Shown: piece after piece, positions 1 to 64,000 of the stretch
Numbering within the stretch: the stretch's first letter is position 1
Layout: every line of letters starts with the position of its first letter
NCBI GenBank assembly: GCA_003202005.1
Contig: QJJF01000001.1
Span: 465,099 to 529,098 of the forward strand
DNA length: 64,000 nt
Source: Williamsia faeni
Lineage (GTDB): Bacteria; Actinomycetota; Actinomycetes; Mycobacteriales; Mycobacteriaceae
Direction: 5' to 3'
Notes under the pieces: model-generated
The model's input: the letters and a program-made list of their open reading frames with translations, nothing else
The model's database searches: none
What the model was told of the DNA's origin: nothing
Program-made: the position numbers and the translations under genes

Positions 1-85
1 TCTTGTTCAGCATCGACGGATCGCGGTGGACGGTCAATTTCCCTGCCGTGTAGGGCTTTTCAGATGCAATGTCGACATTCGACAT
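1..85 (-). CDS. panC: pantoate--beta-alanine ligase, N-terminal fragment (cut by window edge)
   Basis: Only the first 28 codons lie in the window. The ATG overlaps the TGA of the preceding DUF2520 gene by one base (TGATG), and a GGAGG stands upstream in that gene. The visible peptide ends in TAGKLTVHRDPSMLNK, which resembles the region just ahead of the ATP-binding signature in PanC. PanC condenses pantoate with beta-alanine in the cytoplasm, the last step of pantothenate synthesis. The call leans on this short match and on gene order: in mycobacteria panC directly follows the DUF2520 gene. The catalytic motifs lie outside the window. Confidence 0.75.
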   Translation of the reverse strand, partial: MSNVDIASEKPYTAGKLTVHRDPSMLNK

Positions 86-975
86 CAGCGGTCACCTCCG
101 AGGAGCTCGATCAGTTCTTGAGGCGGATTGGTGTAGGCGGCAGCACGCCGGGCCATTGCGAGGTATCCGTCGGCGATCCCCGGATCAGCTTCGGTCAGGG
201 CTGCGAGATGGCGGGCAACAGCAGCGGCGTCGCCGCGCTTGACCGGCCCCGTCAGCGCCGCCGGACCCGACTGGAGGGTGTTGTCGAGGGCGGCGGTCAA
301 CAGCGGGCCCAAAAGCCGCTGCGGCCGGACGTCTTGTCCCTCGAGCACGGTGGCGAGCGCAGCCGCGGCGTCGCACACCAGGGCGACGAGATGGTTGGCA
401 CCGTGCGCCAGAGCCGCGTGATAGAGCGTCCGGTGGTCTTCACGGATGTGGACGGGTTCCCCACCCATTTCCAGCACCAGGGATTGTCCGATCGCCAGAC
501 CGATCTCATCGGCGGCAGTGACCCCGAAGCAGCAGTTGTTCAGCCGGTCGGTGTCTTCTCGGGTACCGATGAACGTCATCGCCGGGTGAAGCGCCAGCGG
601 AAGTGCGCCGGCGTCGGTGAGGGGGTCGAGAATGCGGACGCCCTGCGCGCCGGCGGTGTGCGCGACGATCGTGCCCGGCCGAACCGAGCCCGCCGCGGAC
701 AGCTCTGCGATGACCAGCGGAAGTTTGTCGTCGGGTACGGCCAAGATCAGCAGTTCACACCGCGCGGCAACCTCGTGCGGGGTGAGGATCTCTGATTCCG
801 GCAACCGTTCGGCGGCCCGGCGCCGGGACTGGGATGACGAAGCTGCGACCGCTCCGACCACGTGCTCTGCACGTTCGAGCGCCTCACCGATGGTGGTGCC
901 CACACGGCCCGCCGACACGATGCCCACCGTCAGGCGGGCAGGCGCGGGCCAGTTGGTAATCCCGGTCGAGGTCAC
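85..975 (-). CDS. Rossmann-like / DUF2520 oxidoreductase-like protein upstream of panC
   Basis: 296 residues. An N-terminal NAD(P)-binding Rossmann fold is visible (GIVSAGRVGTTIGEAL near residues 17-32), followed by a helical DUF2520 domain. The overall layout resembles ketopantoate reductase or 6-phosphogluconate dehydrogenase folds. It is the equivalent of M. tuberculosis Rv3603c, which precedes panC. Its reaction is not established; the constant linkage to panC suggests a role near pantothenate synthesis, which is inference. The GTG start at 975 is preceded by GGAGG at good spacing, and the stop is coupled to panC. Confidence 0.8.
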   Translation of the reverse strand: MTSTGITNWPAPARLTVGIVSAGRVGTTIGEALERAEHVVGAVAASSSQSRRRAAERLPESEILTPHEVAARCELLILAVPDDKLPLVIAELSAAGSVRPGTIVAHTAGAQGVRILDPLTDAGALPLALHPAMTFIGTREDTDRLNNCCFGVTAADEIGLAIGQSLVLEMGGEPVHIREDHRTLYHAALAHGANHLVALVCDAAAALATVLEGQDVRPQRLLGPLLTAALDNTLQSGPAALTGPVKRGDAAAVARHLAALTEADPGIADGYLAMARRAAAYTNPPQELIELLGGDR

Positions 976-1165
976 CGATGTCCTCCATCATTCGTTCCAG
1001 TCCCACCAACCCTCCGACCGATGCAAGATCACAGTCGAATGAGTCGGATCCGGGTACCAGACGTCTCGCAGCGAGGATAGATCGCGCGGCGACAAAACCG
1101 CCAACCGCTGTGACCGGCCTCACTGAAATGAGGCGATTTACGGAGTCCGAATCGCTGCGACCGGC

Positions 1166-2218
1166 TCAGCTGCGCCGGCGACGACGACCTGAGCTCGGGG
1201 CCGAAGACGGAAATCCCTGGAGTAGCTCCGACACCGAACGACCGGACGCATGTGCGCCGGGGTGATCGGGCGAACCCTCACCCTCGGCCAGCAGGGCATC
1301 GGGGATGCCGCCCTCGGGCGGTGCGATGACCTCCCACTCGTCGGTCGGGGTGTCATCCACGAATCCCTCGGGTGCCGGAGCATCCGCGGTGGGCTCGTCG
1401 GCGCGGCGACGGCCACCACCGATGTGCCTTCCCGCAGCCTGGGTCGCAGCACCCGCGGTCGGGGCAGACTCCTCGCCCGGCTCGTCGACCAACTCGGCGA
1501 CGAGCTCCTGGGCTTCGGCCGGCTCGGGTGTGGCCGGCTCCGGATCGGCAGCCAGAGGCTCTTCGGCGGCGATCACGGGGATGACCTCGGTCATGCCCTC
1601 GGGCTCTGGCGAAGCGTCGCCGGTCGGCGGCGCGGTGGAAGCGAAATCTTGTTCGGCGACGGCTCCGTCGTCGACGAGGCCGGCGGGATACTCCGCAAAA
1701 CCGGAGGCGTACGCGGCGTCGGGCCGATTGAGCCAGGTCGAACGGTTCTCGAGCTCGGGCAGTTTCTCCCGAAACAGTGCGATCCGGTCTTCCGGCAGTT
1801 CTCCGAGAATCTGTTCCAGGCTCTCGCGAAGCGCCTGCAGCTCGGTTTTCAGAGCCGCGAGCTCGGATCCCGATTCGGCGCTGACCTCGCGGCGAACCTG
1901 GCTCTCCACGCCGAGTTCGTACTGGCGGCGGGCGGTGATCTCGCGCTCGAGCTGCAACTCGTAGACCAGCCGCAGATCGCGGGCCTTGGCGTCGGCGGAA
2001 TCAGCTGCGCGACGGTATTTGGTGACCAGGATGGCGCCGATGACCGCGGCCCACAGCGCGGTGATGACCGCCAGCGAACCGGCGATACTCATCTCCGAGG
2101 TGAAGATCATGAACACGCTCGAACCGAGGGCGAGCAGCAACAGAACACCGAGCAGCCATTGGCCCGGACCACGGCGTGTCCTTCTGGCGTCAGCCGAGCG
2201 GCCAGTGGAGGTGGTCAT
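1166..2218 (-). CDS. membrane-anchored DUF6779-like protein (Rv3604c-like)
   Basis: About 350 residues from the start at MTTSTGRS; an upstream in-frame start at 2269 exists but adds an unlikely leader. Two adjacent hydrophobic helices lie near residues 20-65 (WLLGVLLLLALGSSVFMIF and SLAVITALWAAVIGAILV). A charged coiled-coil-like stretch follows (about 70-150), then a long acidic Pro/Ala/Glu-rich tail ending in a run of arginines. This matches the Rv3604c family found between the panC and folK genes in mycobacteria. Its function is unknown. It probably sits in the cytoplasmic membrane with the coiled coil inside the cell. Confidence 0.7.
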   Translation of the reverse strand: MTTSTGRSADARRTRRGPGQWLLGVLLLLALGSSVFMIFTSEMSIAGSLAVITALWAAVIGAILVTKYRRAADSADAKARDLRLVYELQLEREITARRQYELGVESQVRREVSAESGSELAALKTELQALRESLEQILGELPEDRIALFREKLPELENRSTWLNRPDAAYASGFAEYPAGLVDDGAVAEQDFASTAPPTGDASPEPEGMTEVIPVIAAEEPLAADPEPATPEPAEAQELVAELVDEPGEESAPTAGAATQAAGRHIGGGRRRADEPTADAPAPEGFVDDTPTDEWEVIAPPEGGIPDALLAEGEGSPDHPGAHASGRSVSELLQGFPSSAPSSGRRRRRS

Positions 2219-2306
2219 TGGGCAAACATACCGGGCAGCGACGATCGATTTCGCCATCTGACCCGGCAAGTCCTGTTATAAGGGCCCAGGTGACCTTCAC
2301 CACCGA

Positions 2307-2816
2307 TCACGCGGTGAGATCCTCGGACGGATCATCCGGCGTACGACAGCAGTATTCGAGCCACAACGCCGCGACCGCGAGCAGGATGGCACCGACCAGT
2401 CCGACAATCGCGCTCGGCAGATCGTCGCGGGCGGCCGCCAGCTCGCCTTGACGCGTCAGGAGATAGACGAGCGTCCCGGCCCACACCCCCGTTGCGAGCG
2501 CGCCCAGGATCGCCGACGCCTTCGCCAGTGCCAGGACCCGCGCGGCAGTGATCGGATGCAATTGTCCACGGTGCGCACCGATCTCGCGATCGTCGACCCT
2601 CGACCGGACCACAAATGCGATCACAACCTCAAGTGCGGCAAGGACATACAGGACCACGCCGGCGAGAAGCGGCAGCGGTGGCATCGACCCGTAGCTGACC
2701 CGGACCAACAGGAACACCACCACCGCGACCACACCCGCGATCGCGGACAGATCACGGATGCGGGTCGGCCCCATTCGGCCGTCGTCGGGCTTGTGCTGCG
2801 GAGTTCGCCGGTTCAT
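2307..2816 (-). CDS. DUF3180 four-helix membrane protein
   Basis: 169 residues with four predicted membrane helices (approximately 25-45, 50-70, 95-120 and 138-158). It matches DUF3180, the Rv3605c family encoded directly after folK in mycobacteria. The ATG overlaps the folK TGA by one base, so it is probably translated with the folate genes. Its function is unknown. An in-frame GTG one codon upstream is an alternative start. Confidence 0.78.
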
Positions 2817-3361
2817 CACCCGATATCCGTCCCGGTGCTGCGCCGCGCGACCACGAGCTGCCCGTCGGTGCGATGCACCCCGGAGCGCTCGTCGTCGGGC
2901 AGTGCGGCGATCAGATCGGCCACCCGGACCTGCTCACCGTCATGCCACAGTGTTGCCGCCGGATCGACGTCCAGCCAGGGGATCAGCACAAACGCGCGCT
3001 GCGACGCCCTCGGATGCGGCAGCGTCAGGACCGGATCGTCGGACACGACATCGCGGCCCGCGCTGCGCACCGAGATCACGTCGACATCCAGAGTTCTTGG
3101 GCCCCAATGCTGTTCCCGAACCCGCTGCGCCTGTTGCTCGAGGTCCTGTCCGACGGCCAGCCAATCGGCGGCCTCCCGGTTCGGATCATCCACCACGACA
3201 ACGGCATTGAGGAAGTCCTGCTGCTGCACGCCACCCCAGGGCGCAGTCGAGTAGACGGCAGAGATGGCCACCACCACATCCGGCAGGCCGTCACAGACCG
3301 ATTGCAGATGGGCCATGCGGTCACCGATGTTGGAGCCGATCGAGAGCACCGCACGACTCAC
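2816..3361 (-). CDS. folK: 6-hydroxymethyl-7,8-dihydropterin pyrophosphokinase
   Basis: HPPK transfers pyrophosphate from ATP to 6-hydroxymethyl-dihydropterin, the step before dihydropteroate synthase. The hallmarks are present: [10 protein letters not shown] at the N-terminus, YSTAPWGG, the [10 protein letters not shown] motif with its metal-binding aspartates, and [17 protein letters not shown] chose the GTG at 3361 because GGGGGAG lies about six bases upstream and the protein then begins right at the family's first strand. The open frame extends 19 codons further but without homology. It lies between folB and the DUF3180 gene in the folate operon. Confidence 0.95.
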
Positions 3362-3374
3362 CGTGCTCCCCCAT

Positions 3375-3749
3375 TCACTGCATCCCCTTACGGGATCGCC
3401 TGGCCACCACCGCAACATCGTCGAACGTCAGCGGGATCGGCGCAGACGGCTTGTGCAGCGTCACTTCACACGCCGCCACCTGTTCGGTTTCCAGCATCAC
3501 AGTGTCGGCGATCTCGGCGGCCACCGTCTCGATGAGATTGCGCGGGGTTCCCGCGATGATGTCGTGGGCGGTTTGCGCCAACGCGCCGTAGTCGACGGTG
3601 TCGGCGAGATCGTCGGTGGCCGCGGCGATCCGCGAGTCGACCCACAGGATCACGTCGACGATGAAGTCCTGGCCATCGGCGCGCTCATGATCGAACACGC
3701 CATGATTTCCCCGAACCTTCAACCCGCGCAACTCGATTCGGTCAGCCAT
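3375..3749 (-). CDS. folB: dihydroneopterin aldolase
   Basis: 124 residues, the usual length. FolB cleaves 7,8-dihydroneopterin to 6-hydroxymethyl-dihydropterin and glycolaldehyde in the cytoplasm. The segment [20 protein letters not shown] carries the conserved HG and E/Q residues, and the C-terminal [17 protein letters not shown] strand contains the conserved Lys-Pro. The start overlaps the folP stop by eight bases, and folK begins 13 bases beyond its own stop, so the genes form one operon. Confidence 0.95.
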
Positions 3750-4626
3750 TGCGCCCTTTCATCTCGACTTCGTTCTTCACATCCGGAAATCCGCCGGCAT
3801 GCCACGCCTTCGCGACAGCTACCGCATCGCGGCTCGATGCCACGTCGTGCACCCGGACGCCCCACGCGCCGTACGCCGCGGCCAGCGCACTGAGCGCGGC
3901 CGTGGCGACTTCCCGTCCGTCCGGCGGCCGCACCGTCCCGTCGGCGTCGGCCAGCAGGGTTCCGAGGAAGCGCTTCCGGGAGGCTCCGATGAGCACCGGG
4001 AATCCGAGCGCCACCAACTCGGGCAGCCGCTGCAGCAACGCCCAGTTGTGCTCGCCCGTCTTCGCGAAACCGAGACCGGGATCGAGGATCAGCGCGCCCG
4101 GATCAACACCTGCCTTGACGGCGGCGTCGACCTGTTCGAGGAGTTCGGTCCTGACCTCCGAGACCACATCGCCGTAACCGGCGGCCTCACCCGAATGCGC
4201 GTAGTCGGAGCCTGTCGGCCGCCAGTGCATCAGGATCCAGGGCGACCCCGACTCCGCGACCACCTTCGCCATGTCGGGGTCCGCACGGCCACCGGAGACG
4301 TCGTTGATGATGCCCACCCCGGCCGCCAGCGCGGCTTCGGCGACCTTGGCCCGCATCGTGTCGACCGACGTCACGATGCCCCGCGACGACAGCCCTTCGA
4401 TGACCGGCCGGACGCGCGCGATCTCCAGATCCGAATCGATCCGCTGAGCTCCCGGCCGTGTGGATTCACCACCCACGTCGATGATGTCCGCACCGTCGGC
4501 CACCAGAGCAACACCGTGCTCGATGGCCGCGTCGACGTCGAGATAGCGACCGCCGTCGGAGAACGAATCAGCGGTCACATTCACCACGCCCATGATGACC
4601 GTGTTCACGACTCCCGAACCCAACAT
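3742..4626 (-). CDS. folP: dihydropteroate synthase
   Basis: 294 residues from ATG 4626. It joins p-aminobenzoate to the pterin pyrophosphate and is the sulfonamide target. Visible motifs in order: [55 protein letters not shown] and the terminal RVHDV. The longer open frame (to 4773) runs back into folE without homology, so I used the Met directly ahead of the first strand, 20 bases after the folE stop. This is the FolP1-type position next to folE, folB and folK. Confidence 0.96.
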
Positions 4627-4646
4627 GTCGGCAGCACCACGCCGCA

Positions 4647-5245
4647 CTAGCTCTTTCGGGAAATGAAATCCAGGGCTTCTCCGCGCGAGATCGCACTGGT
4701 CTTGAACTGCCCGCGAACCGCCGACGTGGTGGTGGTGGCACCCGGCTTGCGGATGCCGCGCATCGCCATGCACAGGTGCTCGGCCTCGATCACGACGATG
4801 ACGCCGCGGGGATCGAGCTTGCGGACGATCGCGTCGGCGATCTGCGTGGTGAGTCGTTCCTGGACCTGCGGCCGGCGGGCGTAGAGGTCGACGACGCGGG
4901 CAAGCTTCGACAGGCCGGTGACCTGTCCGCTGGCGCCCGGGATGTAGCCGACGTGCGCGACACCGTGGAACGAGACCAGGTGGTGCTCGCAGGTCGAGTA
5001 CATCGGGATGTCCTTGACCAGCACCAGTTCGTCGTGACCGACGTCGAACGTGGTCGCGAGGACCTCGTCGGGATCGGTGTGCAGGCCACCGAACATCTCC
5101 TGGTATGCGCGGGCCACGCGGGCCGGCGTCTCCTTCAGCCCGTCACGATCCGGGTCTTCGCCGACGGCGAGCAGGAGCTCTCGAACAGCACGCTCGGCGC
5201 GCTCAGCATCAAATGGGGCAATCGCGGTGCGGTCTTCGCGGTACG

Positions 5246-5249
<4 letters not shown>
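4647..5249 (-). CDS. folE: GTP cyclohydrolase I
   Basis: 200 residues. It converts GTP to dihydroneopterin triphosphate, the entry step of the folate operon. The zinc-binding [18 protein letters not shown] motif and the downstream Cys in HLCMAMRGI are intact, as are [10 protein letters not shown] and [10 protein letters not shown]. The ATG overlaps the ftsH stop (ATGA), so translation is probably coupled to the protease gene, as in mycobacteria. Confidence 0.97.
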
Positions 5250-7561
<2,312 letters not shown>

Positions 7562-7723
7562 TGGGGTGTGTCAGCCGAGACCGAGAGCCACATCTGCGGC
7601 TTTCGCTGTGATTTCGGCGCGTCCTTCCAGTCGGGATATCTGAGTCCTCAGGCTACCCGTCAACGATTCACCATGATCAGGCGTTCCCTACGAGCGGAAC
7701 CGCAGGCCGATTCCATCGGACCC

Positions 7724-9085
7724 TCAGTAGCCGGGTGCCACTCGCTGCCAGGGGCGAGCTGCCTCGATCTGGGCGGCCAGGGTCAGCAGGACAGCCTCGG
7801 ATCCGGGACGACCGGCGAACTGCACCGCCAACGGGGTCCGGGTCACCGGGTGAACACCGAACGGGACCGACATCGCCGGCCAGCCGAGCACGTTGAACAG
7901 GCCACAGAACGGTGCGTAGTTGACGTTGACCCACATGTTCGCGGCCCAGCCCCGCGCACTCCACCGTTTCGCCGACGGGGGCGACGCCGCGAGTGCGGGG
8001 GTCAGGATCAGATCGGCCTTGTTGCGGTCGAGGTACGCGAGCACCTTGCGCTCGATCTTCTGGACCTGCTTGTCGTCGACCAGATCGAACCGGGTGACGG
8101 TCCGGCCGAGTGAGGTATGAACCTTGCTGCGGCGCTGTAGCTTGTCGAGATCTCCACCGGCCGCTGCGAGGTCATCGGCATCGGCGGCCGCACCGGCCAT
8201 CCATCGCATCAGCAGCGGTGCGGGATTGGTGGGGTACGGCAGGTTCGCGTGGGGCACGCGGTGCCCGAGCCCGGCCAGCAGCGAACTGCAACTCCCCTGC
8301 GCCTGCGCCCAATGCTTGTCGGTCTTGCCAACAGCCAGCGGAAAGTTCTCTGCCACAACGATTCCCAGCGGTCCCGGATCTGACGAGAGACCCGCTTGCG
8401 CCAGATCAGGCGCGTCGGCCATGACCGACAGCAACAACGCCGCGTCTGCGACCGTGGTGGCGAGTGGACCGTTCTCGCTCATACCGAACCAGCCGTTGCC
8501 ACCCATCTCCGAGGGCACCACGCCGCGGCCCGGTTTGAAACCGAACAGTCCGCAGTCGGCCGCCGGGATCCGGATCGAACCCAGCCCGTCGTTGCCGTGG
8601 GCGATATCGATCTGCCCGCTCGCGACCGCAGCCGCCGCTCCGCCCGACGAACCGCCAGGGGTCCGCTTGGTATTCCACGGATTACGCGTGACGGTTTTTG
8701 GATTGTCGGTGGTTGCCCACATACTCAATTCCGGAACTGCTGTGGTCCCGACAATAATTGCCCCGGCCGCCCGCAGACGCCGAACAACGGTGTGGTTGCC
8801 CAATTGCGGCGCACGACTGGTGGCCTGCGATCCGAGCGTCATGATTTCGCCGGCGATCGGAATATTGTCCTTGATCGCCACCGGAACACCGGCCAGCGCC
8901 AATTCCCCGAGTCGGGGGTGGGCGGTCAAAACCTCGGCTTCGGCAATCGCGCGATCAGCGCGGACCGCAACAAATGCACCCAGATCTTGGTCCCGCTGTG
9001 AGATCCGGGCCAGCGCCGCGCGGGTGACCTCGACCGGGTCAAGCCGTCCCGCGCGCACTCCGGCGGCGGTCTGGACTGCAGTCAT
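7724..9085 (-). CDS. amidase signature family hydrolase
   Basis: 453 residues. The Ser-cisSer-Lys triad is readable: Lys72 in VPVAIKDN, the cis-Ser region PGGSSGGAAAA (Ser146), and nucleophile Ser170 in GLGSIRIPA, 24 residues on as expected. The usual DGGGS loop reads DGLGS here. The substrate cannot be told from sequence; GatA is less likely because no gatC or gatB is adjacent. It begins 11 bases after the hpt stop with an AGGGTG ribosome site, so the two genes are probably cotranscribed. M. tuberculosis encodes similar orphan amidases. Confidence 0.85.
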   Translation of the reverse strand: MTAVQTAAGVRAGRLDPVEVTRAALARISQRDQDLGAFVAVRADRAIAEAEVLTAHPRLGELALAGVPVAIKDNIPIAGEIMTLGSQATSRAPQLGNHTVVRRLRAAGAIIVGTTAVPELSMWATTDNPKTVTRNPWNTKRTPGGSSGGAAAAVASGQIDIAHGNDGLGSIRIPAADCGLFGFKPGRGVVPSEMGGNGWFGMSENGPLATTVADAALLLSVMADAPDLAQAGLSSDPGPLGIVVAENFPLAVGKTDKHWAQAQGSCSSLLAGLGHRVPHANLPYPTNPAPLLMRWMAGAAADADDLAAAGGDLDKLQRRSKVHTSLGRTVTRFDLVDDKQVQKIERKVLAYLDRNKADLILTPALAASPPSAKRWSARGWAANMWVNVNYAPFCGLFNVLGWPAMSVPFGVHPVTRTPLAVQFAGRPGSEAVLLTLAAQIEAARPWQRVAPGY

Positions 9086-9096
9086 CGATCACCCTT

Positions 9097-9675
9097 TTAG
9101 TCTGTGTAGACGGACGGATGCAGTCGGCCGACGTACGGCAGGTCGCGGTACCGCTCGGCGTAGTCGAGTCCGTAGCCGACCACGAACTCGTTGGGGATGT
9201 CGAAACCGACATCGGCCACCGGCACATCAACCCGGACGGCGTCGGGTTTGCGCAGCAATGTGCAGACCTCCAACGACCGCGGATGACGGGTCCGGAGATT
9301 CTTGATCAGCCAGGACAGGGTCAGACCCGAATCGATGATGTCCTCGACGATCACCACGTCGCGATCGTTGATGTCGCGGTCCAGGTCTTTGAGGATGCGC
9401 ACCACACCCGACGACGACGTCGACGAACCGTACGAACTCACCGCCATGAACTCGAGCTGCGAAGGGATCGGGAGCGCCCGGGCGAAGTCGGTCATGAACA
9501 TGACCGCACCTTTGAGAACCCCGATGAGAACGAGGTCGTCGGGAGCGTCGCGGTATCGCGAGGCCACACTCTCGGCCAGTTCGATGATCCGCTTCTGGAT
9601 CTGCTCCTCCGTGACCACTACCGCTTCGATGTCATTGCCGTATGGATCGCGCTGCGTCGTCACACAGAACATCAT
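9097..9675 (-). CDS. hpt: hypoxanthine phosphoribosyltransferase
   Basis: 192 residues. It salvages hypoxanthine or guanine with PRPP to IMP or GMP. The PRPP loop [14 protein letters not shown] and the flexible-loop region [13 protein letters not shown] are present, plus [21 protein letters not shown] near the C-terminus. In mycobacteria it directly follows tilS. Here a small secreted-protein gene on the other strand separates the two. Two tandem ATGs (9675, 9672) and a GTG at 9663 are possible starts. Confidence 0.94.
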
Positions 9676-9877
9676 GCCTCAATCGCACCGGCAGCCACTG
9701 CACGGGGCGACAAAATCGCCAAGTCAGCCCATGTCCACCAAACGAATGAACTTCAGGATCACAAGTTTTTCGGGATCACAATTTGATTTACTGATTGGGC
9801 GCGACACCGAAGCACATCAGATCCACGGGCGGATTCGAAATCACTGTAACGGGAGCGATCGGCGAGAGTCGTACACC

Positions 9878-9894
9878 TTTCGATTCAATCGAAA
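9878..9894. promoter_or_regulatory. 17-base palindrome in the hpt / secreted-protein intergenic region
   Basis: TTTCGATTCAATCGAAA has perfect 8-base arms around one central base. It lies 72 bases upstream of the chosen start of the secreted protein, in a stretch noticeably richer in A and T than its surroundings (9760-9930). The size and symmetry suit a dimeric helix-turn-helix repressor site. The protein that binds it is unknown. Confidence 0.45.
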
Positions 9895-9965
9895 TTGGGC
9901 ACGTGGACGAATCATTCACCTTTCAGGGTGACTTCTGGCCACCCGCCCAACCGAGGATGCACCTC

Positions 9966-10571
9966 ATGAAACGCAGAAATGGATTAATCGCACTAATCGC
10001 AGCCGTCGTGACCACCGCCGGATTCATCACGGCAATTCCGGCAAATGCCGCGCCCTCGCCCACCGATATCAATTACCACGCCGAAATCGTGGGCGGTAAC
10101 CAGGTCGTAGTGACCACCGACATCGGTTCGTTGCGAACCAACAACGATCAGCTCGAGATCGTCGACGCTGCCGGCCACGTGGCCGCCACCGTTCCCCTCT
10201 TCTTCAACCTCGAAGGCCGGCAATACCCGATCGCGGCGAACGCGAACGGACGCACGGCCACACTCACACCGGTCGTCACTCCGGCCGCTGCCACGCCGGT
10301 CGCCGCAGCGACCACAAGGGATGAACGCGACCTTCAGGCTCTGCAGAAGCTCGGGACCTACGTGTCGGTGTCCGTGGCGATCGGCGGCCTGGTCGGCACG
10401 ATTGTCGGCGCCGTAATCGGTTGTCTGATCGATATCGCCACCGCCTGCCTCCCAGGCGCGGTCACCGGCGCCGGGATCGGCGGTGTTCTCGGCACCATCG
10501 CAGTAGGCGGACCCACCCTGATCGGCGCTGCGGTCGAGTACTTCAACACGATCAATTCACCGTTCCCGTGA
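9966..10571 (+). CDS. small secreted protein with glycine-rich hydrophobic C-terminal domain
   Basis: 201 residues from ATG 9966, chosen because GAGG stands eight bases upstream and the protein then opens with a textbook Sec signal (KRR, hydrophobic core, AIPANA^AP). An in-frame ATG three codons upstream and a longer frame also exist. The mature part has a short beta-rich N-terminal region, an Ala/Thr/Pro linker and a hydrophobic Gly-zipper-like segment (GGLVGTIVGAVIGCLID, GAGIGGVLGTIAVGG) with two cysteines. The layout resembles DUF8020-type secreted proteins of Nocardia and Rhodococcus; that assignment is tentative. It interrupts the usual tilS-hpt pair. Confidence 0.7.
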   Translation: MKRRNGLIALIAAVVTTAGFITAIPANAAPSPTDINYHAEIVGGNQVVVTTDIGSLRTNNDQLEIVDAAGHVAATVPLFFNLEGRQYPIAANANGRTATLTPVVTPAAATPVAAATTRDERDLQALQKLGTYVSVSVAIGGLVGTIVGAVIGCLIDIATACLPGAVTGAGIGGVLGTIAVGGPTLIGAAVEYFNTINSPFP

Positions 10572-10582
10572 TCTGACGTAGC

Positions 10583-11533
10583 TCAACGGTTGCGGCGCTC
10601 GACCACAAGTCGGGCGCCGCGTCGCGTCACCTGGGTCCGGAACTGCGGCCTGCCGCCAATGGCCACGGCCCCCTGACCCCGCCACCGCATGACCAGCGCA
10701 TCCACCGCCTGAACAACGGGTTCGGTCGGTTCGGTGGCGCCCTTGGCGAGTAGCCAGCGACGCAGCAGCCGGAGCCGGATGGCACCGGGGAGCACCGCGA
10801 GGTCGTCGCAGTCAACCTGCTCGGTATCGACCAGCGCGGCATGGTCGTCGACCATCCGTTCCACCACGTCCAAGTCGAGTTGCAGGTGCCGCGCGGTCCG
10901 TGCCAATGCCTCGGCGACGCCCCCGGAGAGCACCTCGTCGAGCAACGGCATCACCTCACGTCGCAAGCGGACGCGGGTGAACCGCGGATCCCGGTTGTGC
11001 GGGTCCTCGTACGGGGTCACGTCCAGTTCGGCGCACGCCGCCACCGTCGCGGAACGTCGAACGTCCAGAAGCGGTCGCCCGAACGGCGGCGCCCACGGCC
11101 TCATCCCGGCCACCGACCTCGCGCCCGAGCCGCGCGCGAACCCCAGAAGGACGGTTTCGGCCTGGTCGTCGAGTGTGTGCCCGAGGAGGACGGGCCGATC
11201 AGCGCGGTGGCTCTCGAACGCGGCATAGCGGGCTCGCCGGGCCGCGGCTTCGGGACCACCGCCACCGGTCACGTCGACCCCGACAACCACCGGCCGCGCA
11301 CCGAGTGCCTCGGCCACCGCCGCTGCCTTGCCGGCGACCTCGGCCGAACCTGGTTGCAAACGGTGGTCGACGATCAGTGCCCGCACGTCGAGCCCCGCCC
11401 GCACCGCTGCCGCGGTCAGCGCCGTCGAATCAGGACCGCCGGACAGCCCCACGCACACCTGCGGATCATCCAGATGCTCTCCGGCGAAAGCCTTTACGGC
11501 CCTGGTGATCTCGGAGATGGCGCTCGAGGTCAC
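10583..11533 (-). CDS. tilS: tRNA(Ile)-lysidine synthetase
   Basis: 316 residues. It modifies the wobble C34 of tRNA-Ile2 to lysidine so that it reads AUA; the reaction uses ATP and lysine. The N-type ATP pyrophosphatase P-loop SGGPDS (about residues 31-36), HTLDDQAETVLL and the FGRPLLDVRRSATVAAC segment are all present. I chose the GTG at 11533 because it overlaps the TGA of the metalloprotease gene (GTGA). An in-frame Met six codons upstream is the alternative. Confidence 0.93.
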   Translation of the reverse strand: MTSSAISEITRAVKAFAGEHLDDPQVCVGLSGGPDSTALTAAAVRAGLDVRALIVDHRLQPGSAEVAGKAAAVAEALGARPVVVGVDVTGGGGPEAAARRARYAAFESHRADRPVLLGHTLDDQAETVLLGFARGSGARSVAGMRPWAPPFGRPLLDVRRSATVAACAELDVTPYEDPHNRDPRFTRVRLRREVMPLLDEVLSGGVAEALARTARHLQLDLDVVERMVDDHAALVDTEQVDCDDLAVLPGAIRLRLLRRWLLAKGATEPTEPVVQAVDALVMRWRGQGAVAIGGRPQFRTQVTRRGARLVVERRNR

Positions 11534-12546
11534 AACACGCGGTCGATCCACGCCCGCGGGGTCTCGATCTCGGCGGGCAGCGGCATCGTCTCCGGCCCGG
11601 TCCAGATCGCATTGAAGCGCGTCATGCCAACCGTCCCGACCACCTCGTCGACAAACGCCTTGCCCCTGGTGTACTGGGCGATCTTCGCGTCCATGCCCAT
11701 CAGCGTGCGCAGCAGTCGCTGAACGGGGTTGGTGGGCTTGGCCCGCCGCTTGTCGAATGCCGCGCGAATACGGTCGACGGTCGGCACTTTCGCCGGTCCC
11801 ACCGCATCCATCACATGGTCGGCGTGCCCTTCGAGCAGCGTGCCGAGCATCATCATCCGGGTGAATGCCTCGTATTGCTCGGGGGACTGAAGGAGCTGCA
11901 TCGCGCCCACGATGCCCTTCTCCCGCGGCAGGTCGCTGCGCAGCGCGGCGGTGATCCGACCGACCATCTCACCTGTGGACTCGGCGTCCTCCGACGTGAG
12001 CTCCTCGACATTCGACTGCATGTAGTCACGTAGCCACGGGTTCGCCGAGAACTGCACCCGGTGGGTCACCTCGTGCAGGCAGACCCAGAGCCGGAAGTCC
12101 GCCGGTACCACCCGCAACCCTCGTTCGACCGCGATGATGTTGGGGGTCACGAGCATCAGCACGCCGTCGTTGCCACTGATCGGGTCCGGGGTGAACGGGT
12201 CGTACTGACCCAGGATCGCTCCCGACAGCAGTGCCAGCAGTCCACCGGCCTGCACACCCGCGATCCGGCCCATCAGCCCGTGGTCGTCGTCGGGTTCGTC
12301 GGAATCGAGCATCGCCGACAACGACAGCGCCGCGGCTTCGATCCATTCACCGCGGTCGAGGACCCGGGCCGCGGGCACCGGAAGTCCATCGGCCAGACCG
12401 GTGATCTCCCGAACGGGCGCCTCCGACGCCGTCGCCGACGCCGCGAGCTCATTGCGGGCGGCCTCTGCGGTGTATGCGGTGGTCAACGGACCCGGCCGGG
12501 CGATCTTCTTACCCACCGTCGCGGCCAGGCTCCAGTCGATGCTCAT
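11530..12546 (-). CDS. zinc-dependent metalloprotease of the 'coenzyme F420 biosynthesis associated' family (Rv3626c-like)
   Basis: 338 residues. The zincin motif is LCLHEVTHRVQF (HExxH), followed by NPWLRDYM, the conserved VEELTSE region and LLEGHADHVMDA, which probably supplies the third ligand. The family name comes from phylogenetic co-occurrence with F420; no substrate is known. ATG 12546 overlaps the dacB stop (ATGA), and its own stop overlaps tilS, giving the dacB - protease - tilS order seen in mycobacteria. Confidence 0.88.
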   Translation of the reverse strand: MSIDWSLAATVGKKIARPGPLTTAYTAEAARNELAASATASEAPVREITGLADGLPVPAARVLDRGEWIEAAALSLSAMLDSDEPDDDHGLMGRIAGVQAGGLLALLSGAILGQYDPFTPDPISGNDGVLMLVTPNIIAVERGLRVVPADFRLWVCLHEVTHRVQFSANPWLRDYMQSNVEELTSEDAESTGEMVGRITAALRSDLPREKGIVGAMQLLQSPEQYEAFTRMMMLGTLLEGHADHVMDAVGPAKVPTVDRIRAAFDKRRAKPTNPVQRLLRTLMGMDAKIAQYTRGKAFVDEVVGTVGMTRFNAIWTGPETMPLPAEIETPRAWIDRVL

Positions 12547-13916
12547 CGACAACCGCATTCCCGCAGGGCCACAGCAACGGCGTCAAGCGCGGGCCTGGCC
12601 TCCGTCGGACCTGTTCCGTTGGACATCAAGGCAAAACTCAGCACGCGACCTTCTCTCGTCTGCACAACACCGGCCAACGCGCTGGCGACCGTCAGTGTTC
12701 CGGTCTTGGCACGAATCCATCCGGCGCCGCTGGAGTTCTCGAGAACAAAACGCTCCGAGAGGGTTCCGGTGGCACCCGCGACGGGCAGCATGTCCAGGAG
12801 TGGCCGCAGTTTCGGCTGCGCCGTCCCAGCTCCTGCCACGAGCACCTTGTCGAGCAATCCGGCCGAGACCCGATTGCCCTCGGACAGACCGCTGACATCC
12901 TCGAACACCGCGCCATTCAGGTTGAACCCGTTGTCGCTCAGGGTCTTTCGGACCGCATCGATGCCTCCGGCCAGTGAGGGCCGGCCGCCGATGGCCTTGG
13001 CGATCTCGATGGACACGGTCTCGGCGAGCACGTTGTCGCTGGCGCGCATCATGTCTCCGAGTCTGGTCAGCAGCGGCGTCGATGTCACGGAGGCGATCAC
13101 GGGGGCGCCGGCCGGTGCGGTTCCCGAGCTCACCGGGTTGTCGACGCCGAGTGCAGCGGCCAGGGCCGATCCGGCAGCCAACGCCGGTGTCGCGGTGCGT
13201 GGCGAGTCGATCTCCAATGGCTCCACGCGCCCGGAATCGGCGATGAGTGCTTCGATCGGCGTGATGTTGCCTCCGGCGATGTCGACCGGGTCCCAGCTCG
13301 CCGCCATCGTCGGGCCGGTGAAGGCGCTGGTGTCGACTGCCACCGAGGTGACATTGATTCCCGCTTTCTTGATCTGATCGGCCAGCGCGGCGATCCGCGG
13401 AGCGTCGGTGAAGAACGTCTCCTCGCCTTCCGGCTGCACGGACAGCGTCGGGTCGCCGGCGCCCACCAGGATCACCTGCCCGCCGCTACCGGCGACCACG
13501 GTGGTGGTGATTCGCTGATCATGCGGCAGCGCAAGCAATGCGGCCGAAGCGGTGAGGATCTTGATCGTCGACGCCGGCACCATCTGCTGGTTCGGGGTCT
13601 GCGACCACAGCGTCTGCCCGGTGATCGCATCGGAGACCTCGCCCGACAGGTCTCCCAGCCCCGGGTTCGCCAGCGCCTCGGCCAGATCCACGCTGATCCC
13701 GGCCGTCGTCGGCATCGGCGCATCGGCGGCCACCGGGTTGACCCGCGGGACCAGCGACACCGGAGACGGCTGCGCCGAGGCACCCGCGGGGACACTGTCG
13801 GCCCGCTCGTCGACACGAAATGCGATGACCAGCACGATCGCTGCCACGATGATCAGCACAACAACGGGAAGTAGCGTCCACAAAAGCCCTTTACGTCTTC
13901 GCGAACTGCCTGGCAC
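12543..13916 (-). CDS. dacB: D-alanyl-D-alanine carboxypeptidase / endopeptidase (PBP4 family)
   Basis: 457 residues from a GTG with GGAGG six bases upstream. The open frame continues 200 codons further across ppa on the other strand without homology and was discarded. An N-terminal arginine cluster plus one membrane helix (about 8-33) anchors the enzyme outside the membrane. Penicillin-binding motifs: STIK at 116-119 (catalytic Ser116), ASDN (SxN) and AKTGTL (KTG). It trims peptidoglycan stem peptides. The length matches M. tuberculosis Rv3627c. Confidence 0.93.
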   Translation of the reverse strand: MPGSSRRRKGLLWTLLPVVVLIIVAAIVLVIAFRVDERADSVPAGASAQPSPVSLVPRVNPVAADAPMPTTAGISVDLAEALANPGLGDLSGEVSDAITGQTLWSQTPNQQMVPASTIKILTASAALLALPHDQRITTTVVAGSGGQVILVGAGDPTLSVQPEGEETFFTDAPRIAALADQIKKAGINVTSVAVDTSAFTGPTMAASWDPVDIAGGNITPIEALIADSGRVEPLEIDSPRTATPALAAGSALAAALGVDNPVSSGTAPAGAPVIASVTSTPLLTRLGDMMRASDNVLAETVSIEIAKAIGGRPSLAGGIDAVRKTLSDNGFNLNGAVFEDVSGLSEGNRVSAGLLDKVLVAGAGTAQPKLRPLLDMLPVAGATGTLSERFVLENSSGAGWIRAKTGTLTVASALAGVVQTREGRVLSFALMSNGTGPTEARPALDAVAVALRECGCR

Positions 13917-14042
13917 CAAATACCTCCGGTCGAAGTTCTTGCCGCTCGCGGCGGGCCCAGGTCTCCACAGTATCGTTGAGTCGATTTGCTGACCGGCTAG
14001 CCAGCACACATTCAGTGGGCAAGAACATACGAGGAGTACAAC

Positions 14043-14531
14043 GTGGACTTCGACGTCACGATTGAGATCCCCAAGGGACAACGCAACAAGTACGAAGTGG
14101 ACCACGAGACGGGCAAGATCTATCTCGACCGGTACCTGTACACATCGATGGGTTACCCCGCCGACTACGGCTACATCGACAACACCCTCGGCGAGGACGG
14201 CGACCCCTTGGACGCCATGGTCCTGCTCCCCGAGTCGGTGTACCCCGGCGTGATCGTCCGCGCCCGCATCATCGGCATGTTCCGCATGACCGATGAGGCC
14301 GGTGGCGACGACAAGCTGCTCGCGGTGCCTGCCGGCGACGTCCGCTGGGATCACATCCAGGACATCGGCGACGTCTCCGACTTCGAACTCGGTGCGATTG
14401 CTCACTTCTTCGAGCACTACAAGGACCTCGAGCCCGGCAAAGAGGTCCAGGCCGGGGGCTGGACCGGCAAGGCCGACGCCGAGAAGGTCGCACAGGAGGC
14501 CATCGACCGCCTCGCTGCACAGCCGCACTGA
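14043..14531 (+). CDS. ppa: inorganic pyrophosphatase
   Basis: 162 residues, family I. It hydrolyses pyrophosphate and so pulls biosynthetic reactions forward. The signature [10 protein letters not shown] carries the metal-binding aspartates, with YPADYGYI and [11 protein letters not shown] around it. The start is GTG 14043 behind GAGGAG. It is divergent from dacB across a 126-base promoter region and is followed by a strong terminator. Confidence 0.97.
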
Positions 14532-14565
14532 CACAGACGGAATCGGGGCTGATCAGCCTCGTAGG

Positions 14566-14600
14566 AAAGCCCGGCCCGCATCTGCGAGGCCGGGCCTTTT
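14566..14600 (+). terminator. intrinsic terminator of ppa
   Basis: A GC-rich stem (GCCCGGCC 14569-14576 with GGCCGGGC 14588-14595) is extended by an inner CGCA/TGCG pair and followed by TTTT. It lies 35 bases past the ppa stop and may also serve the convergent marR gene. Confidence 0.85.
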
Positions 14601-14629
14601 CGTTACAGGGACTCAGCCGTTCAGAGAGC

Positions 14630-15109
14630 TCAGCCCTTGCCGCTGCCGGCGGGCATGGCGTTGTACTCGATCAGGCTGCGCTCGGCGGCATCGACGTATC
14701 GCCCGAGCAGCCTGGTCAACGTGTCCAAGTCGCCGTCGTCCCAGTCCGACAGCATCTTCTGCAACTCCTCCGAGCGGCGGATCTTGAGTTCGGCCACCCG
14801 GTTCGCACCGGATTCGGTCACCACGAGGATCGTCGCCCGGCCGTCATTCGGGTCGGCTTCGCGCCGGACATATCCGAGCTTGACCAGTTGCGCGACATGC
14901 CGGCTGATCGTCGAGGGGTCGCTGAACAACGCCTCGGCGAGTTCGCCGGAGCGCGCCGGAGCCTCATTCAGGCGGAACAAGCAGTGATACGCTGCCGTTT
15001 CGACGACTTTGTCGGCGGTACGCCACCGGGTGGTCGCCAACCGCTCACGGATCCGCAACTGCCTCGCAAGGACCTCCATGAAGTCCACAATCTGATCGTC
15101 TCGCGACAT
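14630..15109 (-). CDS. MarR-family transcriptional regulator
   Basis: 159 residues from ATG 15109; a TTG six codons upstream is the alternative start. The winged helix-turn-helix is readable: ELAEALFSDPSTISRHVAQLVKLGYVRREADPNDGRATILVVTESG, with the wing DPNDGRA typical of the family, flanked by dimerisation helices. It is divergent from the allantoicase gene across about 150 bases that contain a palindrome, so it may control that gene, itself or both. The ligand is unknown. Confidence 0.88.
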   Translation of the reverse strand: MSRDDQIVDFMEVLARQLRIRERLATTRWRTADKVVETAAYHCLFRLNEAPARSGELAEALFSDPSTISRHVAQLVKLGYVRREADPNDGRATILVVTESGANRVAELKIRRSEELQKMLSDWDDGDLDTLTRLLGRYVDAAERSLIEYNAMPAGSGKG

Positions 15110-15141
15110 AATCCTTCTCAAATTCAACGAGTTTCTGTGTG

Positions 15142-15151
15142 CAACTAGTTG
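15142..15151. promoter_or_regulatory. candidate MarR operator
   Basis: CAACTAGTTG is a perfect 10-base palindrome 33 bases upstream of the marR ATG in the marR / allantoicase divergent region. MarR proteins commonly bind palindromes of this TAGTTG / CAACTA type. This is the only obvious symmetric element in that gap. Confidence 0.4.
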
Positions 15152-15258
15152 TCACGTGAAAGTATGGCCCGCGCCACAGTGCTTATGCAACATCGGTGCC
15201 GGGAAGATCGGTTCAGCCGAGTCGCACCCATCCTGCCGGACCACTAGCCTAGGAAGTC

Positions 15259-16284
15259 GTGACTCCATCGCCGCCGAACTCGCGCCCCCATTTCACTTCG
15301 ATGCCCGACCTTGCTCTACGCGCTCTCGGCGGAGCGGTCCTCTGGACCAACGACGACCTCTTCGCAGAGTCCCAGAACCTCATCAAGACGCCCGACGCCG
15401 AGTATCAACCGGCGACGTTCGGACACAAGGGCCAGATCTACGACGGCTGGGAAACCCGGCGTCGACGGGAAGCCGGTGTCGACCAGGCGATCATCCGCCT
15501 CGGGGTTCCCGGTGTCATCTACGGCGTGGTGGTCGACACCTCCTGGTTCGTCGGTAACTATCCGCCGTACATCTCGGTGGAAGCCGCTGCAGTCGAAGGC
15601 ATTCCGACCACGGACGAGCTTCTCGAGGACACCAAATGGCAGACGATCGTCGACCGCGTCGCGGTGAACGGTGATACCCGCAACCCGTTCCGGGTGGATT
15701 CCAAGGAACGTTTCACCCACGTCCGACTGTCGATCCATCCCGATGGTGGCGTGGCCCGGTTCCGGGTGCACGGTCGTGGCGTCCCTGATCCGAAGTTCTT
15801 GTCGTACGGCCACTTCGACCTCGCCGCGCTCGAGAACGGCGGCATGATCACCGCTTGCTCCAACATGTTCTACGGCTCGCCGAACAATCTGCTGATGCCC
15901 GGGCGGGCCCGCACGATGGGCGAAGGCTGGGAGACCTCCCGCCGCCGCGATGACGGAAATGACTGGGTCCAGGTGAAATTGGCCGGCGAGTCGACGATCG
16001 GCCTGGCCGAACTCGACACCAGCTACTTCCTCGGCAATGCGCCGGGGTCGGCGATGATTCGTGGCCGCGACGGCGACGACGGTGAATGGTTCGAGGTCTT
16101 GGGGCGCTCGCCACTGCAGCCCGACACCCGCCACCGGTTCCTGGTCGAGACCGATCGGCCGATGACCGAGGCGCGCCTCGACATCTTCCCGGACGGAGGC
16201 ATGGCCCGGCTACGGCTCTACGGTTCATTGACCGAGAGCGCCCGGGCCGAGATCATCGATCGCTGGGAGAACGGCGAGAGCTGA
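15259..16284 (+). CDS. alc: allantoicase
   Basis: 341 residues. It splits allantoate into ureidoglycolate and urea in purine breakdown. Two homologous allantoicase repeats are visible: GQIYDGWETRRRR...DTSWFVGNYPP in the first half and GEGWETSRRRDDGND...DTSYFLGNAPGSA in the second, each followed by an IHPDGG/IFPDGG-ARxRxxG jelly-roll ending. No allantoinase, urease or ureidoglycolate gene is adjacent in the window, so the rest of the pathway must be elsewhere. The start is GTG 15259 with AGGAAG close upstream; a Met at 15301 is an alternative. Confidence 0.93.
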   Translation: MTPSPPNSRPHFTSMPDLALRALGGAVLWTNDDLFAESQNLIKTPDAEYQPATFGHKGQIYDGWETRRRREAGVDQAIIRLGVPGVIYGVVVDTSWFVGNYPPYISVEAAAVEGIPTTDELLEDTKWQTIVDRVAVNGDTRNPFRVDSKERFTHVRLSIHPDGGVARFRVHGRGVPDPKFLSYGHFDLAALENGGMITACSNMFYGSPNNLLMPGRARTMGEGWETSRRRDDGNDWVQVKLAGESTIGLAELDTSYFLGNAPGSAMIRGRDGDDGEWFEVLGRSPLQPDTRHRFLVETDRPMTEARLDIFPDGGMARLRLYGSLTESARAEIIDRWENGES

Positions 16285-16293
16285 TGCGCCCCA

Positions 16294-16327
16294 CCCCCGC
16301 CACGCCCCGGATGCGGCGTGGCGGGGG
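16294..16327. terminator. bidirectional GC hairpin between convergent genes
   Basis: Perfect 13-base arms (CCCCCGCCACGCC and GGCGTGGCGGGGG) surround an eight-base loop, exactly between the allantoicase stop and the convergent gene ending at 16331. There is no T-tract, as is common for actinobacterial hairpin terminators. Confidence 0.7.
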
Positions 16328-16330
16328 GAA

Positions 16331-16825
16331 TCAGGCTGCGGCAGCCCGTTCGAGCAGTCCGGGCAGCACCTTGTCGGCGATGAGCTGGGCCGAGCCTGCG
16401 CCCTGCCCCTGGTCCAGGGGACGCAAGATGACCGCGTCGGCGACCTCTGCGGCGTAGATGTCGAGGATCAGCGTGAGCAGGCCGTTGGCAGTGCCCACAT
16501 AGCGAACGGTGTCACCGAACCGCGACTCCCCCAGACGCAGGAGCTCGGCGCGAGCGGTGGCCGCATCTTCGGCGATCACCACATCGATCTCCAACGCCAC
16601 CACCAGGTCGGCGGGATCGTCGCCCAGTTCCTGCCAGCCGGCACGGAGCGCAGCGCGTTCCTTGATGCCACCCCTCAGTTCCGGCTGGCGGATCCGGCGG
16701 ACCACCGAACTCGGTGCCTCGGTCGGACGGGGCCCACTCCAGGCGAGCGGATGGTCGTCGCCGTCAATGGCAACCAGCAGCTCCGGACGCGTTCGGGGAG
16801 CCTGGGCGCGTCGGTTTTCGGTCAT
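16331..16825 (-). CDS. short protein resembling the C-terminal part of LLM flavin-dependent oxidoreductases
   Basis: 164 residues. The segment VALEIDVVIAEDAATARAEL and the ending DTVRYVGTANGLLTLILDIY... ADAVILRPLD...VLPGLLERA follow the last third of luciferase-like monooxygenases (the VGTPEEVADxL...GxxGFxLxP...VPxLxRRG pattern). The N-terminal barrel half with the flavin site is absent: normal members have 300-450 residues. The ATG overlaps the stop of the upstream gene (ATGA, ribosome site GGAGAAG), so the two are coupled. It is either a relic or a stand-alone domain. The family match is my reading and was not searched. Confidence 0.55.
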   Translation of the reverse strand: MTENRRAQAPRTRPELLVAIDGDDHPLAWSGPRPTEAPSSVVRRIRQPELRGGIKERAALRAGWQELGDDPADLVVALEIDVVIAEDAATARAELLRLGESRFGDTVRYVGTANGLLTLILDIYAAEVADAVILRPLDQGQGAGSAQLIADKVLPGLLERAAAA

Positions 16826-17631
16826 GACTTCTCCTGCTCAAAAACGTTCTCTGCGAGTGAGTTCAGTTGCCTGGCGAGCTCGTCGATGCCGGTTCCGGCA
16901 TCCCACCGGAGGACGACGGGCCGGCGATGGCCCGACACGGCCACCGAGGCGATGCCCACTCGGTCGCGGGCATCTGTCCACAGGTGCAACCGGCGGATTC
17001 CGGGAAGCCGGTCGATCTCGGCATCGAGCCAGTCGGAGCAGGCCTGCTCATGGAGCCCGACCCATTCGTAGCCGAGGTCGGAGACCAGCTGCCGGGGTGG
17101 CAGGACGATGTTGATCTCGGGCGCGGCGTCGTCACTTTCCGCGAGCCAGTCGGAACGACCGACGACAACGGCCGGTCCGGCCACGGACGGTCCGGACAAC
17201 ACCAGGTAGTCGATGCCGTGGCTGGTGAGATTGACTGCGCGCCGGGAGACGATGTCACTGCCGTCGACAAGGAGGCGCGCACCGCGACGATGTGCGATCG
17301 CGGCCAACGTGGGCAGCGGCAACACCTCACCGGTGGCCGACGCCACCGCAGGCACGATCACGAGGGCCGCAGGCCGGCGTGCGAGTTCGCTGTCCACGGC
17401 GGCCAGGGTGGTCGTCAGATCGATCTGCGCGGGCACCACGCGGCGAGAAGGGGCTTCGGTGGTGGCGAGGTCGGCAGTCAGATCGAGAGTCAGGATTTCG
17501 CCGGGCGCCGCGGCGGCGACCAGTGCGACGGCCTCGGCGTAATCGGGCGCGAAAAGAACCCGGTCAGTCGGGCGGGCCTTCACAAATCGCGCGATTTCTT
17601 CCCTGAAATCACTGGTGGAGGTGTTTGTCAC
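16822..17631 (-). CDS. degenerate class V aminotransferase-fold protein lacking the PLP lysine
   Basis: 269 residues; normal cysteine desulfurase-like enzymes have about 400. Residues 99-153 follow the family core closely (ATGEVLPLPTLAAIAHRRGA, then LLVDGSDI with the cofactor Asp123, then IDYLVLSGPSVAGP). The canonical SGHK reads SGPS, so Ser149 replaces the lysine that binds PLP. The N-terminal cofactor-phosphate region is also shortened. It therefore looks catalytically dead as an aminotransferase or desulfurase, yet it keeps an intact frame and is coupled to the LLM-like fragment, so it may be a retained pseudoenzyme. Confidence 0.6.
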   Translation of the reverse strand: MTNTSTSDFREEIARFVKARPTDRVLFAPDYAEAVALVAAAAPGEILTLDLTADLATTEAPSRRVVPAQIDLTTTLAAVDSELARRPAALVIVPAVASATGEVLPLPTLAAIAHRRGARLLVDGSDIVSRRAVNLTSHGIDYLVLSGPSVAGPAVVVGRSDWLAESDDAAPEINIVLPPRQLVSDLGYEWVGLHEQACSDWLDAEIDRLPGIRRLHLWTDARDRVGIASVAVSGHRRPVVLRWDAGTGIDELARQLNSLAENVFEQEKS

Positions 17632-17844
17632 CCGCCATCCCTTCGGAACAGGACTCCGGGGAGTCCGCGCTTGCCGCCGTCCGAACAGACCGCGGCCAGG
17701 TTGTCACCCGGAGCACCCCGCCGCGAAAGGAGGGTTGCCGGTCAGCAAGCCGGGGCTTGTCGCTGACACTCATCACCTACAACCACATTGCCGGGCCGCT
17801 GATTTCCATGTCAACTATCAAGCGTTTTAAACGCGACATGAATG

Positions 17845-18480
17845 TTAATCCGTGCTGGCAGCGGTGTTTTGTGATCTGTTCCGGTTCCTCCACCACCGAA
17901 AGCCGAAGTAGCCGGCCAGCGAGACACCGGCGGCGAGCGCCAGATAGAACAGCAGATTCGCACCGACCGTCTCACCGAGTGCATAACCGGTCACACACAC
18001 GACGATCACCCAGAAAACGCCGCCGACGACGTTTGCGAAGAGATATTGGCGGGTGGGCATCTGGCTCATCCCGGCCACGAACGGGGTGACCGTGCGGACG
18101 TATCCGATCCAGCGCGCTCCGACGACCGTGGCGACCCCACCGTCGCGGATGAGTGCCTCGGCGCGTGCCCAGCGTTCCTCCCCGACCCAGCCACCGAATC
18201 GGGACCCGGTGATGCGGCTACCGGATCGGCGCCCGAACCAGTAGCCCGTCGAGTCCCCCATGACCGCCGCAACGCAGGCACCGACGATCAGCCAGCCGAT
18301 GTTGGTGTCGCCGATGGCCGCTGCCACCGAACCGGCCAGCATGACGGTCTCACCGGGCAACACCAGCCCGAGGAGCAGCGCGGCCTCCCCGTAGACGACC
18401 CCGAACACGACGAGATACACCGCCCAGGGCGGTGTCGACTGCACGATCGAGATGACCCAATCAGCGAGAGAGTGAAGCAT
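17845..18480 (-). CDS. DedA-family membrane protein
   Basis: 211 residues with about five hydrophobic segments. DedA / SNARE-associated family features: GLVLPGETVMLAGS, GDSTGYWFGRRSG and RWIGYVRTVTPFVAGMSQM. Members are thought to flip polyprenyl phosphate or phospholipid across the cytoplasmic membrane. It is monocistronic here. A second DedA gene lies at 40178-40915. Confidence 0.9.
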   Translation of the reverse strand: MLHSLADWVISIVQSTPPWAVYLVVFGVVYGEAALLLGLVLPGETVMLAGSVAAAIGDTNIGWLIVGACVAAVMGDSTGYWFGRRSGSRITGSRFGGWVGEERWARAEALIRDGGVATVVGARWIGYVRTVTPFVAGMSQMPTRQYLFANVVGGVFWVIVVCVTGYALGETVGANLLFYLALAAGVSLAGYFGFRWWRNRNRSQNTAASTD

Positions 18481-18535
18481 GTGCGCTCCAATCTCTCCTG
18501 CCCGGCCGGCGTTCGGCGGGCATTTCTATGCCCGG

Positions 18536-19744
18536 TTAGAGGGCCTGATCCAAATCCTTCAACAGATCGTCGACACCTTCTAGTCCCACCGAAAGGCGCA
18601 CCAGCGAATCGGACAAACCGATCGCCGCCCGGCCTTCGGGCCCCATCGCGCGATGGGTCGTCGTGGCCGGGTGGGTGATCAACGACTTCGAGTCCCCGAG
18701 ATTGTTCGAGATGTCGACGATCTTCAGTCCGTCGAGCAATTCGAATGCGCGGGCCTTGCCGGATACCGGACCGTTGTCGGCGAGTTCGAACGTCACCACG
18801 GTGCCGGCGCCCGACATCTGCTTCTTCGCAAGTTCGTGCTGTGGATGTGATTCCAGGAACGAATACCTCACCGAGGCAACCCGGGAATCGGCTTCCAGGA
18901 ACTCGGCGATGCGCAGAGCCGAGGCGGTCGAATGGTCCACCCGCAGCCGCATCGTCTCGAGGCCCTTGAGCAGCGTCCAGGCGTTGAACGGACTCAATGC
19001 CGGCCCGGTGTGCCGCATCAGCGTCTGCACCGGTCCGTCGATGTATTCCTTGGTACCGAGTACGGCTCCGCCCATCACACGGCCCTGGCCATCGATGTGC
19101 TTGGTGCCCGAGTACACGATCACATCGGCACCGAGTTCGAGTCCACTCTGGAGCAGCGGGGTGGCAAAGACGTTGTCCAGCACCACTTTCGCACCGGCCG
19201 CGTGTGCGAGTTCGCAGACGCGCTCCACGTCGACCAGGGTCTGCATCGGGTTGGACGGTGTCTCGAAGAACACTGCGTCGGTCGGCTTCGACAGTGCCTG
19301 TTCCCACTGCTCGAGGTCTTCGCCGTCGACGAAGACGGTCTCGACGCCCCAGCGCGGAAGGATCTCGTTGCACACCACAAAGCACGAACCGAACAGGCTG
19401 CGTGCGGCGACGAGCCGGTCACCGGCCTTGAGCAGGGCCCCGAGTGCCACGAATACCGCTGCCATACCGCTGGCCGTGGCAAAGCATGCCTCCGCGCCCT
19501 CGAGCTGACGGAGTCGCTCCTGGAACATGGCGACGGTCGGGTTGCCGTACCGGGAGTAGACGAATCGTTCATCTTCGCCGGTGAACGCGCGCTCCGCGGC
19601 GGCCGCGGACGAGTACACGTACCCCGAGGTCAGGTACATGGCTTCCGAGGTCTCCTCGAAGCCGGACCGCATGAGTCCCCCACGCACGGCGAGGGTGTCG
19701 GGCGAAAGCCCCTCGGGCAGGTTGGCGTTCAACTGATCCTCCAT
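18536..19744 (-). CDS. metZ: O-succinylhomoserine (or O-acetylhomoserine) sulfhydrylase
   Basis: 402 residues from ATG 19744; the longer frame overlaps the rhodanese gene and was discarded. It makes homocysteine from an activated homoserine and sulfide. Cys/Met metabolism PLP family: RYGNPT, CFATASGMAA, the cofactor Asp in VVLDNVFATP, and Lys215 in YSGTKHIDGQGRVMGG. It follows the rhodanese gene by 37 bases, the same rhodanese-metZ order as Rv0390-Rv0391. Sulfide supply by the rhodanese is an inference. Confidence 0.92.
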   Translation of the reverse strand: MEDQLNANLPEGLSPDTLAVRGGLMRSGFEETSEAMYLTSGYVYSSAAAAERAFTGEDERFVYSRYGNPTVAMFQERLRQLEGAEACFATASGMAAVFVALGALLKAGDRLVAARSLFGSCFVVCNEILPRWGVETVFVDGEDLEQWEQALSKPTDAVFFETPSNPMQTLVDVERVCELAHAAGAKVVLDNVFATPLLQSGLELGADVIVYSGTKHIDGQGRVMGGAVLGTKEYIDGPVQTLMRHTGPALSPFNAWTLLKGLETMRLRVDHSTASALRIAEFLEADSRVASVRYSFLESHPQHELAKKQMSGAGTVVTFELADNGPVSGKARAFELLDGLKIVDISNNLGDSKSLITHPATTTHRAMGPEGRAAIGLSDSLVRLSVGLEGVDDLLKDLDQAL

Positions 19745-19781
19745 AGCGCGGTGTTGGTCCTGACTGTGAATGTGATTGTGG

Positions 19782-20195
19782 TCACGATTGGCGCCATGGC
19801 AGGCCGGTTGCCTTCCATCCGACCGCACCGCGATGTCCGGCGGGGTCGATGGCACCCTCGAATCCGTCGAGAACGTTGTATGCCTTGGCGACCCCGTCTG
19901 CGGTCGCGGCCTCGGCGGCACCGATCGAGCGCTGGCCCGAGCGACACAGGAAAACCACCTGCTGATCGTCGGAGATCCCGGCTTCGCGCAGCTGCCCGAC
20001 GAAGTCAGAATTGCGGGCACCGTCAGGGAAGCTGACCCACTCGATGAAGACCGTCTTCTTGGAGACTCCGGACAGGTCCGGCACGCCCACGTAGCTCCAC
20101 TCGGCCTGGGTCCGACAGTCCACCAGCACCGACGTCGGATCCTCGGTCAGGATCTTCCAGGCCTCTTGCGGGGTCAGGTCGCCTGCGTAGCTCAT
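19782..20195 (-). CDS. rhodanese-domain sulfurtransferase
   Basis: 137 residues with a single rhodanese domain. The active loop CRSGQRS carries the persulfide cysteine, and VLVDCRTQAEW is the usual N-terminal strand. ATG 20195 overlaps the stop of the upstream membrane-protein gene (ATGA). It is linked to metZ in mycobacteria as well, which suggests a role in sulfur handling for homocysteine synthesis. Confidence 0.9.
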   Translation of the reverse strand: MSYAGDLTPQEAWKILTEDPTSVLVDCRTQAEWSYVGVPDLSGVSKKTVFIEWVSFPDGARNSDFVGQLREAGISDDQQVVFLCRSGQRSIGAAEAATADGVAKAYNVLDGFEGAIDPAGHRGAVGWKATGLPWRQS

Positions 20196-20695
20196 GCGCA
20201 CACCTTCCAATTGCCGTTCTCGTTGACCAGAACGATAGGGGTGATCTTGGTTTCGCTCTTGTGTTCCCGGTACCAGTGAACGTTGGCAGTGGCCCGATCG
20301 CCGTTGACGACGGTCTCCGAGATGTTGCTCACCTCGATCTTGCCGTCGGCATCACGCGCGTCGCGGTTCTCGGAGGTGAACTCCTCCTGGGTCGGGAAGT
20401 CGGCGGAATCGAGTTTGGCGGAACAGAAAACGGCGCGGTAGCTCGCGTAGTTGATCGCGTTCTGCGCCGTGTAATAGTCGTTGACGGCGTGGGTCACCCG
20501 CGCCTGGTCCGTCATACGGTCCTCCGCCGGCCGCAGTACCTGCATGAGAACGATCGCGACCAGGACAAGGACCATGATCGCGGCCGCCACGAGAAACGGC
20601 CAGAGGGTGCGTCGCTCATCGTCGAAAACTTCTGGTTCTGCCTTCTTGCCCCCAGCCGACCGCTCGCGCCCGGCTCCGGAGTCACTACCTACCAT
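20192..20695 (-). CDS. single-pass membrane protein with DUF4878-like extracytoplasmic domain
   Basis: 167 residues from ATG 20695; the open frame extends across the fprA start and was trimmed. A charged N-terminus, one membrane helix (about 31-50) and an extracellular domain ending in VNENGNWKVCA are visible. The ending and the helix pattern (NDYYTAQNAINYASYRAVFCSA) resemble the C-terminal domain of the protein at 36912-38339, which ends GEWKVCKA. Both carry a Cys pair that could form a disulfide. Its function is unknown. It is the first gene of the rhodanese-metZ operon. Confidence 0.65.
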   Translation of the reverse strand: MVGSDSGAGRERSAGGKKAEPEVFDDERRTLWPFLVAAAIMVLVLVAIVLMQVLRPAEDRMTDQARVTHAVNDYYTAQNAINYASYRAVFCSAKLDSADFPTQEEFTSENRDARDADGKIEVSNISETVVNGDRATANVHWYREHKSETKITPIVLVNENGNWKVCA

Positions 20696-20909
20696 GGCCG
20701 CGAGCTTATCGCCCGTATTTGCCCGACCTGCCACCAGCGTGAGACGGTGGGCTAGATATTTGGGCAGGCAATCCTTACTTGACTGCCCACCAAACTGCCA
20801 TTTTTGGTTCCGGCCAGGTCCAGCGCCTACCGTGGGGTGAAAGTAGCCACACCAGGTCGCGTCAGTGACGCCCGCCTGAACTATCCGCACGAGAAAGCAA
20901 CTGCGACTC

Positions 20910-22298
20910 ATGAGCGATCAGAACCGCCCGCTTCGCGTGGCCATCATCGGTGCCGGCCCCGCCGGCATCTATGCCGCCGACGCCTTGATGAAGTCGGACA
21001 AAGCCAAAGACCGTGGTGTCTCGATCGACCTGTTCGAGCGGATGCCTGCCCCATTCGGCCTGATCCGGTACGGCGTGGCCCCCGATCATCCGCGGATCAA
21101 GGGCATCATCACCGCTCTGCACAAGGTCCTCGACAAGCCCCAGATCCGGTTGATCGGCAACGTCAACTACGGCAGCGACATCGCTCTCGAGGATCTGCAG
21201 TCGATGTACGACGCCGTGATCTTCTCCACCGGCGCCACCGACGACCGGGCGATGAACCTGCCCGGCATCGAACTCGACGGCTCCTACGGCGCCGCACAGT
21301 TCGTCGCCTGGTACGACGGACATCCCGACTTCCCCCGCACCTGGCCGCTGGAAGCGGAGAAGGTCGCCGTCATCGGCGTCGGCAACGTCGCCCTCGACGT
21401 CGCACGCGTACTCGCCAAGACCGGCGACGAACTGCTGCCGACCGAGATTCCCGCCAACGTCTACGACGGCCTCAAAGCCAACAAAGCCGTCGAAGTCCAC
21501 GTCTTCGGACGCCGCGGACCTGCCCAGGCCAAGTTCACCCCGCTCGAACTCAAGGAACTCGATCACTCCCCGACGATCGACGTGATCGTCAACCCCGAAG
21601 ACATCGACTACGACGAGGGGTCCACCGTCGCGCGCCGGTCCTCGAAGATCACCGACCAGGTCGCCACGATCATCGAGCAGTACGCAATCCGCGACCCCAA
21701 GGGCCGCCCGCACAAGCTGTACCTGCACTTCTTCGAATCCCCCACCGAGATCCTCGGCGAAGACGGCAAGGTCGTCGGTCTGCGCACCGAGCGGACCGAA
21801 CTCGACGGCACCGGCAACGTCAAGGGCACCGGCAACTTCACCGACTGGGACCTCGGCGCGGTCTACCGGGCCGTGGGTTACCTGTCCGACAACGTGCCGC
21901 AGGTCCCGTTCGACGATCAGGCCGGTGTCATCCCCAACGAGTCCGGTCGCATCTTCGACCAGGGCTCACACATGACCGGTATGTACACCACCGGCTGGAT
22001 CAAGCGCGGCCCCGTCGGGCTCATCGGTCACACCAAGGGCGATGCCAACGAGACCGTCGACTGCCTGCTCGATGACATGCACGCCGGCAAACTCCTCGAA
22101 CCCGCCCAGGCGGGCGAGGACGCCATCATCAAGTACCTCGACGCCAAGAACATCGCCTACACCACCTGGGACGGCTGGTACCGCCTCGACGAACACGAGC
22201 GCGCACTCGGTGCCGCCGAAGGCCGCGAGCGCGTCAAGGTCGTCGAACGCGACGAGATGCTCGCCGCCTCCGAACCCCACAAGGTAGAAAAGGGCTGA
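20910..22298 (+). CDS. fprA: ferredoxin/NADP+ oxidoreductase, adrenodoxin reductase type
   Basis: 462 residues. An FAD enzyme that passes electrons from NADPH to ferredoxins, for example for cytochromes P450. The FAD motif VAIIGAGPAGIYAADALM is at the N-terminus, APFGLIRYGVAPDHPRIKG follows, the NADPH motif is VAVIGVGNVALDVARVL, and GWIKRGPVGLIGHTKGDANETV lies near the end. Length and motifs match mycobacterial FprA. It is divergent from the operon at 20695 and followed by two strong hairpins. Confidence 0.94.
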   Translation: MSDQNRPLRVAIIGAGPAGIYAADALMKSDKAKDRGVSIDLFERMPAPFGLIRYGVAPDHPRIKGIITALHKVLDKPQIRLIGNVNYGSDIALEDLQSMYDAVIFSTGATDDRAMNLPGIELDGSYGAAQFVAWYDGHPDFPRTWPLEAEKVAVIGVGNVALDVARVLAKTGDELLPTEIPANVYDGLKANKAVEVHVFGRRGPAQAKFTPLELKELDHSPTIDVIVNPEDIDYDEGSTVARRSSKITDQVATIIEQYAIRDPKGRPHKLYLHFFESPTEILGEDGKVVGLRTERTELDGTGNVKGTGNFTDWDLGAVYRAVGYLSDNVPQVPFDDQAGVIPNESGRIFDQGSHMTGMYTTGWIKRGPVGLIGHTKGDANETVDCLLDDMHAGKLLEPAQAGEDAIIKYLDAKNIAYTTWDGWYRLDEHERALGAAEGRERVKVVERDEMLAASEPHKVEKG

Positions 22299-22313
22299 GG
22301 CCCACCCACCAAG

Positions 22314-22381
22314 AATCCGCTCCACCTACCCGCGAACGCTCCTGTTGCGACAGGAGCACACGCGAGTACGTGGAGCGGATT
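22314..22381. terminator. nested hairpin downstream of fprA, first copy
   Basis: Outer arms AATCCGCTCCAC (22314-22325) and GTGGAGCGGATT (22370-22381) are perfect 12-mers. A CGCG/CGCG pair and an inner perfect hairpin GCTCCTGT-TGCG-ACAGGAGC (22338-22357) lie inside. It begins 16 bases after the fprA stop and reuses the arm sequence of the next hairpin. Confidence 0.75.
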
Positions 22382-22407
22382 TCGTTCTAGGGGTGGGGAC
22401 AGAACCA

Positions 22408-22444
22408 AAAAATCCGCTCCACCTGGTAGGTGGAGCGGATTTTT
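22408..22444. terminator. bidirectional intrinsic terminator between fprA and the convergent secreted-protein gene
   Basis: A 16-base perfect stem (AAAAATCCGCTCCACC 22408-22423 with GGTGGAGCGGATTTTT 22429-22444) closes a five-base loop, with A and T runs at both ends. It would therefore terminate transcription in either direction. Confidence 0.9.
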
Positions 22445-22455
22445 GTGCTGACGGA

Positions 22456-22908
22456 CTATGCAGCCGGTGCGGACGGAATGGTCAGCGGGTTGTCGCGACG
22501 CTCCACGTTGGCCCAGAAGCCGATGTTGTTCTGCAGCGGATCGATGTTGCTGGAGATGGCGTAGCCCGAGATCGAGCTCGGGAAGCAACCGAACCACTTG
22601 GTCTCGATGCGAAGGGTCTTGTCCTTCTTGAGAACGGGGGCGAACTGCTCAGCGCCGTTGAACTCGTGCAGGGTCACATTGGGGAAGTCAGCGCCGTAGG
22701 CCTTGACCTCCATCCAGCGGACCATGTACCAGGAGTTGACCCATGGGTCGCCCGGCTTGCCGAACGAGCAGTACACGCCACCGGTCAGATCGAGATCGAC
22801 CGGTCCGACTGGGGCAGCCTGCACCGGTGCGACGGCGACGGCACTGCCGGCGGCGATACCAACGGCCGCTGCTGCGGCGACGGCAGCGCGGATCAACTTC
22901 TGCTTCAT
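22456..22908 (-). CDS. small secreted protein of unknown function
   Basis: 150 residues from ATG 22908, behind GGAG. A Sec signal peptide is clear (MKQKLIRAAVAAAAAVGIAA..., cleavage near VQA^AP). The mature domain of about 120 residues holds two cysteines (GGVYCSFGKPG and WFGCFPSS) that could form a disulfide, and it is rich in Trp and Phe. I do not recognise a family. It is monocistronic, with its own promoter region at 22909-23045. Confidence 0.75.
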   Translation of the reverse strand: MKQKLIRAAVAAAAAVGIAAGSAVAVAPVQAAPVGPVDLDLTGGVYCSFGKPGDPWVNSWYMVRWMEVKAYGADFPNVTLHEFNGAEQFAPVLKKDKTLRIETKWFGCFPSSISGYAISSNIDPLQNNIGFWANVERRDNPLTIPSAPAA

Positions 22909-23045
22909 CTTCACTCCTTTGGGTGGACCACGTACAGGTGGCTTTCGGTGTTCATCGCTGGCAACCGCCTGAGCGTTAGCCAAGAACTTTCTGAAAGCTA
23001 CGTTATACGACTCTCGTTATCGTTTCGTTATCGGGGCACGTGGGC

Positions 23046-23525
23046 CTAGAACACGAACGCGGCACCGAGCCACAGCGACGCAGCGAGCAGAGCGCCGGCG
23101 AGCTCGATGATCATCGCCAAACCGGCGGCTTTTGTGGCCGCAACCGCGCCGTTCCAGCCGCCGCGGACGTCCTTGAGTCGCCACCATTCGGCCAGGAATG
23201 CGCCCAGGACGAACCCGATGATGAGTCCGACGACCGGGACGACGAAAAAGCCGACGATGCCCAGGAGACCACCAGCGATCACCGTCGCGCCCGGCACACC
23301 GGAATCCTTCATCGACTTGTTGGCGACCAGATACTTGACGATCGCGGCCGCACCGAGGAAGCCCGCGGCGATCGCGAACACCAGCCAGGCCCAGCCACCG
23401 ACCACAAACGCCCACACCGCGATGGCACCGAGGATCAGGGTCAGTCCGGGGAGTACCGGCAGCACCACACCGCAGAGCCCGATGAAGATGATCGCGGCAA
23501 CGACGAGCTCACCAGCAAACGGCAC
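23046..23525 (-). CDS. DUF456 membrane protein
   Basis: 159 residues, almost entirely hydrophobic with four to five helices. Features of DUF456 are GLCGVVLPVLPGLTLILGAI near the N-terminus and GGLLGIVGFFVVPVVGLIIGFVLGAFLAEW in the middle. Its function is unknown. It starts 13 bases after the purT stop (GTG), so it is probably cotranscribed. Confidence 0.85.
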   Translation of the reverse strand: MPFAGELVVAAIIFIGLCGVVLPVLPGLTLILGAIAVWAFVVGGWAWLVFAIAAGFLGAAAIVKYLVANKSMKDSGVPGATVIAGGLLGIVGFFVVPVVGLIIGFVLGAFLAEWWRLKDVRGGWNGAVAATKAAGLAMIIELAGALLAASLWLGAAFVF

Positions 23526-23538
23526 CTGCGATTACCCG

Positions 23539-25032
23539 CTACCGGTTGTTGTCGGCTGCGGATGACGGCTTGCTCAGGCCGACCTGCGCGCGCTGTGGTG
23601 GAACCGCGGGCGCTTGGGGCGGAGCCGGCTGCGCTTGGGGCGGCGGTGACTGCGGCCGGGCCGCAGCCGATGGACGCGGGTTCATACGCGTCTCGGCCGG
23701 ATCATTCGGGGCCGAGGCCTCGGATGCCGGCGGCAGCTGTACCGGAGGTTTCGGTGCCGGAACCGCGGGCGCGGTACTGACCGTGCGCACCATGCGCGCA
23801 GCCGCCGTGGCCCGCTGCCGGGCGGTCGCGACATCGTCGGCGGTGGCGATCACCACGCCCATCCGGCGCCGCGAGAAACTCTCGGGCTTGCCGAACAATC
23901 GGATATCGGTTTCGGGAACGGCAAGTGCGGCAGCAACATTCTCGAAGGCGATGGCAGGTTCATCGAGACCGCCGTAGATCACCGCGGACGCTCCGGGCGA
24001 GGCCAGCGTGACATCGACCGGCAGTCCCAGGATAGCCCGGGCATGCATCTCGAACTCCGAAAGCCGCTGTGTACCAATGGTTACCAGGCCGGTGTCGTGC
24101 GGACGCGGGCTGACCTCGGAGAAGTAGACGTCGTCGTCCTTGACGAACATCTCGACACCGAAGATGCCGCGGCCACCGAGGTGGCCGTCGCCCAATGCCG
24201 CCGCGATCCGGGCGGCGACGGACGTGGCGCCGCCGAGCGCGGCCTCGCTCATCGGATGCGGCTGCCACGATTCGACGTAGTCGCCCTGAAGCTGCCGGTG
24301 CCCGATCGGGGCGCAGAAGTAGGTGCCCAGCTTGCCCGTGGCCGGATCGATGGAACGGACGGTGAGCAGGGTGATCTCGTAGTCGAAGTCGACAAAACCC
24401 TCGACGATGACCCGGCCGCCCTTCACCCGGCCGCCGGCGACGGCGTGGTCCCAGGCCCGATCGATCTCGTCGGGGCCGCGAACCACACTCTGGCCCTTGC
24501 CCGACGACGACATCACCGGCTTCACCACACAGGGGAATCCGACGCGGGCGGTGGCGGCCCGGATCTCGTCGGCAGAGTCGGCAAACACGTATGGCGAGGT
24601 GGGCAGGCCGAGTCGCTCGTCGGCGAGTCGGCGAATGCCTTCCCGGTTCATCGTCAGTGCGGTCGCCCGCGCTGTCGGGATGACCTCGGTGAAACCCTCT
24701 TCGTGGATCTCGACGAGGACCTCCGTCGCGATCGCCTCGATCTCGGGGACGACGAAGTCGGGGCGCTCTGCCTCGATCACCGCACGCAGGGCGACCGGGT
24801 CGGTCATGTCGATGACATGGGAGCGATGCGCGACCTGGTGACCGGGCGCATCGGGGTAACGATCGACCGCAATCACTTCGACACCGAGGCGCTGGAACGC
24901 GATGACAACTTCCTTGCCCAACTCGCCTGCGCCCAGGAGCATCACCTTGGTGGCGCCGGGCGTCAGCGGCGTGCCGATGCGCTGCGGCACGGAATTGATC
25001 ACGACGCCGGATTCCGGATTGCTGCTAGTCAC
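23539..25032 (-). CDS. purT: formate-dependent phosphoribosylglycinamide formyltransferase with extra C-terminal tail
   Basis: 497 residues. PurT makes formyl-GAR from GAR, formate and ATP, bypassing folate-dependent PurN. ATP-grasp features: [59 protein letters not shown] and [15 protein letters not shown]. The enzyme proper ends near residue 415, the usual family length being about 390-400. About 80 Pro/Ala/Gln-rich residues follow with no recognisable fold. In M. tuberculosis purT lies beside the rhodanese and metZ genes, as it nearly does here. Confidence 0.93.
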
Positions 25033-25116
25033 GCGTTCAAGGCTAACCCCTGCAAGTGCGCCGATCGCACACGAAACCCTGGTCCGGACCTATCTGGATC
25101 GTTGCCCGAGGTCGAT

Positions 25117-25467
25117 TCATCCCATCCGCGCATGTAGATAGCACCAGCGCCAGCTCTCACCGGGCTCCGCCGAACGCATCACAGGATGCCCTGACGCCTC
25201 GAAATGCCTGGTCGCGTGGCGGAGTGGGCTCGAGTCGCAGCAGGCGACGTGCCCGCAGGTCAGGCACCTACGCAGCGCCGCCGGGTGGTGCACCCCCTCG
25301 CCGGCGCAGTCCTCGCAGCCGGCGACACCTTCGTCACGTGCGGCCTCGGACACCGGATCCTGCGCCGGATCGGCGGGTGCCTGGGTCAGTTCCGGGCACA
25401 GATCCGGCTCCATCACGTCCGCAGGTTTGATGAGCCGGTGCATCACCGACCTACGGATGGGTTTCAT
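25117..25467 (-). CDS. UBP-type zinc finger protein
   Basis: 116 residues. A zinc-finger UBP domain fills the second half: CEDC, then HPAALRRCLTCGHVACCDSSPLRHATRHFEASGHPVM, ending in WRWCYLH. The Cys/His spacing matches the family. In eukaryotes this domain binds ubiquitin tails; the bacterial role is unknown. ATG 25467 overlaps the adenylate cyclase stop (ATGA), which suggests a functional link that the sequence does not explain. Confidence 0.88.
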   Translation of the reverse strand: MKPIRRSVMHRLIKPADVMEPDLCPELTQAPADPAQDPVSEAARDEGVAGCEDCAGEGVHHPAALRRCLTCGHVACCDSSPLRHATRHFEASGHPVMRSAEPGESWRWCYLHARMG

Positions 25468-27068
25468 CGCGCGCTCCCCTGGTTCACCTCGTCGCCGGTC
25501 TCCCGGGATGGGAGGTGATCGGTGTCGGCCACCGCTGCATAGATCTCGGTTTCTTCCGAACGACCGCGCAGCAGAGCCGATTCGAAACGAACCCATTGCG
25601 CGGCCTCGGCGTCGGTGGCCGAAGCGATCGCCCGCCCGGAGGCCACCGGCCGACTCGGATCCTGCTTGGCGTACTCGCTGAGGCGTGCCGCCTCGTTGAC
25701 CGCGTCGCCGATCACCGTGTATTCGAATCGTTGTATGGCGCCGACATTTCCGGCGACCACCGATCCGTACGCCACGCCGATCCCGGCTGCTAGTTCGGGG
25801 ATTTCGCCGGCCAGGCGTACCGAGATCTCCCGGGCCGTGGACAGGGCCGCGGTCGCCGGGTCGTCCAATTCGAGTGGGGCACCGAAGGCGGCGAGCACCG
25901 CATCACCCTGAAACTTGTTGACCAGACCGGAATGCGATTCGACCGCCGAGACGACCACCCCAAAGAACTTGTTCAGCAACGTCACAACCTCATTCGGTGG
26001 TCGCGATGCCGCGATCGCGGTAGAACCGATGACGTCGATGAACACGATGGCCACAAACCGCTCGGTGCCACCGAGTTCGGGATTCTGGGCCAACGCGGCT
26101 TCGGCCACGTCCCGACCGACATGCCTGCCGAACAGGTCTCGCATCCGTTCGCGTTCCCCGAGTCCGGTGACCATGAGGTTGAAACCCCTTTGCAGGTCGC
26201 CCAATTCGGTTCCGTCGTAGACCACCACCCGGACGTCGTTGTCGCCGCCGCTGACCTTGGTCATCGCCCGACGGACCGATCCGACGGGCGCCTTGATCGC
26301 ACTGATGCTGAGGTAGTTGAGCAGGAGTCCGGTGAACAGGCCGATGACGCCGAGCACCATGACGGCCACGAACACATCGGTTTTGGTGGTGGTATCGCGC
26401 AACACCGAGAAGAAGGCGACGAGCATCGTCCCGACAATCGGGATACCCGACCCGAGAACCCAACTCAGCGTCGCCCGGGTCCGTAATCGGCTGCGCCGCT
26501 TGGTGCCCGGATAGCCCGCTTCCAAGGCCTGCGCGGCGACCGGACGTAGTGCGAACTCGACCAGCAGGTACGAGATGGCGCAGACCACCGCTCCGGAAAG
26601 TCCGACCACAAGGGCGATTTTCGGGATGAGTCCGGGGTCCAGGATCCCATAGCAGAGGGTGAAGAACACTCCGGCGATGAACCACAGCAGCATCTGCATC
26701 CGGGTCAGCACCCACGGCGCCCGCAGGGCCCACCGCGCCTGCTCCGGAGTGGGCTGCTCATCACGGAGCGCCCACTGCAGATGCCCGAGTACCCGAGACG
26801 TACCGAATGCCCAGCCGAAACCGAACGCGACGGCCACATAGACCGGGACGGCGATGTAGTTGACCCACCACAGCTCTGGCCCGAGCACACTCGGTTCGGG
26901 TATCCCGACCACGACCAACAGGATCGCGATGCCGGCACCGATCGCGTTGGCGGTCAGAACCGACACGGTGATCAGCAATTGGATCCGGATGCGTCGACGT
27001 CGGGGGGTGTCGGTTGCCGAGCCCAGCAACGCCGAACCGAAATCCGACTCCTGCCCGGGAAATTTCAC
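25464..27068 (-). CDS. membrane-bound class III adenylate/guanylate cyclase with HAMP domain
   Basis: 534 residues. Six membrane helices (about 28-310) precede a HAMP linker (PVGSVRRAMTKVSGGDNDVRVVVYDGTELGDLQRGFN) and a C-terminal cyclase domain from about residue 330. Metal aspartates are in VFIDVIGST and FQGDAVLAAFGAP, the substrate-selecting Lys in NKFQGD and Asp in YTVIGDAVN favour ATP, and NEAARLSE follows. It resembles the Rv1318c-Rv1320c/Rv3645 family. It makes cAMP in response to an unknown membrane or lipid signal. The start is GTG. Confidence 0.92.
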   Translation of the reverse strand: MKFPGQESDFGSALLGSATDTPRRRRIRIQLLITVSVLTANAIGAGIAILLVVVGIPEPSVLGPELWWVNYIAVPVYVAVAFGFGWAFGTSRVLGHLQWALRDEQPTPEQARWALRAPWVLTRMQMLLWFIAGVFFTLCYGILDPGLIPKIALVVGLSGAVVCAISYLLVEFALRPVAAQALEAGYPGTKRRSRLRTRATLSWVLGSGIPIVGTMLVAFFSVLRDTTTKTDVFVAVMVLGVIGLFTGLLLNYLSISAIKAPVGSVRRAMTKVSGGDNDVRVVVYDGTELGDLQRGFNLMVTGLGERERMRDLFGRHVGRDVAEAALAQNPELGGTERFVAIVFIDVIGSTAIAASRPPNEVVTLLNKFFGVVVSAVESHSGLVNKFQGDAVLAAFGAPLELDDPATAALSTAREISVRLAGEIPELAAGIGVAYGSVVAGNVGAIQRFEYTVIGDAVNEAARLSEYAKQDPSRPVASGRAIASATDAEAAQWVRFESALLRGRSEETEIYAAVADTDHLPSRETGDEVNQGSAR

Positions 27069-27137
27069 CCGCCACCCCCTACCGATTCGTCGACACCCGC
27101 AATCTACCTGCGCGAGCGGCGCGCGACTCCCCCACCA

Positions 27138-27827
27138 TCAACTCCGGCCCGCTCCTGGTCCGGGGGACCGGCGGTACTCCTGCTTCGGCCGCCCGGTGGC
27201 CCCATATCGCAGGCGCATTGCCAGTTTCCCGGAAGCGACAAGGTTTGCGAGGTGTCGTCGGGCAGTGGGTGGTGAGATACCCACCGCGGCCGACACCTCG
27301 TCGGCGAACATCGACGTGTCCCGGTCTGCGAAGGTGCGCAGGATCAGTTCCTCTGTCCGAGAGCCGGTTTCGATGATCTCCCGGGACGCCCGACCGAACC
27401 GCAGCGCTCCCAGCGCAGCGTCGACGGCCTGCTGCTCGAGGGTCGGCTCGGCGAGAATCCGACGGTACTGGAGATACGCGGACAGCCGGCGCGCCAGTTC
27501 GGTGTTCTCGAAGGGCTTGATCAGATAGGTGAGCGCACCCGTCCGCAGCGCCCGGCGAACCGCGCCGCCGTCGGTTTCCGCGCTGAGAACAAAGGCATCG
27601 CAACCGATCCGGGCCAGCAGATCGAGGCCTGATCCGTCCGGGAGATGAACATCGATCAGGGCCAGGGAGATGTTCGGATGGTCCGAGATCGCGGTCAGAG
27701 CCTGCGCGATACCCCCGACCTGCGCCACCACGACGAATCCACCGACCGCATCGACAACACCGGCGTGCAGGGCCGCGACCCGGAAGTCGTCGTCGACGAT
27801 CAGCACCTCGAGCGGCGGGGAACTCAC
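27138..27827 (-). CDS. response regulator, CitB/DcuR (DpiA) family
   Basis: 229 residues from a GTG that overlaps the kinase stop (GTGA). The receiver domain holds LIVDDDFRV, phospho-acceptor Asp59 in LALIDVHLPDG, Ser/Thr in FVLSAETD and Lys in YLIKPFE. A C-terminal helix-turn-helix (TSMFADEVSAAVGISPPTARRHLANLVASGKL) follows a linker. It is expected to be phosphorylated by the adjacent kinase and to activate the citrate-type transporter gene. Confidence 0.92.
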   Translation of the reverse strand: MSSPPLEVLIVDDDFRVAALHAGVVDAVGGFVVVAQVGGIAQALTAISDHPNISLALIDVHLPDGSGLDLLARIGCDAFVLSAETDGGAVRRALRTGALTYLIKPFENTELARRLSAYLQYRRILAEPTLEQQAVDAALGALRFGRASREIIETGSRTEELILRTFADRDTSMFADEVSAAVGISPPTARRHLANLVASGKLAMRLRYGATGRPKQEYRRSPGPGAGRS

Positions 27828-29455
27828 GGTGTCGGTCCTTCGAGCATGTGCGGGAGCCGGGCGAGGAAGACGGCACCGCCGAGACGGTTGTCGGCCCCGA
27901 CACCGCCGCCCCGGTCGACCAGCGCGAGGTCTCCACCCGATTGCCAGGCGAGCAACCGGGACAGCGCCAGGCCCATACCCCGGCCCCCGGGAACTGTGCT
28001 GTCGTCGTGGGTGGTCACCCCTTCGATGAACACCTGCTGCGGATCGTCGAACGCAATCCCACCGCCGGAATCGGCGACGGTCACCAGGAGCGTCTCGTCC
28101 TCGCTGATCAACTCCACGCACACCTCCGCGTCCGGGGTCCCGGCAACAGCTTCGATCGCGTTGTCGATGAGATTGCCGACGATGGTCGTGACCACCACCG
28201 GTTCGGCCAGGATGCCGTCGAGGTAGGTCTGCTCGCTCAAGGTCAGCAGCACTCCACGTTCGCGCGCGACGGCGGCCTTGGCATCAACGAAAGCACGCAG
28301 GTGGGGTTCGTCGATGTTCTCGATTCCGGGGACCTCGGTGCCGTACGGCCCGGTGCCCATCACCTCGTCGAGGTAGTCCAGTGCGTTCGCGCTGTCGCCT
28401 TGGCGCAGCAGCCCCGCGATCAGATGCATCTGATTGGCCGACTCGTGCCGCGAAGCCCGGAGTGCGTCGCTCATCGCCTTGATCGAGTCGACCTGGCGGG
28501 TCAGCGATTCGACGTCGGTGCGGTCGACCACCGACAGCACCATTCCGAGGTCCCGGTTCTCCCGGCGGACCGGATGCGAGCTCACCAACACGATGCGGTC
28601 GCCGACGGTGGCCGACCGCGGGTCGGCGACCGGTGTGCGAGCGACTTCCAAAACCCTTGCGGTCAAGCCGATTTCATCTACCCGACTGCCTACGTCAGCG
28701 GCGATGGCGAGCAGTTCACGGGCCCTGTCATTGATCACCCGGACCACCCCGTCGCCGTCGATCGCAACCACACCTTCGGAGATCGAATGCAGCACCGCGC
28801 CCTGCTCCCGAACCAGTTCGGCCAGCTGATCGGGTTCCAGACCCAACGTCAGGCGACGCCAGCGCCGGGCCAGCAACATCGAACCGATCGCGCCGACGAA
28901 CAGGGCGCCGGTGGCAATACCCGCCAGCGCCAGCAGATCGCGTCTGACATCCTTGCGAACCTGCTCGGTCGAGATCCCGACGCTGACGAGGCCGACCACC
29001 CGATCACTGTCGAGCGAATACACCGGCACCTTCGCGCGAACCGACTCGCCCAGGGTGCCACGGTCGGTGGCGAGGTCCTCATCACCGCTCAGCGCCGACG
29101 AGGGGTCGGTGCTGAGCGGTTTGGCCAGTTCAGCCGGATCGGGATGGGCCAAACGCAAGCCTTTGTCGTTGGCTATGACAACAAACAGTGCACCGGTGCG
29201 TTCGGCGACCTGGGCCGCCTGTTGTTGCAGGGCTCCGGATTCCAGCTCGGACGGGACCAGCGCGCCTCCCTGACTTTCGACCTCGGCCTGAACCTGATCG
29301 TCCGTGGCGACCGATCGGGCGATCGCGAGGGCCCGTTGGGCGTATTCATCCCGAAGCCGGCTCGTGCTGCCGGAGATCACCAATCCGAATCCCAGGCCCA
29401 GGCTGACGGCGAGGACCACCATCTGCAGGAGGAGTACCTGGCTGCGTAGCCGCAT
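27824..29455 (-). CDS. sensor histidine kinase, CitA/DcuS (DpiB) family
   Basis: 543 residues. Membrane helices at about 7-28 and 175-196 flank an extracytoplasmic PAS-like sensor (residues 30-172). A cytoplasmic PAS domain (about 215-320) follows, then the dimerisation helix with His337 in ASRHESANQMHLIAGLL, the N box VGNLIDNAIEA and the G boxes DSGGGIA and GGRGMGLAL. The family senses citrate or C4-dicarboxylates outside the cell. It lies between the transporter and its response regulator in one operon. Confidence 0.93.
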   Translation of the reverse strand: MRLRSQVLLLQMVVLAVSLGLGFGLVISGSTSRLRDEYAQRALAIARSVATDDQVQAEVESQGGALVPSELESGALQQQAAQVAERTGALFVVIANDKGLRLAHPDPAELAKPLSTDPSSALSGDEDLATDRGTLGESVRAKVPVYSLDSDRVVGLVSVGISTEQVRKDVRRDLLALAGIATGALFVGAIGSMLLARRWRRLTLGLEPDQLAELVREQGAVLHSISEGVVAIDGDGVVRVINDRARELLAIAADVGSRVDEIGLTARVLEVARTPVADPRSATVGDRIVLVSSHPVRRENRDLGMVLSVVDRTDVESLTRQVDSIKAMSDALRASRHESANQMHLIAGLLRQGDSANALDYLDEVMGTGPYGTEVPGIENIDEPHLRAFVDAKAAVARERGVLLTLSEQTYLDGILAEPVVVTTIVGNLIDNAIEAVAGTPDAEVCVELISEDETLLVTVADSGGGIAFDDPQQVFIEGVTTHDDSTVPGGRGMGLALSRLLAWQSGGDLALVDRGGGVGADNRLGGAVFLARLPHMLEGPTP

Positions 29456-29478
29456 CCCGCCAGCCTAGTGTCGCGGCG

Positions 29479-30891
29479 TCAGAATGGAATCGATCCCACG
29501 GCGACACCGATCACCAACATCGCCACCGACACCGCCACTGCGCGCCAGAGCACCTTTTTGTGGTGGTCTGCCAGCGACACCCCGGCCAGGGACACGAGCA
29601 GCAGGATTGCCGGCACCAGCGGACTCTGCATGTGCACCGTCTGCCCGGTGATCGAGGCCCGCGCCATCTCCGCCGAATCGATGCCGTAGGACGAAGCGGT
29701 CTCCGAGAGAACCGGCAGGACACCGAAGTAGAACGCGTCGTTGCTCATCAGGAAGGTCAACGGCATCGACAACAGTCCGGTGATCACCGCGAGATGAGGC
29801 CCCATCGAATCCGGGAGTGCCGAGGTGAGCCACTGCGCGATCGCCTCGACCATCCCGGTGCCGGCGAACACCCCGGTCAGTACGGCCGCGGCGAGAACCA
29901 TCGCGACCACCGAGACAATGCTGGACGAATGTCGTGTGATGGCCTCCTGTTGGGCCTTGACGTGGGGGAAGTTGATGACGAGCGCGATCGCGGCAGCCAC
30001 CATGAACAGCACCGGAATCGCGATGACATCCATGCCCAGCACTGCGAGCAGCCCCACCGTCAGAGCGGCATTGACCCAGAAGAGTCGCGGCCGCAAGGTA
30101 GTCCGGTTCGGATCGAGTGCGCCGCCGAATCCTGTTCCATCACTTGACTTGTCGGCGTCGTCGCCGCCGCCGCCGGTACCACCGGTGCCTCCACTGCCAC
30201 CGTTGCCGGCACCGCCACCGACTCGGACCGACCCCGGGCCACCACTGCCGACGAGGACCGATTCCCGAATGGTGATGGTCCCGATCCGGCGCCGCTCCAG
30301 AACTCCGAGGTGGTACGAGAACAACAGCACGATCACCAGGCCCACAACGAGCGACGGGATCATCGGGACGAACACCTCCGACGGCGAAATCCCCAGGGCC
30401 GCAGCCGCGCGAGCGGTCGGGCCACCCCACGGCAGGATGTTGAGGGTGCCGTTGGCCAGGCCCGCTGTCACCGTCAGGACCACGGGACTCACACCGAGCT
30501 TGAGGTAGAGCGGCAGCAGCGCAGACGTCACGATGATGAAGGTCGTCGACCCGTCGCCATCCAGCGAGACCACCATCGCGAGCAGTGCGGTGCCGACGAC
30601 AAGTCGGGCCGGATCGCCGCGCACCGCGCGCACCACGGCGCGCACCACGGGATCGAACAATCCGACGTCGATCATGATCCCGAAGTAGATGATCGCGAAG
30701 AACAGCATCGCGGCGGTCGGCGCGAGGTCCTCGATACCGTCGGTGATCATGTCGCTGATCCCGAGGCCGGCACCGGCGAACAACCCGAATGCCACCGGCA
30801 CCAGGATCAACGCCACCACCGGGGTTGCCCGTTTGGTGATGATCAGGACCATGAACGTGGCCACCATCAGGAGGCCCAAGACTACTAACAT
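29479..30891 (-). CDS. citrate transporter, CitMHS family
   Basis: 470 residues and about 11 membrane helices. CitMHS proteins import metal-citrate complexes with protons. Family features are VVSLDGDGSTTFIIVTSALLPLY, GTLNILPWGGPTARAA and FLMSNDAFYFGVLPV. Between the two halves, around residues 215-245, sits a cytoplasmic Gly-rich insert (GGAGNGGSGGTGGTGGGG) that is unusual for the family core. It is the first gene of the transporter-kinase-regulator operon, with a 233-base upstream region. Confidence 0.92.
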   Translation of the reverse strand: MLVVLGLLMVATFMVLIITKRATPVVALILVPVAFGLFAGAGLGISDMITDGIEDLAPTAAMLFFAIIYFGIMIDVGLFDPVVRAVVRAVRGDPARLVVGTALLAMVVSLDGDGSTTFIIVTSALLPLYLKLGVSPVVLTVTAGLANGTLNILPWGGPTARAAAALGISPSEVFVPMIPSLVVGLVIVLLFSYHLGVLERRRIGTITIRESVLVGSGGPGSVRVGGGAGNGGSGGTGGTGGGGDDADKSSDGTGFGGALDPNRTTLRPRLFWVNAALTVGLLAVLGMDVIAIPVLFMVAAAIALVINFPHVKAQQEAITRHSSSIVSVVAMVLAAAVLTGVFAGTGMVEAIAQWLTSALPDSMGPHLAVITGLLSMPLTFLMSNDAFYFGVLPVLSETASSYGIDSAEMARASITGQTVHMQSPLVPAILLLVSLAGVSLADHHKKVLWRAVAVSVAMLVIGVAVGSIPF

Positions 30892-31054
30892 GACGACACT
30901 GCTCTCGGTTGCGGACGGTGAACCTGGAGTGATCTCCGTTACATCGAGAGTCTTGGCCGGTTCGGCATCACAGTCACGCTTGAGTGCGTAAGACGCGTTT
31001 TGCGCATTTTAGTAAGTCGGACGACTACCGCGTTCATGGAAGGTCATGAGGCAC

Positions 31055-31090
31055 AAAACCGCCGGTCAGCAGCGGTTGCTGACCGGCGGT
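31055..31090 (-). terminator. intrinsic terminator of purA
   Basis: Fourteen-base perfect arms (ACCGCCGGTCAGCA 31058-31071 and TGCTGACCGGCGGT 31077-31090) surround a five-base loop. On the minus strand a run of T follows (AAAA at 31055-31058 on the plus strand). It lies 35 bases past the purA stop. Confidence 0.88.
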
Positions 31091-31124
31091 CTGGACGATC
31101 GGGGCCCGATATCCGGGCCTGGAA

Positions 31125-32411
<1,287 letters not shown>

Positions 32412-32640
32412 TTACGCGCTCCTTCCGGCCGGCGCACGTCAGATGTGACACCGAACCGTGGGTCAACCCTACTTGGTCGTTGCCGGATATCTGGGACCGG
32501 TACTCCCGGCACGTCGATGGCTCACTAAATTCACCGCCTGCCTCCGATCAGTAGGATCGCGCAGAGGAACGCATGTGAGAGCCTGCGTGGGACAACGGAC
32601 GTGGGACAGGGTTGGTCCACCGAGTGTGAGCGAGGACCGA

Positions 32641-33315
32641 GTGCGACCTGCAGAAGTACGGGTGATCGCAGAAACATCTGCGTCCGGCGAGCTGATCCCG
32701 GCGGGCCTGGAGATCATGCGCACGGTTCGCGAGCGCGGCCCGATCATCGCCGCCCTGAACTCGGCACTGTCCGATCCCGAAGTCACCCGCCTGATCGTAG
32801 TCGCGGGACCCGAATTGCCGGACGCGTTCTGCGCCGCGGTGATCAGCCGGTTGATGCTGCTCGAGCGGCTCGATGTCGAGGTCGCCCTCGTCCTGCCGTT
32901 CCCGACACCGGCCTCCGGCGTCTACGGGCTGCCGACCGGATCCGCCGCCGCCGCACTGGCGACAGACGGATCAGCAGTCGAGGTACCGCTGATCCGCGAC
33001 GACATGGCAATCGTGTTGCTCGGTACGGCCCGCCAGCGTGGCACTGACGGCGACCTGGACGGCGAGAGCTACGTGGACAGCACTCTGCTGCTCCGCGGCA
33101 AGGCGAAGGCCGTGGTCGTCGAACCGATCGCCGAGATGCCGGGCGTACGCGCACGTCTGGACAAACGCTTCCGCTCGCGCTGGCATGTCGGCCGGGCCGC
33201 CCAGACCGGTGCGCGGCAACTGATCGTCGAGCGCGACGGCATCACCTCGCCCCGTCCGACCAAGCGGTCGACGTTCTATCGCCATCAGCAAAACTGGCAT
33301 CTGGTGCGGCCGTGA
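32641..33315 (+). CDS. conserved actinobacterial protein of unknown function (Rv0358-like)
   Basis: 224 residues from GTG 32641, chosen for the GAGG five bases upstream. An in-frame GTG at 32626 and a longer frame to 32458 are alternatives. The protein looks like a small alpha/beta fold with an Ala-rich middle and a basic C-terminus (KRSTFYRHQQNWHLVRP). I see no catalytic motif or membrane helix. Its stop overlaps the start of the site-2 protease gene (GTGA), matching Rv0358-Rv0359 gene order, so a role connected with that protease is possible. Confidence 0.65.
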   Translation: MRPAEVRVIAETSASGELIPAGLEIMRTVRERGPIIAALNSALSDPEVTRLIVVAGPELPDAFCAAVISRLMLLERLDVEVALVLPFPTPASGVYGLPTGSAAAALATDGSAVEVPLIRDDMAIVLLGTARQRGTDGDLDGESYVDSTLLLRGKAKAVVVEPIAEMPGVRARLDKRFRSRWHVGRAAQTGARQLIVERDGITSPRPTKRSTFYRHQQNWHLVRP

Positions 33316-34100
33316 CCCCGGGAACCATCGGGGCCGTCGCCCGCGCAGTCCGGCCCGGACCGGTGTTTCTCGCCGTGGTCGCGGCCACGGCCATCGGCGG
33401 TGTGATCCTGTGGAACGCCGGCGGTGAACGGACGCCGATGGCGATCTTCGGCACGCTGCTCATGGTGATGGGCGGTTGGGTCATCTCGTTGTGCCTGCAC
33501 GAGTTCGCCCATGCCGTAACCGCATTCAGGTTCGGTGACCACGGAGCCGAACTGCGTGGCTACCTGACACTCAATCCCCTCAAGTACGCCCACCCGGGAC
33601 TGTCACTTGTCCTGCCACTGTTGTTCATCATCTTGGGCGGCATCGGATTTCCCGGTGGCGCGGTGTACATCAATCAGTCGGGATTCACGAAAGCCCAACG
33701 CAGCCTTGTCTCGGCTGCAGGACCACTGACGAATATCGTGCTGGGCGGGGTGCTGCTGGTGGTGATCGGCAATCAGGATCTGTCTTCGCTGCTGCCGGAG
33801 CTCAACTTCTGGTCGGCGCTGTCGATGCTGGCGATCCTCCAGATCACCGCGGCACTGCTGAATCTGCTCCCGATCCCCGGCCTCGACGGCTACGGGATCA
33901 TCGAGCCGTACCTCTCGGCGCAGACCCGGCGATCGATCGAACCGATTGCGCAGTACGGCTTTCTACTGATCTTTGTCCTGCTGTTCATACCCGCCCTGAA
34001 CCGGATCTTCTTCGACATCGTCTACGGAATCTTCGAATTGGGCGGAGCCGACCGGGCTCTGGCCTCCTGGGGCTGGCACCTCTTCGTCTTCTGGCGCTAG
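33312..34100 (+). CDS. M50 site-2 protease-like membrane metalloprotease (Rv0359-like)
   Basis: 262 residues with about six membrane helices. The zinc site LCLHEFAHAV (HExxH) lies in the second hydrophobic segment, and the third ligand motif is NLLPIPGLDGYG. Such compact M50 proteins without a PDZ domain may cleave membrane substrates; the target is unknown. It is coupled to the upstream gene by a GTGA overlap. Confidence 0.9.
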   Translation: MTPGTIGAVARAVRPGPVFLAVVAATAIGGVILWNAGGERTPMAIFGTLLMVMGGWVISLCLHEFAHAVTAFRFGDHGAELRGYLTLNPLKYAHPGLSLVLPLLFIILGGIGFPGGAVYINQSGFTKAQRSLVSAAGPLTNIVLGGVLLVVIGNQDLSSLLPELNFWSALSMLAILQITAALLNLLPIPGLDGYGIIEPYLSAQTRRSIEPIAQYGFLLIFVLLFIPALNRIFFDIVYGIFELGGADRALASWGWHLFVFWR

Positions 34101-34118
34101 CCCCCGCCCCCCACACAC

Positions 34119-34183
34119 CCGATGATGTGGCCTTATGGCGAGCAAAACCCCAGGTGGGCACCGCCATAACACCACATCATCGG
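34119..34183. repeat. long inverted repeat between convergent genes
   Basis: The 22-base arms (34119-34140 and 34162-34183) pair with two mismatches around a 21-base loop. The outer 12 bases CCGATGATGTGG / CCACATCATCGG are perfect. There is no T-tract. It sits between the convergent site-2 protease and CDF genes and may act as a bidirectional terminator or be a small palindromic repeat element. Confidence 0.75.
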
Positions 34184-34198
34184 TCTTGGGAGTAGGGG

Positions 34199-35119
34199 TT
34201 ACCAGGTGATCTTCTTGTGGCAGTTCTCCTGCATCCCGGCGGGATCGACCTGGATGGTGGCGTGATCGAGTCCGTGGGCTTCGAGTATCTCCCGGGCCGC
34301 GAGCAGGACGGTCGCGTTGTCGGTGGTGGCGGTCACGTGCACTGTCGCCACATCCATGCCGGTCGTGAGGGTCCAGACGTGCAGGTCGTGGACGTCGGTG
34401 ACACCGTCGATGTCGACGAGTTCTCCCCGGATCTTGTCCACGTCAACGTGTTGCGGGGCCTGCTGCGCAAGGATCCGCATGGCATCGAGGGCCAACCGGA
34501 TGGCCCTGGGCGCGACCCACAGGGCGATCAGAACCGCGACCACCAGATCGGCGTATGGCCAGTTGGTGGTCATGGTGACAATTCCGGCGATCAGGACGCC
34601 GACCGAACCCACCGCGTCTGCGAGGACTTCCGTGTACGCCCCACGCACCGCGATGCTCCCCTTGGAGTCGCTGCGCAGCAGCATCATCACGACGACGTTG
34701 GCGGCCAGTCCGATCAGGGCGACGATCACCAGCGTCAGCCCCGGGACGTCGGGGTCGGTGCCGATGCGATCGATTGCCTCGTAGATGACGTAGACCGCGA
34801 CACCCATCAGCAGGATCGCGTTGGCGACGGCGGTGAACACCTCGGCGCGATGCCAGCCGAACGTCTTCACGTCGTCGGCAGTGCTGTGGCGGGCCAGCAG
34901 CAGCGCTCCGAGCCCCATCAGCATCGCCACGACGTCGGTGGCCATGTGCCCCGAGTCGGCGATCAGTGCCAGCGAGTTCACCATCACGCCGACGGTGATC
35001 TCGAGGACGAAGAAGACCGAGATGATGACGGCCCCGACGACCATGGGCCAGATTCTGCGATGTTCCCCCGTCACGCCTGGTGCGTGGCCATGGCCGGAAT
35101 GGCTGTGCGAATGGCCCAC
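34199..35119 (-). CDS. cation diffusion facilitator (CzcD-type) metal efflux transporter
   Basis: 306 residues from GTG 35119, placed by GGGGG upstream; an in-frame TTG five codons earlier is possible. A His-rich N-terminus (GHSHSHSGHGH) leads into six membrane helices and a C-terminal metal-binding domain. The first metal pair is in LIADSGHMATD. In the second, TEVLADAVGSVG, Glu stands where ZitB has His. It exports Zn, Co or a similar divalent ion by proton exchange; specificity is not certain. No metal-sensing regulator is adjacent. Confidence 0.9.
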   Translation of the reverse strand: MGHSHSHSGHGHAPGVTGEHRRIWPMVVGAVIISVFFVLEITVGVMVNSLALIADSGHMATDVVAMLMGLGALLLARHSTADDVKTFGWHRAEVFTAVANAILLMGVAVYVIYEAIDRIGTDPDVPGLTLVIVALIGLAANVVVMMLLRSDSKGSIAVRGAYTEVLADAVGSVGVLIAGIVTMTTNWPYADLVVAVLIALWVAPRAIRLALDAMRILAQQAPQHVDVDKIRGELVDIDGVTDVHDLHVWTLTTGMDVATVHVTATTDNATVLLAAREILEAHGLDHATIQVDPAGMQENCHKKITW

Positions 35120-35204
35120 CGGCGTCCCCCTCAATCGACGAATACGGCTAGATCAGCCGGATCCCAATATATGCACGCTTACGCATGTGTTGCAAGAGTA
35201 CGGA

Positions 35205-36371
35205 TCATCGCAAGGTGGCCATCGCCGAAACCCTGGTCAGGCCACAGACCATCAACAGGTCAACCAGTGTCGACCGGACCTGCGCCAGGATCACGGTCTC
35301 GGTGAGTCCACTGTTGGCGACCAGACTCTTACCCGACCGGCGGGCGATGCTGCGCAGTACGCGTGCGCCGTCGGCCTGATCCGGCGACTGTCCCGGATCG
35401 GCGAGCATCATGTCGTTGAGTACATATGAGGCGTGCCCGAGGTCGGCGACCAATTCGATGATCTCGGGCTGGATCGGTTCCCCGTTCTCGACGGCCCCGG
35501 CCGCCCGACGGGCGAGCACCCGGACATTGCGAACGGCGTTGTCGAGCGGGTCCGCCACCGCCGCCAACCGGTCGAACCGTGAGTGATTTGCCCAGTGCAG
35601 CGGGGATATCGTGCTGATCTCCTTGCCGCCGGATAGATCCGACCGCATCTCGTCGATGCCGGACTGGGTCCCGCGCGCATGTTCCAGTGCCGAACGCACC
35701 CGATCGTGGTCCATCTGACGCAGTCCGCCCGCCACGTCCGACAGGACATCGGCGATCGTGGCGAGCACATCCGCAGCGTCGCGTCGCGCGCGCAGCACTG
35801 GATGCGTCGGCATGAGCGCGATGACAACGATCGCCACCACACCACCGGTGAATGCGTCGATCATCCGGTTGAAGCCGGCGATACCGCCGGGAGGCAGCAG
35901 AGTTGCCACCAGCACCGCCGAACTCGCCGCCTGAATCGGAACCAGCGGGCCCTTGTCGAGGAGGACTGCCGCTGACATCGCAAAGACGACCACGACCATG
36001 ATCTGCCAGGTTCCGGATCCGATCACCGAGATGATGAGGTCACCGACGGCCACACCCACGGTGACACCGGCGGCCACCTCGAGCGCCCGGCGCCATCGCC
36101 GGCCCGCCGACAGACCCAGGGAGATCACCGCGGCGATCGGCGCAAAAAACGGTTGCGTGTGCCCGAAGACCTCGGTGGCGATCAACCACGCCAGACCGGC
36201 GCCCAGCGCACACTGCAGCACCGGCACGATGGACACCCGCAAGCGATGCAGCGGAGCACGCAGACGTGGGGGGACCCGACTCCGGTCGATCCGGATCCGG
36301 CCGATCAGTCGACGCCCCCGCTTGGCGTCATGTTCAGGCGAGCCCGAGCTCGCCGGCGGCTGCGGGGTCAC
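35205..36371 (-). CDS. FUSC-family (fusaric acid resistance-like) membrane protein
   Basis: About 388 residues with five to six N-terminal membrane helices (HTQPFFAPIAAVISLGL, AAGVTVGVAVGDLIISVIG, GGVVAIVVIALMPTHPVL) and a helical cytoplasmic C-terminal half, the half-size FUSC/aromatic acid exporter layout. The start is uncertain: the frame is open to 36416 inside the DUF3151 gene, and I used the GTG at 36371. The overlap with DUF3151 implies coupling. The substrate is unknown. Confidence 0.75.
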   Translation of the reverse strand: MTPQPPASSGSPEHDAKRGRRLIGRIRIDRSRVPPRLRAPLHRLRVSIVPVLQCALGAGLAWLIATEVFGHTQPFFAPIAAVISLGLSAGRRWRRALEVAAGVTVGVAVGDLIISVIGSGTWQIMVVVVFAMSAAVLLDKGPLVPIQAASSAVLVATLLPPGGIAGFNRMIDAFTGGVVAIVVIALMPTHPVLRARRDAADVLATIADVLSDVAGGLRQMDHDRVRSALEHARGTQSGIDEMRSDLSGGKEISTISPLHWANHSRFDRLAAVADPLDNAVRNVRVLARRAAGAVENGEPIQPEIIELVADLGHASYVLNDMMLADPGQSPDQADGARVLRSIARRSGKSLVANSGLTETVILAQVRSTLVDLLMVCGLTRVSAMATLR

Positions 36372-36750
36372 TTTCGTTGAGCAGGTCGAGACAACGGAGG
36401 TACTCGTCTTCCTCACCGATCGACTGCGCCGCCCGCGCCAGGACTCCGACGCACCGCAGGAATCCCTGGTTCGGCTCGTGGCGCCACGGCACCGGGCCGA
36501 ATCCCTTCCACCCGTGGCGACGGAGCTGGTCGAGTCCGCGGTGATAGCCGGTGCGCGCGTAGGCGTACGCGGTGATGGTTGCGCCCTCGTTGATGGATGC
36601 CTCGGCCAGATAGGCCCAGGCGATCGAGGCGGTGGGATGCGCTGCGGCGACGGCAGCCGGATCGGCCCCGTTCAGCAGGTCCGATTCTGCCTCGTCATCT
36701 CCGGTCAACAGGGTGGGTTGGGGGCCGAGAAGATCTCCGAACGACGTCAT
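36334..36750 (-). CDS. DUF3151 protein (Rv0360c-like)
   Basis: 138 residues, acidic and soluble. Family DUF3151 features are DLLGPQPTLL, TASIAWAYLAEAS, AYAYARTGYHRGLDQLRRHGWKGFGPVPW and GFLRCVGVLARAAQ. The helix pairs resemble a tetratricopeptide-like helical protein. Its function is unknown. Its place between the site-2 protease and fba regions matches M. tuberculosis. Confidence 0.88.
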   Translation of the reverse strand: MTSFGDLLGPQPTLLTGDDEAESDLLNGADPAAVAAAHPTASIAWAYLAEASINEGATITAYAYARTGYHRGLDQLRRHGWKGFGPVPWRHEPNQGFLRCVGVLARAAQSIGEEDEYLRCLDLLNESDPAAAGELGLA

Positions 36751-36911
36751 CGGTTCATTGTCGCAGCTCTGCCTCCGAACCGGTCGACCCGTCCACCTGC
36801 CCGCCGGTTCGATAGGGTGATCGCAGCGCTGCGCGGGGGAATTCGTGATCGAGTTGTCGACCGGCCCTGCGCGCTGAAATCAGTTGTCGGTCTAGGGACA
36901 GGGCTGGGTGG

Positions 36912-38339
36912 ATGTCACATCCTGACGATGAAGGTAATTCTTTCGTGAACCGGACGTTCTCGTCGTTCCGTAAGCGTCGCGAGGAAAAGTACGGACCGGC
37001 AGCTCCGGCTCCGACCGAGCCACCCAACCGCCTCGAGCGACGCCCGGAGCGCTCGGATGAGCGACCGGCCGCGCCGGCAGACGAGTCGACTGACGTGCCT
37101 TCGGACGACACCACCGCAGACGCCGGGGTGACCAAACCGATCACCACGGAACAAGCCCCGGAGGTCGCGGTTGAGAATGCCGAGGCTGAAGACACCGAGG
37201 CTGGGGACGCGGCTCCCGACACGCAGGAACCCGACACCGAGACGCCCGCTGCCGAGGCTCAGGATTCCCAGGAGATCGAACCGGTGGCCACCAATGCCGA
37301 CACCACCGACGATCAGGCTGATGCCGACGCGGCTGACGTCGAGGCGGAAGACGTCGAGGCGGAAGACGTCGAGGCGGAAGACGTCGAGGTAGAAGACGCC
37401 GCCGAAGCTCCCGAAACTGAAGCTGCCGAAGTTGAAGCCCCAGAAGGTGAAGCTGCCGAAGTCGAAGCTCCCGAAGTCGACGAGGGCGAAGTGCCCGAGG
37501 CCGAAGCACCTGAGGCCGAAAGCGCCGATACCGCGGACAACACCGACGACGCCGAACCGGTCGACGAGGAGCCGGTCACAACCCCGGCGCCCACCGCGGA
37601 CTTCGACGACGAAGTAACCACCCGCTTCGCTGCGGTGACCCCCAACCCGGCACCTGCGGTCCTCACGCCCGCCGGATCCCCGGCCGACGACAAGGCCACC
37701 GAGCGGATCGACACCGGATCGGAAGCGGCCACCGAGAAGATCGACATCAGCAAGGCCGCGCCGGTGGCGGCGGCGGCATCGCAGGCTCCGACTGCCGCTC
37801 GCGCCGGAAATTGGAAGGCCGAAGCTGCTGCGCCGCAATACATTCCAGCCGGCGGCGGTAACCCGCAAACTCGACCGCCGGAAAGCGCACCGAAGAAGTC
37901 CCGGAAAGGCCTGTGGATTTCACTTGCCGCACTGATCGCGATCATCGCGGCAGTTGTCGTGGTGGTGGTCCTGGTGGCCGGTGGCGACGAAGAAGAAGCT
38001 GAGGTTCCACCTGCAGATGTCGCAGCCGACCGCGCACTCGAATACGTGACCGCGTTGCAGGACGGCAACATCGTGGTCCTGCGCGCGATCACCTGTGGTG
38101 AGGCCCAGCAGCGATTCACCGCGATGTCCGACCAGGAGTTCGCCGCAGATCATCAGGTCCAGAAAGCCAACAACGAGCTCGTGGGTGTTGACGGGGTCAA
38201 GGCGTCCAAGATCATCGACGACGGCAACGGCGCAGTGGTCGAAGTCATCGCATACAAGACCGGCACGCCCAACGACAAACTCGATGTCGCGTTGACGCTC
38301 AGCAAGATCGACGGTGAATGGAAAGTCTGCAAGGCCTGA
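36912..38339 (+). CDS. single-pass membrane protein with long acidic repeat region (Rv0361-like)
   Basis: 475 residues. Residues 1-30 are basic. About 35-250 is a strongly acidic Ala/Glu/Asp/Pro region with tandem VEAED repeats, then a Pro/Ala linker, a membrane helix at about 348-370 and an extracytoplasmic domain of about 100 residues ending GEWKVCKA. The outer domain resembles DUF4878/Rv0361-type domains. The acidic region should be cytoplasmic and disordered. Its function is unknown. A related ending occurs in the protein at 20192-20695. Confidence 0.75.
   Translation: MSHPDDEGNSFVNRTFSSFRKRREEKYGPAAPAPTEPPNRLERRPERSDERPAAPADESTDVPSDDTTADAGVTKPITTEQAPEVAVENAEAEDTEAGDAAPDTQEPDTETPAAEAQDSQEIEPVATNADTTDDQADADAADVEAEDVEAEDVEAEDVEVEDAAEAPETEAAEVEAPEGEAAEVEAPEVDEGEVPEAEAPEAESADTADNTDDAEPVDEEPVTTPAPTADFDDEVTTRFAAVTPNPAPAVLTPAGSPADDKATERIDTGSEAATEKIDISKAAPVAAAASQAPTAARAGNWKAEAAAPQYIPAGGGNPQTRPPESAPKKSRKGLWISLAALIAIIAAVVVVVVLVAGGDEEEAEVPPADVAADRALEYVTALQDGNIVVLRAITCGEAQQRFTAMSDQEFAADHQVQKANNELVGVDGVKASKIIDDGNGAVVEVIAYKTGTPNDKLDVALTLSKIDGEWKVCKA
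37335..37394 (+). repeat. 15-base tandem repeat inside the acidic region
   Basis: Four copies of GACGTCGAGGCGGAA, the last with GTAGAA in place of GCGGAA, encode DVEAE repeats in frame. The first three copies are identical at the DNA level, which points to recent slippage or unequal exchange. Confidence 0.85.
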
Positions 38340-38391
38340 GGTCCGGCGAACGCCCGTATACCTGCCACCCTTCGACGCTAGGCTTTCTCAG

Positions 38392-38997
38392 GTGCCCTCA
38401 TCGCAAGATCGGCCATCGGTGCAGACGCCCGCCGAACACAGCTTGGTGAACACTCCGACCACGGCCATGCCGTCGACTCCTCCACAGCCGGGGCACCCGG
38501 AACGAACTGACGTCGACATTTCACGCGCCACCACTGCGCCGGTGCCCGCTGCCAGGCACGCCGCCCCACCGGCACCGGAGCGTCGGCTCCAAACGCCGCC
38601 GGTGCCGGAGCGTCGGCTCCAAACGCCGCCGGCACCGAACCCGGCTCAGACGGCCCAGTTCCACCGGCCACCGACGGCGTCACCGCGGCCCGGCACCTAT
38701 GCGCCACCTGCCGCCTACTCAGCGACGCCGTACCCCGCCCAGCACAATCACGCCCAGCCCAATTACTCGGCGTCCAATCACGCCCAGCCAAATCACCCGG
38801 GGTATCCCAACCAGCCGTATCCGGCGGTCCGGCACAACCCGCAGCCTGCTTACCGGCCCGCGGACGTCGAGCCCGGTGCGGTTCGGATGACCACAACAAC
38901 ACAGCGGCCGCACAACCGGGTTGATACCTCGGTCGTCTGTGCAGCCGCTGCGTTGGCCTTGCTGGCGCTCGCAGTCCTCGTCGGACTGATGCTCTGA
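38392..38997 (+). CDS. proline-rich protein with C-terminal membrane helix
   Basis: 201 residues from GTG 38392; an upstream ATG at 38314 overlaps the preceding gene. The first 170 residues are low-complexity Pro/Ala/Gln/His with a duplicated PERRLQTPP block and an NHAQPNY/NHAQPNH pair. The last 25 form one membrane helix with the bulk facing the cytoplasm (tail-anchored topology). No domain is recognised. Codon use and the start 53 bases after the preceding stop suggest a real gene of the same operon. Confidence 0.6.
   Translation: MPSSQDRPSVQTPAEHSLVNTPTTAMPSTPPQPGHPERTDVDISRATTAPVPAARHAAPPAPERRLQTPPVPERRLQTPPAPNPAQTAQFHRPPTASPRPGTYAPPAAYSATPYPAQHNHAQPNYSASNHAQPNHPGYPNQPYPAVRHNPQPAYRPADVEPGAVRMTTTTQRPHNRVDTSVVCAAAALALLALAVLVGLML
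38575..38634 (+). repeat. 30-base direct repeat encoding PERRLQTPP
   Basis: Two adjacent 30-base copies (38575-38604 and 38605-38634) begin CCGGAGCGTCGGCTCCAAAC and differ only at the last base. They duplicate ten codons in frame. Confidence 0.85.
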
Positions 38998-39021
38998 GTG
39001 TCGGACTGATGTGGGGCGTTA

Positions 39022-40059
39022 TCAGCCCAGGATCGACTTGCCGGTCGACTTGAGGTCGTTGCAGGCCTCGACGACGCGCTCGCTCATCGACGCTTCGGCC
39101 TTCTTGAGGTAGTTGCGCGGGTCGTAGAACTTCTTGTTGCCGACCTCGCCGTCGATCTTCAGGACGCCGTCGTAGTTCTCCAGCATGTGGCCGGCGATCG
39201 GGCGGGTGAAGGCGTACTGGGTGTCGGTGTCGACGTTCATCTTGATGACGCCGTAGCCCAGCGACTCTTCGATCTCGCTCTTGAGCGAGCCCGATCCACC
39301 GTGGAAGACGAAGTCGAACGGCTTGGCGTCATCGGACAGACCCAGCTTCTTGACGGCGACTTCCTGGCCGATCTTGAGAACCTCGGGGCGCAGCTTCACG
39401 TTGCCGGGCTTGTAGACGCCGTGGACGTTGCCGAACGTCGCGGCCAGCAGGTAGCGGTTGCCCGTGTCACCGGCACCGAGTGCCTCGATGGTGGCTTCGA
39501 AGTCTTCGGCCGTGGTGAACAGCTTGTCGTTGATCTCGTTCTCGACACCGTCCTCTTCACCACCGACAACGCCGATCTCGATCTCGAGGACGATCTTGGC
39601 GGCGGCGGCCTTGGCGAGCAGCTCCTTGGCGATTTCGAGGTTCTCCTCGAGCGGCACGGCGCTGCCGTCCCACATGTGCGACTGGAACAGCGGGTTCTTA
39701 CCGGCGTCGACGCGTGCCTGCGAGATCTCGATCAGCGGGCGGACGTAGGTGTCGAGCTTGTCCTTGGGGCAGTGGTCGGTGTGCAGGGCGACCACAACGT
39801 TGTATTTCTCGGCGACAACGTGCGCGAACTCGGCGAGCGCGACGGCGCCGGTGACCATGTCCTTGATGCCCAGGCCCGAACCGAACTCGGCACCACCGGT
39901 CGAGAACTGGATGATTCCGTCACTGCCGGCGTCGGCGAATCCCTTGATCGCGGCGTTGATGCTGTTCGACGAGGTGCAGTTGATCGCCGGGAACGCGAAA
40001 CCGCCTTCCTTCGCCGCATTGAGCATCTGTGCATATTGTTCGGGGGTGGCGATGGGCAT
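39022..40059 (-). CDS. fba: class II fructose-bisphosphate aldolase
   Basis: 345 residues from ATG 40059, with GGAGG just upstream; the longer frame covers the next gene's promoter and was trimmed. A zinc enzyme of glycolysis and gluconeogenesis. Visible residues: ALHTDHCPKDK (catalytic Asp and a zinc His), FGNVHGVYKPGNV (zinc His), VFHGGSGS (zinc His and phosphate loop) and MNVDTDTQYAF. It has the same place and orientation as Rv0363c. Confidence 0.96.
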   Translation of the reverse strand: MPIATPEQYAQMLNAAKEGGFAFPAINCTSSNSINAAIKGFADAGSDGIIQFSTGGAEFGSGLGIKDMVTGAVALAEFAHVVAEKYNVVVALHTDHCPKDKLDTYVRPLIEISQARVDAGKNPLFQSHMWDGSAVPLEENLEIAKELLAKAAAAKIVLEIEIGVVGGEEDGVENEINDKLFTTAEDFEATIEALGAGDTGNRYLLAATFGNVHGVYKPGNVKLRPEVLKIGQEVAVKKLGLSDDAKPFDFVFHGGSGSLKSEIEESLGYGVIKMNVDTDTQYAFTRPIAGHMLENYDGVLKIDGEVGNKKFYDPRNYLKKAEASMSERVVEACNDLKSTGKSILG

Positions 40060-40177
40060 AGGTCCTCCAGCTGCAAGTGTCAGGGTCGTCTCGGATACAA
40101 GTATTGCAAGGACCTCATCACACTGCCGGAGGCCGGTTCCCGGATCGGGAATCGGACACCCGGTACCCTTGGGTCCT

Positions 40178-40915
40178 GTGATCGAGACTGCGTTGGCCCA
40201 GACCACGACAAATGTTGCTTTGATGCCCGGATTCCTGGACCCAGTCACCCTGTTGGGATGGTTCGGGGGCTGGGCTTTGGCAGGCCTTCTGGCGGTCATC
40301 CTGATCGAGTCGGGCATCCTGTTCCCGGTACTTCCCGGTGATTCCCTGCTGTTCACGGCGGGCATGGTGGTTGCCGCCGGCGGCAAGGAAGGCGTCGACG
40401 ACTTCGCCACCCTGTGGCAGCTGATGATCCTCATCCCACTCTTCGCGATCATCGGCGGACAGATCGGTTACTGGATCGGCCGCTACGCGGGCACCGCGAT
40501 GTTCAAGCCCGACGCCCGGTTCCTCAAGAAGCGCTACATCGACGAGGCCCACGAGTTCTTCGAGAAGCACGGCCCGATCACGATCTTCCTGGCCCGGTTC
40601 GTTCCGATCGTCCGGACCCTGGCACCGATCGTCGCCGGTGCTGCCGCGATGAAGTTCCGCGTGTTCTTCATCTACAACGTGGTCGGAGCGATCGTGTGGG
40701 GCTGCGGCATCACCCTGCTCGGCTACTGGCTCGGCGGATTCGAGATCGTCCAGAAGCTGATCGAACCGATCTTCATCGCCATCGTCCTGTTGTCGATCCT
40801 GCCGATGGTGTGGGAGGCCTACCGTCGCCGCAAGCGTGGCGCGGAAGCACCCGCCGAAACCGAATCGGCACCCGAGACCGAACCGACGCCCAAGGCCTCC
40901 GACACAGCCAGCTAG
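40178..40915 (+). CDS. DedA-family membrane protein (Rv0364-like)
   Basis: 245 residues from GTG 40178; the frame continues back across fba and was trimmed. Features: LIESGILFPVLPGDSLLFTAG, GGQIGYWIGRYAGT and FLARFVPIVRTLAPIVAGAAAM, with about five membrane helices and an acidic Glu/Pro/Thr tail. It probably belongs to the undecaprenyl-phosphate or lipid flippase-type DedA proteins. It is divergent from fba as in M. tuberculosis. Confidence 0.92.
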   Translation: MIETALAQTTTNVALMPGFLDPVTLLGWFGGWALAGLLAVILIESGILFPVLPGDSLLFTAGMVVAAGGKEGVDDFATLWQLMILIPLFAIIGGQIGYWIGRYAGTAMFKPDARFLKKRYIDEAHEFFEKHGPITIFLARFVPIVRTLAPIVAGAAAMKFRVFFIYNVVGAIVWGCGITLLGYWLGGFEIVQKLIEPIFIAIVLLSILPMVWEAYRRRKRGAEAPAETESAPETEPTPKASDTAS

Positions 40916-40924
40916 CCCCCGCCC

Positions 40925-40960
40925 CCGCTGCAGGCCTTCCGATCGGAGAGCCTGCAGCGG
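40925..40960. terminator. bidirectional hairpin between the DedA and hydrolase genes
   Basis: Eleven-base perfect arms (CCGCTGCAGGC 40925-40935 and GCCTGCAGCGG 40950-40960) enclose a further palindrome TCCGATCGGA. It lies ten bases past the DedA stop and 16 bases before the convergent gene's stop. No T-tract. Confidence 0.75.
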
Positions 40961-40975
40961 CAACGGCTGCGGGAC

Positions 40976-42847
40976 TCAGCCCTCTCCGCCCTCTTCGAGG
41001 GCCACGTAGATCCGGTCCGACAGCGCCTGGTCGTTCAGATCGAGTATCTGATTCCACATGTACACCGCTTCGGGACCATATGAATGTCCGTGCCCGTTCG
41101 GGACATTCGTCGAAAATACCTGGTCGAGGGTGACCTGCCAGAACGTGACGAACGGGATCCACGTCATGCCCTTATCGACATCTTTGCCGCGTGGTTCGTC
41201 GAGCCAATCGGGTTTGTGCAGCAGCAGATCCGGCGACCACCACACGATGGGGTCACTCGGGTGCTGCCAGTAGACGATCCGCGGCTCCTCCCACTCCCCC
41301 AACCCTTCGGCCTTGAGGTCTTCGGGCGATGAGGCGAACCGGACGTTCTCTCCGTCGTAGATGACGGGCAGGATCTCGGGGCTGCCGGGATCACGTGAAT
41401 CGGTGATCTGCCGCCACTGCTCGGTGAAGTTGGGCGTTCCGACGAACAACGCCCCATCGGTTCGGGCGATCATGTCCTGGGCGCCGGAGAACGCATCCTG
41501 CGCACCGTAGGAACCCAGCGATTCTCCGAATACCAGGAGTTTGGGCCGGTCATTCTCCGGAAAGCTACTCCAGCGCTTGTACACCGCTTCGAACAATGCG
41601 CGGCCTGCCAAACGCGGTGTCTCGCGGTCCGCGATGAACGCCAGCGGGCTGGGCAGGAAGGAATACTGCATGGCGGCGATCGCCGAGTTGCCGCCCGCGA
41701 GGTATTCCAGCGATGACGCGACATCCTGGTTGACCCATCCCCGACCGGTGGTGGTGACCACAGCCAGGTAGTCGCGGCTGAATGCACCGGTTCGATCGAG
41801 CTCCGCCACGACGCTTTCGGCGAGCGCATTGACCGTCGCCTGGCCCTCTTCGAATCCGCTGTCATCAACCGATGCGCGGCCGGCGTACACCCGGATCGGC
41901 TCCTGCGCGGGCTTCCCGGTGACTTCGGCGATCTGCTGCCGACGCGGTCCGCCGTCAACGAAAGTTCGCCCCTCGCGGCCCAGCGAGTCCCAGCTCTCCA
42001 ACGACGCCGCGGAACCCGAACGCTCCGTCTCGGTCGGCTGCACCACGCCTTCCGCTGTTCCTTCGTCGTCTATCTTGGCCGAACCGTTGGCGACCTTGGC
42101 GACCCCCGTGGTCACCAGCCCATCGACCGTGAGCGCGAGCAACACCACGACCACCAGAGCGCTGATCCCGATCGACACCGGGGGCGGAAGGAATCGGCTG
42201 ATCAACCGGTAAAGAAGCCGCCCCAGCGCGCGAAGACCACGGCCGAGGTAGAGGCACAGAAGAAATACCACCAAACCAACGACGAACACTCCGAGGTAGT
42301 CCCAGTTGCTGCCCGGTTCGACCCCGACCAGCTTGCGGGTGATGTCCTGCCACCACGAGCCGAGGAAAAGGAACAGGGGCAACACGATCAACGCGGCCAG
42401 CGCAATCAAGTACCACCCGATGCGCTTCTGAGTATGCGACCACTCGCGGGTCAACCCGCACTTGCGGAAGAACCAGACAAACAGGACTCCGATGCCGTAG
42501 CCGGTCGCAACACTGATGCCGGTCGCGACCGCCTGCAGATTCCACTGACGCGGTAGTAGCGACGGTGACATCGAAAAGGCGTAGAAGAACAGTCCGAAGA
42601 CCAGTCCGACGGGCTCGAACCTGCTGAGCCACCCCCGGATTCGATGGAACCTTTCTTTCTTCGGTTCCTCGCCATCAACCTTGCCCTCGACGGGCGTGTC
42701 GTCCGAATGCTTTTCGGCGTGCTCTCGGTCAGCCGCCTCGGCGTCGGCCGAAGACTCCACGGGAGGCTTGACGTCGGCCGGATCGTCGCCGGACGGTTTG
42801 CCGTCGGACGGCGGTCGGTTGGACGACTGCTCGGGAAACTCGTTCAT
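40976..42847 (-). CDS. membrane alpha/beta-hydrolase (Abhydrolase_9 family)
   Basis: 623 residues from ATG 42847 (MNEFPEQSS); an upstream start at 42943 is possible. An acidic disordered N-terminus is followed by four to five membrane helices (about 75-270), then the hydrolase domain with the nucleophile elbow LVFGESLGSYGAQDAF. The acid and His are probably in the DPIVWWSPDLL and HGHSYGPEAV segments. Homologues are widespread in mycolate-producing bacteria. The substrate is unknown, possibly an envelope lipid ester. Confidence 0.85.
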   Translation of the reverse strand: MNEFPEQSSNRPPSDGKPSGDDPADVKPPVESSADAEAADREHAEKHSDDTPVEGKVDGEEPKKERFHRIRGWLSRFEPVGLVFGLFFYAFSMSPSLLPRQWNLQAVATGISVATGYGIGVLFVWFFRKCGLTREWSHTQKRIGWYLIALAALIVLPLFLFLGSWWQDITRKLVGVEPGSNWDYLGVFVVGLVVFLLCLYLGRGLRALGRLLYRLISRFLPPPVSIGISALVVVVLLALTVDGLVTTGVAKVANGSAKIDDEGTAEGVVQPTETERSGSAASLESWDSLGREGRTFVDGGPRRQQIAEVTGKPAQEPIRVYAGRASVDDSGFEEGQATVNALAESVVAELDRTGAFSRDYLAVVTTTGRGWVNQDVASSLEYLAGGNSAIAAMQYSFLPSPLAFIADRETPRLAGRALFEAVYKRWSSFPENDRPKLLVFGESLGSYGAQDAFSGAQDMIARTDGALFVGTPNFTEQWRQITDSRDPGSPEILPVIYDGENVRFASSPEDLKAEGLGEWEEPRIVYWQHPSDPIVWWSPDLLLHKPDWLDEPRGKDVDKGMTWIPFVTFWQVTLDQVFSTNVPNGHGHSYGPEAVYMWNQILDLNDQALSDRIYVALEEGGEG

Positions 42848-43020
42848 CTCCGTCTTTCTCAGGTGCGCCCCTGATTTGAAAAAAGTCCCCTTGCCGAACT
42901 GCAGGTGCGGCGCACACCCACAACCGGGATCGACGTTTGCCATACCTCGGGGCGCGACGATCCGAAGTCATTCAAACAGGATCAAGGCATCCGCGGGGGG
43001 TAAGTGTATGCATCACGCGA

Positions 43021-43680
43021 TCACCAGGCCTGACCCAGATCGGCATGCCGGCTGATCCACGCGTGCATCGCGATACCCGCCGCGACACCGGCGTTGATGG
43101 AGCGTGTCGACCCGAACTGTGCGATCGACACGGTCAGGTCGGCCTGCTCCTGGGCGTCGGCACTGACACCGGGGCCTTCTTGACCGAACAGCAGTACACA
43201 TTCGCGAGGCAGGTCAGCGGTTTCGATCGGTACGGAGCCCGGAGTGTTGTCGACGGCCACCACCGACAACTGGTTCTCCCGAGCCCAGACCATCAGATCG
43301 TGCACCGACTCATGGTGCAGCACATGCTGATAGCGGTCGGTCACCATCGCACCGCGTCGATTCCAGCGGCGACGACCGACGATGTGGACGGACTGCGCCA
43401 TGAACGCGTTGGCAGTACGGACGACGGTGCCGATGTTGCCGTCGTGACCGAAGTTCTCGATGGCCACATGAAACGGATGCCGACGGGTGTCGAGATCGGC
43501 GATAATCGCCTCACGGGTCCAATAGCGGTACGCGTCAACCACATTGCGTCGATCACCGGCAGCGAGCAACTCCGGGTCGTACCGCGGATCGGTGGGTGGT
43601 TCGGTGCCGTGTTCGTCGGTCCAGGGACCGACTCCGACCGCCGGTTCGCCCCACTCTGTCGGGCCGGCTTCCTCGGTCAC
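43021..43680 (-). CDS. SpoU/TrmH-family RNA 2'-O-methyltransferase
   Basis: 219 residues. The knotted SPOUT fold motifs are clear: ENFGHDGNIGTVVRTANAF (motif 1), LLFGQEGPGVS (motif 2) and IAQFGSTRSINAGVAAGIAMHAW (motif 3). It methylates a ribose in tRNA or rRNA with S-adenosylmethionine; the target is not decided by sequence. Its start abuts the pyrE stop, as in the Rv0380c-pyrE region of M. tuberculosis. Confidence 0.92.
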   Translation of the reverse strand: MTEEAGPTEWGEPAVGVGPWTDEHGTEPPTDPRYDPELLAAGDRRNVVDAYRYWTREAIIADLDTRRHPFHVAIENFGHDGNIGTVVRTANAFMAQSVHIVGRRRWNRRGAMVTDRYQHVLHHESVHDLMVWARENQLSVVAVDNTPGSVPIETADLPRECVLLFGQEGPGVSADAQEQADLTVSIAQFGSTRSINAGVAAGIAMHAWISRHADLGQAW

Positions 43681-44247
43681 TCAGGCCAGGCCGATGTCGC
43701 TCAGACCCAGCAGCGACCGGTACTCCACGCCCTCGGCCGCGATGATCGCGTCGGCGCCGGTGTTGCGGTCGACCACTGTCGCCACGCCCACCACGATCGC
43801 ACCCGCATCACGCAGTGCGCGCACGGCGGTCAGCGGTGAGTTACCGGTTGTAGTCGTGTCCTCGACAACGAGCACCCGCTGCCCGACGATGTCCGGGCCT
43901 TCGATCTGCCGTTGCATGCCATGCGCTTTGGCCGCTTTGCGGACCACGAATGAGTTGATGGGACGACCCGAGGCATGCATGATCGCGGTTGCCACCGGGT
44001 CTGCGCCCAGGGTGAGTCCGCCGGCCGCAACATAATCCCAGTCTGCGGTCAGCTCCCGCAGGAGTGCCCCGATGAGCGCGGAGGCCTCGTGGTGCAGCGT
44101 GGCGCGGCGCAGATCGACGTAGTAGTCGGCTTCGGCGCCCGATGACAAGGTGACCTTGCCGTGCACCACCGCAAGCTCTTTCACCAATTCGGCCAACCGC
44201 AGGCGCCCGCCGGCGGGAACGATCTCGGGGGCGGCAGGGTCAGTCAA
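43681..44247 (-). CDS. pyrE: orotate phosphoribosyltransferase, TTG start
   Basis: 188 residues. It makes orotidine 5'-phosphate from orotate and PRPP. The PRPP site is QRVLVVEDTTTTGNS; YYVDLRRATLHHEAS and GGLTLGADPVATAI are conserved. I place the start at TTG 44247 because GGAGG stands six bases upstream and the family N-terminus begins there. The frame to 44670 is filled by the upstream gene. The start overlaps that gene's stop by eight bases, so the TTG is probably served by translational coupling. Confidence 0.93.
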   Translation of the reverse strand: MTDPAAPEIVPAGGRLRLAELVKELAVVHGKVTLSSGAEADYYVDLRRATLHHEASALIGALLRELTADWDYVAAGGLTLGADPVATAIMHASGRPINSFVVRKAAKAHGMQRQIEGPDIVGQRVLVVEDTTTTGNSPLTAVRALRDAGAIVVGVATVVDRNTGADAIIAAEGVEYRSLLGLSDIGLA

Positions 44248-45166
44248 CGGGTCCTCCAGGTCGGCGGGGTGGTGCGGTTCCGGGAGGACCCGGCTGGCGA
44301 GGAATCTGGCCCGACGAGCGGACCGGTGGGACCGCGCTGCGCCCGGCGTGGTCGCTGCCGACCGGAGGTACCGGCGACCGGCGGACCGGGCCGGAGTCGC
44401 GGGCGTGAGATCCACCTTCTGGGCCGGCCGGCCGGACCGGTGCCCGCTGCGGAAGGTCTTCGCGACGGATGCTCTCGGTGCGGGGCTCGGCGAGTCCACG
44501 GCGGGAGCGCCCGGTCGGGCTGGACGGATCGCGCGGGTCGGGCGCGCCCTGCGGATCGACGGCCGGCGGGAGGACTCGCAGTAGATCGGTGAAGCGGCGC
44601 ACGGTTTCCAGGGCGATGTCGAGACGCTCGGGATCGTTGGTGATCGGCATCGATCCCAGCGACCAGGCACCTTCGTTCCACAGGATCTGGATGTAGTCGG
44701 GTGCGTTGGTGGCCAGTGCCACCATGCGCCGATCGCAGACCCGACGGGCCACGTCGAGGTGGCTCGAGAACATCACCCGGCTACCCATCGCGCCGAGCAA
44801 CTCGACATCGGGTTCGGCGGGGGCGAGGGTCTTTTCGTGCCGGACATCGATGATCACGTTGGACGCCGTGGTCCGGCGGATCGCAACGATGGTGGCCGTC
44901 TCGGCGAGGTCGAAGACAAGCGTCTCTTCGCCGTAGTAGGTGCCGTACGCGACATCCTGGACCTCGATGTGGTCGGGGACATCCATTCCGGCCCGGACAA
45001 ACTCGGTCTTGAGGTCGGGATCGGTTGCGCGGTATGTGAACCCGTGCTGGTCGCCCCAGATCGCCCGTTCCTGACGGACACCGGTGGTGCGCTTACGATC
45101 GAGCCACAGCAGGGTTACGGCACCGGCCAGCGCCACGGCGGCGATCAAGAAGTAGACGGCAGTCAT
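44240..45166 (-). CDS. membrane-anchored conserved protein with basic proline-rich tail (Rv0383c-like)
   Basis: 308 residues. One N-terminal membrane helix (about 3-22) is followed by a folded domain to about residue 200 (LLGAMGSRVMFSSHLDVARRVCDRRMVAL..., then NEGAWSLGSMPI) and a 100-residue Arg/Pro/Gly-rich tail. The domain and the place next to pyrE match Rv0383c, a conserved mycobacterial protein of unknown function. The ATG is preceded by an in-frame GTG. The stop overlaps pyrE. Confidence 0.75.
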   Translation of the reverse strand: MTAVYFLIAAVALAGAVTLLWLDRKRTTGVRQERAIWGDQHGFTYRATDPDLKTEFVRAGMDVPDHIEVQDVAYGTYYGEETLVFDLAETATIVAIRRTTASNVIIDVRHEKTLAPAEPDVELLGAMGSRVMFSSHLDVARRVCDRRMVALATNAPDYIQILWNEGAWSLGSMPITNDPERLDIALETVRRFTDLLRVLPPAVDPQGAPDPRDPSSPTGRSRRGLAEPRTESIRREDLPQRAPVRPAGPEGGSHARDSGPVRRSPVPPVGSDHAGRSAVPPVRSSGQIPRQPGPPGTAPPRRPGGPVD

Positions 45167-45258
45167 CACGGCTCAGCTTACCGTGGGGTCTGCGATTGAC
45201 CTGCGAACGGATCACCCATCGACGTGGGTGTCCGACCGGCGGCGTTGCGCCTGAGCCG

Positions 45259-45735
45259 TCAGTTGTCGGGGATCGACGCCGATACGCGGCCGTCGACGAT
45301 GAGGTCGACGGTGGAGGTGGTGTCGCTCTCGACCACTCTGACCACCACCAGGTCACCCTTCGCGAGGTCCGTGAGCTCGCTCCCCTTGGCGGATTCGACA
45401 TGGGTGTCCGGGCTCAGGGTCAGTTGGTGTTTGCGCCCGTCCGGGGTGTGAACGGACAGGACATCAGCGTCGATCTTGTCGATCGTGCACAGCATGATCT
45501 TCGACCGCACGGTGTTCAGCTGCTCGGGCACCTCGTCGGATGCCGGCGTGATGCCGTCGCCTGCCAGTCCCGCCTGATTCGGTGGAACAAAGGTGAACTC
45601 GGCTGCGGATTGCCCGGTGTCGTCGCGCTGCGCGCCCAAATGGACGCAATAGGCCAACGCCACGCCGGCGATGGCCAGCCCGGCGATACACAACAACGTC
45701 ACGACGATTGTCGAACGTGGTCGGATTTCAGGCAC
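45259..45735 (-). CDS. single-pass membrane protein with small extracytoplasmic beta domain
   Basis: About 158 residues from GTG 45735; an in-frame upstream start at 45783 is possible. One membrane helix (about 10-32) leads to an extracytoplasmic domain rich in beta strands (KIMLCTIDKIDADVLSVHTPDG...HQLTLSPDTHV...LAKGDLVVVRV), which reads like an OB-type or DUF5666-like barrel. I do not recognise the family with confidence. It is not clearly in an operon with its neighbours. Confidence 0.6.
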   Translation of the reverse strand: MPEIRPRSTIVVTLLCIAGLAIAGVALAYCVHLGAQRDDTGQSAAEFTFVPPNQAGLAGDGITPASDEVPEQLNTVRSKIMLCTIDKIDADVLSVHTPDGRKHQLTLSPDTHVESAKGSELTDLAKGDLVVVRVVESDTTSTVDLIVDGRVSASIPDN

Positions 45736-45800
45736 GTGTCCGAAGATAGAAGCCCAGCCTGAGATACATCTGTGAATAGGCACAGGTTGGGCAAAACATC

Positions 45801-46826
45801 TCAGCCCACCCGGACATAACCCAGGGCCTTGTCGACCTGATTCGCCGGCGCCTCACCCACTGAGTACTTGCGCAGATTCTCCAGGAACAGGTCGGCCAGC
45901 TCATCGCGCCAGCCGACGACGTCCCCGCTCATGTGGGCCGAGACGTGCACGTTCTCCATCTCCCACAGGGGGTTCACCTCGGGTAGCGGCTCGGTGTCGA
46001 ACACGTCCAGCGACGCCGCCGCGATGCTGCCGGCCCGCATGGCCGCGATGAGCGCGAGTTCGTCGATGAGTTGCCCCCGGCCGACGTTGATCAGGTGCGA
46101 CGTCGGTTTCATCGCAGCCAGGACCTCGGCGCTGATGAGTCCGGTCGTCTTCTCGGTCAGGGGCGCAATCGTGATCACGTCGTCGAACCGGCTCACATAT
46201 CCGGCCAGGTCATCGGTGGCCAGGACGGTCCCGAAGTCCGGATCACCGGTTCGTTCGGTTCGGCCGGCACCGGTCACCTGCAGGCCGGCGGCGCGGAGCA
46301 ACCGGGCCACCTCCCGGCCGATCCCACCGGTACCGATCACCAGTGCGCTGCGGCCGGCGGTCCGGATGGTGTCGCGCCGTTCCCAGCGCTTCTCGTGTTG
46401 CAGACGCTTTGACCGGTGGAACTGCTTGTCCTGCGCGATGATCGACCCCAGGACGAATTCGGCGATCGGCCCGTCGAACACCCCGTGGGCGTTGGTGACG
46501 GTGATCTCGGACGACCGGAGTTCGTCGAACAGTATCGCGTCGACGCCGGCGGCGCACACATGTACCCACCGCAAGGCCTTCGCCTGCGCCCAGTTGTCCC
46601 GCAGTGCGGCCGAAAAGTAGTCCCACAACATCAGGACATCGGCCCCCTGCCCGTCCGAGAGCGCAGCTCCCAGGCCGGCGGTGGTGCACAGACGCACCTC
46701 GGCGACCTCGCGGATCTGCGCCAGGTTCGCGGGTTCGTCCAGTTCGTCGCGTGTGAGGATCGCGACCACCGGCTGCCCGGAGGCGGAGCTTGACTCTGGA
46801 TCGGTGGTGTTCTGCCCAGTTCCCAT
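45801..46826 (-). CDS. D-2-hydroxyacid dehydrogenase, NAD-dependent
   Basis: 341 residues from ATG 46826. The cofactor fold is ALVIGTGGIGREVARLL; the catalytic Arg is in NVGRGQLID, the Glu in FDTEPLPE and the His in VSAHMSGD, so the Arg-Glu-His set is complete. It interconverts a 2-oxoacid and a D-2-hydroxyacid; the substrate is unknown. It is divergent from the aminotransferase gene, and a GntR-type palindrome lies in the 86-base gap, so it probably belongs to the catabolic island. The FAD oxidoreductase at 48183 could reoxidise its product. Confidence 0.87.
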   Translation of the reverse strand: MGTGQNTTDPESSSASGQPVVAILTRDELDEPANLAQIREVAEVRLCTTAGLGAALSDGQGADVLMLWDYFSAALRDNWAQAKALRWVHVCAAGVDAILFDELRSSEITVTNAHGVFDGPIAEFVLGSIIAQDKQFHRSKRLQHEKRWERRDTIRTAGRSALVIGTGGIGREVARLLRAAGLQVTGAGRTERTGDPDFGTVLATDDLAGYVSRFDDVITIAPLTEKTTGLISAEVLAAMKPTSHLINVGRGQLIDELALIAAMRAGSIAAASLDVFDTEPLPEVNPLWEMENVHVSAHMSGDVVGWRDELADLFLENLRKYSVGEAPANQVDKALGYVRVG

Positions 46827-46873
46827 GTAGCCACGGTAGGGCAGCGACGCGACAACCACGACCCAACTGTCTA

Positions 46874-46885
46874 ATTGTTGACAAT
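46874..46885. promoter_or_regulatory. candidate GntR operator in the divergent dehydrogenase / aminotransferase promoter
   Basis: ATTGTTGACAAT has perfect 5-base arms, ATTGT and ACAAT, around TG. The TTGTnnACAA core is typical for FadR/VanR-type GntR regulators. The same 12 bases recur at 60904-60915. The site contains TTGACA, a consensus -35 box for the rightward aminotransferase promoter, so binding should repress. The regulator at 58186-58974 is the obvious candidate. Confidence 0.65.
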
Positions 46886-46912
46886 CCTTCAATCCAGCGT
46901 CACGGTGTACCC

Positions 46913-48175
46913 ATGAGCCCCACCAAGCTGAGCCCCGCGCTGAAGCAAGCGACGCCGGTCGTCGTCGACCACGCCCAGGGATCGTGGATTCACGGCACCG
47001 ACGGCGTCGACTACCTCGACTTCACCACCGGCATCGGAGTCACCAGCACCGGTCACTGCCACCCCAAAGTGGTTGCGGCAGCGCAGGAACAATGCGGCAA
47101 GATCATCCACGCGCAGTACACGACCGTGATGCACAAGCCACTTCTCGAGCTCACCGAGAAACTCGGCGAGCACCTCCCCACCGGCCTGGATTCGGTGTTC
47201 TACGCAAACTCGGGGTCCGAGGCCGTCGAAGCCGCCGTGCGTCTGGCCCGCATGGCCACCGGTCGCCCCAACATCGTCGTCTTCCAGGGCGGTTTCCACG
47301 GACGCACCGTGGCCGCAGCCACGCTGACCACCGCCGGGACCCGGTTCTCCGCCGGTTTCTCGCCCCTGATGGACGGAGTTCACATGGCTCCGTTCCCGTA
47401 CGCCTACCGCTACGGCTGGGACGAGCAGACCGCCGTCGAATTCGCACTGCGTGAACTCGACTACCTGTTCGCCTCCCGGGTCGCCCCCAACGACACCGCC
47501 GCGTTCCTGATCGAGCCGGTCCTCGGCGACGGCGGATACCTGCCCACCGCACCGGCATTTCTCGCCGGTTTGCGCGAGCGCGCCGACAAGCACGGCATCA
47601 CCCTCATCCTCGACGAGGTGCAGGCCGGCGTCGGACGGACCGGGAAATTCTGGGGCCACCAGCACACCGACGGTCTGACCCCCGACATCCTGATCACCGC
47701 CAAGGGACTCGCTTCGGGTTTCCCGATCTCGGCGATCGCCGCCCCGGAGTCGATGATGGCCAAAGCCTGGCCCGGATCGCAGGGCGGCACGTACGGCGGC
47801 AACGCGGTCGCCGCCGCGGCCGGTGTCGCGACCCTCGAGGTGATCGCCGAAGAGAACCTGGTCGACAACGCCCGGATCCGCGGCAATCAGATGCTGCAGG
47901 GGCTGACCGAGGTCGCCCCGAAGTTCCGCCAGATCGGCAACGTCCGCGGACTCGGCCTGATGGCGGGCATCGAGTTCGTCGACGACGCCGGTGCGCCGGA
48001 TGCCGCTGCGGCCGCGGCGGTCCAGCAGGCGTGCATCCCAGAGCGCCTGCTCACCCTGACCTGCGGCCCGATGGGCAATGTCGTGCGTCTGATCCCCGCA
48101 CTCGTGGTCACCGAAGAAGAGATCGCCACCGGATTGAACCGGTTCGAATACGCGCTCACCGCGGCCCTTGGATAG
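46913..48175 (+). CDS. class III PLP-dependent aminotransferase (omega-amino acid type)
   Basis: 420 residues from ATG 46913. Family landmarks: NSGSEA at 99-104 (PLP phosphate), GGFHGRTVAAATLT, ILDEVQAGVGRTG (cofactor Asp234) and Lys264 in ITAKGLASGFPISAI. It resembles 4-aminobutyrate and 2,4-diaminobutyrate transaminases. With the downstream semialdehyde dehydrogenase it could convert an omega-amino acid to a semialdehyde and then an acid; in an ectoine-like pathway it would fill the DoeD role. The exact substrate is inference. It starts the rightward gene string of the island. Confidence 0.87.
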   Translation: MSPTKLSPALKQATPVVVDHAQGSWIHGTDGVDYLDFTTGIGVTSTGHCHPKVVAAAQEQCGKIIHAQYTTVMHKPLLELTEKLGEHLPTGLDSVFYANSGSEAVEAAVRLARMATGRPNIVVFQGGFHGRTVAAATLTTAGTRFSAGFSPLMDGVHMAPFPYAYRYGWDEQTAVEFALRELDYLFASRVAPNDTAAFLIEPVLGDGGYLPTAPAFLAGLRERADKHGITLILDEVQAGVGRTGKFWGHQHTDGLTPDILITAKGLASGFPISAIAAPESMMAKAWPGSQGGTYGGNAVAAAAGVATLEVIAEENLVDNARIRGNQMLQGLTEVAPKFRQIGNVRGLGLMAGIEFVDDAGAPDAAAAAAVQQACIPERLLTLTCGPMGNVVRLIPALVVTEEEIATGLNRFEYALTAALG

Positions 48176-48182
48176 TAGGGTC

Positions 48183-51164
48183 ATGGACCTGGCCCCATCG
48201 CCCAACGACATCTGCGATGAACTCACCGCCCTCGGCCTGAGCGCCGATGCCTCATCACGCCGTCGTACGGAATACGCGTACGACGCGTCGAACTACCGCC
48301 TGCCCCCACTTGTGGTGGTCTTCCCGCGCAGTGATGACGAGGTCGCAGCGGTAGCCGCCTACTGTCACCGCAATCACCTCACCCTGACCGCCCGTGGTGG
48401 CGGAACGGGCATGGGCGGCAACGCCATCGGCGCCGGCGTGATCCTCGATTTCTCCCGGTACATGAACCAGGTCCTGACGGTCGATGCTGAAGCGCGCACC
48501 GCCGTTGCCCAGGCCGGGATCGTCCTGACCGCCTTGCAGGGCAGGGTTCGCGGCGCCACCGACGGCTCGCTCACCTTCGCACCCGACCCATCGAGCCAGT
48601 CACGGGCCACGCTCGGCGGCGCCATCGCCAACGATGCCTGCGGCAATCACTCTGTCCGCCATGGCCGGACCACCGATCACGTCGAATCCCTGAACCTGGT
48701 CACGGCTGAAGGGCTGCTCTTGACGGCAACCCGGACCGGCCTGATCGCCACCGATCCGAACGACGCCGTCGCGGCCCGGCGAGCCGCCGATGTCTCCACC
48801 GGACTGAGCGAACTGACGGCGGCGCATCTGGGTGCCATCCGCACCGAGATGGAGCGCATACCACGCCAGGTCTCCGGCTACCACCTCGGTAAACTCCTGC
48901 CGGAGAACGGTTTCGATGTCGCCCGCGCCCTCGTCGGCACCGAGGGAACCTGCGCGATCGTGGTATCGGCGACCGTCCGGTTGGTCCCGTCGGCCACGCG
49001 CCCGCTGCTGCTCTGTCTGGGCTACCGGAATGTGGTCGATGCCGCTCGCGATGTCCCGACCCTCCTCGAGTTCGCCCCGTCTGCGATCGAAGGGATCGAC
49101 GAAAGGATCGTCGCGACCATGCGGGCCCGCCGCGGCGACGACTCGATCGCCGGACTACCGGCCGGAAATGCCTGGCTCTACGTCGATCTCGACGAAGAAA
49201 GTGTAGGCACTCCGGAGAAAGCCGCACTCGAACTGCTCGACAAACTCCGCGCCAACGGACGACTGGTCGACGGACGCACCGTTCCTGATCCGGAACAACG
49301 GGTCTCACTCTGGCGGATTCGTGAGGACGGCGCCGGTCTGTCGTCGCGGCTCGTCGACCCGGACGATGTCGCGCCTGAGGAAGGCGGACACGGCGGGTCG
49401 TACGAATCCTGGCCCGGCTGGGAGGATTCCGCCGTTGCACCGGAGAATCTGGCCGAATACCTCGAGGGCTTCGAGCAACTTCTCGACCAGCACGGATTGA
49501 CCGGTGTGATGTACGGCCACTTCGGTGCGGGCTGCATGCACGTACGCATCACCTTTGATCTCCGCAGCGACGAAGGCCGGGCAACCATGCGGCGCTTCTG
49601 CACCGATGCCGCAAAACTTGTTGTCGCGCATGGTGGCTCACTATCGGGCGAGCACGGTGACGGCCGGTCGCGTTCGGAGTTCCTGCCGATCATGTATTCC
49701 CCCGAAATCATCGGGGCGTTCGGCGACTTCAAAAAGATCTGGGATCCGGCCGGCATCCTCAATCCGGGCAGCATCGTCGACCCCGATCGGATCGACGACA
49801 ACCTCGCCCTCGCCGATGTACCGGCCCGGCTCTGGAAGACCACCTTCGACCTCGGGACACCCGGACTCGCCGATGGCGGCAAGCCCGGCCTCGACCCCTT
49901 TGTGCATGCGGTACAAGGATGTATCGGTGTCGGGAGGTGCCGGTCCGCGTCGGGCGGCGTGATGTGTCCGAGCTACCGGGCGACCGGAGACGAAAAGGAT
50001 TCCACGCGCGGCCGGGCCAGGGTTCTGCAGGAAATGGTCCGTACCGCACCGGACATCAAGGCGGGCTGGCGCGACACCGATTCCCGCGAAGCCCTCGATC
50101 TGTGCCTGTCGTGCAAGGCCTGTTCCACCGACTGCCCGGTCGGCGTCGACATGGCCACGTACAAGTCCGAGTTCTTCTCCAACTACTACCAGGGGCGCCT
50201 GCGGCCGCTGTCGCACTACTCACTGGGATGGATGCCGGCCTGGCTCAAGGCCGCTGCGCCCCTGGCACCGCTGATCAACAAATCGCTGTCCGGACCGCTG
50301 GCCCGGGTTGCCGCCAAGGCCGGCGGTCTCGACCCCCGGCGCACGATGCCGGCGTTTTCCACCCGGAAACAGGTGCGGGCGTCGATGTCCGGGCTCCGGA
50401 CCGACCCGTCCGCCGACACCGTCCTATTTGTCGATTCGTTCACCAAGGCATTCCGCCCGCAGGTCGCGGCTGCGACTGCGGGCGTGCTGGGCAGTGCCGG
50501 CCGGACGATCAGCTGCGAGTCGGACAACTGCTGCGGACTGACCTGGATTTCCACCGGTCAACTCGGTCGGGCGAAGAAGGTGCTGGAACGCACCGCAACC
50601 GCGCTCGACGACGGCACCGACCGACCTATTGTCGTTCCGGAGCCGAGTTGCGCTGCCGCCCTGCGTAAAGACCTACCCGAGCTCGTCCACACCGACGCCG
50701 CCAAGCGGGTCGCCGCCCGCGTCCGCAGCTTTGCCACCGAGGTCGGCCATCTCCTCGACAGTGGATGGCGGCCCCCGGTTCCGCTCCCCGCCGAGGTGAC
50801 CGTCCAGACCCATTGCCATGAATACGCGACCTTCGGGCCGAACACACAAGCGGCGGTGCTGCGCAGGCTCGGCGCAACCACCGTCCACCAGGCCGACGGT
50901 TGTTGCGGCGTCGCAGGCAATTTCGGTTTCGAGAAAGGTCACTACGACGTCAGCATGGGTGTTTCCGAGCAGGCCCTGGCCCCGGCCCTGCGGTCCCACG
51001 CCGACCACACGCCCGTGCTGACCGACGGATTCAGTTGCGCGATGGCGGTCCAGCATCTGGCCGCCACCGATGCGACCGTGCCCGATGTGCGCTCGGTACA
51101 TCTGGCCGAATTGCTCGACCCCGCATCGGCCGCAGCCATCGAGTCAGTGACAGAGCACGATTGA
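48183..51164 (+). CDS. FAD-linked oxidoreductase fused to iron-sulfur and CCG domains (GlcD-GlcF / D-lactate dehydrogenase type)
   Basis: 993 residues from ATG 48183. The N-terminal FAD-binding domain (about 35-225) contains RGGGTGMGGNAIGAG and is followed by the FAD-oxidase C domain with the flavin-site HGGSLSGEHGDGRSR near 480. Two Cys-rich 4Fe-4S motifs follow (CIGVGRC from about 580, and CLSCKACSTDCPVG from about 640), then two CCG domains (CCGLTW at about 782, CCGVAGNFGFE at about 906). Such fusions oxidise D-lactate, glycolate or D-2-hydroxyglutarate and feed electrons to the respiratory chain. It begins eight bases after the aminotransferase stop. Confidence 0.9.
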   Translation: MDLAPSPNDICDELTALGLSADASSRRRTEYAYDASNYRLPPLVVVFPRSDDEVAAVAAYCHRNHLTLTARGGGTGMGGNAIGAGVILDFSRYMNQVLTVDAEARTAVAQAGIVLTALQGRVRGATDGSLTFAPDPSSQSRATLGGAIANDACGNHSVRHGRTTDHVESLNLVTAEGLLLTATRTGLIATDPNDAVAARRAADVSTGLSELTAAHLGAIRTEMERIPRQVSGYHLGKLLPENGFDVARALVGTEGTCAIVVSATVRLVPSATRPLLLCLGYRNVVDAARDVPTLLEFAPSAIEGIDERIVATMRARRGDDSIAGLPAGNAWLYVDLDEESVGTPEKAALELLDKLRANGRLVDGRTVPDPEQRVSLWRIREDGAGLSSRLVDPDDVAPEEGGHGGSYESWPGWEDSAVAPENLAEYLEGFEQLLDQHGLTGVMYGHFGAGCMHVRITFDLRSDEGRATMRRFCTDAAKLVVAHGGSLSGEHGDGRSRSEFLPIMYSPEIIGAFGDFKKIWDPAGILNPGSIVDPDRIDDNLALADVPARLWKTTFDLGTPGLADGGKPGLDPFVHAVQGCIGVGRCRSASGGVMCPSYRATGDEKDSTRGRARVLQEMVRTAPDIKAGWRDTDSREALDLCLSCKACSTDCPVGVDMATYKSEFFSNYYQGRLRPLSHYSLGWMPAWLKAAAPLAPLINKSLSGPLARVAAKAGGLDPRRTMPAFSTRKQVRASMSGLRTDPSADTVLFVDSFTKAFRPQVAAATAGVLGSAGRTISCESDNCCGLTWISTGQLGRAKKVLERTATALDDGTDRPIVVPEPSCAAALRKDLPELVHTDAAKRVAARVRSFATEVGHLLDSGWRPPVPLPAEVTVQTHCHEYATFGPNTQAAVLRRLGATTVHQADGCCGVAGNFGFEKGHYDVSMGVSEQALAPALRSHADHTPVLTDGFSCAMAVQHLAATDATVPDVRSVHLAELLDPASAAAIESVTEHD

Positions 51165-51199
51165 AGACAGAGCACGATTGAAGACAGAGCACGATTGAA
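51149..51199 (+). repeat. three perfect 17-base tandem repeats at the end of the FAD oxidoreductase gene
   Basis: GACAGAGCACGATTGAA occurs three times head to tail (51149-51165, 51166-51182, 51183-51199). Because 17 is not a multiple of three, the TGA in each copy closes a different reading frame. The first TGA is the real stop of the preceding gene. A strong ribosome site (GGAGGT) for the dehydrogenase gene follows directly. Confidence 0.95.
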
Positions 51200-51211
51200 G
51201 GAGGTAGAGCA

Positions 51212-52732
51212 ATGACAGCATCTCCGGTCTTGAGCACGGACCGAAAGGCCATGGCGGCCGGTCTGATCGGATCGATTCCCACCGGTCTGTACATCGACGG
51301 CCAGTGGGCGCCGGCAGCGTCCGGTGCCACCTTCGATGTGGAGAACCCGGCCACCGGCCAGGTCATCGCGAAGGTCGCCAAGGGTGGCGCTACCGATGCC
51401 ACGGCAGCAATCAACAGCGCGGCCCGTCATCAGAAGGCCTGGGCCGCCACATCGCCCCGCGAACGCAGCGAGATACTGCGCCGCGCATATGAACTCATCC
51501 TCGACCGCCAGGACGACCTCGCCCTGATCATGACCACCGAGATGGGCAAGCCGCTGGCCGAGGCCAAGAGTGAAGTCGCCTATGCCGCCGAGTTCTTCCG
51601 CTGGTTCTCCGAAGAGGCCGTACGGATCAACGGCGACCACACCACCACCGGTGATGGCAAGAACCGGATCATCGTCACGAAAGAGCCGGTGGGTCCCTGC
51701 ATCCTGATCACGCCGTGGAACTTTCCGCTGGCGATGGGTACCCGCAAGATCGGTCCGGCGATCGCCGCGGGGTGCACGATGGTGTTCAAACCCGCCGAGC
51801 TGACACCGCTGACCGCCCTGGCCCTGACCGAGATCCTCACCATCGCGGGCCTGCCCGCGGGCGTACTCAACATAGTGACCACCGATGAGCCGGGTTCGGT
51901 CGTCGAGACGTGGATGGACAGCGGACTGGCCCGCAAGATCAGCTTCACCGGGTCGACTCAGGTCGGAAAGCTCTTGCTGGCCCAGGCATCTCGCAGTGTC
52001 ATGCGCACCTCGATGGAACTCGGCGGCAACGCACCGTTCATCGTCTGCGAAGACGCTGATCTCGACAAGGCCGTCGACGGCGCGATGGTCGCGAAGATGC
52101 GCAACATGGGCGAGGCCTGCACCGCGGCCAACCGACTGTTCGTGCACCGCAGCATTGCCGGCGAGTTCGCGAACCGGCTGGCCGAGCGGATGGGTTCGCT
52201 GCGGGTCGGCGACGGCACCGAAGACGGGACCGATGTCGGACCGCTGGTGGAACGCAAAGCAGTCGAGAAGGTCCGGGATCTCGTCGCCGATGCCGTCGAT
52301 CGCGGCGCCACGGTCGTCTGTGGCCAAGGGCCGGGCACCGCCGATTGCAACGCCGATGCCAGGGACACCGCCGGGTACTTCTATCTGCCGACGGTACTTT
52401 CGGATGTCGACGCCAAGTCCGACCTGATGGGCACCGAGATCTTCGGCCCGGTCGCACCGGTGATCCCCTACGACACCGAAGACGAGGTGCTCGACCTCGC
52501 CAACGACACCTCCTGGGGTCTGGTCGGATATCTGTTCACCCAGGACATCGACCGCGGTCTGCGGATGTCGGCGGCTCTGGAGGTCGGCATGGTCGGTCTC
52601 AACACCGGCCTGGTGTCCAATCCGGCGGCACCGTTCGGCGGTGTCAAGCAGTCGGGACTCGGCCGTGAGGGCGGCCGGGTCGGTATCGATGAGTTCCTCG
52701 AGATCAAGTACCTGGCGATTCCACGAACCTGA
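51212..52732 (+). CDS. NAD(P)-dependent semialdehyde dehydrogenase (succinate-semialdehyde dehydrogenase-like)
   Basis: 506 residues. Aldehyde dehydrogenase motifs: ITPWNFPLAM, the general base Glu269 in MELGGNAP, nucleophile Cys303 in GEACTAANR, FTGSTQVGK and PFGGVKQSGLGREGG. The GabD-like sequence points to succinate semialdehyde or a close relative such as aspartate semialdehyde. It probably takes the product of the class III aminotransferase; in an ectoine-type route it would be the DoeC step. GGAGGT lies seven bases before the ATG. Confidence 0.9.
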   Translation: MTASPVLSTDRKAMAAGLIGSIPTGLYIDGQWAPAASGATFDVENPATGQVIAKVAKGGATDATAAINSAARHQKAWAATSPRERSEILRRAYELILDRQDDLALIMTTEMGKPLAEAKSEVAYAAEFFRWFSEEAVRINGDHTTTGDGKNRIIVTKEPVGPCILITPWNFPLAMGTRKIGPAIAAGCTMVFKPAELTPLTALALTEILTIAGLPAGVLNIVTTDEPGSVVETWMDSGLARKISFTGSTQVGKLLLAQASRSVMRTSMELGGNAPFIVCEDADLDKAVDGAMVAKMRNMGEACTAANRLFVHRSIAGEFANRLAERMGSLRVGDGTEDGTDVGPLVERKAVEKVRDLVADAVDRGATVVCGQGPGTADCNADARDTAGYFYLPTVLSDVDAKSDLMGTEIFGPVAPVIPYDTEDEVLDLANDTSWGLVGYLFTQDIDRGLRMSAALEVGMVGLNTGLVSNPAAPFGGVKQSGLGREGGRVGIDEFLEIKYLAIPRT

Positions 52733-52789
52733 GCATCGCAGTGCCGCAAGCAGTATCACGACGAGCAATGTCGAAGGAGGTGTGAGTGG

Positions 52790-53989
52790 ATGTATCTCGG
52801 ATCCCAGTTGTTCAGTGACACCGAGTATCAGACTCGGCTCGCCGGAGTCCGTACCCTGATGGACCGTCAGGGGTTGTCGGCGATCATCGTGACCGACCCG
52901 GCGAACATCTTTTACCTCATCGGCTACAACGCCTGGTCGTTCTACACACCGCAGATGCTGTTCGTGCCGATGGACGGCGACATGGTGTTCTTCGCACGAG
53001 AGATGGACGCCCACGGTGCGCACCGCACCACCTGGTTGCCGCCCGAGCAGATCGTCGGATACCCGGAGAGCTACGTGCACCGGCCGCATGTCCACCCTTT
53101 CGACTGGGTGGCCTTTGCACTGCGCCAGCGTCACCTCATCGCGCCGGCGTCGCGGGGTGGGTCGGTGGGTCTGGAGATGGATTCGCACTTCTTCTCCCCC
53201 AAGGCATATCGGGCCCTGGTCAATGCGATACCCGAGTGGAAGCTCGTCGACTGCTTCGAACTCGTCAACTGGGTGCGGTCGGTCAAGTCCGTCGCGGAGG
53301 TCCAATTGATGCGGCAGGCGGGGATGGTCTGTTCGGAGGCGATGCGGGCGGCCATCGACACCATCGACATCGGTGTGCGCCAATGTGATGCGGCAGCAGC
53401 CATCTCGCAGGCGCAGATCACCGGTACCGACCAGTTCGGTGGCGATTATCCGGCGATCGTCCCGATGATGCCCACCGGCGAAGCTGCCGACACCCCGCAC
53501 CTGACCTGGAACCAGGGCACATTCGTCAGTGGGGAGGCGGTGGTCGTCGAACTGACCGGCGCCCACAACCGCTATCACTGCCCCTTGGCCCGCACCGTGG
53601 CACTCGGCCCGGTCAACAAGGATGTCGACTACGTCGCAGGTGCCACCGCCGAGGGTCTGAACAACGTCCTCGAGGCCATCGCGCCGGGGGTGGCCACCCG
53701 GGAGCTCGCCTCGACGTGGAACTGGACGCTCGCGAAGTACGGCCTCGAAAAGCATTCGCGGCTCGGCTATTCCATCGGCATCGGCTATCCGCCGGACTGG
53801 GGCGAGCGGACCATCAGCATCCGCACCGAGGACGAATCGATCCTCGAGGAGAACATGACCTTCCACATCGTGTGCGGCATGTGGATGGACGGTTACGGAT
53901 TCGAACTGTCCGAATCGGTACGCGTCAGCGCCACCGGTGTCGAAACATTCACCAGCTTCCCCCGAGAGCTCATCCGGAAGGCGAGCTGA
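52790..53989 (+). CDS. M24-fold hydrolase of the ectoine hydrolase (DoeA/EutD) type, metal ligands lost
   Basis: 399 residues, the same length as Halomonas DoeA as I recall it. The N-terminal creatinase-like domain has TDPANIFYLIGYNAWSFYTPQ and GGSVGLEMDSHFFS. In the pita-bread domain the five M24 metal ligands are replaced: the first Asp by Glu254 (VVVELTG), the second by Pro265 (YHCPLART), the His by a hydrophobic residue in YSIGIGYPPDWGER, the first Glu by Val361 (FHIVCGMW) and the last by Ser374 or Glu375. The GIGYPPDWGERTIS and ELSESV blocks match ectoine hydrolases, which are metal-independent with a catalytic Glu near 255. It would open a cyclic amidine or amide. It has a GGAGG ribosome site. 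Confidence 0.8.
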   Translation: MYLGSQLFSDTEYQTRLAGVRTLMDRQGLSAIIVTDPANIFYLIGYNAWSFYTPQMLFVPMDGDMVFFAREMDAHGAHRTTWLPPEQIVGYPESYVHRPHVHPFDWVAFALRQRHLIAPASRGGSVGLEMDSHFFSPKAYRALVNAIPEWKLVDCFELVNWVRSVKSVAEVQLMRQAGMVCSEAMRAAIDTIDIGVRQCDAAAAISQAQITGTDQFGGDYPAIVPMMPTGEAADTPHLTWNQGTFVSGEAVVVELTGAHNRYHCPLARTVALGPVNKDVDYVAGATAEGLNNVLEAIAPGVATRELASTWNWTLAKYGLEKHSRLGYSIGIGYPPDWGERTISIRTEDESILEENMTFHIVCGMWMDGYGFELSESVRVSATGVETFTSFPRELIRKAS

Positions 53990-54029
53990 CCGGAGAACGG
54001 AACCGATCGAACAAGTGAGAGGAAAACGC

Positions 54030-55286
54030 ATGACCGCAACCGAACTCTCCCACGGACGAACTGAACTCCCGCTCGCGGGCGGACCGACGTTCCCCCTCGC
54101 CGGCCGGGCCAAGGACCTGGTCGGATCGATGATCGATTCGTCGACGTCACTGCTCGCTGCGCAGAAGCACGACATCGTCCGGTTCGCCATGGGTTCTCCC
54201 GCCGACGAAGCGGTTCCGGCCGACGAGTTCCGCGAGATCGCCGGCAGCATCCTCGATCAGTCGTCGTTCACCTACGGGGCCTCCGAAGGTGAACCGCGAC
54301 TGCTGGATCTGCTGGTGAAATACCTTGCCGGTACCCCGGATCCGGCCAGTGAGGATCGGCTGGTCATCACCACCGGTGGCATGCAGGGTCTAGATCTGGC
54401 GTCCAAGCTGTTCGTCGATCCGGGTGATCTGGTGATCACCGAATCCCCCACCTACACCAACGGTAGCGCCACCGCGTTGTCTTACGGTGCACGGCTTCTC
54501 GAAGTTCCGGTCGACGATGAGGGCATGCTGGTCGATCTGCTCCCCGACCTCGTCGCCCGAACCCATCGCACACCCAAGGCGATCTACACGATCCCCAACT
54601 TCCAGAATCCTTCTGGCGTCACCTTGTCCCTGGAACGCCGGAAGGCCTTGCTAGAACTGGCCCACAAGTGGGGTGCGGTGATCATCGACGACGATCCCTA
54701 TGCTCTGCTCCGCTTTTCCGGCGAGGAGATCCCCTCCTTCCGGACCCTGAGCCCTGACGACCCGCTGATCTTCTCGGTCCGGACGTTCTCGAAGATCCTG
54801 GCGCCCGGGTGGCGGGTGGGTTGGGTCGACGCCGATCCGGCGTTGCGGCAGCTGCTGATCAACGGCAAGCAGGCGATGGACACCTGCACCAATGTCCCGA
54901 ACCAGCACATCGTCGCCGAGTACATCTCACGTGGCGGCCTCGATGATCACCTCGTCTCCCTGCGTAGCCTCTACCGCATCCGGCGCGATGCCATGCTCAC
55001 ATCGTTGAAAAGGCATCTCGGCGAGAACTTCTCGACCACCCACCCCGATGGCGGCTTCTTCCTGTGGGTTACGTTGGACGGCAAGTACGCCGAACTCGAC
55101 ACCCGCGAACTCTTCGAGATCGCACTGGCACAGGGGGTGGCCTTCATCCCCGGCCCCGCACTCTCCCCCGGTGGTCATTTCCGCAACGCACTGCGGCTGT
55201 GCTTCGCCTCGAGCACACCCGAACGGATCGACGAGGGCGTCCGCCGCCTGAAGAGCGCACTGGACCTGGCGGTGGCCGCCGCGTGA
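54030..55286 (+). CDS. class I/II PLP-dependent aminotransferase (2-aminoadipate / MocR-domain-like)
   Basis: 418 residues from ATG 54030 with GAGAGG upstream. Landmarks: RFAMGSPADEAVP, TYGASEGEPRLLDLL, TTGGMQGLDL, ITESPTY, IPNFQNPSGVT, IIDDDPYALLRF and the PLP Lys in VRTFSKILAPGWRVGW. The sequence is of the LysN type and close to the aminotransferase domain of MocR regulators, but there is no DNA-binding domain. Ectoine clusters in other bacteria often encode a MocR regulator (EnuR); here only the enzyme-like half is seen. The substrate is unknown. The stop overlaps the next start (GTGA). Confidence 0.88.
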   Translation: MTATELSHGRTELPLAGGPTFPLAGRAKDLVGSMIDSSTSLLAAQKHDIVRFAMGSPADEAVPADEFREIAGSILDQSSFTYGASEGEPRLLDLLVKYLAGTPDPASEDRLVITTGGMQGLDLASKLFVDPGDLVITESPTYTNGSATALSYGARLLEVPVDDEGMLVDLLPDLVARTHRTPKAIYTIPNFQNPSGVTLSLERRKALLELAHKWGAVIIDDDPYALLRFSGEEIPSFRTLSPDDPLIFSVRTFSKILAPGWRVGWVDADPALRQLLINGKQAMDTCTNVPNQHIVAEYISRGGLDDHLVSLRSLYRIRRDAMLTSLKRHLGENFSTTHPDGGFFLWVTLDGKYAELDTRELFEIALAQGVAFIPGPALSPGGHFRNALRLCFASSTPERIDEGVRRLKSALDLAVAAA

Positions 55287-56455
55287 CCGAGGCCGACGTA
55301 CTGGCACTGATCGACGAGGCGGAACTTGTCACGCTGACCCGGGCTCTGATCGACGCCGGTGGCGAAAACCCTGGCGGCACCGAAGCGTTGACGGTCGAGG
55401 TTCTCGAAAAGTATGCTCGCGCCTTCGGCTTTGCCGTCGAGACCTGGGATGTCGCGCCCGGCCGGCCGAACCTGACGGCCACCACCGCCGGGACCGGCGA
55501 CGGACCCGGATTGATGATCCTCGGCCATTCCGATGTGGTCCCGGCGGGCGACGGGTGGACACGTCCACCGTTTCGATCGCAGGTCGATGACGGACGCATC
55601 TACGGGCGGGGCTCCGCTGACATGAAAGGTGGTCTGGCAGCGGCACTGATCGCCATGGCGGCGCTGACCCGGTCGGGATATCAGCTGGGTGGTCCGGTTC
55701 AATTGGCCTGCACGGTCGACGAAGAAGATCTGGGGATCGGGATCCGCGATTTCGTCACCCGCGATCCACGGCACACCTTCGCCGGGTGTGTGGTCGCCGA
55801 ACCGACCGACCTCGAAACCGTCATCGCCTGCCGCGGGGCGTCGTATATCGAGGTCCGGATCACCGGCCGCGCAGCGCACTCGGGCCGTCCGAGCGACGGC
55901 CGCAACGCCATCGACGCCGCCGCGGCGATCATCGATCTGGTCCGGGCCAACCAGCGGTATCTATCCCAGAACCCAGATCCGCTCCTGGGTGCGGGCAGCT
56001 GGAACACCGGGCTCATCACTGGCGGACAGGGTATTTCGGTGGTCGCACCGACCGCCACCGTCAGCTTCGATCGTCGGCTGATGCCAACCGAAGACGCACA
56101 CCAGGTCGCCACCTGGCTACGCAAGGCGATCGACGAAGCCGGCATCGACCGCGACGGCATCAGTGTGGACGTCGAGGTCACCATGGCCATGCCGGGCTTC
56201 GAGACAGACCCCGCCTCTGCTCTGGTGTCCCACGCATCCGCTGCTGTGGTCGATGCCGGTGGCAGCACCACCATCACCGGATGGACGGCCGCCTGCGACG
56301 GCGGATTCATCAACCGCGACCTCGGCATCCCCGCCATCGTCTTGGGGCCCGGTGGCCTGGGCGATCAGGCCCACCGTCCCGACGAGTCGGTGTCGATCGC
56401 CGAACTGGTAACGGCCGCAAAAGCCTATGCACTCCTGGCATTTCGCATGCTCTGA
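55283..56455 (+). CDS. M20-family metallohydrolase (ArgE/DapE-type deacylase)
   Basis: 390 residues from GTG 55283, coupled to the aminotransferase. Zinc ligands: His82 (GHSDVVP), bridging Asp113 (GRGSADMKGG), Glu148 with catalytic base Glu147 (TVDEED), and Glu173 (AEPTD), with a final His in QAHRPDE. The family removes acyl groups from N-acyl amino acids. If the M24-fold protein opens ectoine to N-acetyl-diaminobutyrate, this enzyme could remove the acetyl group in place of the unrelated AstE/AspA-type DoeB. That step is inference. Confidence 0.9.
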   Translation: MTEADVLALIDEAELVTLTRALIDAGGENPGGTEALTVEVLEKYARAFGFAVETWDVAPGRPNLTATTAGTGDGPGLMILGHSDVVPAGDGWTRPPFRSQVDDGRIYGRGSADMKGGLAAALIAMAALTRSGYQLGGPVQLACTVDEEDLGIGIRDFVTRDPRHTFAGCVVAEPTDLETVIACRGASYIEVRITGRAAHSGRPSDGRNAIDAAAAIIDLVRANQRYLSQNPDPLLGAGSWNTGLITGGQGISVVAPTATVSFDRRLMPTEDAHQVATWLRKAIDEAGIDRDGISVDVEVTMAMPGFETDPASALVSHASAAVVDAGGSTTITGWTAACDGGFINRDLGIPAIVLGPGGLGDQAHRPDESVSIAELVTAAKAYALLAFRML

Positions 56456-56462
56456 CCAAGCA

Positions 56463-56630
56463 TCTTCGGCACGATCAACGGCATTTTCGGCACGCTCAAC
56501 GGATCCCCCCGTCGTCCCCGGACATCTTCGGCACGCTCAACGGCATTTTCGGCACGGTCAACGGATCCCACCGCCGAGCGTGCCGAAAACACCGTCGAGC
56601 GTGCCGAAAATGCCGCCGAGTGTGCCTTTG
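56463..56630. repeat. 21-base-period direct and inverted repeat array between convergent genes
   Basis: Four direct units of the type TTTTCGGCACGCTCAACGG start at 56463, 56484, 56525 and 56546. The first pair and the second pair are a 62-base tandem duplication. Three inverted units (GCCGAGCGTGCCGAAAA type) start at 56573, 56594 and 56615, exactly 21 bases apart. The inverted set can pair with any direct unit, giving alternative long hairpins. It fills the 185-base gap between the M20 gene and the convergent transporter gene, where a terminator is expected. Confidence 0.9.
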
Positions 56631-56640
56631 TTGCTGTGGC

Positions 56641-58032
56641 TCAGACGGTTTCGACGGCCCGCTTTCGCGCGACTTCGGCTTCCTCACCGGGAACACCGGT
56701 TCCGCGGATCGAACAGCCGGCCGTCTCCTTCAGGAACGGCAACGCGATCATTCCGACGACGCAGGCCAACATCATGTAGGCGGCAGGGAAGAGTTCCCAG
56801 CCCTTGTTGGCCGTCACCGCATCGTTGATCAGCGGCGCGGTACCACCGAAGGCCGCGGTCGCCACGTTGTACGAGATCGCGAATCCGGCATAGCGAACCT
56901 GGGTCGGGAACATCGCCGGGAACGTGGCCGAGATCGTGGACAGCTGTGGGATGTACAGCAGCCCCAGCACCAGGAAACCGATGATGGCCCAGGCGAATCC
57001 CTGACCCATCAGCCAGTACATCGGCAACGCGAACACGAACAACCCGATCAGGGAACCCCACCACATGGGCTTTCGCCCGATCTTGTCCGACCAGGCCCCG
57101 AAGAACGGAATGCAGACCATCATGGCCAGCTCACCGATCAGGATGACCATCGTGCCGGCCGTCTCGGACAAACCGATCGTGGTCTTCAGGTAGGTCGGCT
57201 GGTACGCGAGCAAGGTGTAGTTGGCCACGTTGAGCGCGATCACCAGACCGAACATCACCAGGATCGGATGCCAATAGTTCGTCAGCAGGTCCTTGAATGC
57301 CTGCCAGGCCGAACCCTCGATCTCTTTCTTCTGTTCCATCTCGGTGAACACCGGGGTGTCGTTCAACTGATTTCGCAAATACAGACCGATCAGGCCCAGC
57401 GGCATGGCACACAGGAACGGGATGCGCCAGCCCCAGGACTGCATCTGATCGTCGGTGAGGAACAGCTCCAGAACCAGCACAAACGCGGTTCCCATGACGA
57501 AGCCGGCGAGCGTGCCGAACTCCAGGAAGCTGCCGTACTTACCACGCTTCTTATCCGGCGCATACTCGGCCATAAAGGTTGCGGCACCGCCATATTCACC
57601 ACCCGTCGAGAATCCCTGGACCACGCGCAGTGAAATCAGCATGATCGGAGCCCATACACCCACCGCGGCGTGCGACGGCAGCAGACCGATCATGGCCGTG
57701 GCTCCCGAGATGAGCAGAATGGTCATGGCCAGCACAGCTTTTCGACCGATTCGATCACCGATCGGACCCCAGACCATGCCACCCAGAGGACGCAGTACAA
57801 ACGAGATGGCAAAACCGAGCATCGTGCCGATCGTGCCGAGGTCCCCGGGGAAGAACGTCTGGGTCAGATAGGTGGTGGTCGCGGCGTAGACGCCGTAGTC
57901 GTACCACTCGGTCGCATTGCCGATGGCCGATGCCCCGATTGCCTTGCGTAGGAGCTTCTTACCTTCAGGCGAATCCGGATCCGGAAAACCGGGCGGCACT
58001 TGGGAAGATGATTTCTTGATATCCGGGCTCAT
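56641..58032 (-). CDS. MFS transporter, metabolite:H+ symporter (ProP/ShiA-like) family
   Basis: 463 residues from ATG 58032 behind GAGGAGG. Twelve membrane helices with the family signatures: GNATEWYDYGVYAATTTYL, RPLGGMVWGPIGDRIGRKAVL and RVVQGFSTGGEYGGAATFMAE. Relatives import proline, betaine, ectoine, shikimate or citrate with protons. Its place between the M20 gene and the GntR gene makes it the likely uptake system for the island's substrate. A 153-base gap from the GntR stop may hold its own promoter; no copy of the shared palindrome is there. Confidence 0.88.
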   Translation of the reverse strand: MSPDIKKSSSQVPPGFPDPDSPEGKKLLRKAIGASAIGNATEWYDYGVYAATTTYLTQTFFPGDLGTIGTMLGFAISFVLRPLGGMVWGPIGDRIGRKAVLAMTILLISGATAMIGLLPSHAAVGVWAPIMLISLRVVQGFSTGGEYGGAATFMAEYAPDKKRGKYGSFLEFGTLAGFVMGTAFVLVLELFLTDDQMQSWGWRIPFLCAMPLGLIGLYLRNQLNDTPVFTEMEQKKEIEGSAWQAFKDLLTNYWHPILVMFGLVIALNVANYTLLAYQPTYLKTTIGLSETAGTMVILIGELAMMVCIPFFGAWSDKIGRKPMWWGSLIGLFVFALPMYWLMGQGFAWAIIGFLVLGLLYIPQLSTISATFPAMFPTQVRYAGFAISYNVATAAFGGTAPLINDAVTANKGWELFPAAYMMLACVVGMIALPFLKETAGCSIRGTGVPGEEAEVARKRAVETV

Positions 58033-58185
58033 CGATACCTCCTCAAAACTGAAGACATTCAATCGATCTCTGTGTCTTCGAGGCCCACAAACATCCACTT
58101 CCAGTTACTTGAAAGCAGGTATGACGTCGGTTTCGTCGGTGATGGCCTCCTCAGGTGGTATCGCCAGCGCCAGTCGCTGGATCGA

Positions 58186-58974
58186 TCAGGTCGGTGACCC
58201 GGGTAGCGGATTGACGGGCACGTCCGGACTCGGATCGATGTCCGTGCCCGGAAAATGCGACGCCACACCGGGTTCGGCGATGATCCGGCTCAGCCCGTCA
58301 CGCATGTGGCTGATCATGACCTCATCGGCACGTCTCATGTCGCGGGCTTCGATCGCATCGACGATCCGCCGGTGTTCGTCGATCCGTTCCTCTGACGACA
58401 CATAGGTTCCGCGCATCGCACCGAGGCACATCCTGGTTTCGACCAGGATCGTTTCGTGGAGTCGAGACAGTCGCGGGCTGCCGGACAGCTCGACGAGTGT
58501 GTGGTGAAAGGCCATGTCCGCGTCGGCAATCTGTGGTCCGTTCGGATCGTCCGCAAATCGTTCCATGTCGGCCACACAATCGGAGAGGACTGCGGCCGCT
58601 TCATCCGGGGTTCGCAGGATCACCTGCTCGAGGGCGGCTCGTTCGACCGCTGTCCGGGCGACGTACATGTCACGGATGTCGTCATCGTCCATGGTGATCA
58701 CGAAGAGTCCACGGTTGCGGTGACTGACGAGCAGGCCTTCTTGGGTGAGCCGCTGCATGGCTTCGCGAAGTGGGCCGCGACTGACACCGAGTTCGGCTGC
58801 GAGTCCGGATTCGGTGAGCTGGCAGCCCGGCGGAAAGTCCCCGCCGGCGATGGCGTTACGCAACTGCCGAGCGATGATCGCCGGAGTCGATTCCTGGATC
58901 AGCGGCTCGAGGACCCTGGATCGCGATAAGCGTTTTCCGGACGACACCGCAGGTTTTGTGGGCTCCAGCATCAT
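58186..58974 (-). CDS. GntR-family regulator, FadR/FCD subfamily
   Basis: 262 residues. The N-terminal winged helix (IIARQLRNAIAGGDFPPGCQLTE, then LAAELGVSRGPLREAMQRLTQEGLL) is followed by an all-helical FCD domain with the metal-binding pattern (DADMAFHHTLVELSG and DEHRRIVDAIEARD...HM). FCD regulators respond to small carboxylates. It is coupled to DUF3830 (ATGA). The palindromes at 46874 and 60904 fit the TTGTnnACAA sites of this subfamily, so it probably represses both divergent promoters until an intermediate binds. Confidence 0.9.
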   Translation of the reverse strand: MMLEPTKPAVSSGKRLSRSRVLEPLIQESTPAIIARQLRNAIAGGDFPPGCQLTESGLAAELGVSRGPLREAMQRLTQEGLLVSHRNRGLFVITMDDDDIRDMYVARTAVERAALEQVILRTPDEAAAVLSDCVADMERFADDPNGPQIADADMAFHHTLVELSGSPRLSRLHETILVETRMCLGAMRGTYVSSEERIDEHRRIVDAIEARDMRRADEVMISHMRDGLSRIIAEPGVASHFPGTDIDPSPDVPVNPLPGSPT

Positions 58975-59468
58975 TCCACCCTCTGATAAGTCAGTGTTTC
59001 ACCGCGAGCGCCGCCCATCCAGACATCATTGCAGGCGGCGGCGAGCTCCCCGAGGCCCTCCTCGATCGTCGCGAAGACATTGCCCGGCACCCATCCGACG
59101 TCGCCGTTGACCAGCAGGTTGTTGCGGCCGTAGAACACCGCGAGATCGATCAGCAATTTGTTCTCGCGGGCCGCGCTGTCGGATTCATATCCGTAGGCCG
59201 TATTTTCCAGCGTGCCGTCGAAGGTGAAGTAGCAGAGGTCGCCCGGTATGGGTGTGACAGTGGTGTTCTCGGGCCCCGGTTCGGTTGCGGCAAATGCCGG
59301 CACCAGTGTGTAGATCTCGTTGCGCGCGAACTTCCCGTGGTACACCTGACCACCCTGCGGCAGAGCTTTCCAGACCGCGTCGGCGGTGCGGGGTGCCTCG
59401 TCGTCGAGCAACCGCGCGACAGCGCTGACGCCGCGGCTTTCCAGGGTGATCCGCAGGTATCTACTCAC
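58971..59468 (-). CDS. DUF3830 protein, cyclophilin-like fold
   Basis: 165 residues from GTG 59468, which overlaps the amidase stop by eight bases; GGAGG lies upstream. The N-terminal block VSAVARLLDDEAPRTADAVWKALP and the middle TPIPGDLCYFTF match DUF3830. This small cyclophilin-like family has no proven function and commonly travels with amidase, M24/M20 and racemase-like genes in catabolic loci. Coupling to the amidase on one side and GntR on the other suggests it acts on, binds or channels the same substrate. Confidence 0.8.
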   Translation of the reverse strand: MSRYLRITLESRGVSAVARLLDDEAPRTADAVWKALPQGGQVYHGKFARNEIYTLVPAFAATEPGPENTTVTPIPGDLCYFTFDGTLENTAYGYESDSAARENKLLIDLAVFYGRNNLLVNGDVGWVPGNVFATIEEGLGELAAACNDVWMGGARGETLTYQRVE

Positions 59469-60858
59469 GTTCGGACCCACCTCCCCAGCTCTTTTCAAAT
59501 GCATTGGCAACCTGCAGGACTCGCTGATCACCATGCCGCTGTCCGACGATCTGCACACCGATGGGCAGGCCGTCGACGAAGCCGCAGGGCACGGTGATCG
59601 CGGGCTGTTGGGTCAGGTTGAACGGGTAGGTGTACGGCGTCCAACTCGTCCAATCCGGATCTGGACTACCGGGCGGCACATCCAACCCCGCCGCGAAGGC
59701 GACATCGGGCATGGCCGGGGTGATCAGGACGTCGTAGTCCTGATGCAGCAGTCCCATCTTGCGACCGAGATCCATCCGTACGGTGGTGGCATCGATGTAG
59801 TCGCCCGACGAGTAGTTCGAGTGTCGCGACAACGCTTGCACCAGAGAGGGATCCACCTTCGCCTCGGCCCCGTCGCCATATGCGGCGACCACCACGGCGG
59901 CGCCACTGAACCACAGGACGTGGTACGCCCAGACCGGATCCTCGAGCGACAAGTCGATCTCCTCGACGGTGGCACCGAGACCCGAGAACACGTCGAGGGT
60001 GCTGCGGACTCCTCGTTCGACGTCGGGATTGTTGGTCCCGAAGCCCAGGTTCGGACTGAACGCGATGCGCAGGCCGTCGAGGGATTCACTGCTGAGGTCG
60101 ATGGGTTCGGTCGCGGCGAGCGCCGACCAGTCCCGGACATCGAAGCCGCTGATCACGTCGAGCATCGCCGCGACATCTGCAACACTGCGGCCCAGCGGGC
60201 CCACATGCGCGAGGGTTCCGAACGGGCTCGCCGGATAGATCGGCACCCGGCCATACGTGGGTTTGAAACCGACGATGCCGCAGAACGCTGCCGGGATCCG
60301 GATGGAGCCGCCCCCGTCGGTTCCGACCGACAACACGCTCAGTCCGGCTGCGACGGCGGCCGCGCTGCCGCCGCTCGATCCCCCGGATGTGCGTTCGAGG
60401 TTCCAGGGATTGCGGGTGATGCCATACGCGGGGCTGTCCGTGACGCCCTTCCATCCGAACTCGGGCGTGGTGACCTTGCCCAGGATGACCGCGCCGGCCT
60501 CCCGCAACCGGGCGACAGCGGGCGAATCCTCGGGCCAGGGTTGATCCGGGTTGATCAATTCCGATCCACGCAACGTGGGTCTCCCCGCGGTCAGGAGCAG
60601 ATCCTTGATCGTGACCGGCACCCCGTCGAGCGGCCCCAGCGGCGTTCGGCGTCGGTGGCGCTGTGCGGAAAGCTCAGCGTCTCGTTCGGCCGAATCAGCC
60701 CAGACCTGCGTGAACGCGTTGATCGACGGGTTGAGACCTTCGATCGCGTCGAGTGTTTCCGCGGTCACGTCGATCGGCGACACGTCACCGGAGGAATAGC
60801 GAACCTGCAGGTCAGTGGCGCCGAGCCCGCGAAGTGTCGAGTTCAGTCGCATGTCCAC
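59461..60858 (-). CDS. amidase signature enzyme of the catabolic island
   Basis: 465 residues. The triad is complete: Lys85 (VPVTIKDLLL), cis-Ser161 (TSGGSSGGSAAA) and nucleophile Ser185 (TDGGGSIRIPA), with the usual 24-residue spacing. It is the first gene of the amidase-DUF3830-GntR operon, and its start lies 45 bases from the GntR-type palindrome. It would hydrolyse a carboxamide or an N-acyl bond of the island's substrate or of a ring-opened product. The true substrate cannot be read from sequence. Confidence 0.9.
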   Translation of the reverse strand: MDMRLNSTLRGLGATDLQVRYSSGDVSPIDVTAETLDAIEGLNPSINAFTQVWADSAERDAELSAQRHRRRTPLGPLDGVPVTIKDLLLTAGRPTLRGSELINPDQPWPEDSPAVARLREAGAVILGKVTTPEFGWKGVTDSPAYGITRNPWNLERTSGGSSGGSAAAVAAGLSVLSVGTDGGGSIRIPAAFCGIVGFKPTYGRVPIYPASPFGTLAHVGPLGRSVADVAAMLDVISGFDVRDWSALAATEPIDLSSESLDGLRIAFSPNLGFGTNNPDVERGVRSTLDVFSGLGATVEEIDLSLEDPVWAYHVLWFSGAAVVVAAYGDGAEAKVDPSLVQALSRHSNYSSGDYIDATTVRMDLGRKMGLLHQDYDVLITPAMPDVAFAAGLDVPPGSPDPDWTSWTPYTYPFNLTQQPAITVPCGFVDGLPIGVQIVGQRHGDQRVLQVANAFEKSWGGGSERE

Positions 60859-60903
60859 GATGTCGGTTCACCTCCGTCAGCTACAGTCCGTTCATCTTGG
60901 TAG

Positions 60904-60915
60904 ATTGTTGACAAT
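60904..60915. promoter_or_regulatory. candidate GntR operator between the amidase and isomerase-like genes
   Basis: ATTGTTGACAAT is identical over 12 bases to the site at 46874-46885. It lies 45 bases upstream of the amidase ATG and 88 bases upstream of the 61003 gene, in an AT-richer patch. TTGACA within it can serve as a -35 box rightward and TTGTCA leftward, so one bound dimer could block both promoters. Confidence 0.65.
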
Positions 60916-61002
60916 TTACCGTAAGGTACCGGGCAGGCAAGGCCCACGCAATGGCATACCCCGATTTGCCCAGGTACAACCGGCGAGAGGAACTGCGCAT
61001 CA

Positions 61003-61719
61003 ATGGTCACCACCGTTGCCATGCTGTACCCCGGCCACGCCGCCGAGGACGACTACGCGCTGCTGCAGCGCATCCTTGGCGACGACATCGCGCTCCCCGT
61101 GGTGATCACCAGCGTTGGTGTCGACGCCCACGAGGTGGACGCCCTACTCGACCTCGGCCGTAGCGAACGCCTCCTCGAGGGCGCCCGACAGGTCGCGCAG
61201 TACCGGCCCGATTCAGTCATGTGGGCATGTACATCGGGCAGCTTTGTCTTCGGCTGGGATGGCGCTCACCAACAGGCCGGCGAGATCAGCGAAAACCTGA
61301 GTCTGCCAACGGGTTCAACGTCCATCGCATTTGCCGCCGCCTGCCGGGCGCTGCGACTCCATCAAGTTGCGGTCGCTGCCACCTATCCCGACGACGTCTC
61401 GCGGCACTTCTCGAAGTTCCTTGCCACAGCGGGTGTCACCGTGAGCGAGCTGGTCTCACACGACATCCCCACCGCCGCATTGGCCGGCGAACTCGGTCAT
61501 GACGAGGTGCTGGAATTGGCGCACAGCAACGACTCCGACGACGCCGAGGCCATCCTGATCCCCGACACCGCGCTGCACACCGTCGCCTGGATCGAAGAAC
61601 TGGAGCAGGCCCTGGGTAAACCTGTACTGACGGCCAACCAGGTGACCGCCTGGTACGGGCTGCGCCTGGCCGGCAAGCAGGTCACCAACGATCGCCTCGG
61701 AACATTGTTTCGGCAGTAG
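61003..61719 (+). CDS. EutA / maleate isomerase-like protein of the Asp/Glu racemase superfamily, single-cysteine variant
   Basis: 238 residues. The N-terminal VAMLYPGHAAEDDY and the first active-site block WACTSGSFVFG (Cys76) fit the Asp/Glu racemase - maleate isomerase - arylmalonate decarboxylase superfamily. The second active-site Cys is absent: the equivalent loop reads LIPDTALHT (Asp188-Thr189), followed by the family's GKPVLTANQVTAW. EutA of ectoine clusters is of this superfamily. With one Cys, a decarboxylase- or isomerase-like reaction is more likely than racemisation. The GntR-type palindrome upstream places it in the regulon. Confidence 0.8.
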   Translation: MVTTVAMLYPGHAAEDDYALLQRILGDDIALPVVITSVGVDAHEVDALLDLGRSERLLEGARQVAQYRPDSVMWACTSGSFVFGWDGAHQQAGEISENLSLPTGSTSIAFAAACRALRLHQVAVAATYPDDVSRHFSKFLATAGVTVSELVSHDIPTAALAGELGHDEVLELAHSNDSDDAEAILIPDTALHTVAWIEELEQALGKPVLTANQVTAWYGLRLAGKQVTNDRLGTLFRQ

Positions 61720-61725
61720 GTGAGC

Positions 61726-62112
61726 TCAGGCGTCGGCCACGACTTTCAGGCCGATCGTCCCGTTCTTGCCGCGCCGCAGCAAGCTGCCTTTCACGGTCAG
61801 CCAGCCCATGATCCCGTACTTCTTGATGATCACCTCGCGTGCGTGATCGGTCCCCTCGGAGTCCAACACGGTTGCGGTTCCTTTGACCGGTGGGCCGAAC
61901 GTCTGCTTACCTCGCATGTCGCAGGCCTGCACGATCACGGCCGTGTTCCGGCGCAGCCGTTTGACCTTCCACGAATCGGAGACTGTCCACATCAGCAACG
62001 CCTCACCATCGAGGGCTGCCCAGATCGGCGTTGCCACCGGGGTGCCGTCCTTGCGAAAAGTCGTCAGCCGCACGTACTTTGCGGTACCTGCTTGTCCAAA
62101 CGGCGCGGTCAT
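61726..62112 (-). CDS. PPOX-class F420-dependent oxidoreductase
   Basis: 128 residues from Met 62112; a Met five codons upstream is possible. Split-barrel flavin/F420 fold: YVRLTTFRKDGTPVATPIWAALD, then LLMWTVSDSWKVKRLRRNTAVIVQACDMRG and the C-terminal IGLKV strand. Mycobacterial relatives reduce small substrates with F420H2 or bind biliverdin-type ligands. It is convergent with the isomerase-like gene, and nothing shows that it belongs to the island's pathway. Confidence 0.82.
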   Translation of the reverse strand: MTAPFGQAGTAKYVRLTTFRKDGTPVATPIWAALDGEALLMWTVSDSWKVKRLRRNTAVIVQACDMRGKQTFGPPVKGTATVLDSEGTDHAREVIIKKYGIMGWLTVKGSLLRRGKNGTIGLKVVADA

Positions 62113-62194
62113 CGAAAACCCTCTCATCGTGGACTCGTGGCCTTGATGCTACGCATTCAACAGGCGACATGACGCACGCCGATAGGATTTCCCA

Positions 62195-63440
62195 GTGGTC
62201 AGACCGATAGAGGGACAGCCGAACGCTCGAGAACCAGACGCTACGACCCGCACGAACGGCGGAGCGTTCGGCGGCGGTATCGCCATTCCGATGTTCCTGG
62301 CGCTGGTCCTGTTGTCCGCAACCGCCCCGCTCGCGACCGATTTGTACCTGCCGGGCCTGCCCACCGTCGCCGATTCCCTCGGCACCACCAACGTGGCCAC
62401 CCAGCTGACCTTGACCACGTTCATGTTCGGTATGGGAGTCGGCCAGCTGTTGACCGGCGCCCTCTCCGACGGTTGGGGCAGGCGGCGACTACTGATCGGC
62501 GGGACGATCGCCTTCGTCGTCGCGAGCGTTCTGTGCGCGCTCGCTCCCTCGATCGCCGTATTGATTGCTGCCCGACTCTTGCAGGGATTCGCCGGCGGGA
62601 TGGGAATCGTGTTGTCCCGGGCGGTCATCTCCGATCGTGCCCGCGGCGACAACGCAGCGCGACTGTTCAGCTTGATGATGCTCGTGGGCGCCACCGCACC
62701 TGTCGTCGCGCCCATCCTGGGTGGCGTCCTCCTGAGCCCGATCGGATGGCGAGGCATCTTCTGGGTGCTGGCCGGCATCGGCGCCGTCATGCTCCTCGGT
62801 GTTCTGACCGTGATTCCAGAGACACTGCCGAAAGAAAGACGACACGGCATCAGTCTCACGAGGCTCGCCGCCAATTTCGGAAAAGTCCTGCGCAACCGCA
62901 GATTTGTGGCCTACACGGCCACCCTGGCTCTCTCTTTCGGTGTGATGTTCTCGTACATTTCGGCATCACCCTTCGTGGTGCAGGAGATCTTCGGCTTCTC
63001 CGCCTCCCAGTTCTCGATCGTGTTCGCGGTCAACTCTGTCGGACTGGTCCTGGCCAGCGCGATAAATGCGCGTCTGATCGGCCGGGTGCAAGTCCGCAGT
63101 CTTCTGAGATTCGGCCTGATCCTGATCAGCAGCTCGAGTGTCGTCCTACTCGTCCTGGGCCGTGAGCACGCCGGACTCGACGTGGCTGTTCTTGCCTTTC
63201 CTGTTCGTCACGGTGCTCGGAATGGGTTTCACCATGGGCAATTCGGTCGCCCTGGCAATCGACCAGGCTCACGAGGTCGCCGGCACCGGCTCGGCCTTGA
63301 TCGGGGCGTCACAGTTCACCCTCGCGGCCGTCGTGTCACCCCTCGTCGGGATCGGCGGCGAGAGCACATCGGTACCGATGGCACTCACGATGACGATCTG
63401 CGCGGTACTTGCCGCTGCCGCGTTCTTGCGATCCAAGTAG
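62195..63440 (+). pseudogene. Bcr/CflA-type drug-resistance MFS transporter, frameshifted near 63170-63190
   Basis: The first frame (from 62195) gives helices 1-10 with TDLYLPGLP, GQLLTGALSDGWGRRRLL and RLLQGFAGGMGIVLSRAVI, typical of Bcr/CflA exporters. Around GREHAGLD the homology jumps by +1 into a second frame, which supplies TWLFLPFLFVTVLGMGFTMGN and the last two helices to 63440. The first frame runs on without homology to 63499, overlapping the next gene. One extra base (or two missing) at about 63165-63185 explains this. It is either a real inactivating frameshift or a sequencing error; both halves are otherwise well preserved. Confidence 0.8.
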
Positions 63441-63447
63441 GCGCGAG

Positions 63448-64000
63448 TCAGGCGACGCGGCCGAACAGCGACTGCGCAGCGCAGGGTTCGGCCGTGTAGT
63501 CCGCCACTCCGGCGTCCTGCAAGGTGGCCCAGGCGGTCACCTGGTTTGCCGATAGAACAGGCTTCCCGAGTTCCTTCTCGAGAACCGAAAGAATGTCGTA
63601 GGTAGGCAGATTGGTGCACGACACGAAAATCGCGTCGGCATCGGGCGAGTCCGCGGCCCGGATCAGATCGGCGGTGGCGCTGTACGGAATGGTCCAGATG
63701 TCGTGGTCGTAACCCAATCCGGCCTGCGAGACCACGGCCCGGCCGGCCTCGGCCAGGAAGTCGCAGAGCAAGTCGGTCAGCGATGCCACATACGGGGTGG
63801 CAACCGCGATCCGGCGCAGGTTCATCGCGTCCAGCGCCCGCAGTAGCGCTTCCGACGTGGTGATCGCGGCCGGGGCGCCGGCGCCTCGCATACAGTCCGA
63901 CAACGCGGTGGCACCGGCGAGACCGTGAACAAAACTGCCGGAGGCGCAGGCGTATCCGACGGCTGCGGGCCGGACGCCCAGCACACTGCGCACGGCATCG
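63448..64000 (-). CDS. EutA / maleate isomerase-like protein, two-cysteine form (5' end beyond window)
   Basis: At least 183 codons are visible and the frame stays open to the window edge; the missing N-terminus would be about 60 residues. Both active-site cysteines of the Asp/Glu racemase superfamily are present: YACASGSFVHG and VSCTNLPTYD, followed by ELGKPVLSANQVTAWATL. The CTNLPTYD block is typical for EutA-like and maleate isomerase proteins. It is a paralogue of the 61003 gene but keeps the full cysteine pair. It is convergent with the frameshifted transporter. Confidence 0.85.
   Translation of the reverse strand, partial: DAVRSVLGVRPAAVGYACASGSFVHGLAGATALSDCMRGAGAPAAITTSEALLRALDAMNLRRIAVATPYVASLTDLLCDFLAEAGRAVVSQAGLGYDHDIWTIPYSATADLIRAADSPDADAIFVSCTNLPTYDILSVLEKELGKPVLSANQVTAWATLQDAGVADYTAEPCAAQSLFGRVA

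Follow-up and report, generated by a model that had tools for sequence, protein, structure and literature searches.

Ectoine is a nitrogen-rich stress solute that also serves as a nutrient. The closest described systems for its breakdown are the proteobacterial eutABCDE-ssd-atf and doeABCD clusters. An island in Williamsia faeni, located in the 64,000-nt stretch of contig QJJF01000001.1 that was analyzed (the window), shares with them a DoeA-type ring hydrolase (M24), a deacylase, a class-III aminotransferase (AT3), a succinate-semialdehyde dehydrogenase (SSADH)-type dehydrogenase (ALDH), and EutA-like proteins; the Ehu-type importer of the proteobacterial clusters is matched in some relatives of the island. 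It differs from them in that an M20 protein appears to replace DoeB/EutE, EutB and EutC are missing from the loci searched, a GntR/FCD regulator replaces EnuR (in the locus only), and AT3 is unlike DoeD. A second aminotransferase (AT1), an FAD/Fe-S enzyme, an amidase, and a DUF3830 protein are added, while the hydroxyacid dehydrogenase (HDH) has counterparts in only some proteobacterial clusters. The island also resembles the GabT-GabD pathway of GABA degradation, since AT3 is similar to GabT and ALDH to SSADH; however, its genes sit in an ectoine-type regulon, and AT3 carries Asp at the position of E211.

Proteobacteria are the only ectoine consumers described in a review of 2018 and a study of 2021. 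In April 2026, a paper that searched with EutD and EutB reported clusters from Bacillota, Thermodesulfobacteriota, Actinomycetota, and Archaea, which its authors call "provisional" (PMC13188858). According to the main text of that paper, eutE is absent from these clusters and EutD is divergent, as in the island, and the Bacillota clusters hold an amidohydrolase gene, abgB, a pairing with EutD also seen on a Priestia plasmid. The same main text mentions neither Williamsia, Gordonia, Arthrobacter, Brevibacterium, nor M20, and the sections considered describe no M20 role, operator, or D-hydroxyacid/D-malate branch. Going by that text, actinomycete ectoine clusters have already been proposed; added here are the operator evidence, a proposed role for M20, and a putative D-malate branch. 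Judged from its sequence, the soil-type actinobacterium most likely consumes the salt-stress protectant ectoine with an enzyme set other than the proteobacterial one.

Gene content and a shared operator

The features of the island are listed below; start codons are our choice inside the open reading frames.

45801..46826, minus strand: HDH, D-isomer-specific 2-hydroxyacid dehydrogenase (PF02826, 151 bits; NF041369, 205.5 bits, below the cut-off of 400)
46874..46885, no strand: operator ATTGTTGACAAT in the divergent promoter between HDH and AT3; the 5.52-Mb genome has two exact copies, of which this is one
46913..48175, plus strand: AT3, class-III aminotransferase with GABA-aminotransferase-type residues (PF00202, 382 bits; closest match among solved structures, E. 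coli GabT at 283 bits)
48168..51164, plus strand: FAD/Fe-S oxidoreductase of the D-2-hydroxyacid dehydrogenase (YdiJ/GlcD) type (NF049975, 419 bits, below the cut-off of 1350)
51212..52732, plus strand: ALDH, aldehyde dehydrogenase of the succinate-semialdehyde/DoeC type (TIGR01780, 583 bits, cut-off 646; 47% identity to Leisingera DoeC)
52790..53989, plus strand: M24, predicted DoeA/EutD-like ectoine ring hydrolase (TIGR02993, DoeA chain 6twk, residues, and quick tree; see below)
54030..55286, plus strand: AT1, class-I fold aminotransferase with no HTH domain matched (PF00155, 110 bits; PDB neighbors PH0207 and 2-aminoadipate transaminase 2egy)
55283..56455, plus strand: M20, deacylase of the ArgE/DapE family that is proposed to stand in for DoeB/EutE (TIGR01910, 235.1 bits, above the cut-off of 217.6)
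56641..58032, minus strand: ProP-type MFS symporter (NF007927, 387 bits, below the cut-off of 544)
58186..58974, minus strand: GntR/FCD regulator, proposed operator binder (PF07729 and PF00392)
58971..~59504, minus strand: DUF3830 protein (PF12903, 213 bits; solved homolog 3kop, 261 bits)
59461..60852, minus strand: amidase (NF004815, 648.6 bits, above the cut-off of 506)
60904..60915, no strand: operator ATTGTTGACAAT in the divergent promoter between the amidase gene and EutA1, the other exact genome copy
61003..61719, plus strand: EutA1, EutA/arylmalonate-decarboxylase-like protein (PF17645, 74 bits; TIGR02990, 84.7 bits)
63448..64000, minus strand, continuing to ~64221 past the window end: EutA2, second EutA-like gene (49% identity to Glaciibacter EutA2; TIGR02990, 95.9 bits)

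Pfam and NCBIfam profile matches located in the window each enzyme class named in the initial annotation, including the DUF3830-amidase pair, the D-2-hydroxyacid dehydrogenase, and the FAD/Fe-S oxidoreductase that it regarded as additions. It had overlooked the class-I PLP aminotransferase AT1 between M24 and M20. Both EutA-superfamily proteins that it listed are present, the second being incomplete in the window.

The 12-bp inverted-repeat site ATTGTTGACAAT occurs exactly twice in the 5.52-Mb genome, both times in divergent promoters of the island. A total of 101 core sites were found in 59 sequences, 97 of them upstream of an island gene and within 200 bp of its start, and flanking bases outside the search pattern are conserved in 100 and 99 of the 101 sites. 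The operator is shared across the island promoters: in several families, modules that have been reshuffled all have this one operator upstream. Across the genome, the core 10-mer TTGTTGACAA is not rare (8 sites versus 9 for the backward control); uniqueness to the island holds for the 12-mer alone, and the case for the operator therefore builds on that 12-mer, on site position, and on the conserved flanks. In the stretches examined, the presence of GntR in a locus tracks that of the operator, though imperfectly (nine sequences with a site but no GntR, one the reverse). We infer that the GntR/FCD protein pairs with this site; as a repressor, it would work through ATTGTTGACAAT(C) at the two divergent promoters.

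The same set of genes, differently ordered, reappears in Williamsia, Gordonia, Arthrobacter, Glaciibacter, Homoserinimonas, and Cryobacterium. A survey of 58 related actinobacterial loci bore out the co-conservation of the island genes that the initial annotation expected. The survey left out L086 to L089 and L091 to L111, which are from other phyla, and L022 to L031, which come from the same genomes as other rows or are not close relatives; Gordonia and Williamsia predominate in the locus counts, which are not independent. Could the M24 peptidase, an amidase locus, and a GABA-type cluster be neighbors by chance, with no single system behind them? Gene order and strand vary, and DUF3830 and the amidase are absent from 26 of the 50 loci of at least 18 kb. 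However, a single operator lies upstream of every module in several families, and the 12-mer is confined to the island in its own genome. Because the gene set recurs in different orders and the 12-bp site is found only in the two island promoters, the island is more than a chance assembly, and we consider this explanation highly improbable.

Predicted ring hydrolase, importer, and deacylase

With the ectoine hydrolase model TIGR02993 (DoeA/EutD), M24 scored 409.5 bits, under the curated equivalog cut-off of 613, and the best profile beyond the two DoeA models gave 67.0 bits. Among solved structures, DoeA matched at ~348 bits (348.7 to 6twk), compared to 73.5 for the next best and best prolidase and 34.1 for the best creatinase. 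Forty-six residues that do not vary among three DoeA and seven actinobacterial proteins are missing from the generic M24 rows of the alignment; E254, P265, and Y327 of M24 align to D, D, and H of these rows, which we take to be metal ligands. In a quick tree, M24 lay within the DoeA-like part, which holds an actinobacterial clade and a DoeA clade (100 each), separate from two generic M24 proteins, the only usable ones, both on long branches; the outgroup row L013_out was misframed, making its placement meaningless, and L116 and L137 had long branches. M24 is thus DoeA-like in nature, and by bits, residues, and the quick tree it groups with ectoine hydrolases, the placement on which the initial annotation was built. 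Prolidase or creatinase identity was ruled out by the structure-neighbor scores and the DoeA-type residues.

The island may instead be a regulon for another natural cyclic amidine or an N-acyl diamino acid, with M24 as a DoeA relative of changed substrate. The score ~200 bits under the equivalog cut-off is consistent with this, as is a Shinella DoeA relative (44%) whose substrate may differ and whose gene lies with those for M20, arginase, and ornithine cyclodeaminase. Against it, M24 retains DoeA-type residues, M24 relatives and M20 adjoin EutB or UehA-like genes in other phyla, and transporter genes of relatives point to ectoine. In Glaciibacter and Homoserinimonas, the operator also stands before EhuBCDA, and inside the Glaciibacter island (L071) EhuB, C, D, and A all exceed the ectoine-transporter cut-offs. 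EhuA, C, and D homologs are present in 5 of the 50 related loci of at least 18 kb. Since the shared operator ties EhuBCDA of two relatives to the regulon, ectoine or hydroxyectoine is favored over the other compounds, and a changed substrate appears unlikely. The operator evidence together with the operator-linked EhuBCDA makes ectoine or hydroxyectoine catabolism very likely as the role of the island. Among the substrates initially considered (ectoine, another cyclic amidine or cyclic amide, an N-acyl diamino acid), ectoine was thereby strengthened, with aspartate doubtful as its end product.

The W. faeni genome gave no EhuB match at E ≤ 1e-30, and Ehu genes are not in its locus; import would presumably rely on ProP in this organism and on EhuABCD in certain relatives. 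EhuB presence alone was rejected as proof of ectoine catabolism, being too common: EhuB-type proteins exceed the cut-off in 64 of 394 genomes of the class and M24 occurs in 6, three of which have an EhuB-type match, over the cut-off in two and adjoining M24 in none.

The M20 deacylase is present in 54 of the 58 related loci. At identity thresholds of our choice, EutB, EutC, and DoeB homologs were found in none of the 58, in line with the lack of EutB/EutC noted initially. The DoeB model TIGR02994 had no match in the W. faeni genome or its eight congeners and matched in 1 of 31 genomes (86.6 bits, cut-off 402.7). Thus, the earlier suggestion of an M20 deacylase instead of the proteobacterial type holds for the loci surveyed. 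M20 also lies within a eutB-M24 cluster on a Priestia plasmid, and several Thermodesulfobacteriota loci combine M20 with M24, UehA-like TRAP, and EutB genes. The abgB product of the Bacillota clusters presumably belongs to the M20 family. Two Brevibacterium genomes carrying M24 had no M20 at E ≤ 1e-40.

Overall, these data suggest, with a probability of about 0.7, an ectoine regulon in which M20 is the deacylase, whatever the order of the lower steps. M24 would hydrolyze the ectoine ring to acetyl-diaminobutyrate, and M20 would take the role that DoeB/EutE has in proteobacteria. Ring opening to gamma- rather than alpha-acetyl-diaminobutyrate is possible and would account for the switch to another deacylase family as well as for the gene order M24-AT1-M20. 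The island would then be one regulon for the catabolism of ectoine and probably 5-hydroxyectoine. With its own operator, common in relatives to the catabolic genes and the Ehu-type importer, this regulon makes the actinobacterial ectoine claim directly testable.

Proposed lower pathway and the optional genes

AT1, HDH, AT3, ALDH, and the FAD/Fe-S enzyme would process the remaining four-carbon skeleton. Among the 50 loci of at least 18 kb, HDH is found in 39 of the 44 with AT1 and in none of the 6 without it, and FAD/Fe-S behaves likewise. AT3 keeps I50, R141, and R398 of GabT, residues that are not conserved in two DoeD-type enzymes or in the EctB of this genome; the score of AT3 with the GABA aminotransferase model TIGR00700 is 337.5 bits (cut-off 506.65). 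The co-occurrence of AT1, HDH, and FAD/Fe-S and the GABA-aminotransferase-like AT3 suggest a branch through 4-amino-2-hydroxybutyrate and D-malate, not aspartate. AT1 would take the alpha-amino group off diaminobutyrate, or act ahead of M20 on gamma-acetyl-diaminobutyrate; HDH would form a D-2-hydroxy acid by reducing the 2-oxo acid; AT3 would transaminate 4-amino-2-hydroxybutyrate, a GABA analog; ALDH would oxidize malic semialdehyde; and the FAD/Fe-S enzyme would oxidize D-malate to oxaloacetate. This order, using all five enzymes, is the likeliest, at somewhat less than even odds. If true, it bypasses aspartate semialdehyde, a precursor for EctABC ectoine synthesis in the same cell, and may offer diaminobutyrate a different way into the TCA cycle.

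Alternatively, the classical order may be retained with swapped enzymes: M24 and M20 yield diaminobutyrate, AT3 aspartate semialdehyde, and ALDH aspartate, AT1 is an aspartate aminotransferase, and HDH and FAD/Fe-S serve only hydroxyectoine-derived acids. The similarity of ALDH to Leisingera DoeC agrees with this order, and proteobacterial ectoine clusters also hold a hydroxyacid dehydrogenase gene of undefined role. In Kocuria and Curtobacterium S6, M24-AT1-M20 occurs in loci that have ALDH, alanine dehydrogenase, and a class-III aminotransferase other than AT3 but no HDH or FAD/Fe-S, and their genomes contained no FAD/Fe-S at E ≤ 1e-60. However, AT3 shares only 29% identity with Leisingera DoeD and bears the GABA-aminotransferase residues, unlike the compared DoeD-type enzymes and EctB, and HDH and FAD/Fe-S are retained in loci without the amidase/DUF3830/EutA genes. 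We regard the classical order as possible, with a clear minority chance; it overlaps with the main reading, because the probability of the latter covers any lower order and the D-malate order accounts for only part of it. In the ectoine-to-aspartate scheme of the initial annotation, ring opening and deacylation are supported, while the aspartate end is doubtful given the AT3 residues.

Several loci depart from the common gene set. A second AT1-M24-ALDH-AT3 cluster of Arthrobacter H14 lacks HDH, and G294 lacks FAD/Fe-S. No D-malate dehydrogenase was detected by Pfam among seven proteins flanking AT1 clusters without FAD/Fe-S (L136 and L085). Of five tested genomes whose M24 locus lacks AT1, three have an unlinked AT1 (59 to 61%) and four a FAD/Fe-S relative elsewhere (44 to 47%); neighbors of the unlinked AT1 genes in two genomes yielded no pathway clue. 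In favor of the proposed route, AT3 (56%) and HDH (42%) also neighbor M24 in a Desulfuromonadales metagenome-assembled genome, and FAD/Fe-S and HDH genes lie a few kilobases from M24 in Natrialba magadii.

An EnuR-type (MocR) regulator was rejected as the identity of AT1: Pfam finds no GntR domain in it, the 25 NCBIfam matches listed all begin after residue 60, and the match to EhuR (119.5 bits, cut-off 480) is confined to the aminotransferase part. The regulator of the locus is GntR/FCD.

The amidase, DUF3830, EutA1, and EutA2 would belong to the same regulon as an optional sub-module, with a possible role in hydroxyectoine use. We tentatively propose a second logic of ectoine breakdown, in which ring opening, alpha-amino removal, and reduction to a D-2-hydroxy acid would bring the carbon in as D-malate, and the amidase, DUF3830, and two EutA paralogs would make up a hydroxyectoine branch replacing EutABC. 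Both EutA scores with TIGR02990 are below its cut-off of 318. The shared regulon gives DUF3830 a regulatory context.

The M24 protein and its genomic setting

The initial annotation had described an ectoine-like catabolic island, an observation that holds, and its preferred ectoine reading is well supported. Domain scans agreed with its list of enzymes; AT1, a class-I aminotransferase gene at 54030–55286, was not mentioned there. The AT1 sequence contains FSKILAPGWRVGW, which we take to be the usual lysine motif of class-I aminotransferases. The second EutA-like gene extends beyond the window end.

The best NCBIfam match of M24, the candidate ring hydrolase, is DoeA (409.5 bits; the best model beyond the two DoeA models scores 67.0 bits), and among solved structures two DoeA chains come closest (348.7 and 348.5 bits, compared to 73.5 bits for the top prolidase and 34.1 bits for the top creatinase). 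When three DoeA and seven actinobacterial M24 sequences were aligned, 90 positions were invariant in 10/10, and 46 of these 90 were absent from the generic M24 rows (n = 3, one misframed). E254, P265, and Y327 of the DoeA/actinobacterial family are D, D, and H in the two well-framed generic rows. In a quick tree, the actinobacterial M24 and proteobacterial DoeA clades (100 each) fell together in the DoeA-like part, outside of which lay two generic M24 rows, both on long branches. Model scores, structures, residues, and the quick tree thus bear out the grouping of M24 with ectoine hydrolases rather than with prolidases or creatinases. Since its score is under the DoeA equivalog cutoff, we call the protein DoeA-like, not DoeA.

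The window lies on contig C1 (465099–529098) of a 5.52-Mb, 44-contig genome. The M24 gene is present in 9/9 genomes searched of this genus (the window's own and eight congeners), scoring 408 to 417 bits against the ectoine-hydrolase model. Loci with M24 at 95 to 96% identity come from records titled Williamsia, with one exception titled Kitasatospora. The island of this record (L036, Kitasatospora arboriphila NRRL B-24581) is of the Williamsia type, with M24 at 95%, and a contig of equal length, G008:C6, falls in the window's genus; the title is probably wrong. EctA, EctB, and EctC all exceed their cutoffs on another contig of the window's genome, which is therefore also a predicted ectoine maker.

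Distribution of the island genes

The expected co-conservation of the island genes in other genomes was found in 58 actinobacterial loci, counted per locus, not per genome. M24 was present in 58, the M20 deacylase in 54, AT1 in 52, the D-2-hydroxyacid dehydrogenase HDH in 44, the class-III aminotransferase AT3 and the FAD/Fe-S oxidoreductase in 42 each, the SSADH/DoeC-type dehydrogenase ALDH in 41, the ProP symporter in 39, the GntR/FCD regulator in 37, DUF3830 in 26, the amidase in 23, and the EutA-like EutA1 and EutA2 in 21 and 10; EutB, EutC, DoeB, and DoeD were found in 0/58. These counts are not independent because Gordonia (19) and Williamsia (13) dominate the set. Of the 50 loci spanning 18 kb or more, 39 had both AT1 and HDH, 5 AT1 only, 0 HDH only, and 6 neither, with identical counts for AT1 and FAD/Fe-S; DUF3830 and amidase occurred together in 22, were both absent from 26, and DUF3830 stood without amidase in 2. 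Gene order and strand vary between families, for example, in Arthrobacter L062 and Glaciibacter L071. In Gordonia jinhuaensis, HDH, M24, and AT1 are grouped, and M20 lies on a different contig near a ProP gene. Of 394 genomes sampled evenly across the class, 6 had actinobacterial-type M24 (E ≤ 1e-80).

Five genomes with an M24 locus lacking AT1 were compared. An AT1 relative is encoded elsewhere at 59 to 61% identity in three of them, at only 35% in one, and not at all in one; a FAD/Fe-S relative (44 to 47%) is encoded elsewhere in four. M20 was not found at E ≤ 1e-40 in two Brevibacterium genomes of this group. The unlinked AT1 relative of G249:C16 (L156) sits among genes for a tRNA synthetase, YibE, a lactate-permease-like protein, Dus, and an HD protein, and M24 of Brevibacterium sandarakinum (L078) occupies the corresponding chromosomal slot, which hints at a former adjacency of AT1 and M24 at this site.

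Outside Actinobacteria, an M24 relative on a Priestia plasmid clusters with eutB and genes for a cyclodeaminase, M20, homoserine dehydrogenase, and aldehyde dehydrogenase, and in several Thermodesulfobacteriota loci M24 relatives accompany M20, UehA-like TRAP genes, and EutB. M20 is thus a frequent, not universal, partner of DoeA-like proteins where DoeB is unseen.

On Shinella plasmids (L113, L117, and L118), a different DoeA relative (43 to 44%) adjoins an M20/amidohydrolase gene, with a EutA-like gene, arginase, and ornithine cyclodeaminase beside it in two of the three; this is possibly a DoeA-family enzyme with another substrate. On a Natrialba magadii plasmid (L116), a haloarchaeal M24 relative adjoins glutamate dehydrogenase, and genes for FAD/Fe-S, D-2-hydroxyacid dehydrogenase, M20, and class-III aminotransferase lie within 11 kb.

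A 2018 review restricts ectoine consumers to Proteobacteria (PMC5924519), and, in another study, 363 eutD/eutE pairs are likewise confined to them (PMC8739950). A third paper reports putative clusters, which its authors call provisional, in Bacillota, Actinomycetota, and Archaea via EutD and EutB, citing an earlier marine-genome study that suggested wider spread (PMC13188858, April 2026); "Gordonia," "Williamsia," "Arthrobacter," "Brevibacterium," and "M20" are absent from its main text. Our literature search found no paper on DUF3830, on ectoine and DUF3830, or on ectoine and "amino-2-hydroxybut."

A shared operator and import

A 12-bp inverted repeat occurs in exactly two copies in the genome, both in the island (backward control, 0):

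46874–46885, operator ATTGTTGACAAT, HDH/AT3 divergent promoter
60904–60915, operator ATTGTTGACAAT, amidase/EutA1 divergent promoter

The window plus the 58 loci (1.19 Mb) contain 101 occurrences of its core, TTGT(TG/CA)ACAA, of which 97 precede the start of an island gene by ≤200 bp. These numbers compare to 0.42 expected under an order-1 Markov model and ~2 expected from the density of the core in the window's genome (8 sites; control, 9). Outside the searched core, A precedes 100/101 sites and T follows 99/101, then C in 86/101. Site and GntR gene occur together in 37 cases, the site alone in 9, GntR alone in 1, and neither in 12 (Fisher P = 2.8e-6, ignoring kinship among sequences). We infer that GntR binds this operator. 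The island is most likely an ectoine regulon, DoeA-like, M20-based, and probably under GntR/FCD control.

In Glaciibacter L071, the island encodes EhuB (258.4 bits; cutoff, 190.9), EhuC (229.7; 196.95), EhuD (246.7; 205.2), and EhuA (365.9; 345.4), and the operator lies between EutA1 and EhuB both there and in Homoserinimonas L073. EhuA, EhuC, and EhuD homologs occur in 5/50 loci. EhuB-type genes exceed the cutoff in 64/394 class genomes, which cautions against over-reading EhuB; among the six M24 genomes of that sample, three have an EhuB-type match, two over the cutoff and none near M24. The window's genome has no EhuB-type match at E ≤ 1e-30, which makes ProP its presumed importer.

A candidate lower pathway

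Chemically, the lower pathway may depart from the established ectoine route. Together, AT1, HDH, and FAD/Fe-S suggest a transamination step, then reduction to a D-2-hydroxy acid, with reoxidation further on. GabT residues I50, R141, and R398 are kept in AT3 of the window, five actinobacterial orthologs, and L102; at E211, all but L102 have Asp. The four positions are L, S, T, and G in two DoeD-type enzymes and A, M, E, and K in the genome's own EctB. Given the roles that we assume for these residues in GabT, the AT3 substrate looks GABA-like, e.g., 4-amino-2-hydroxybutyrate, rather than diaminobutyrate. The SSADH-type ALDH would then yield malate, and the FAD/Fe-S enzyme oxaloacetate.

Several loci weaken this D-malate route. 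Those of Kocuria and Curtobacterium S6 have an SDR, another class-III aminotransferase, and alanine dehydrogenase instead; G294 lacks FAD/Fe-S. The second cluster of Arthrobacter sp. H14 (L157; the first is L072) reads AT1-M24-ALDH-AT3 and has alanine dehydrogenase, GntR, and ProP, with M20, HDH, and FAD/Fe-S missing from the stretch.

Three minor features of the window were also observed. Between the convergent M20 and ProP genes, 56456–56640 is packed with ~21-bp repeats resembling TTTTCGGCACG-CTCAACGG that make long inverted repeats, which may serve as a terminator or represent a dispersed intergenic element. At 51150–51200, the 17-nt ACAGAGCACGATTGAAG is repeated three times in perfect tandem, spanning the FAD/Fe-S stop codon and the gap before ALDH. 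The Bcr/CflA-type MFS gene (62195–63499) may be broken, since its family match ends at about residue 335 and the remaining frame looks unrelated.
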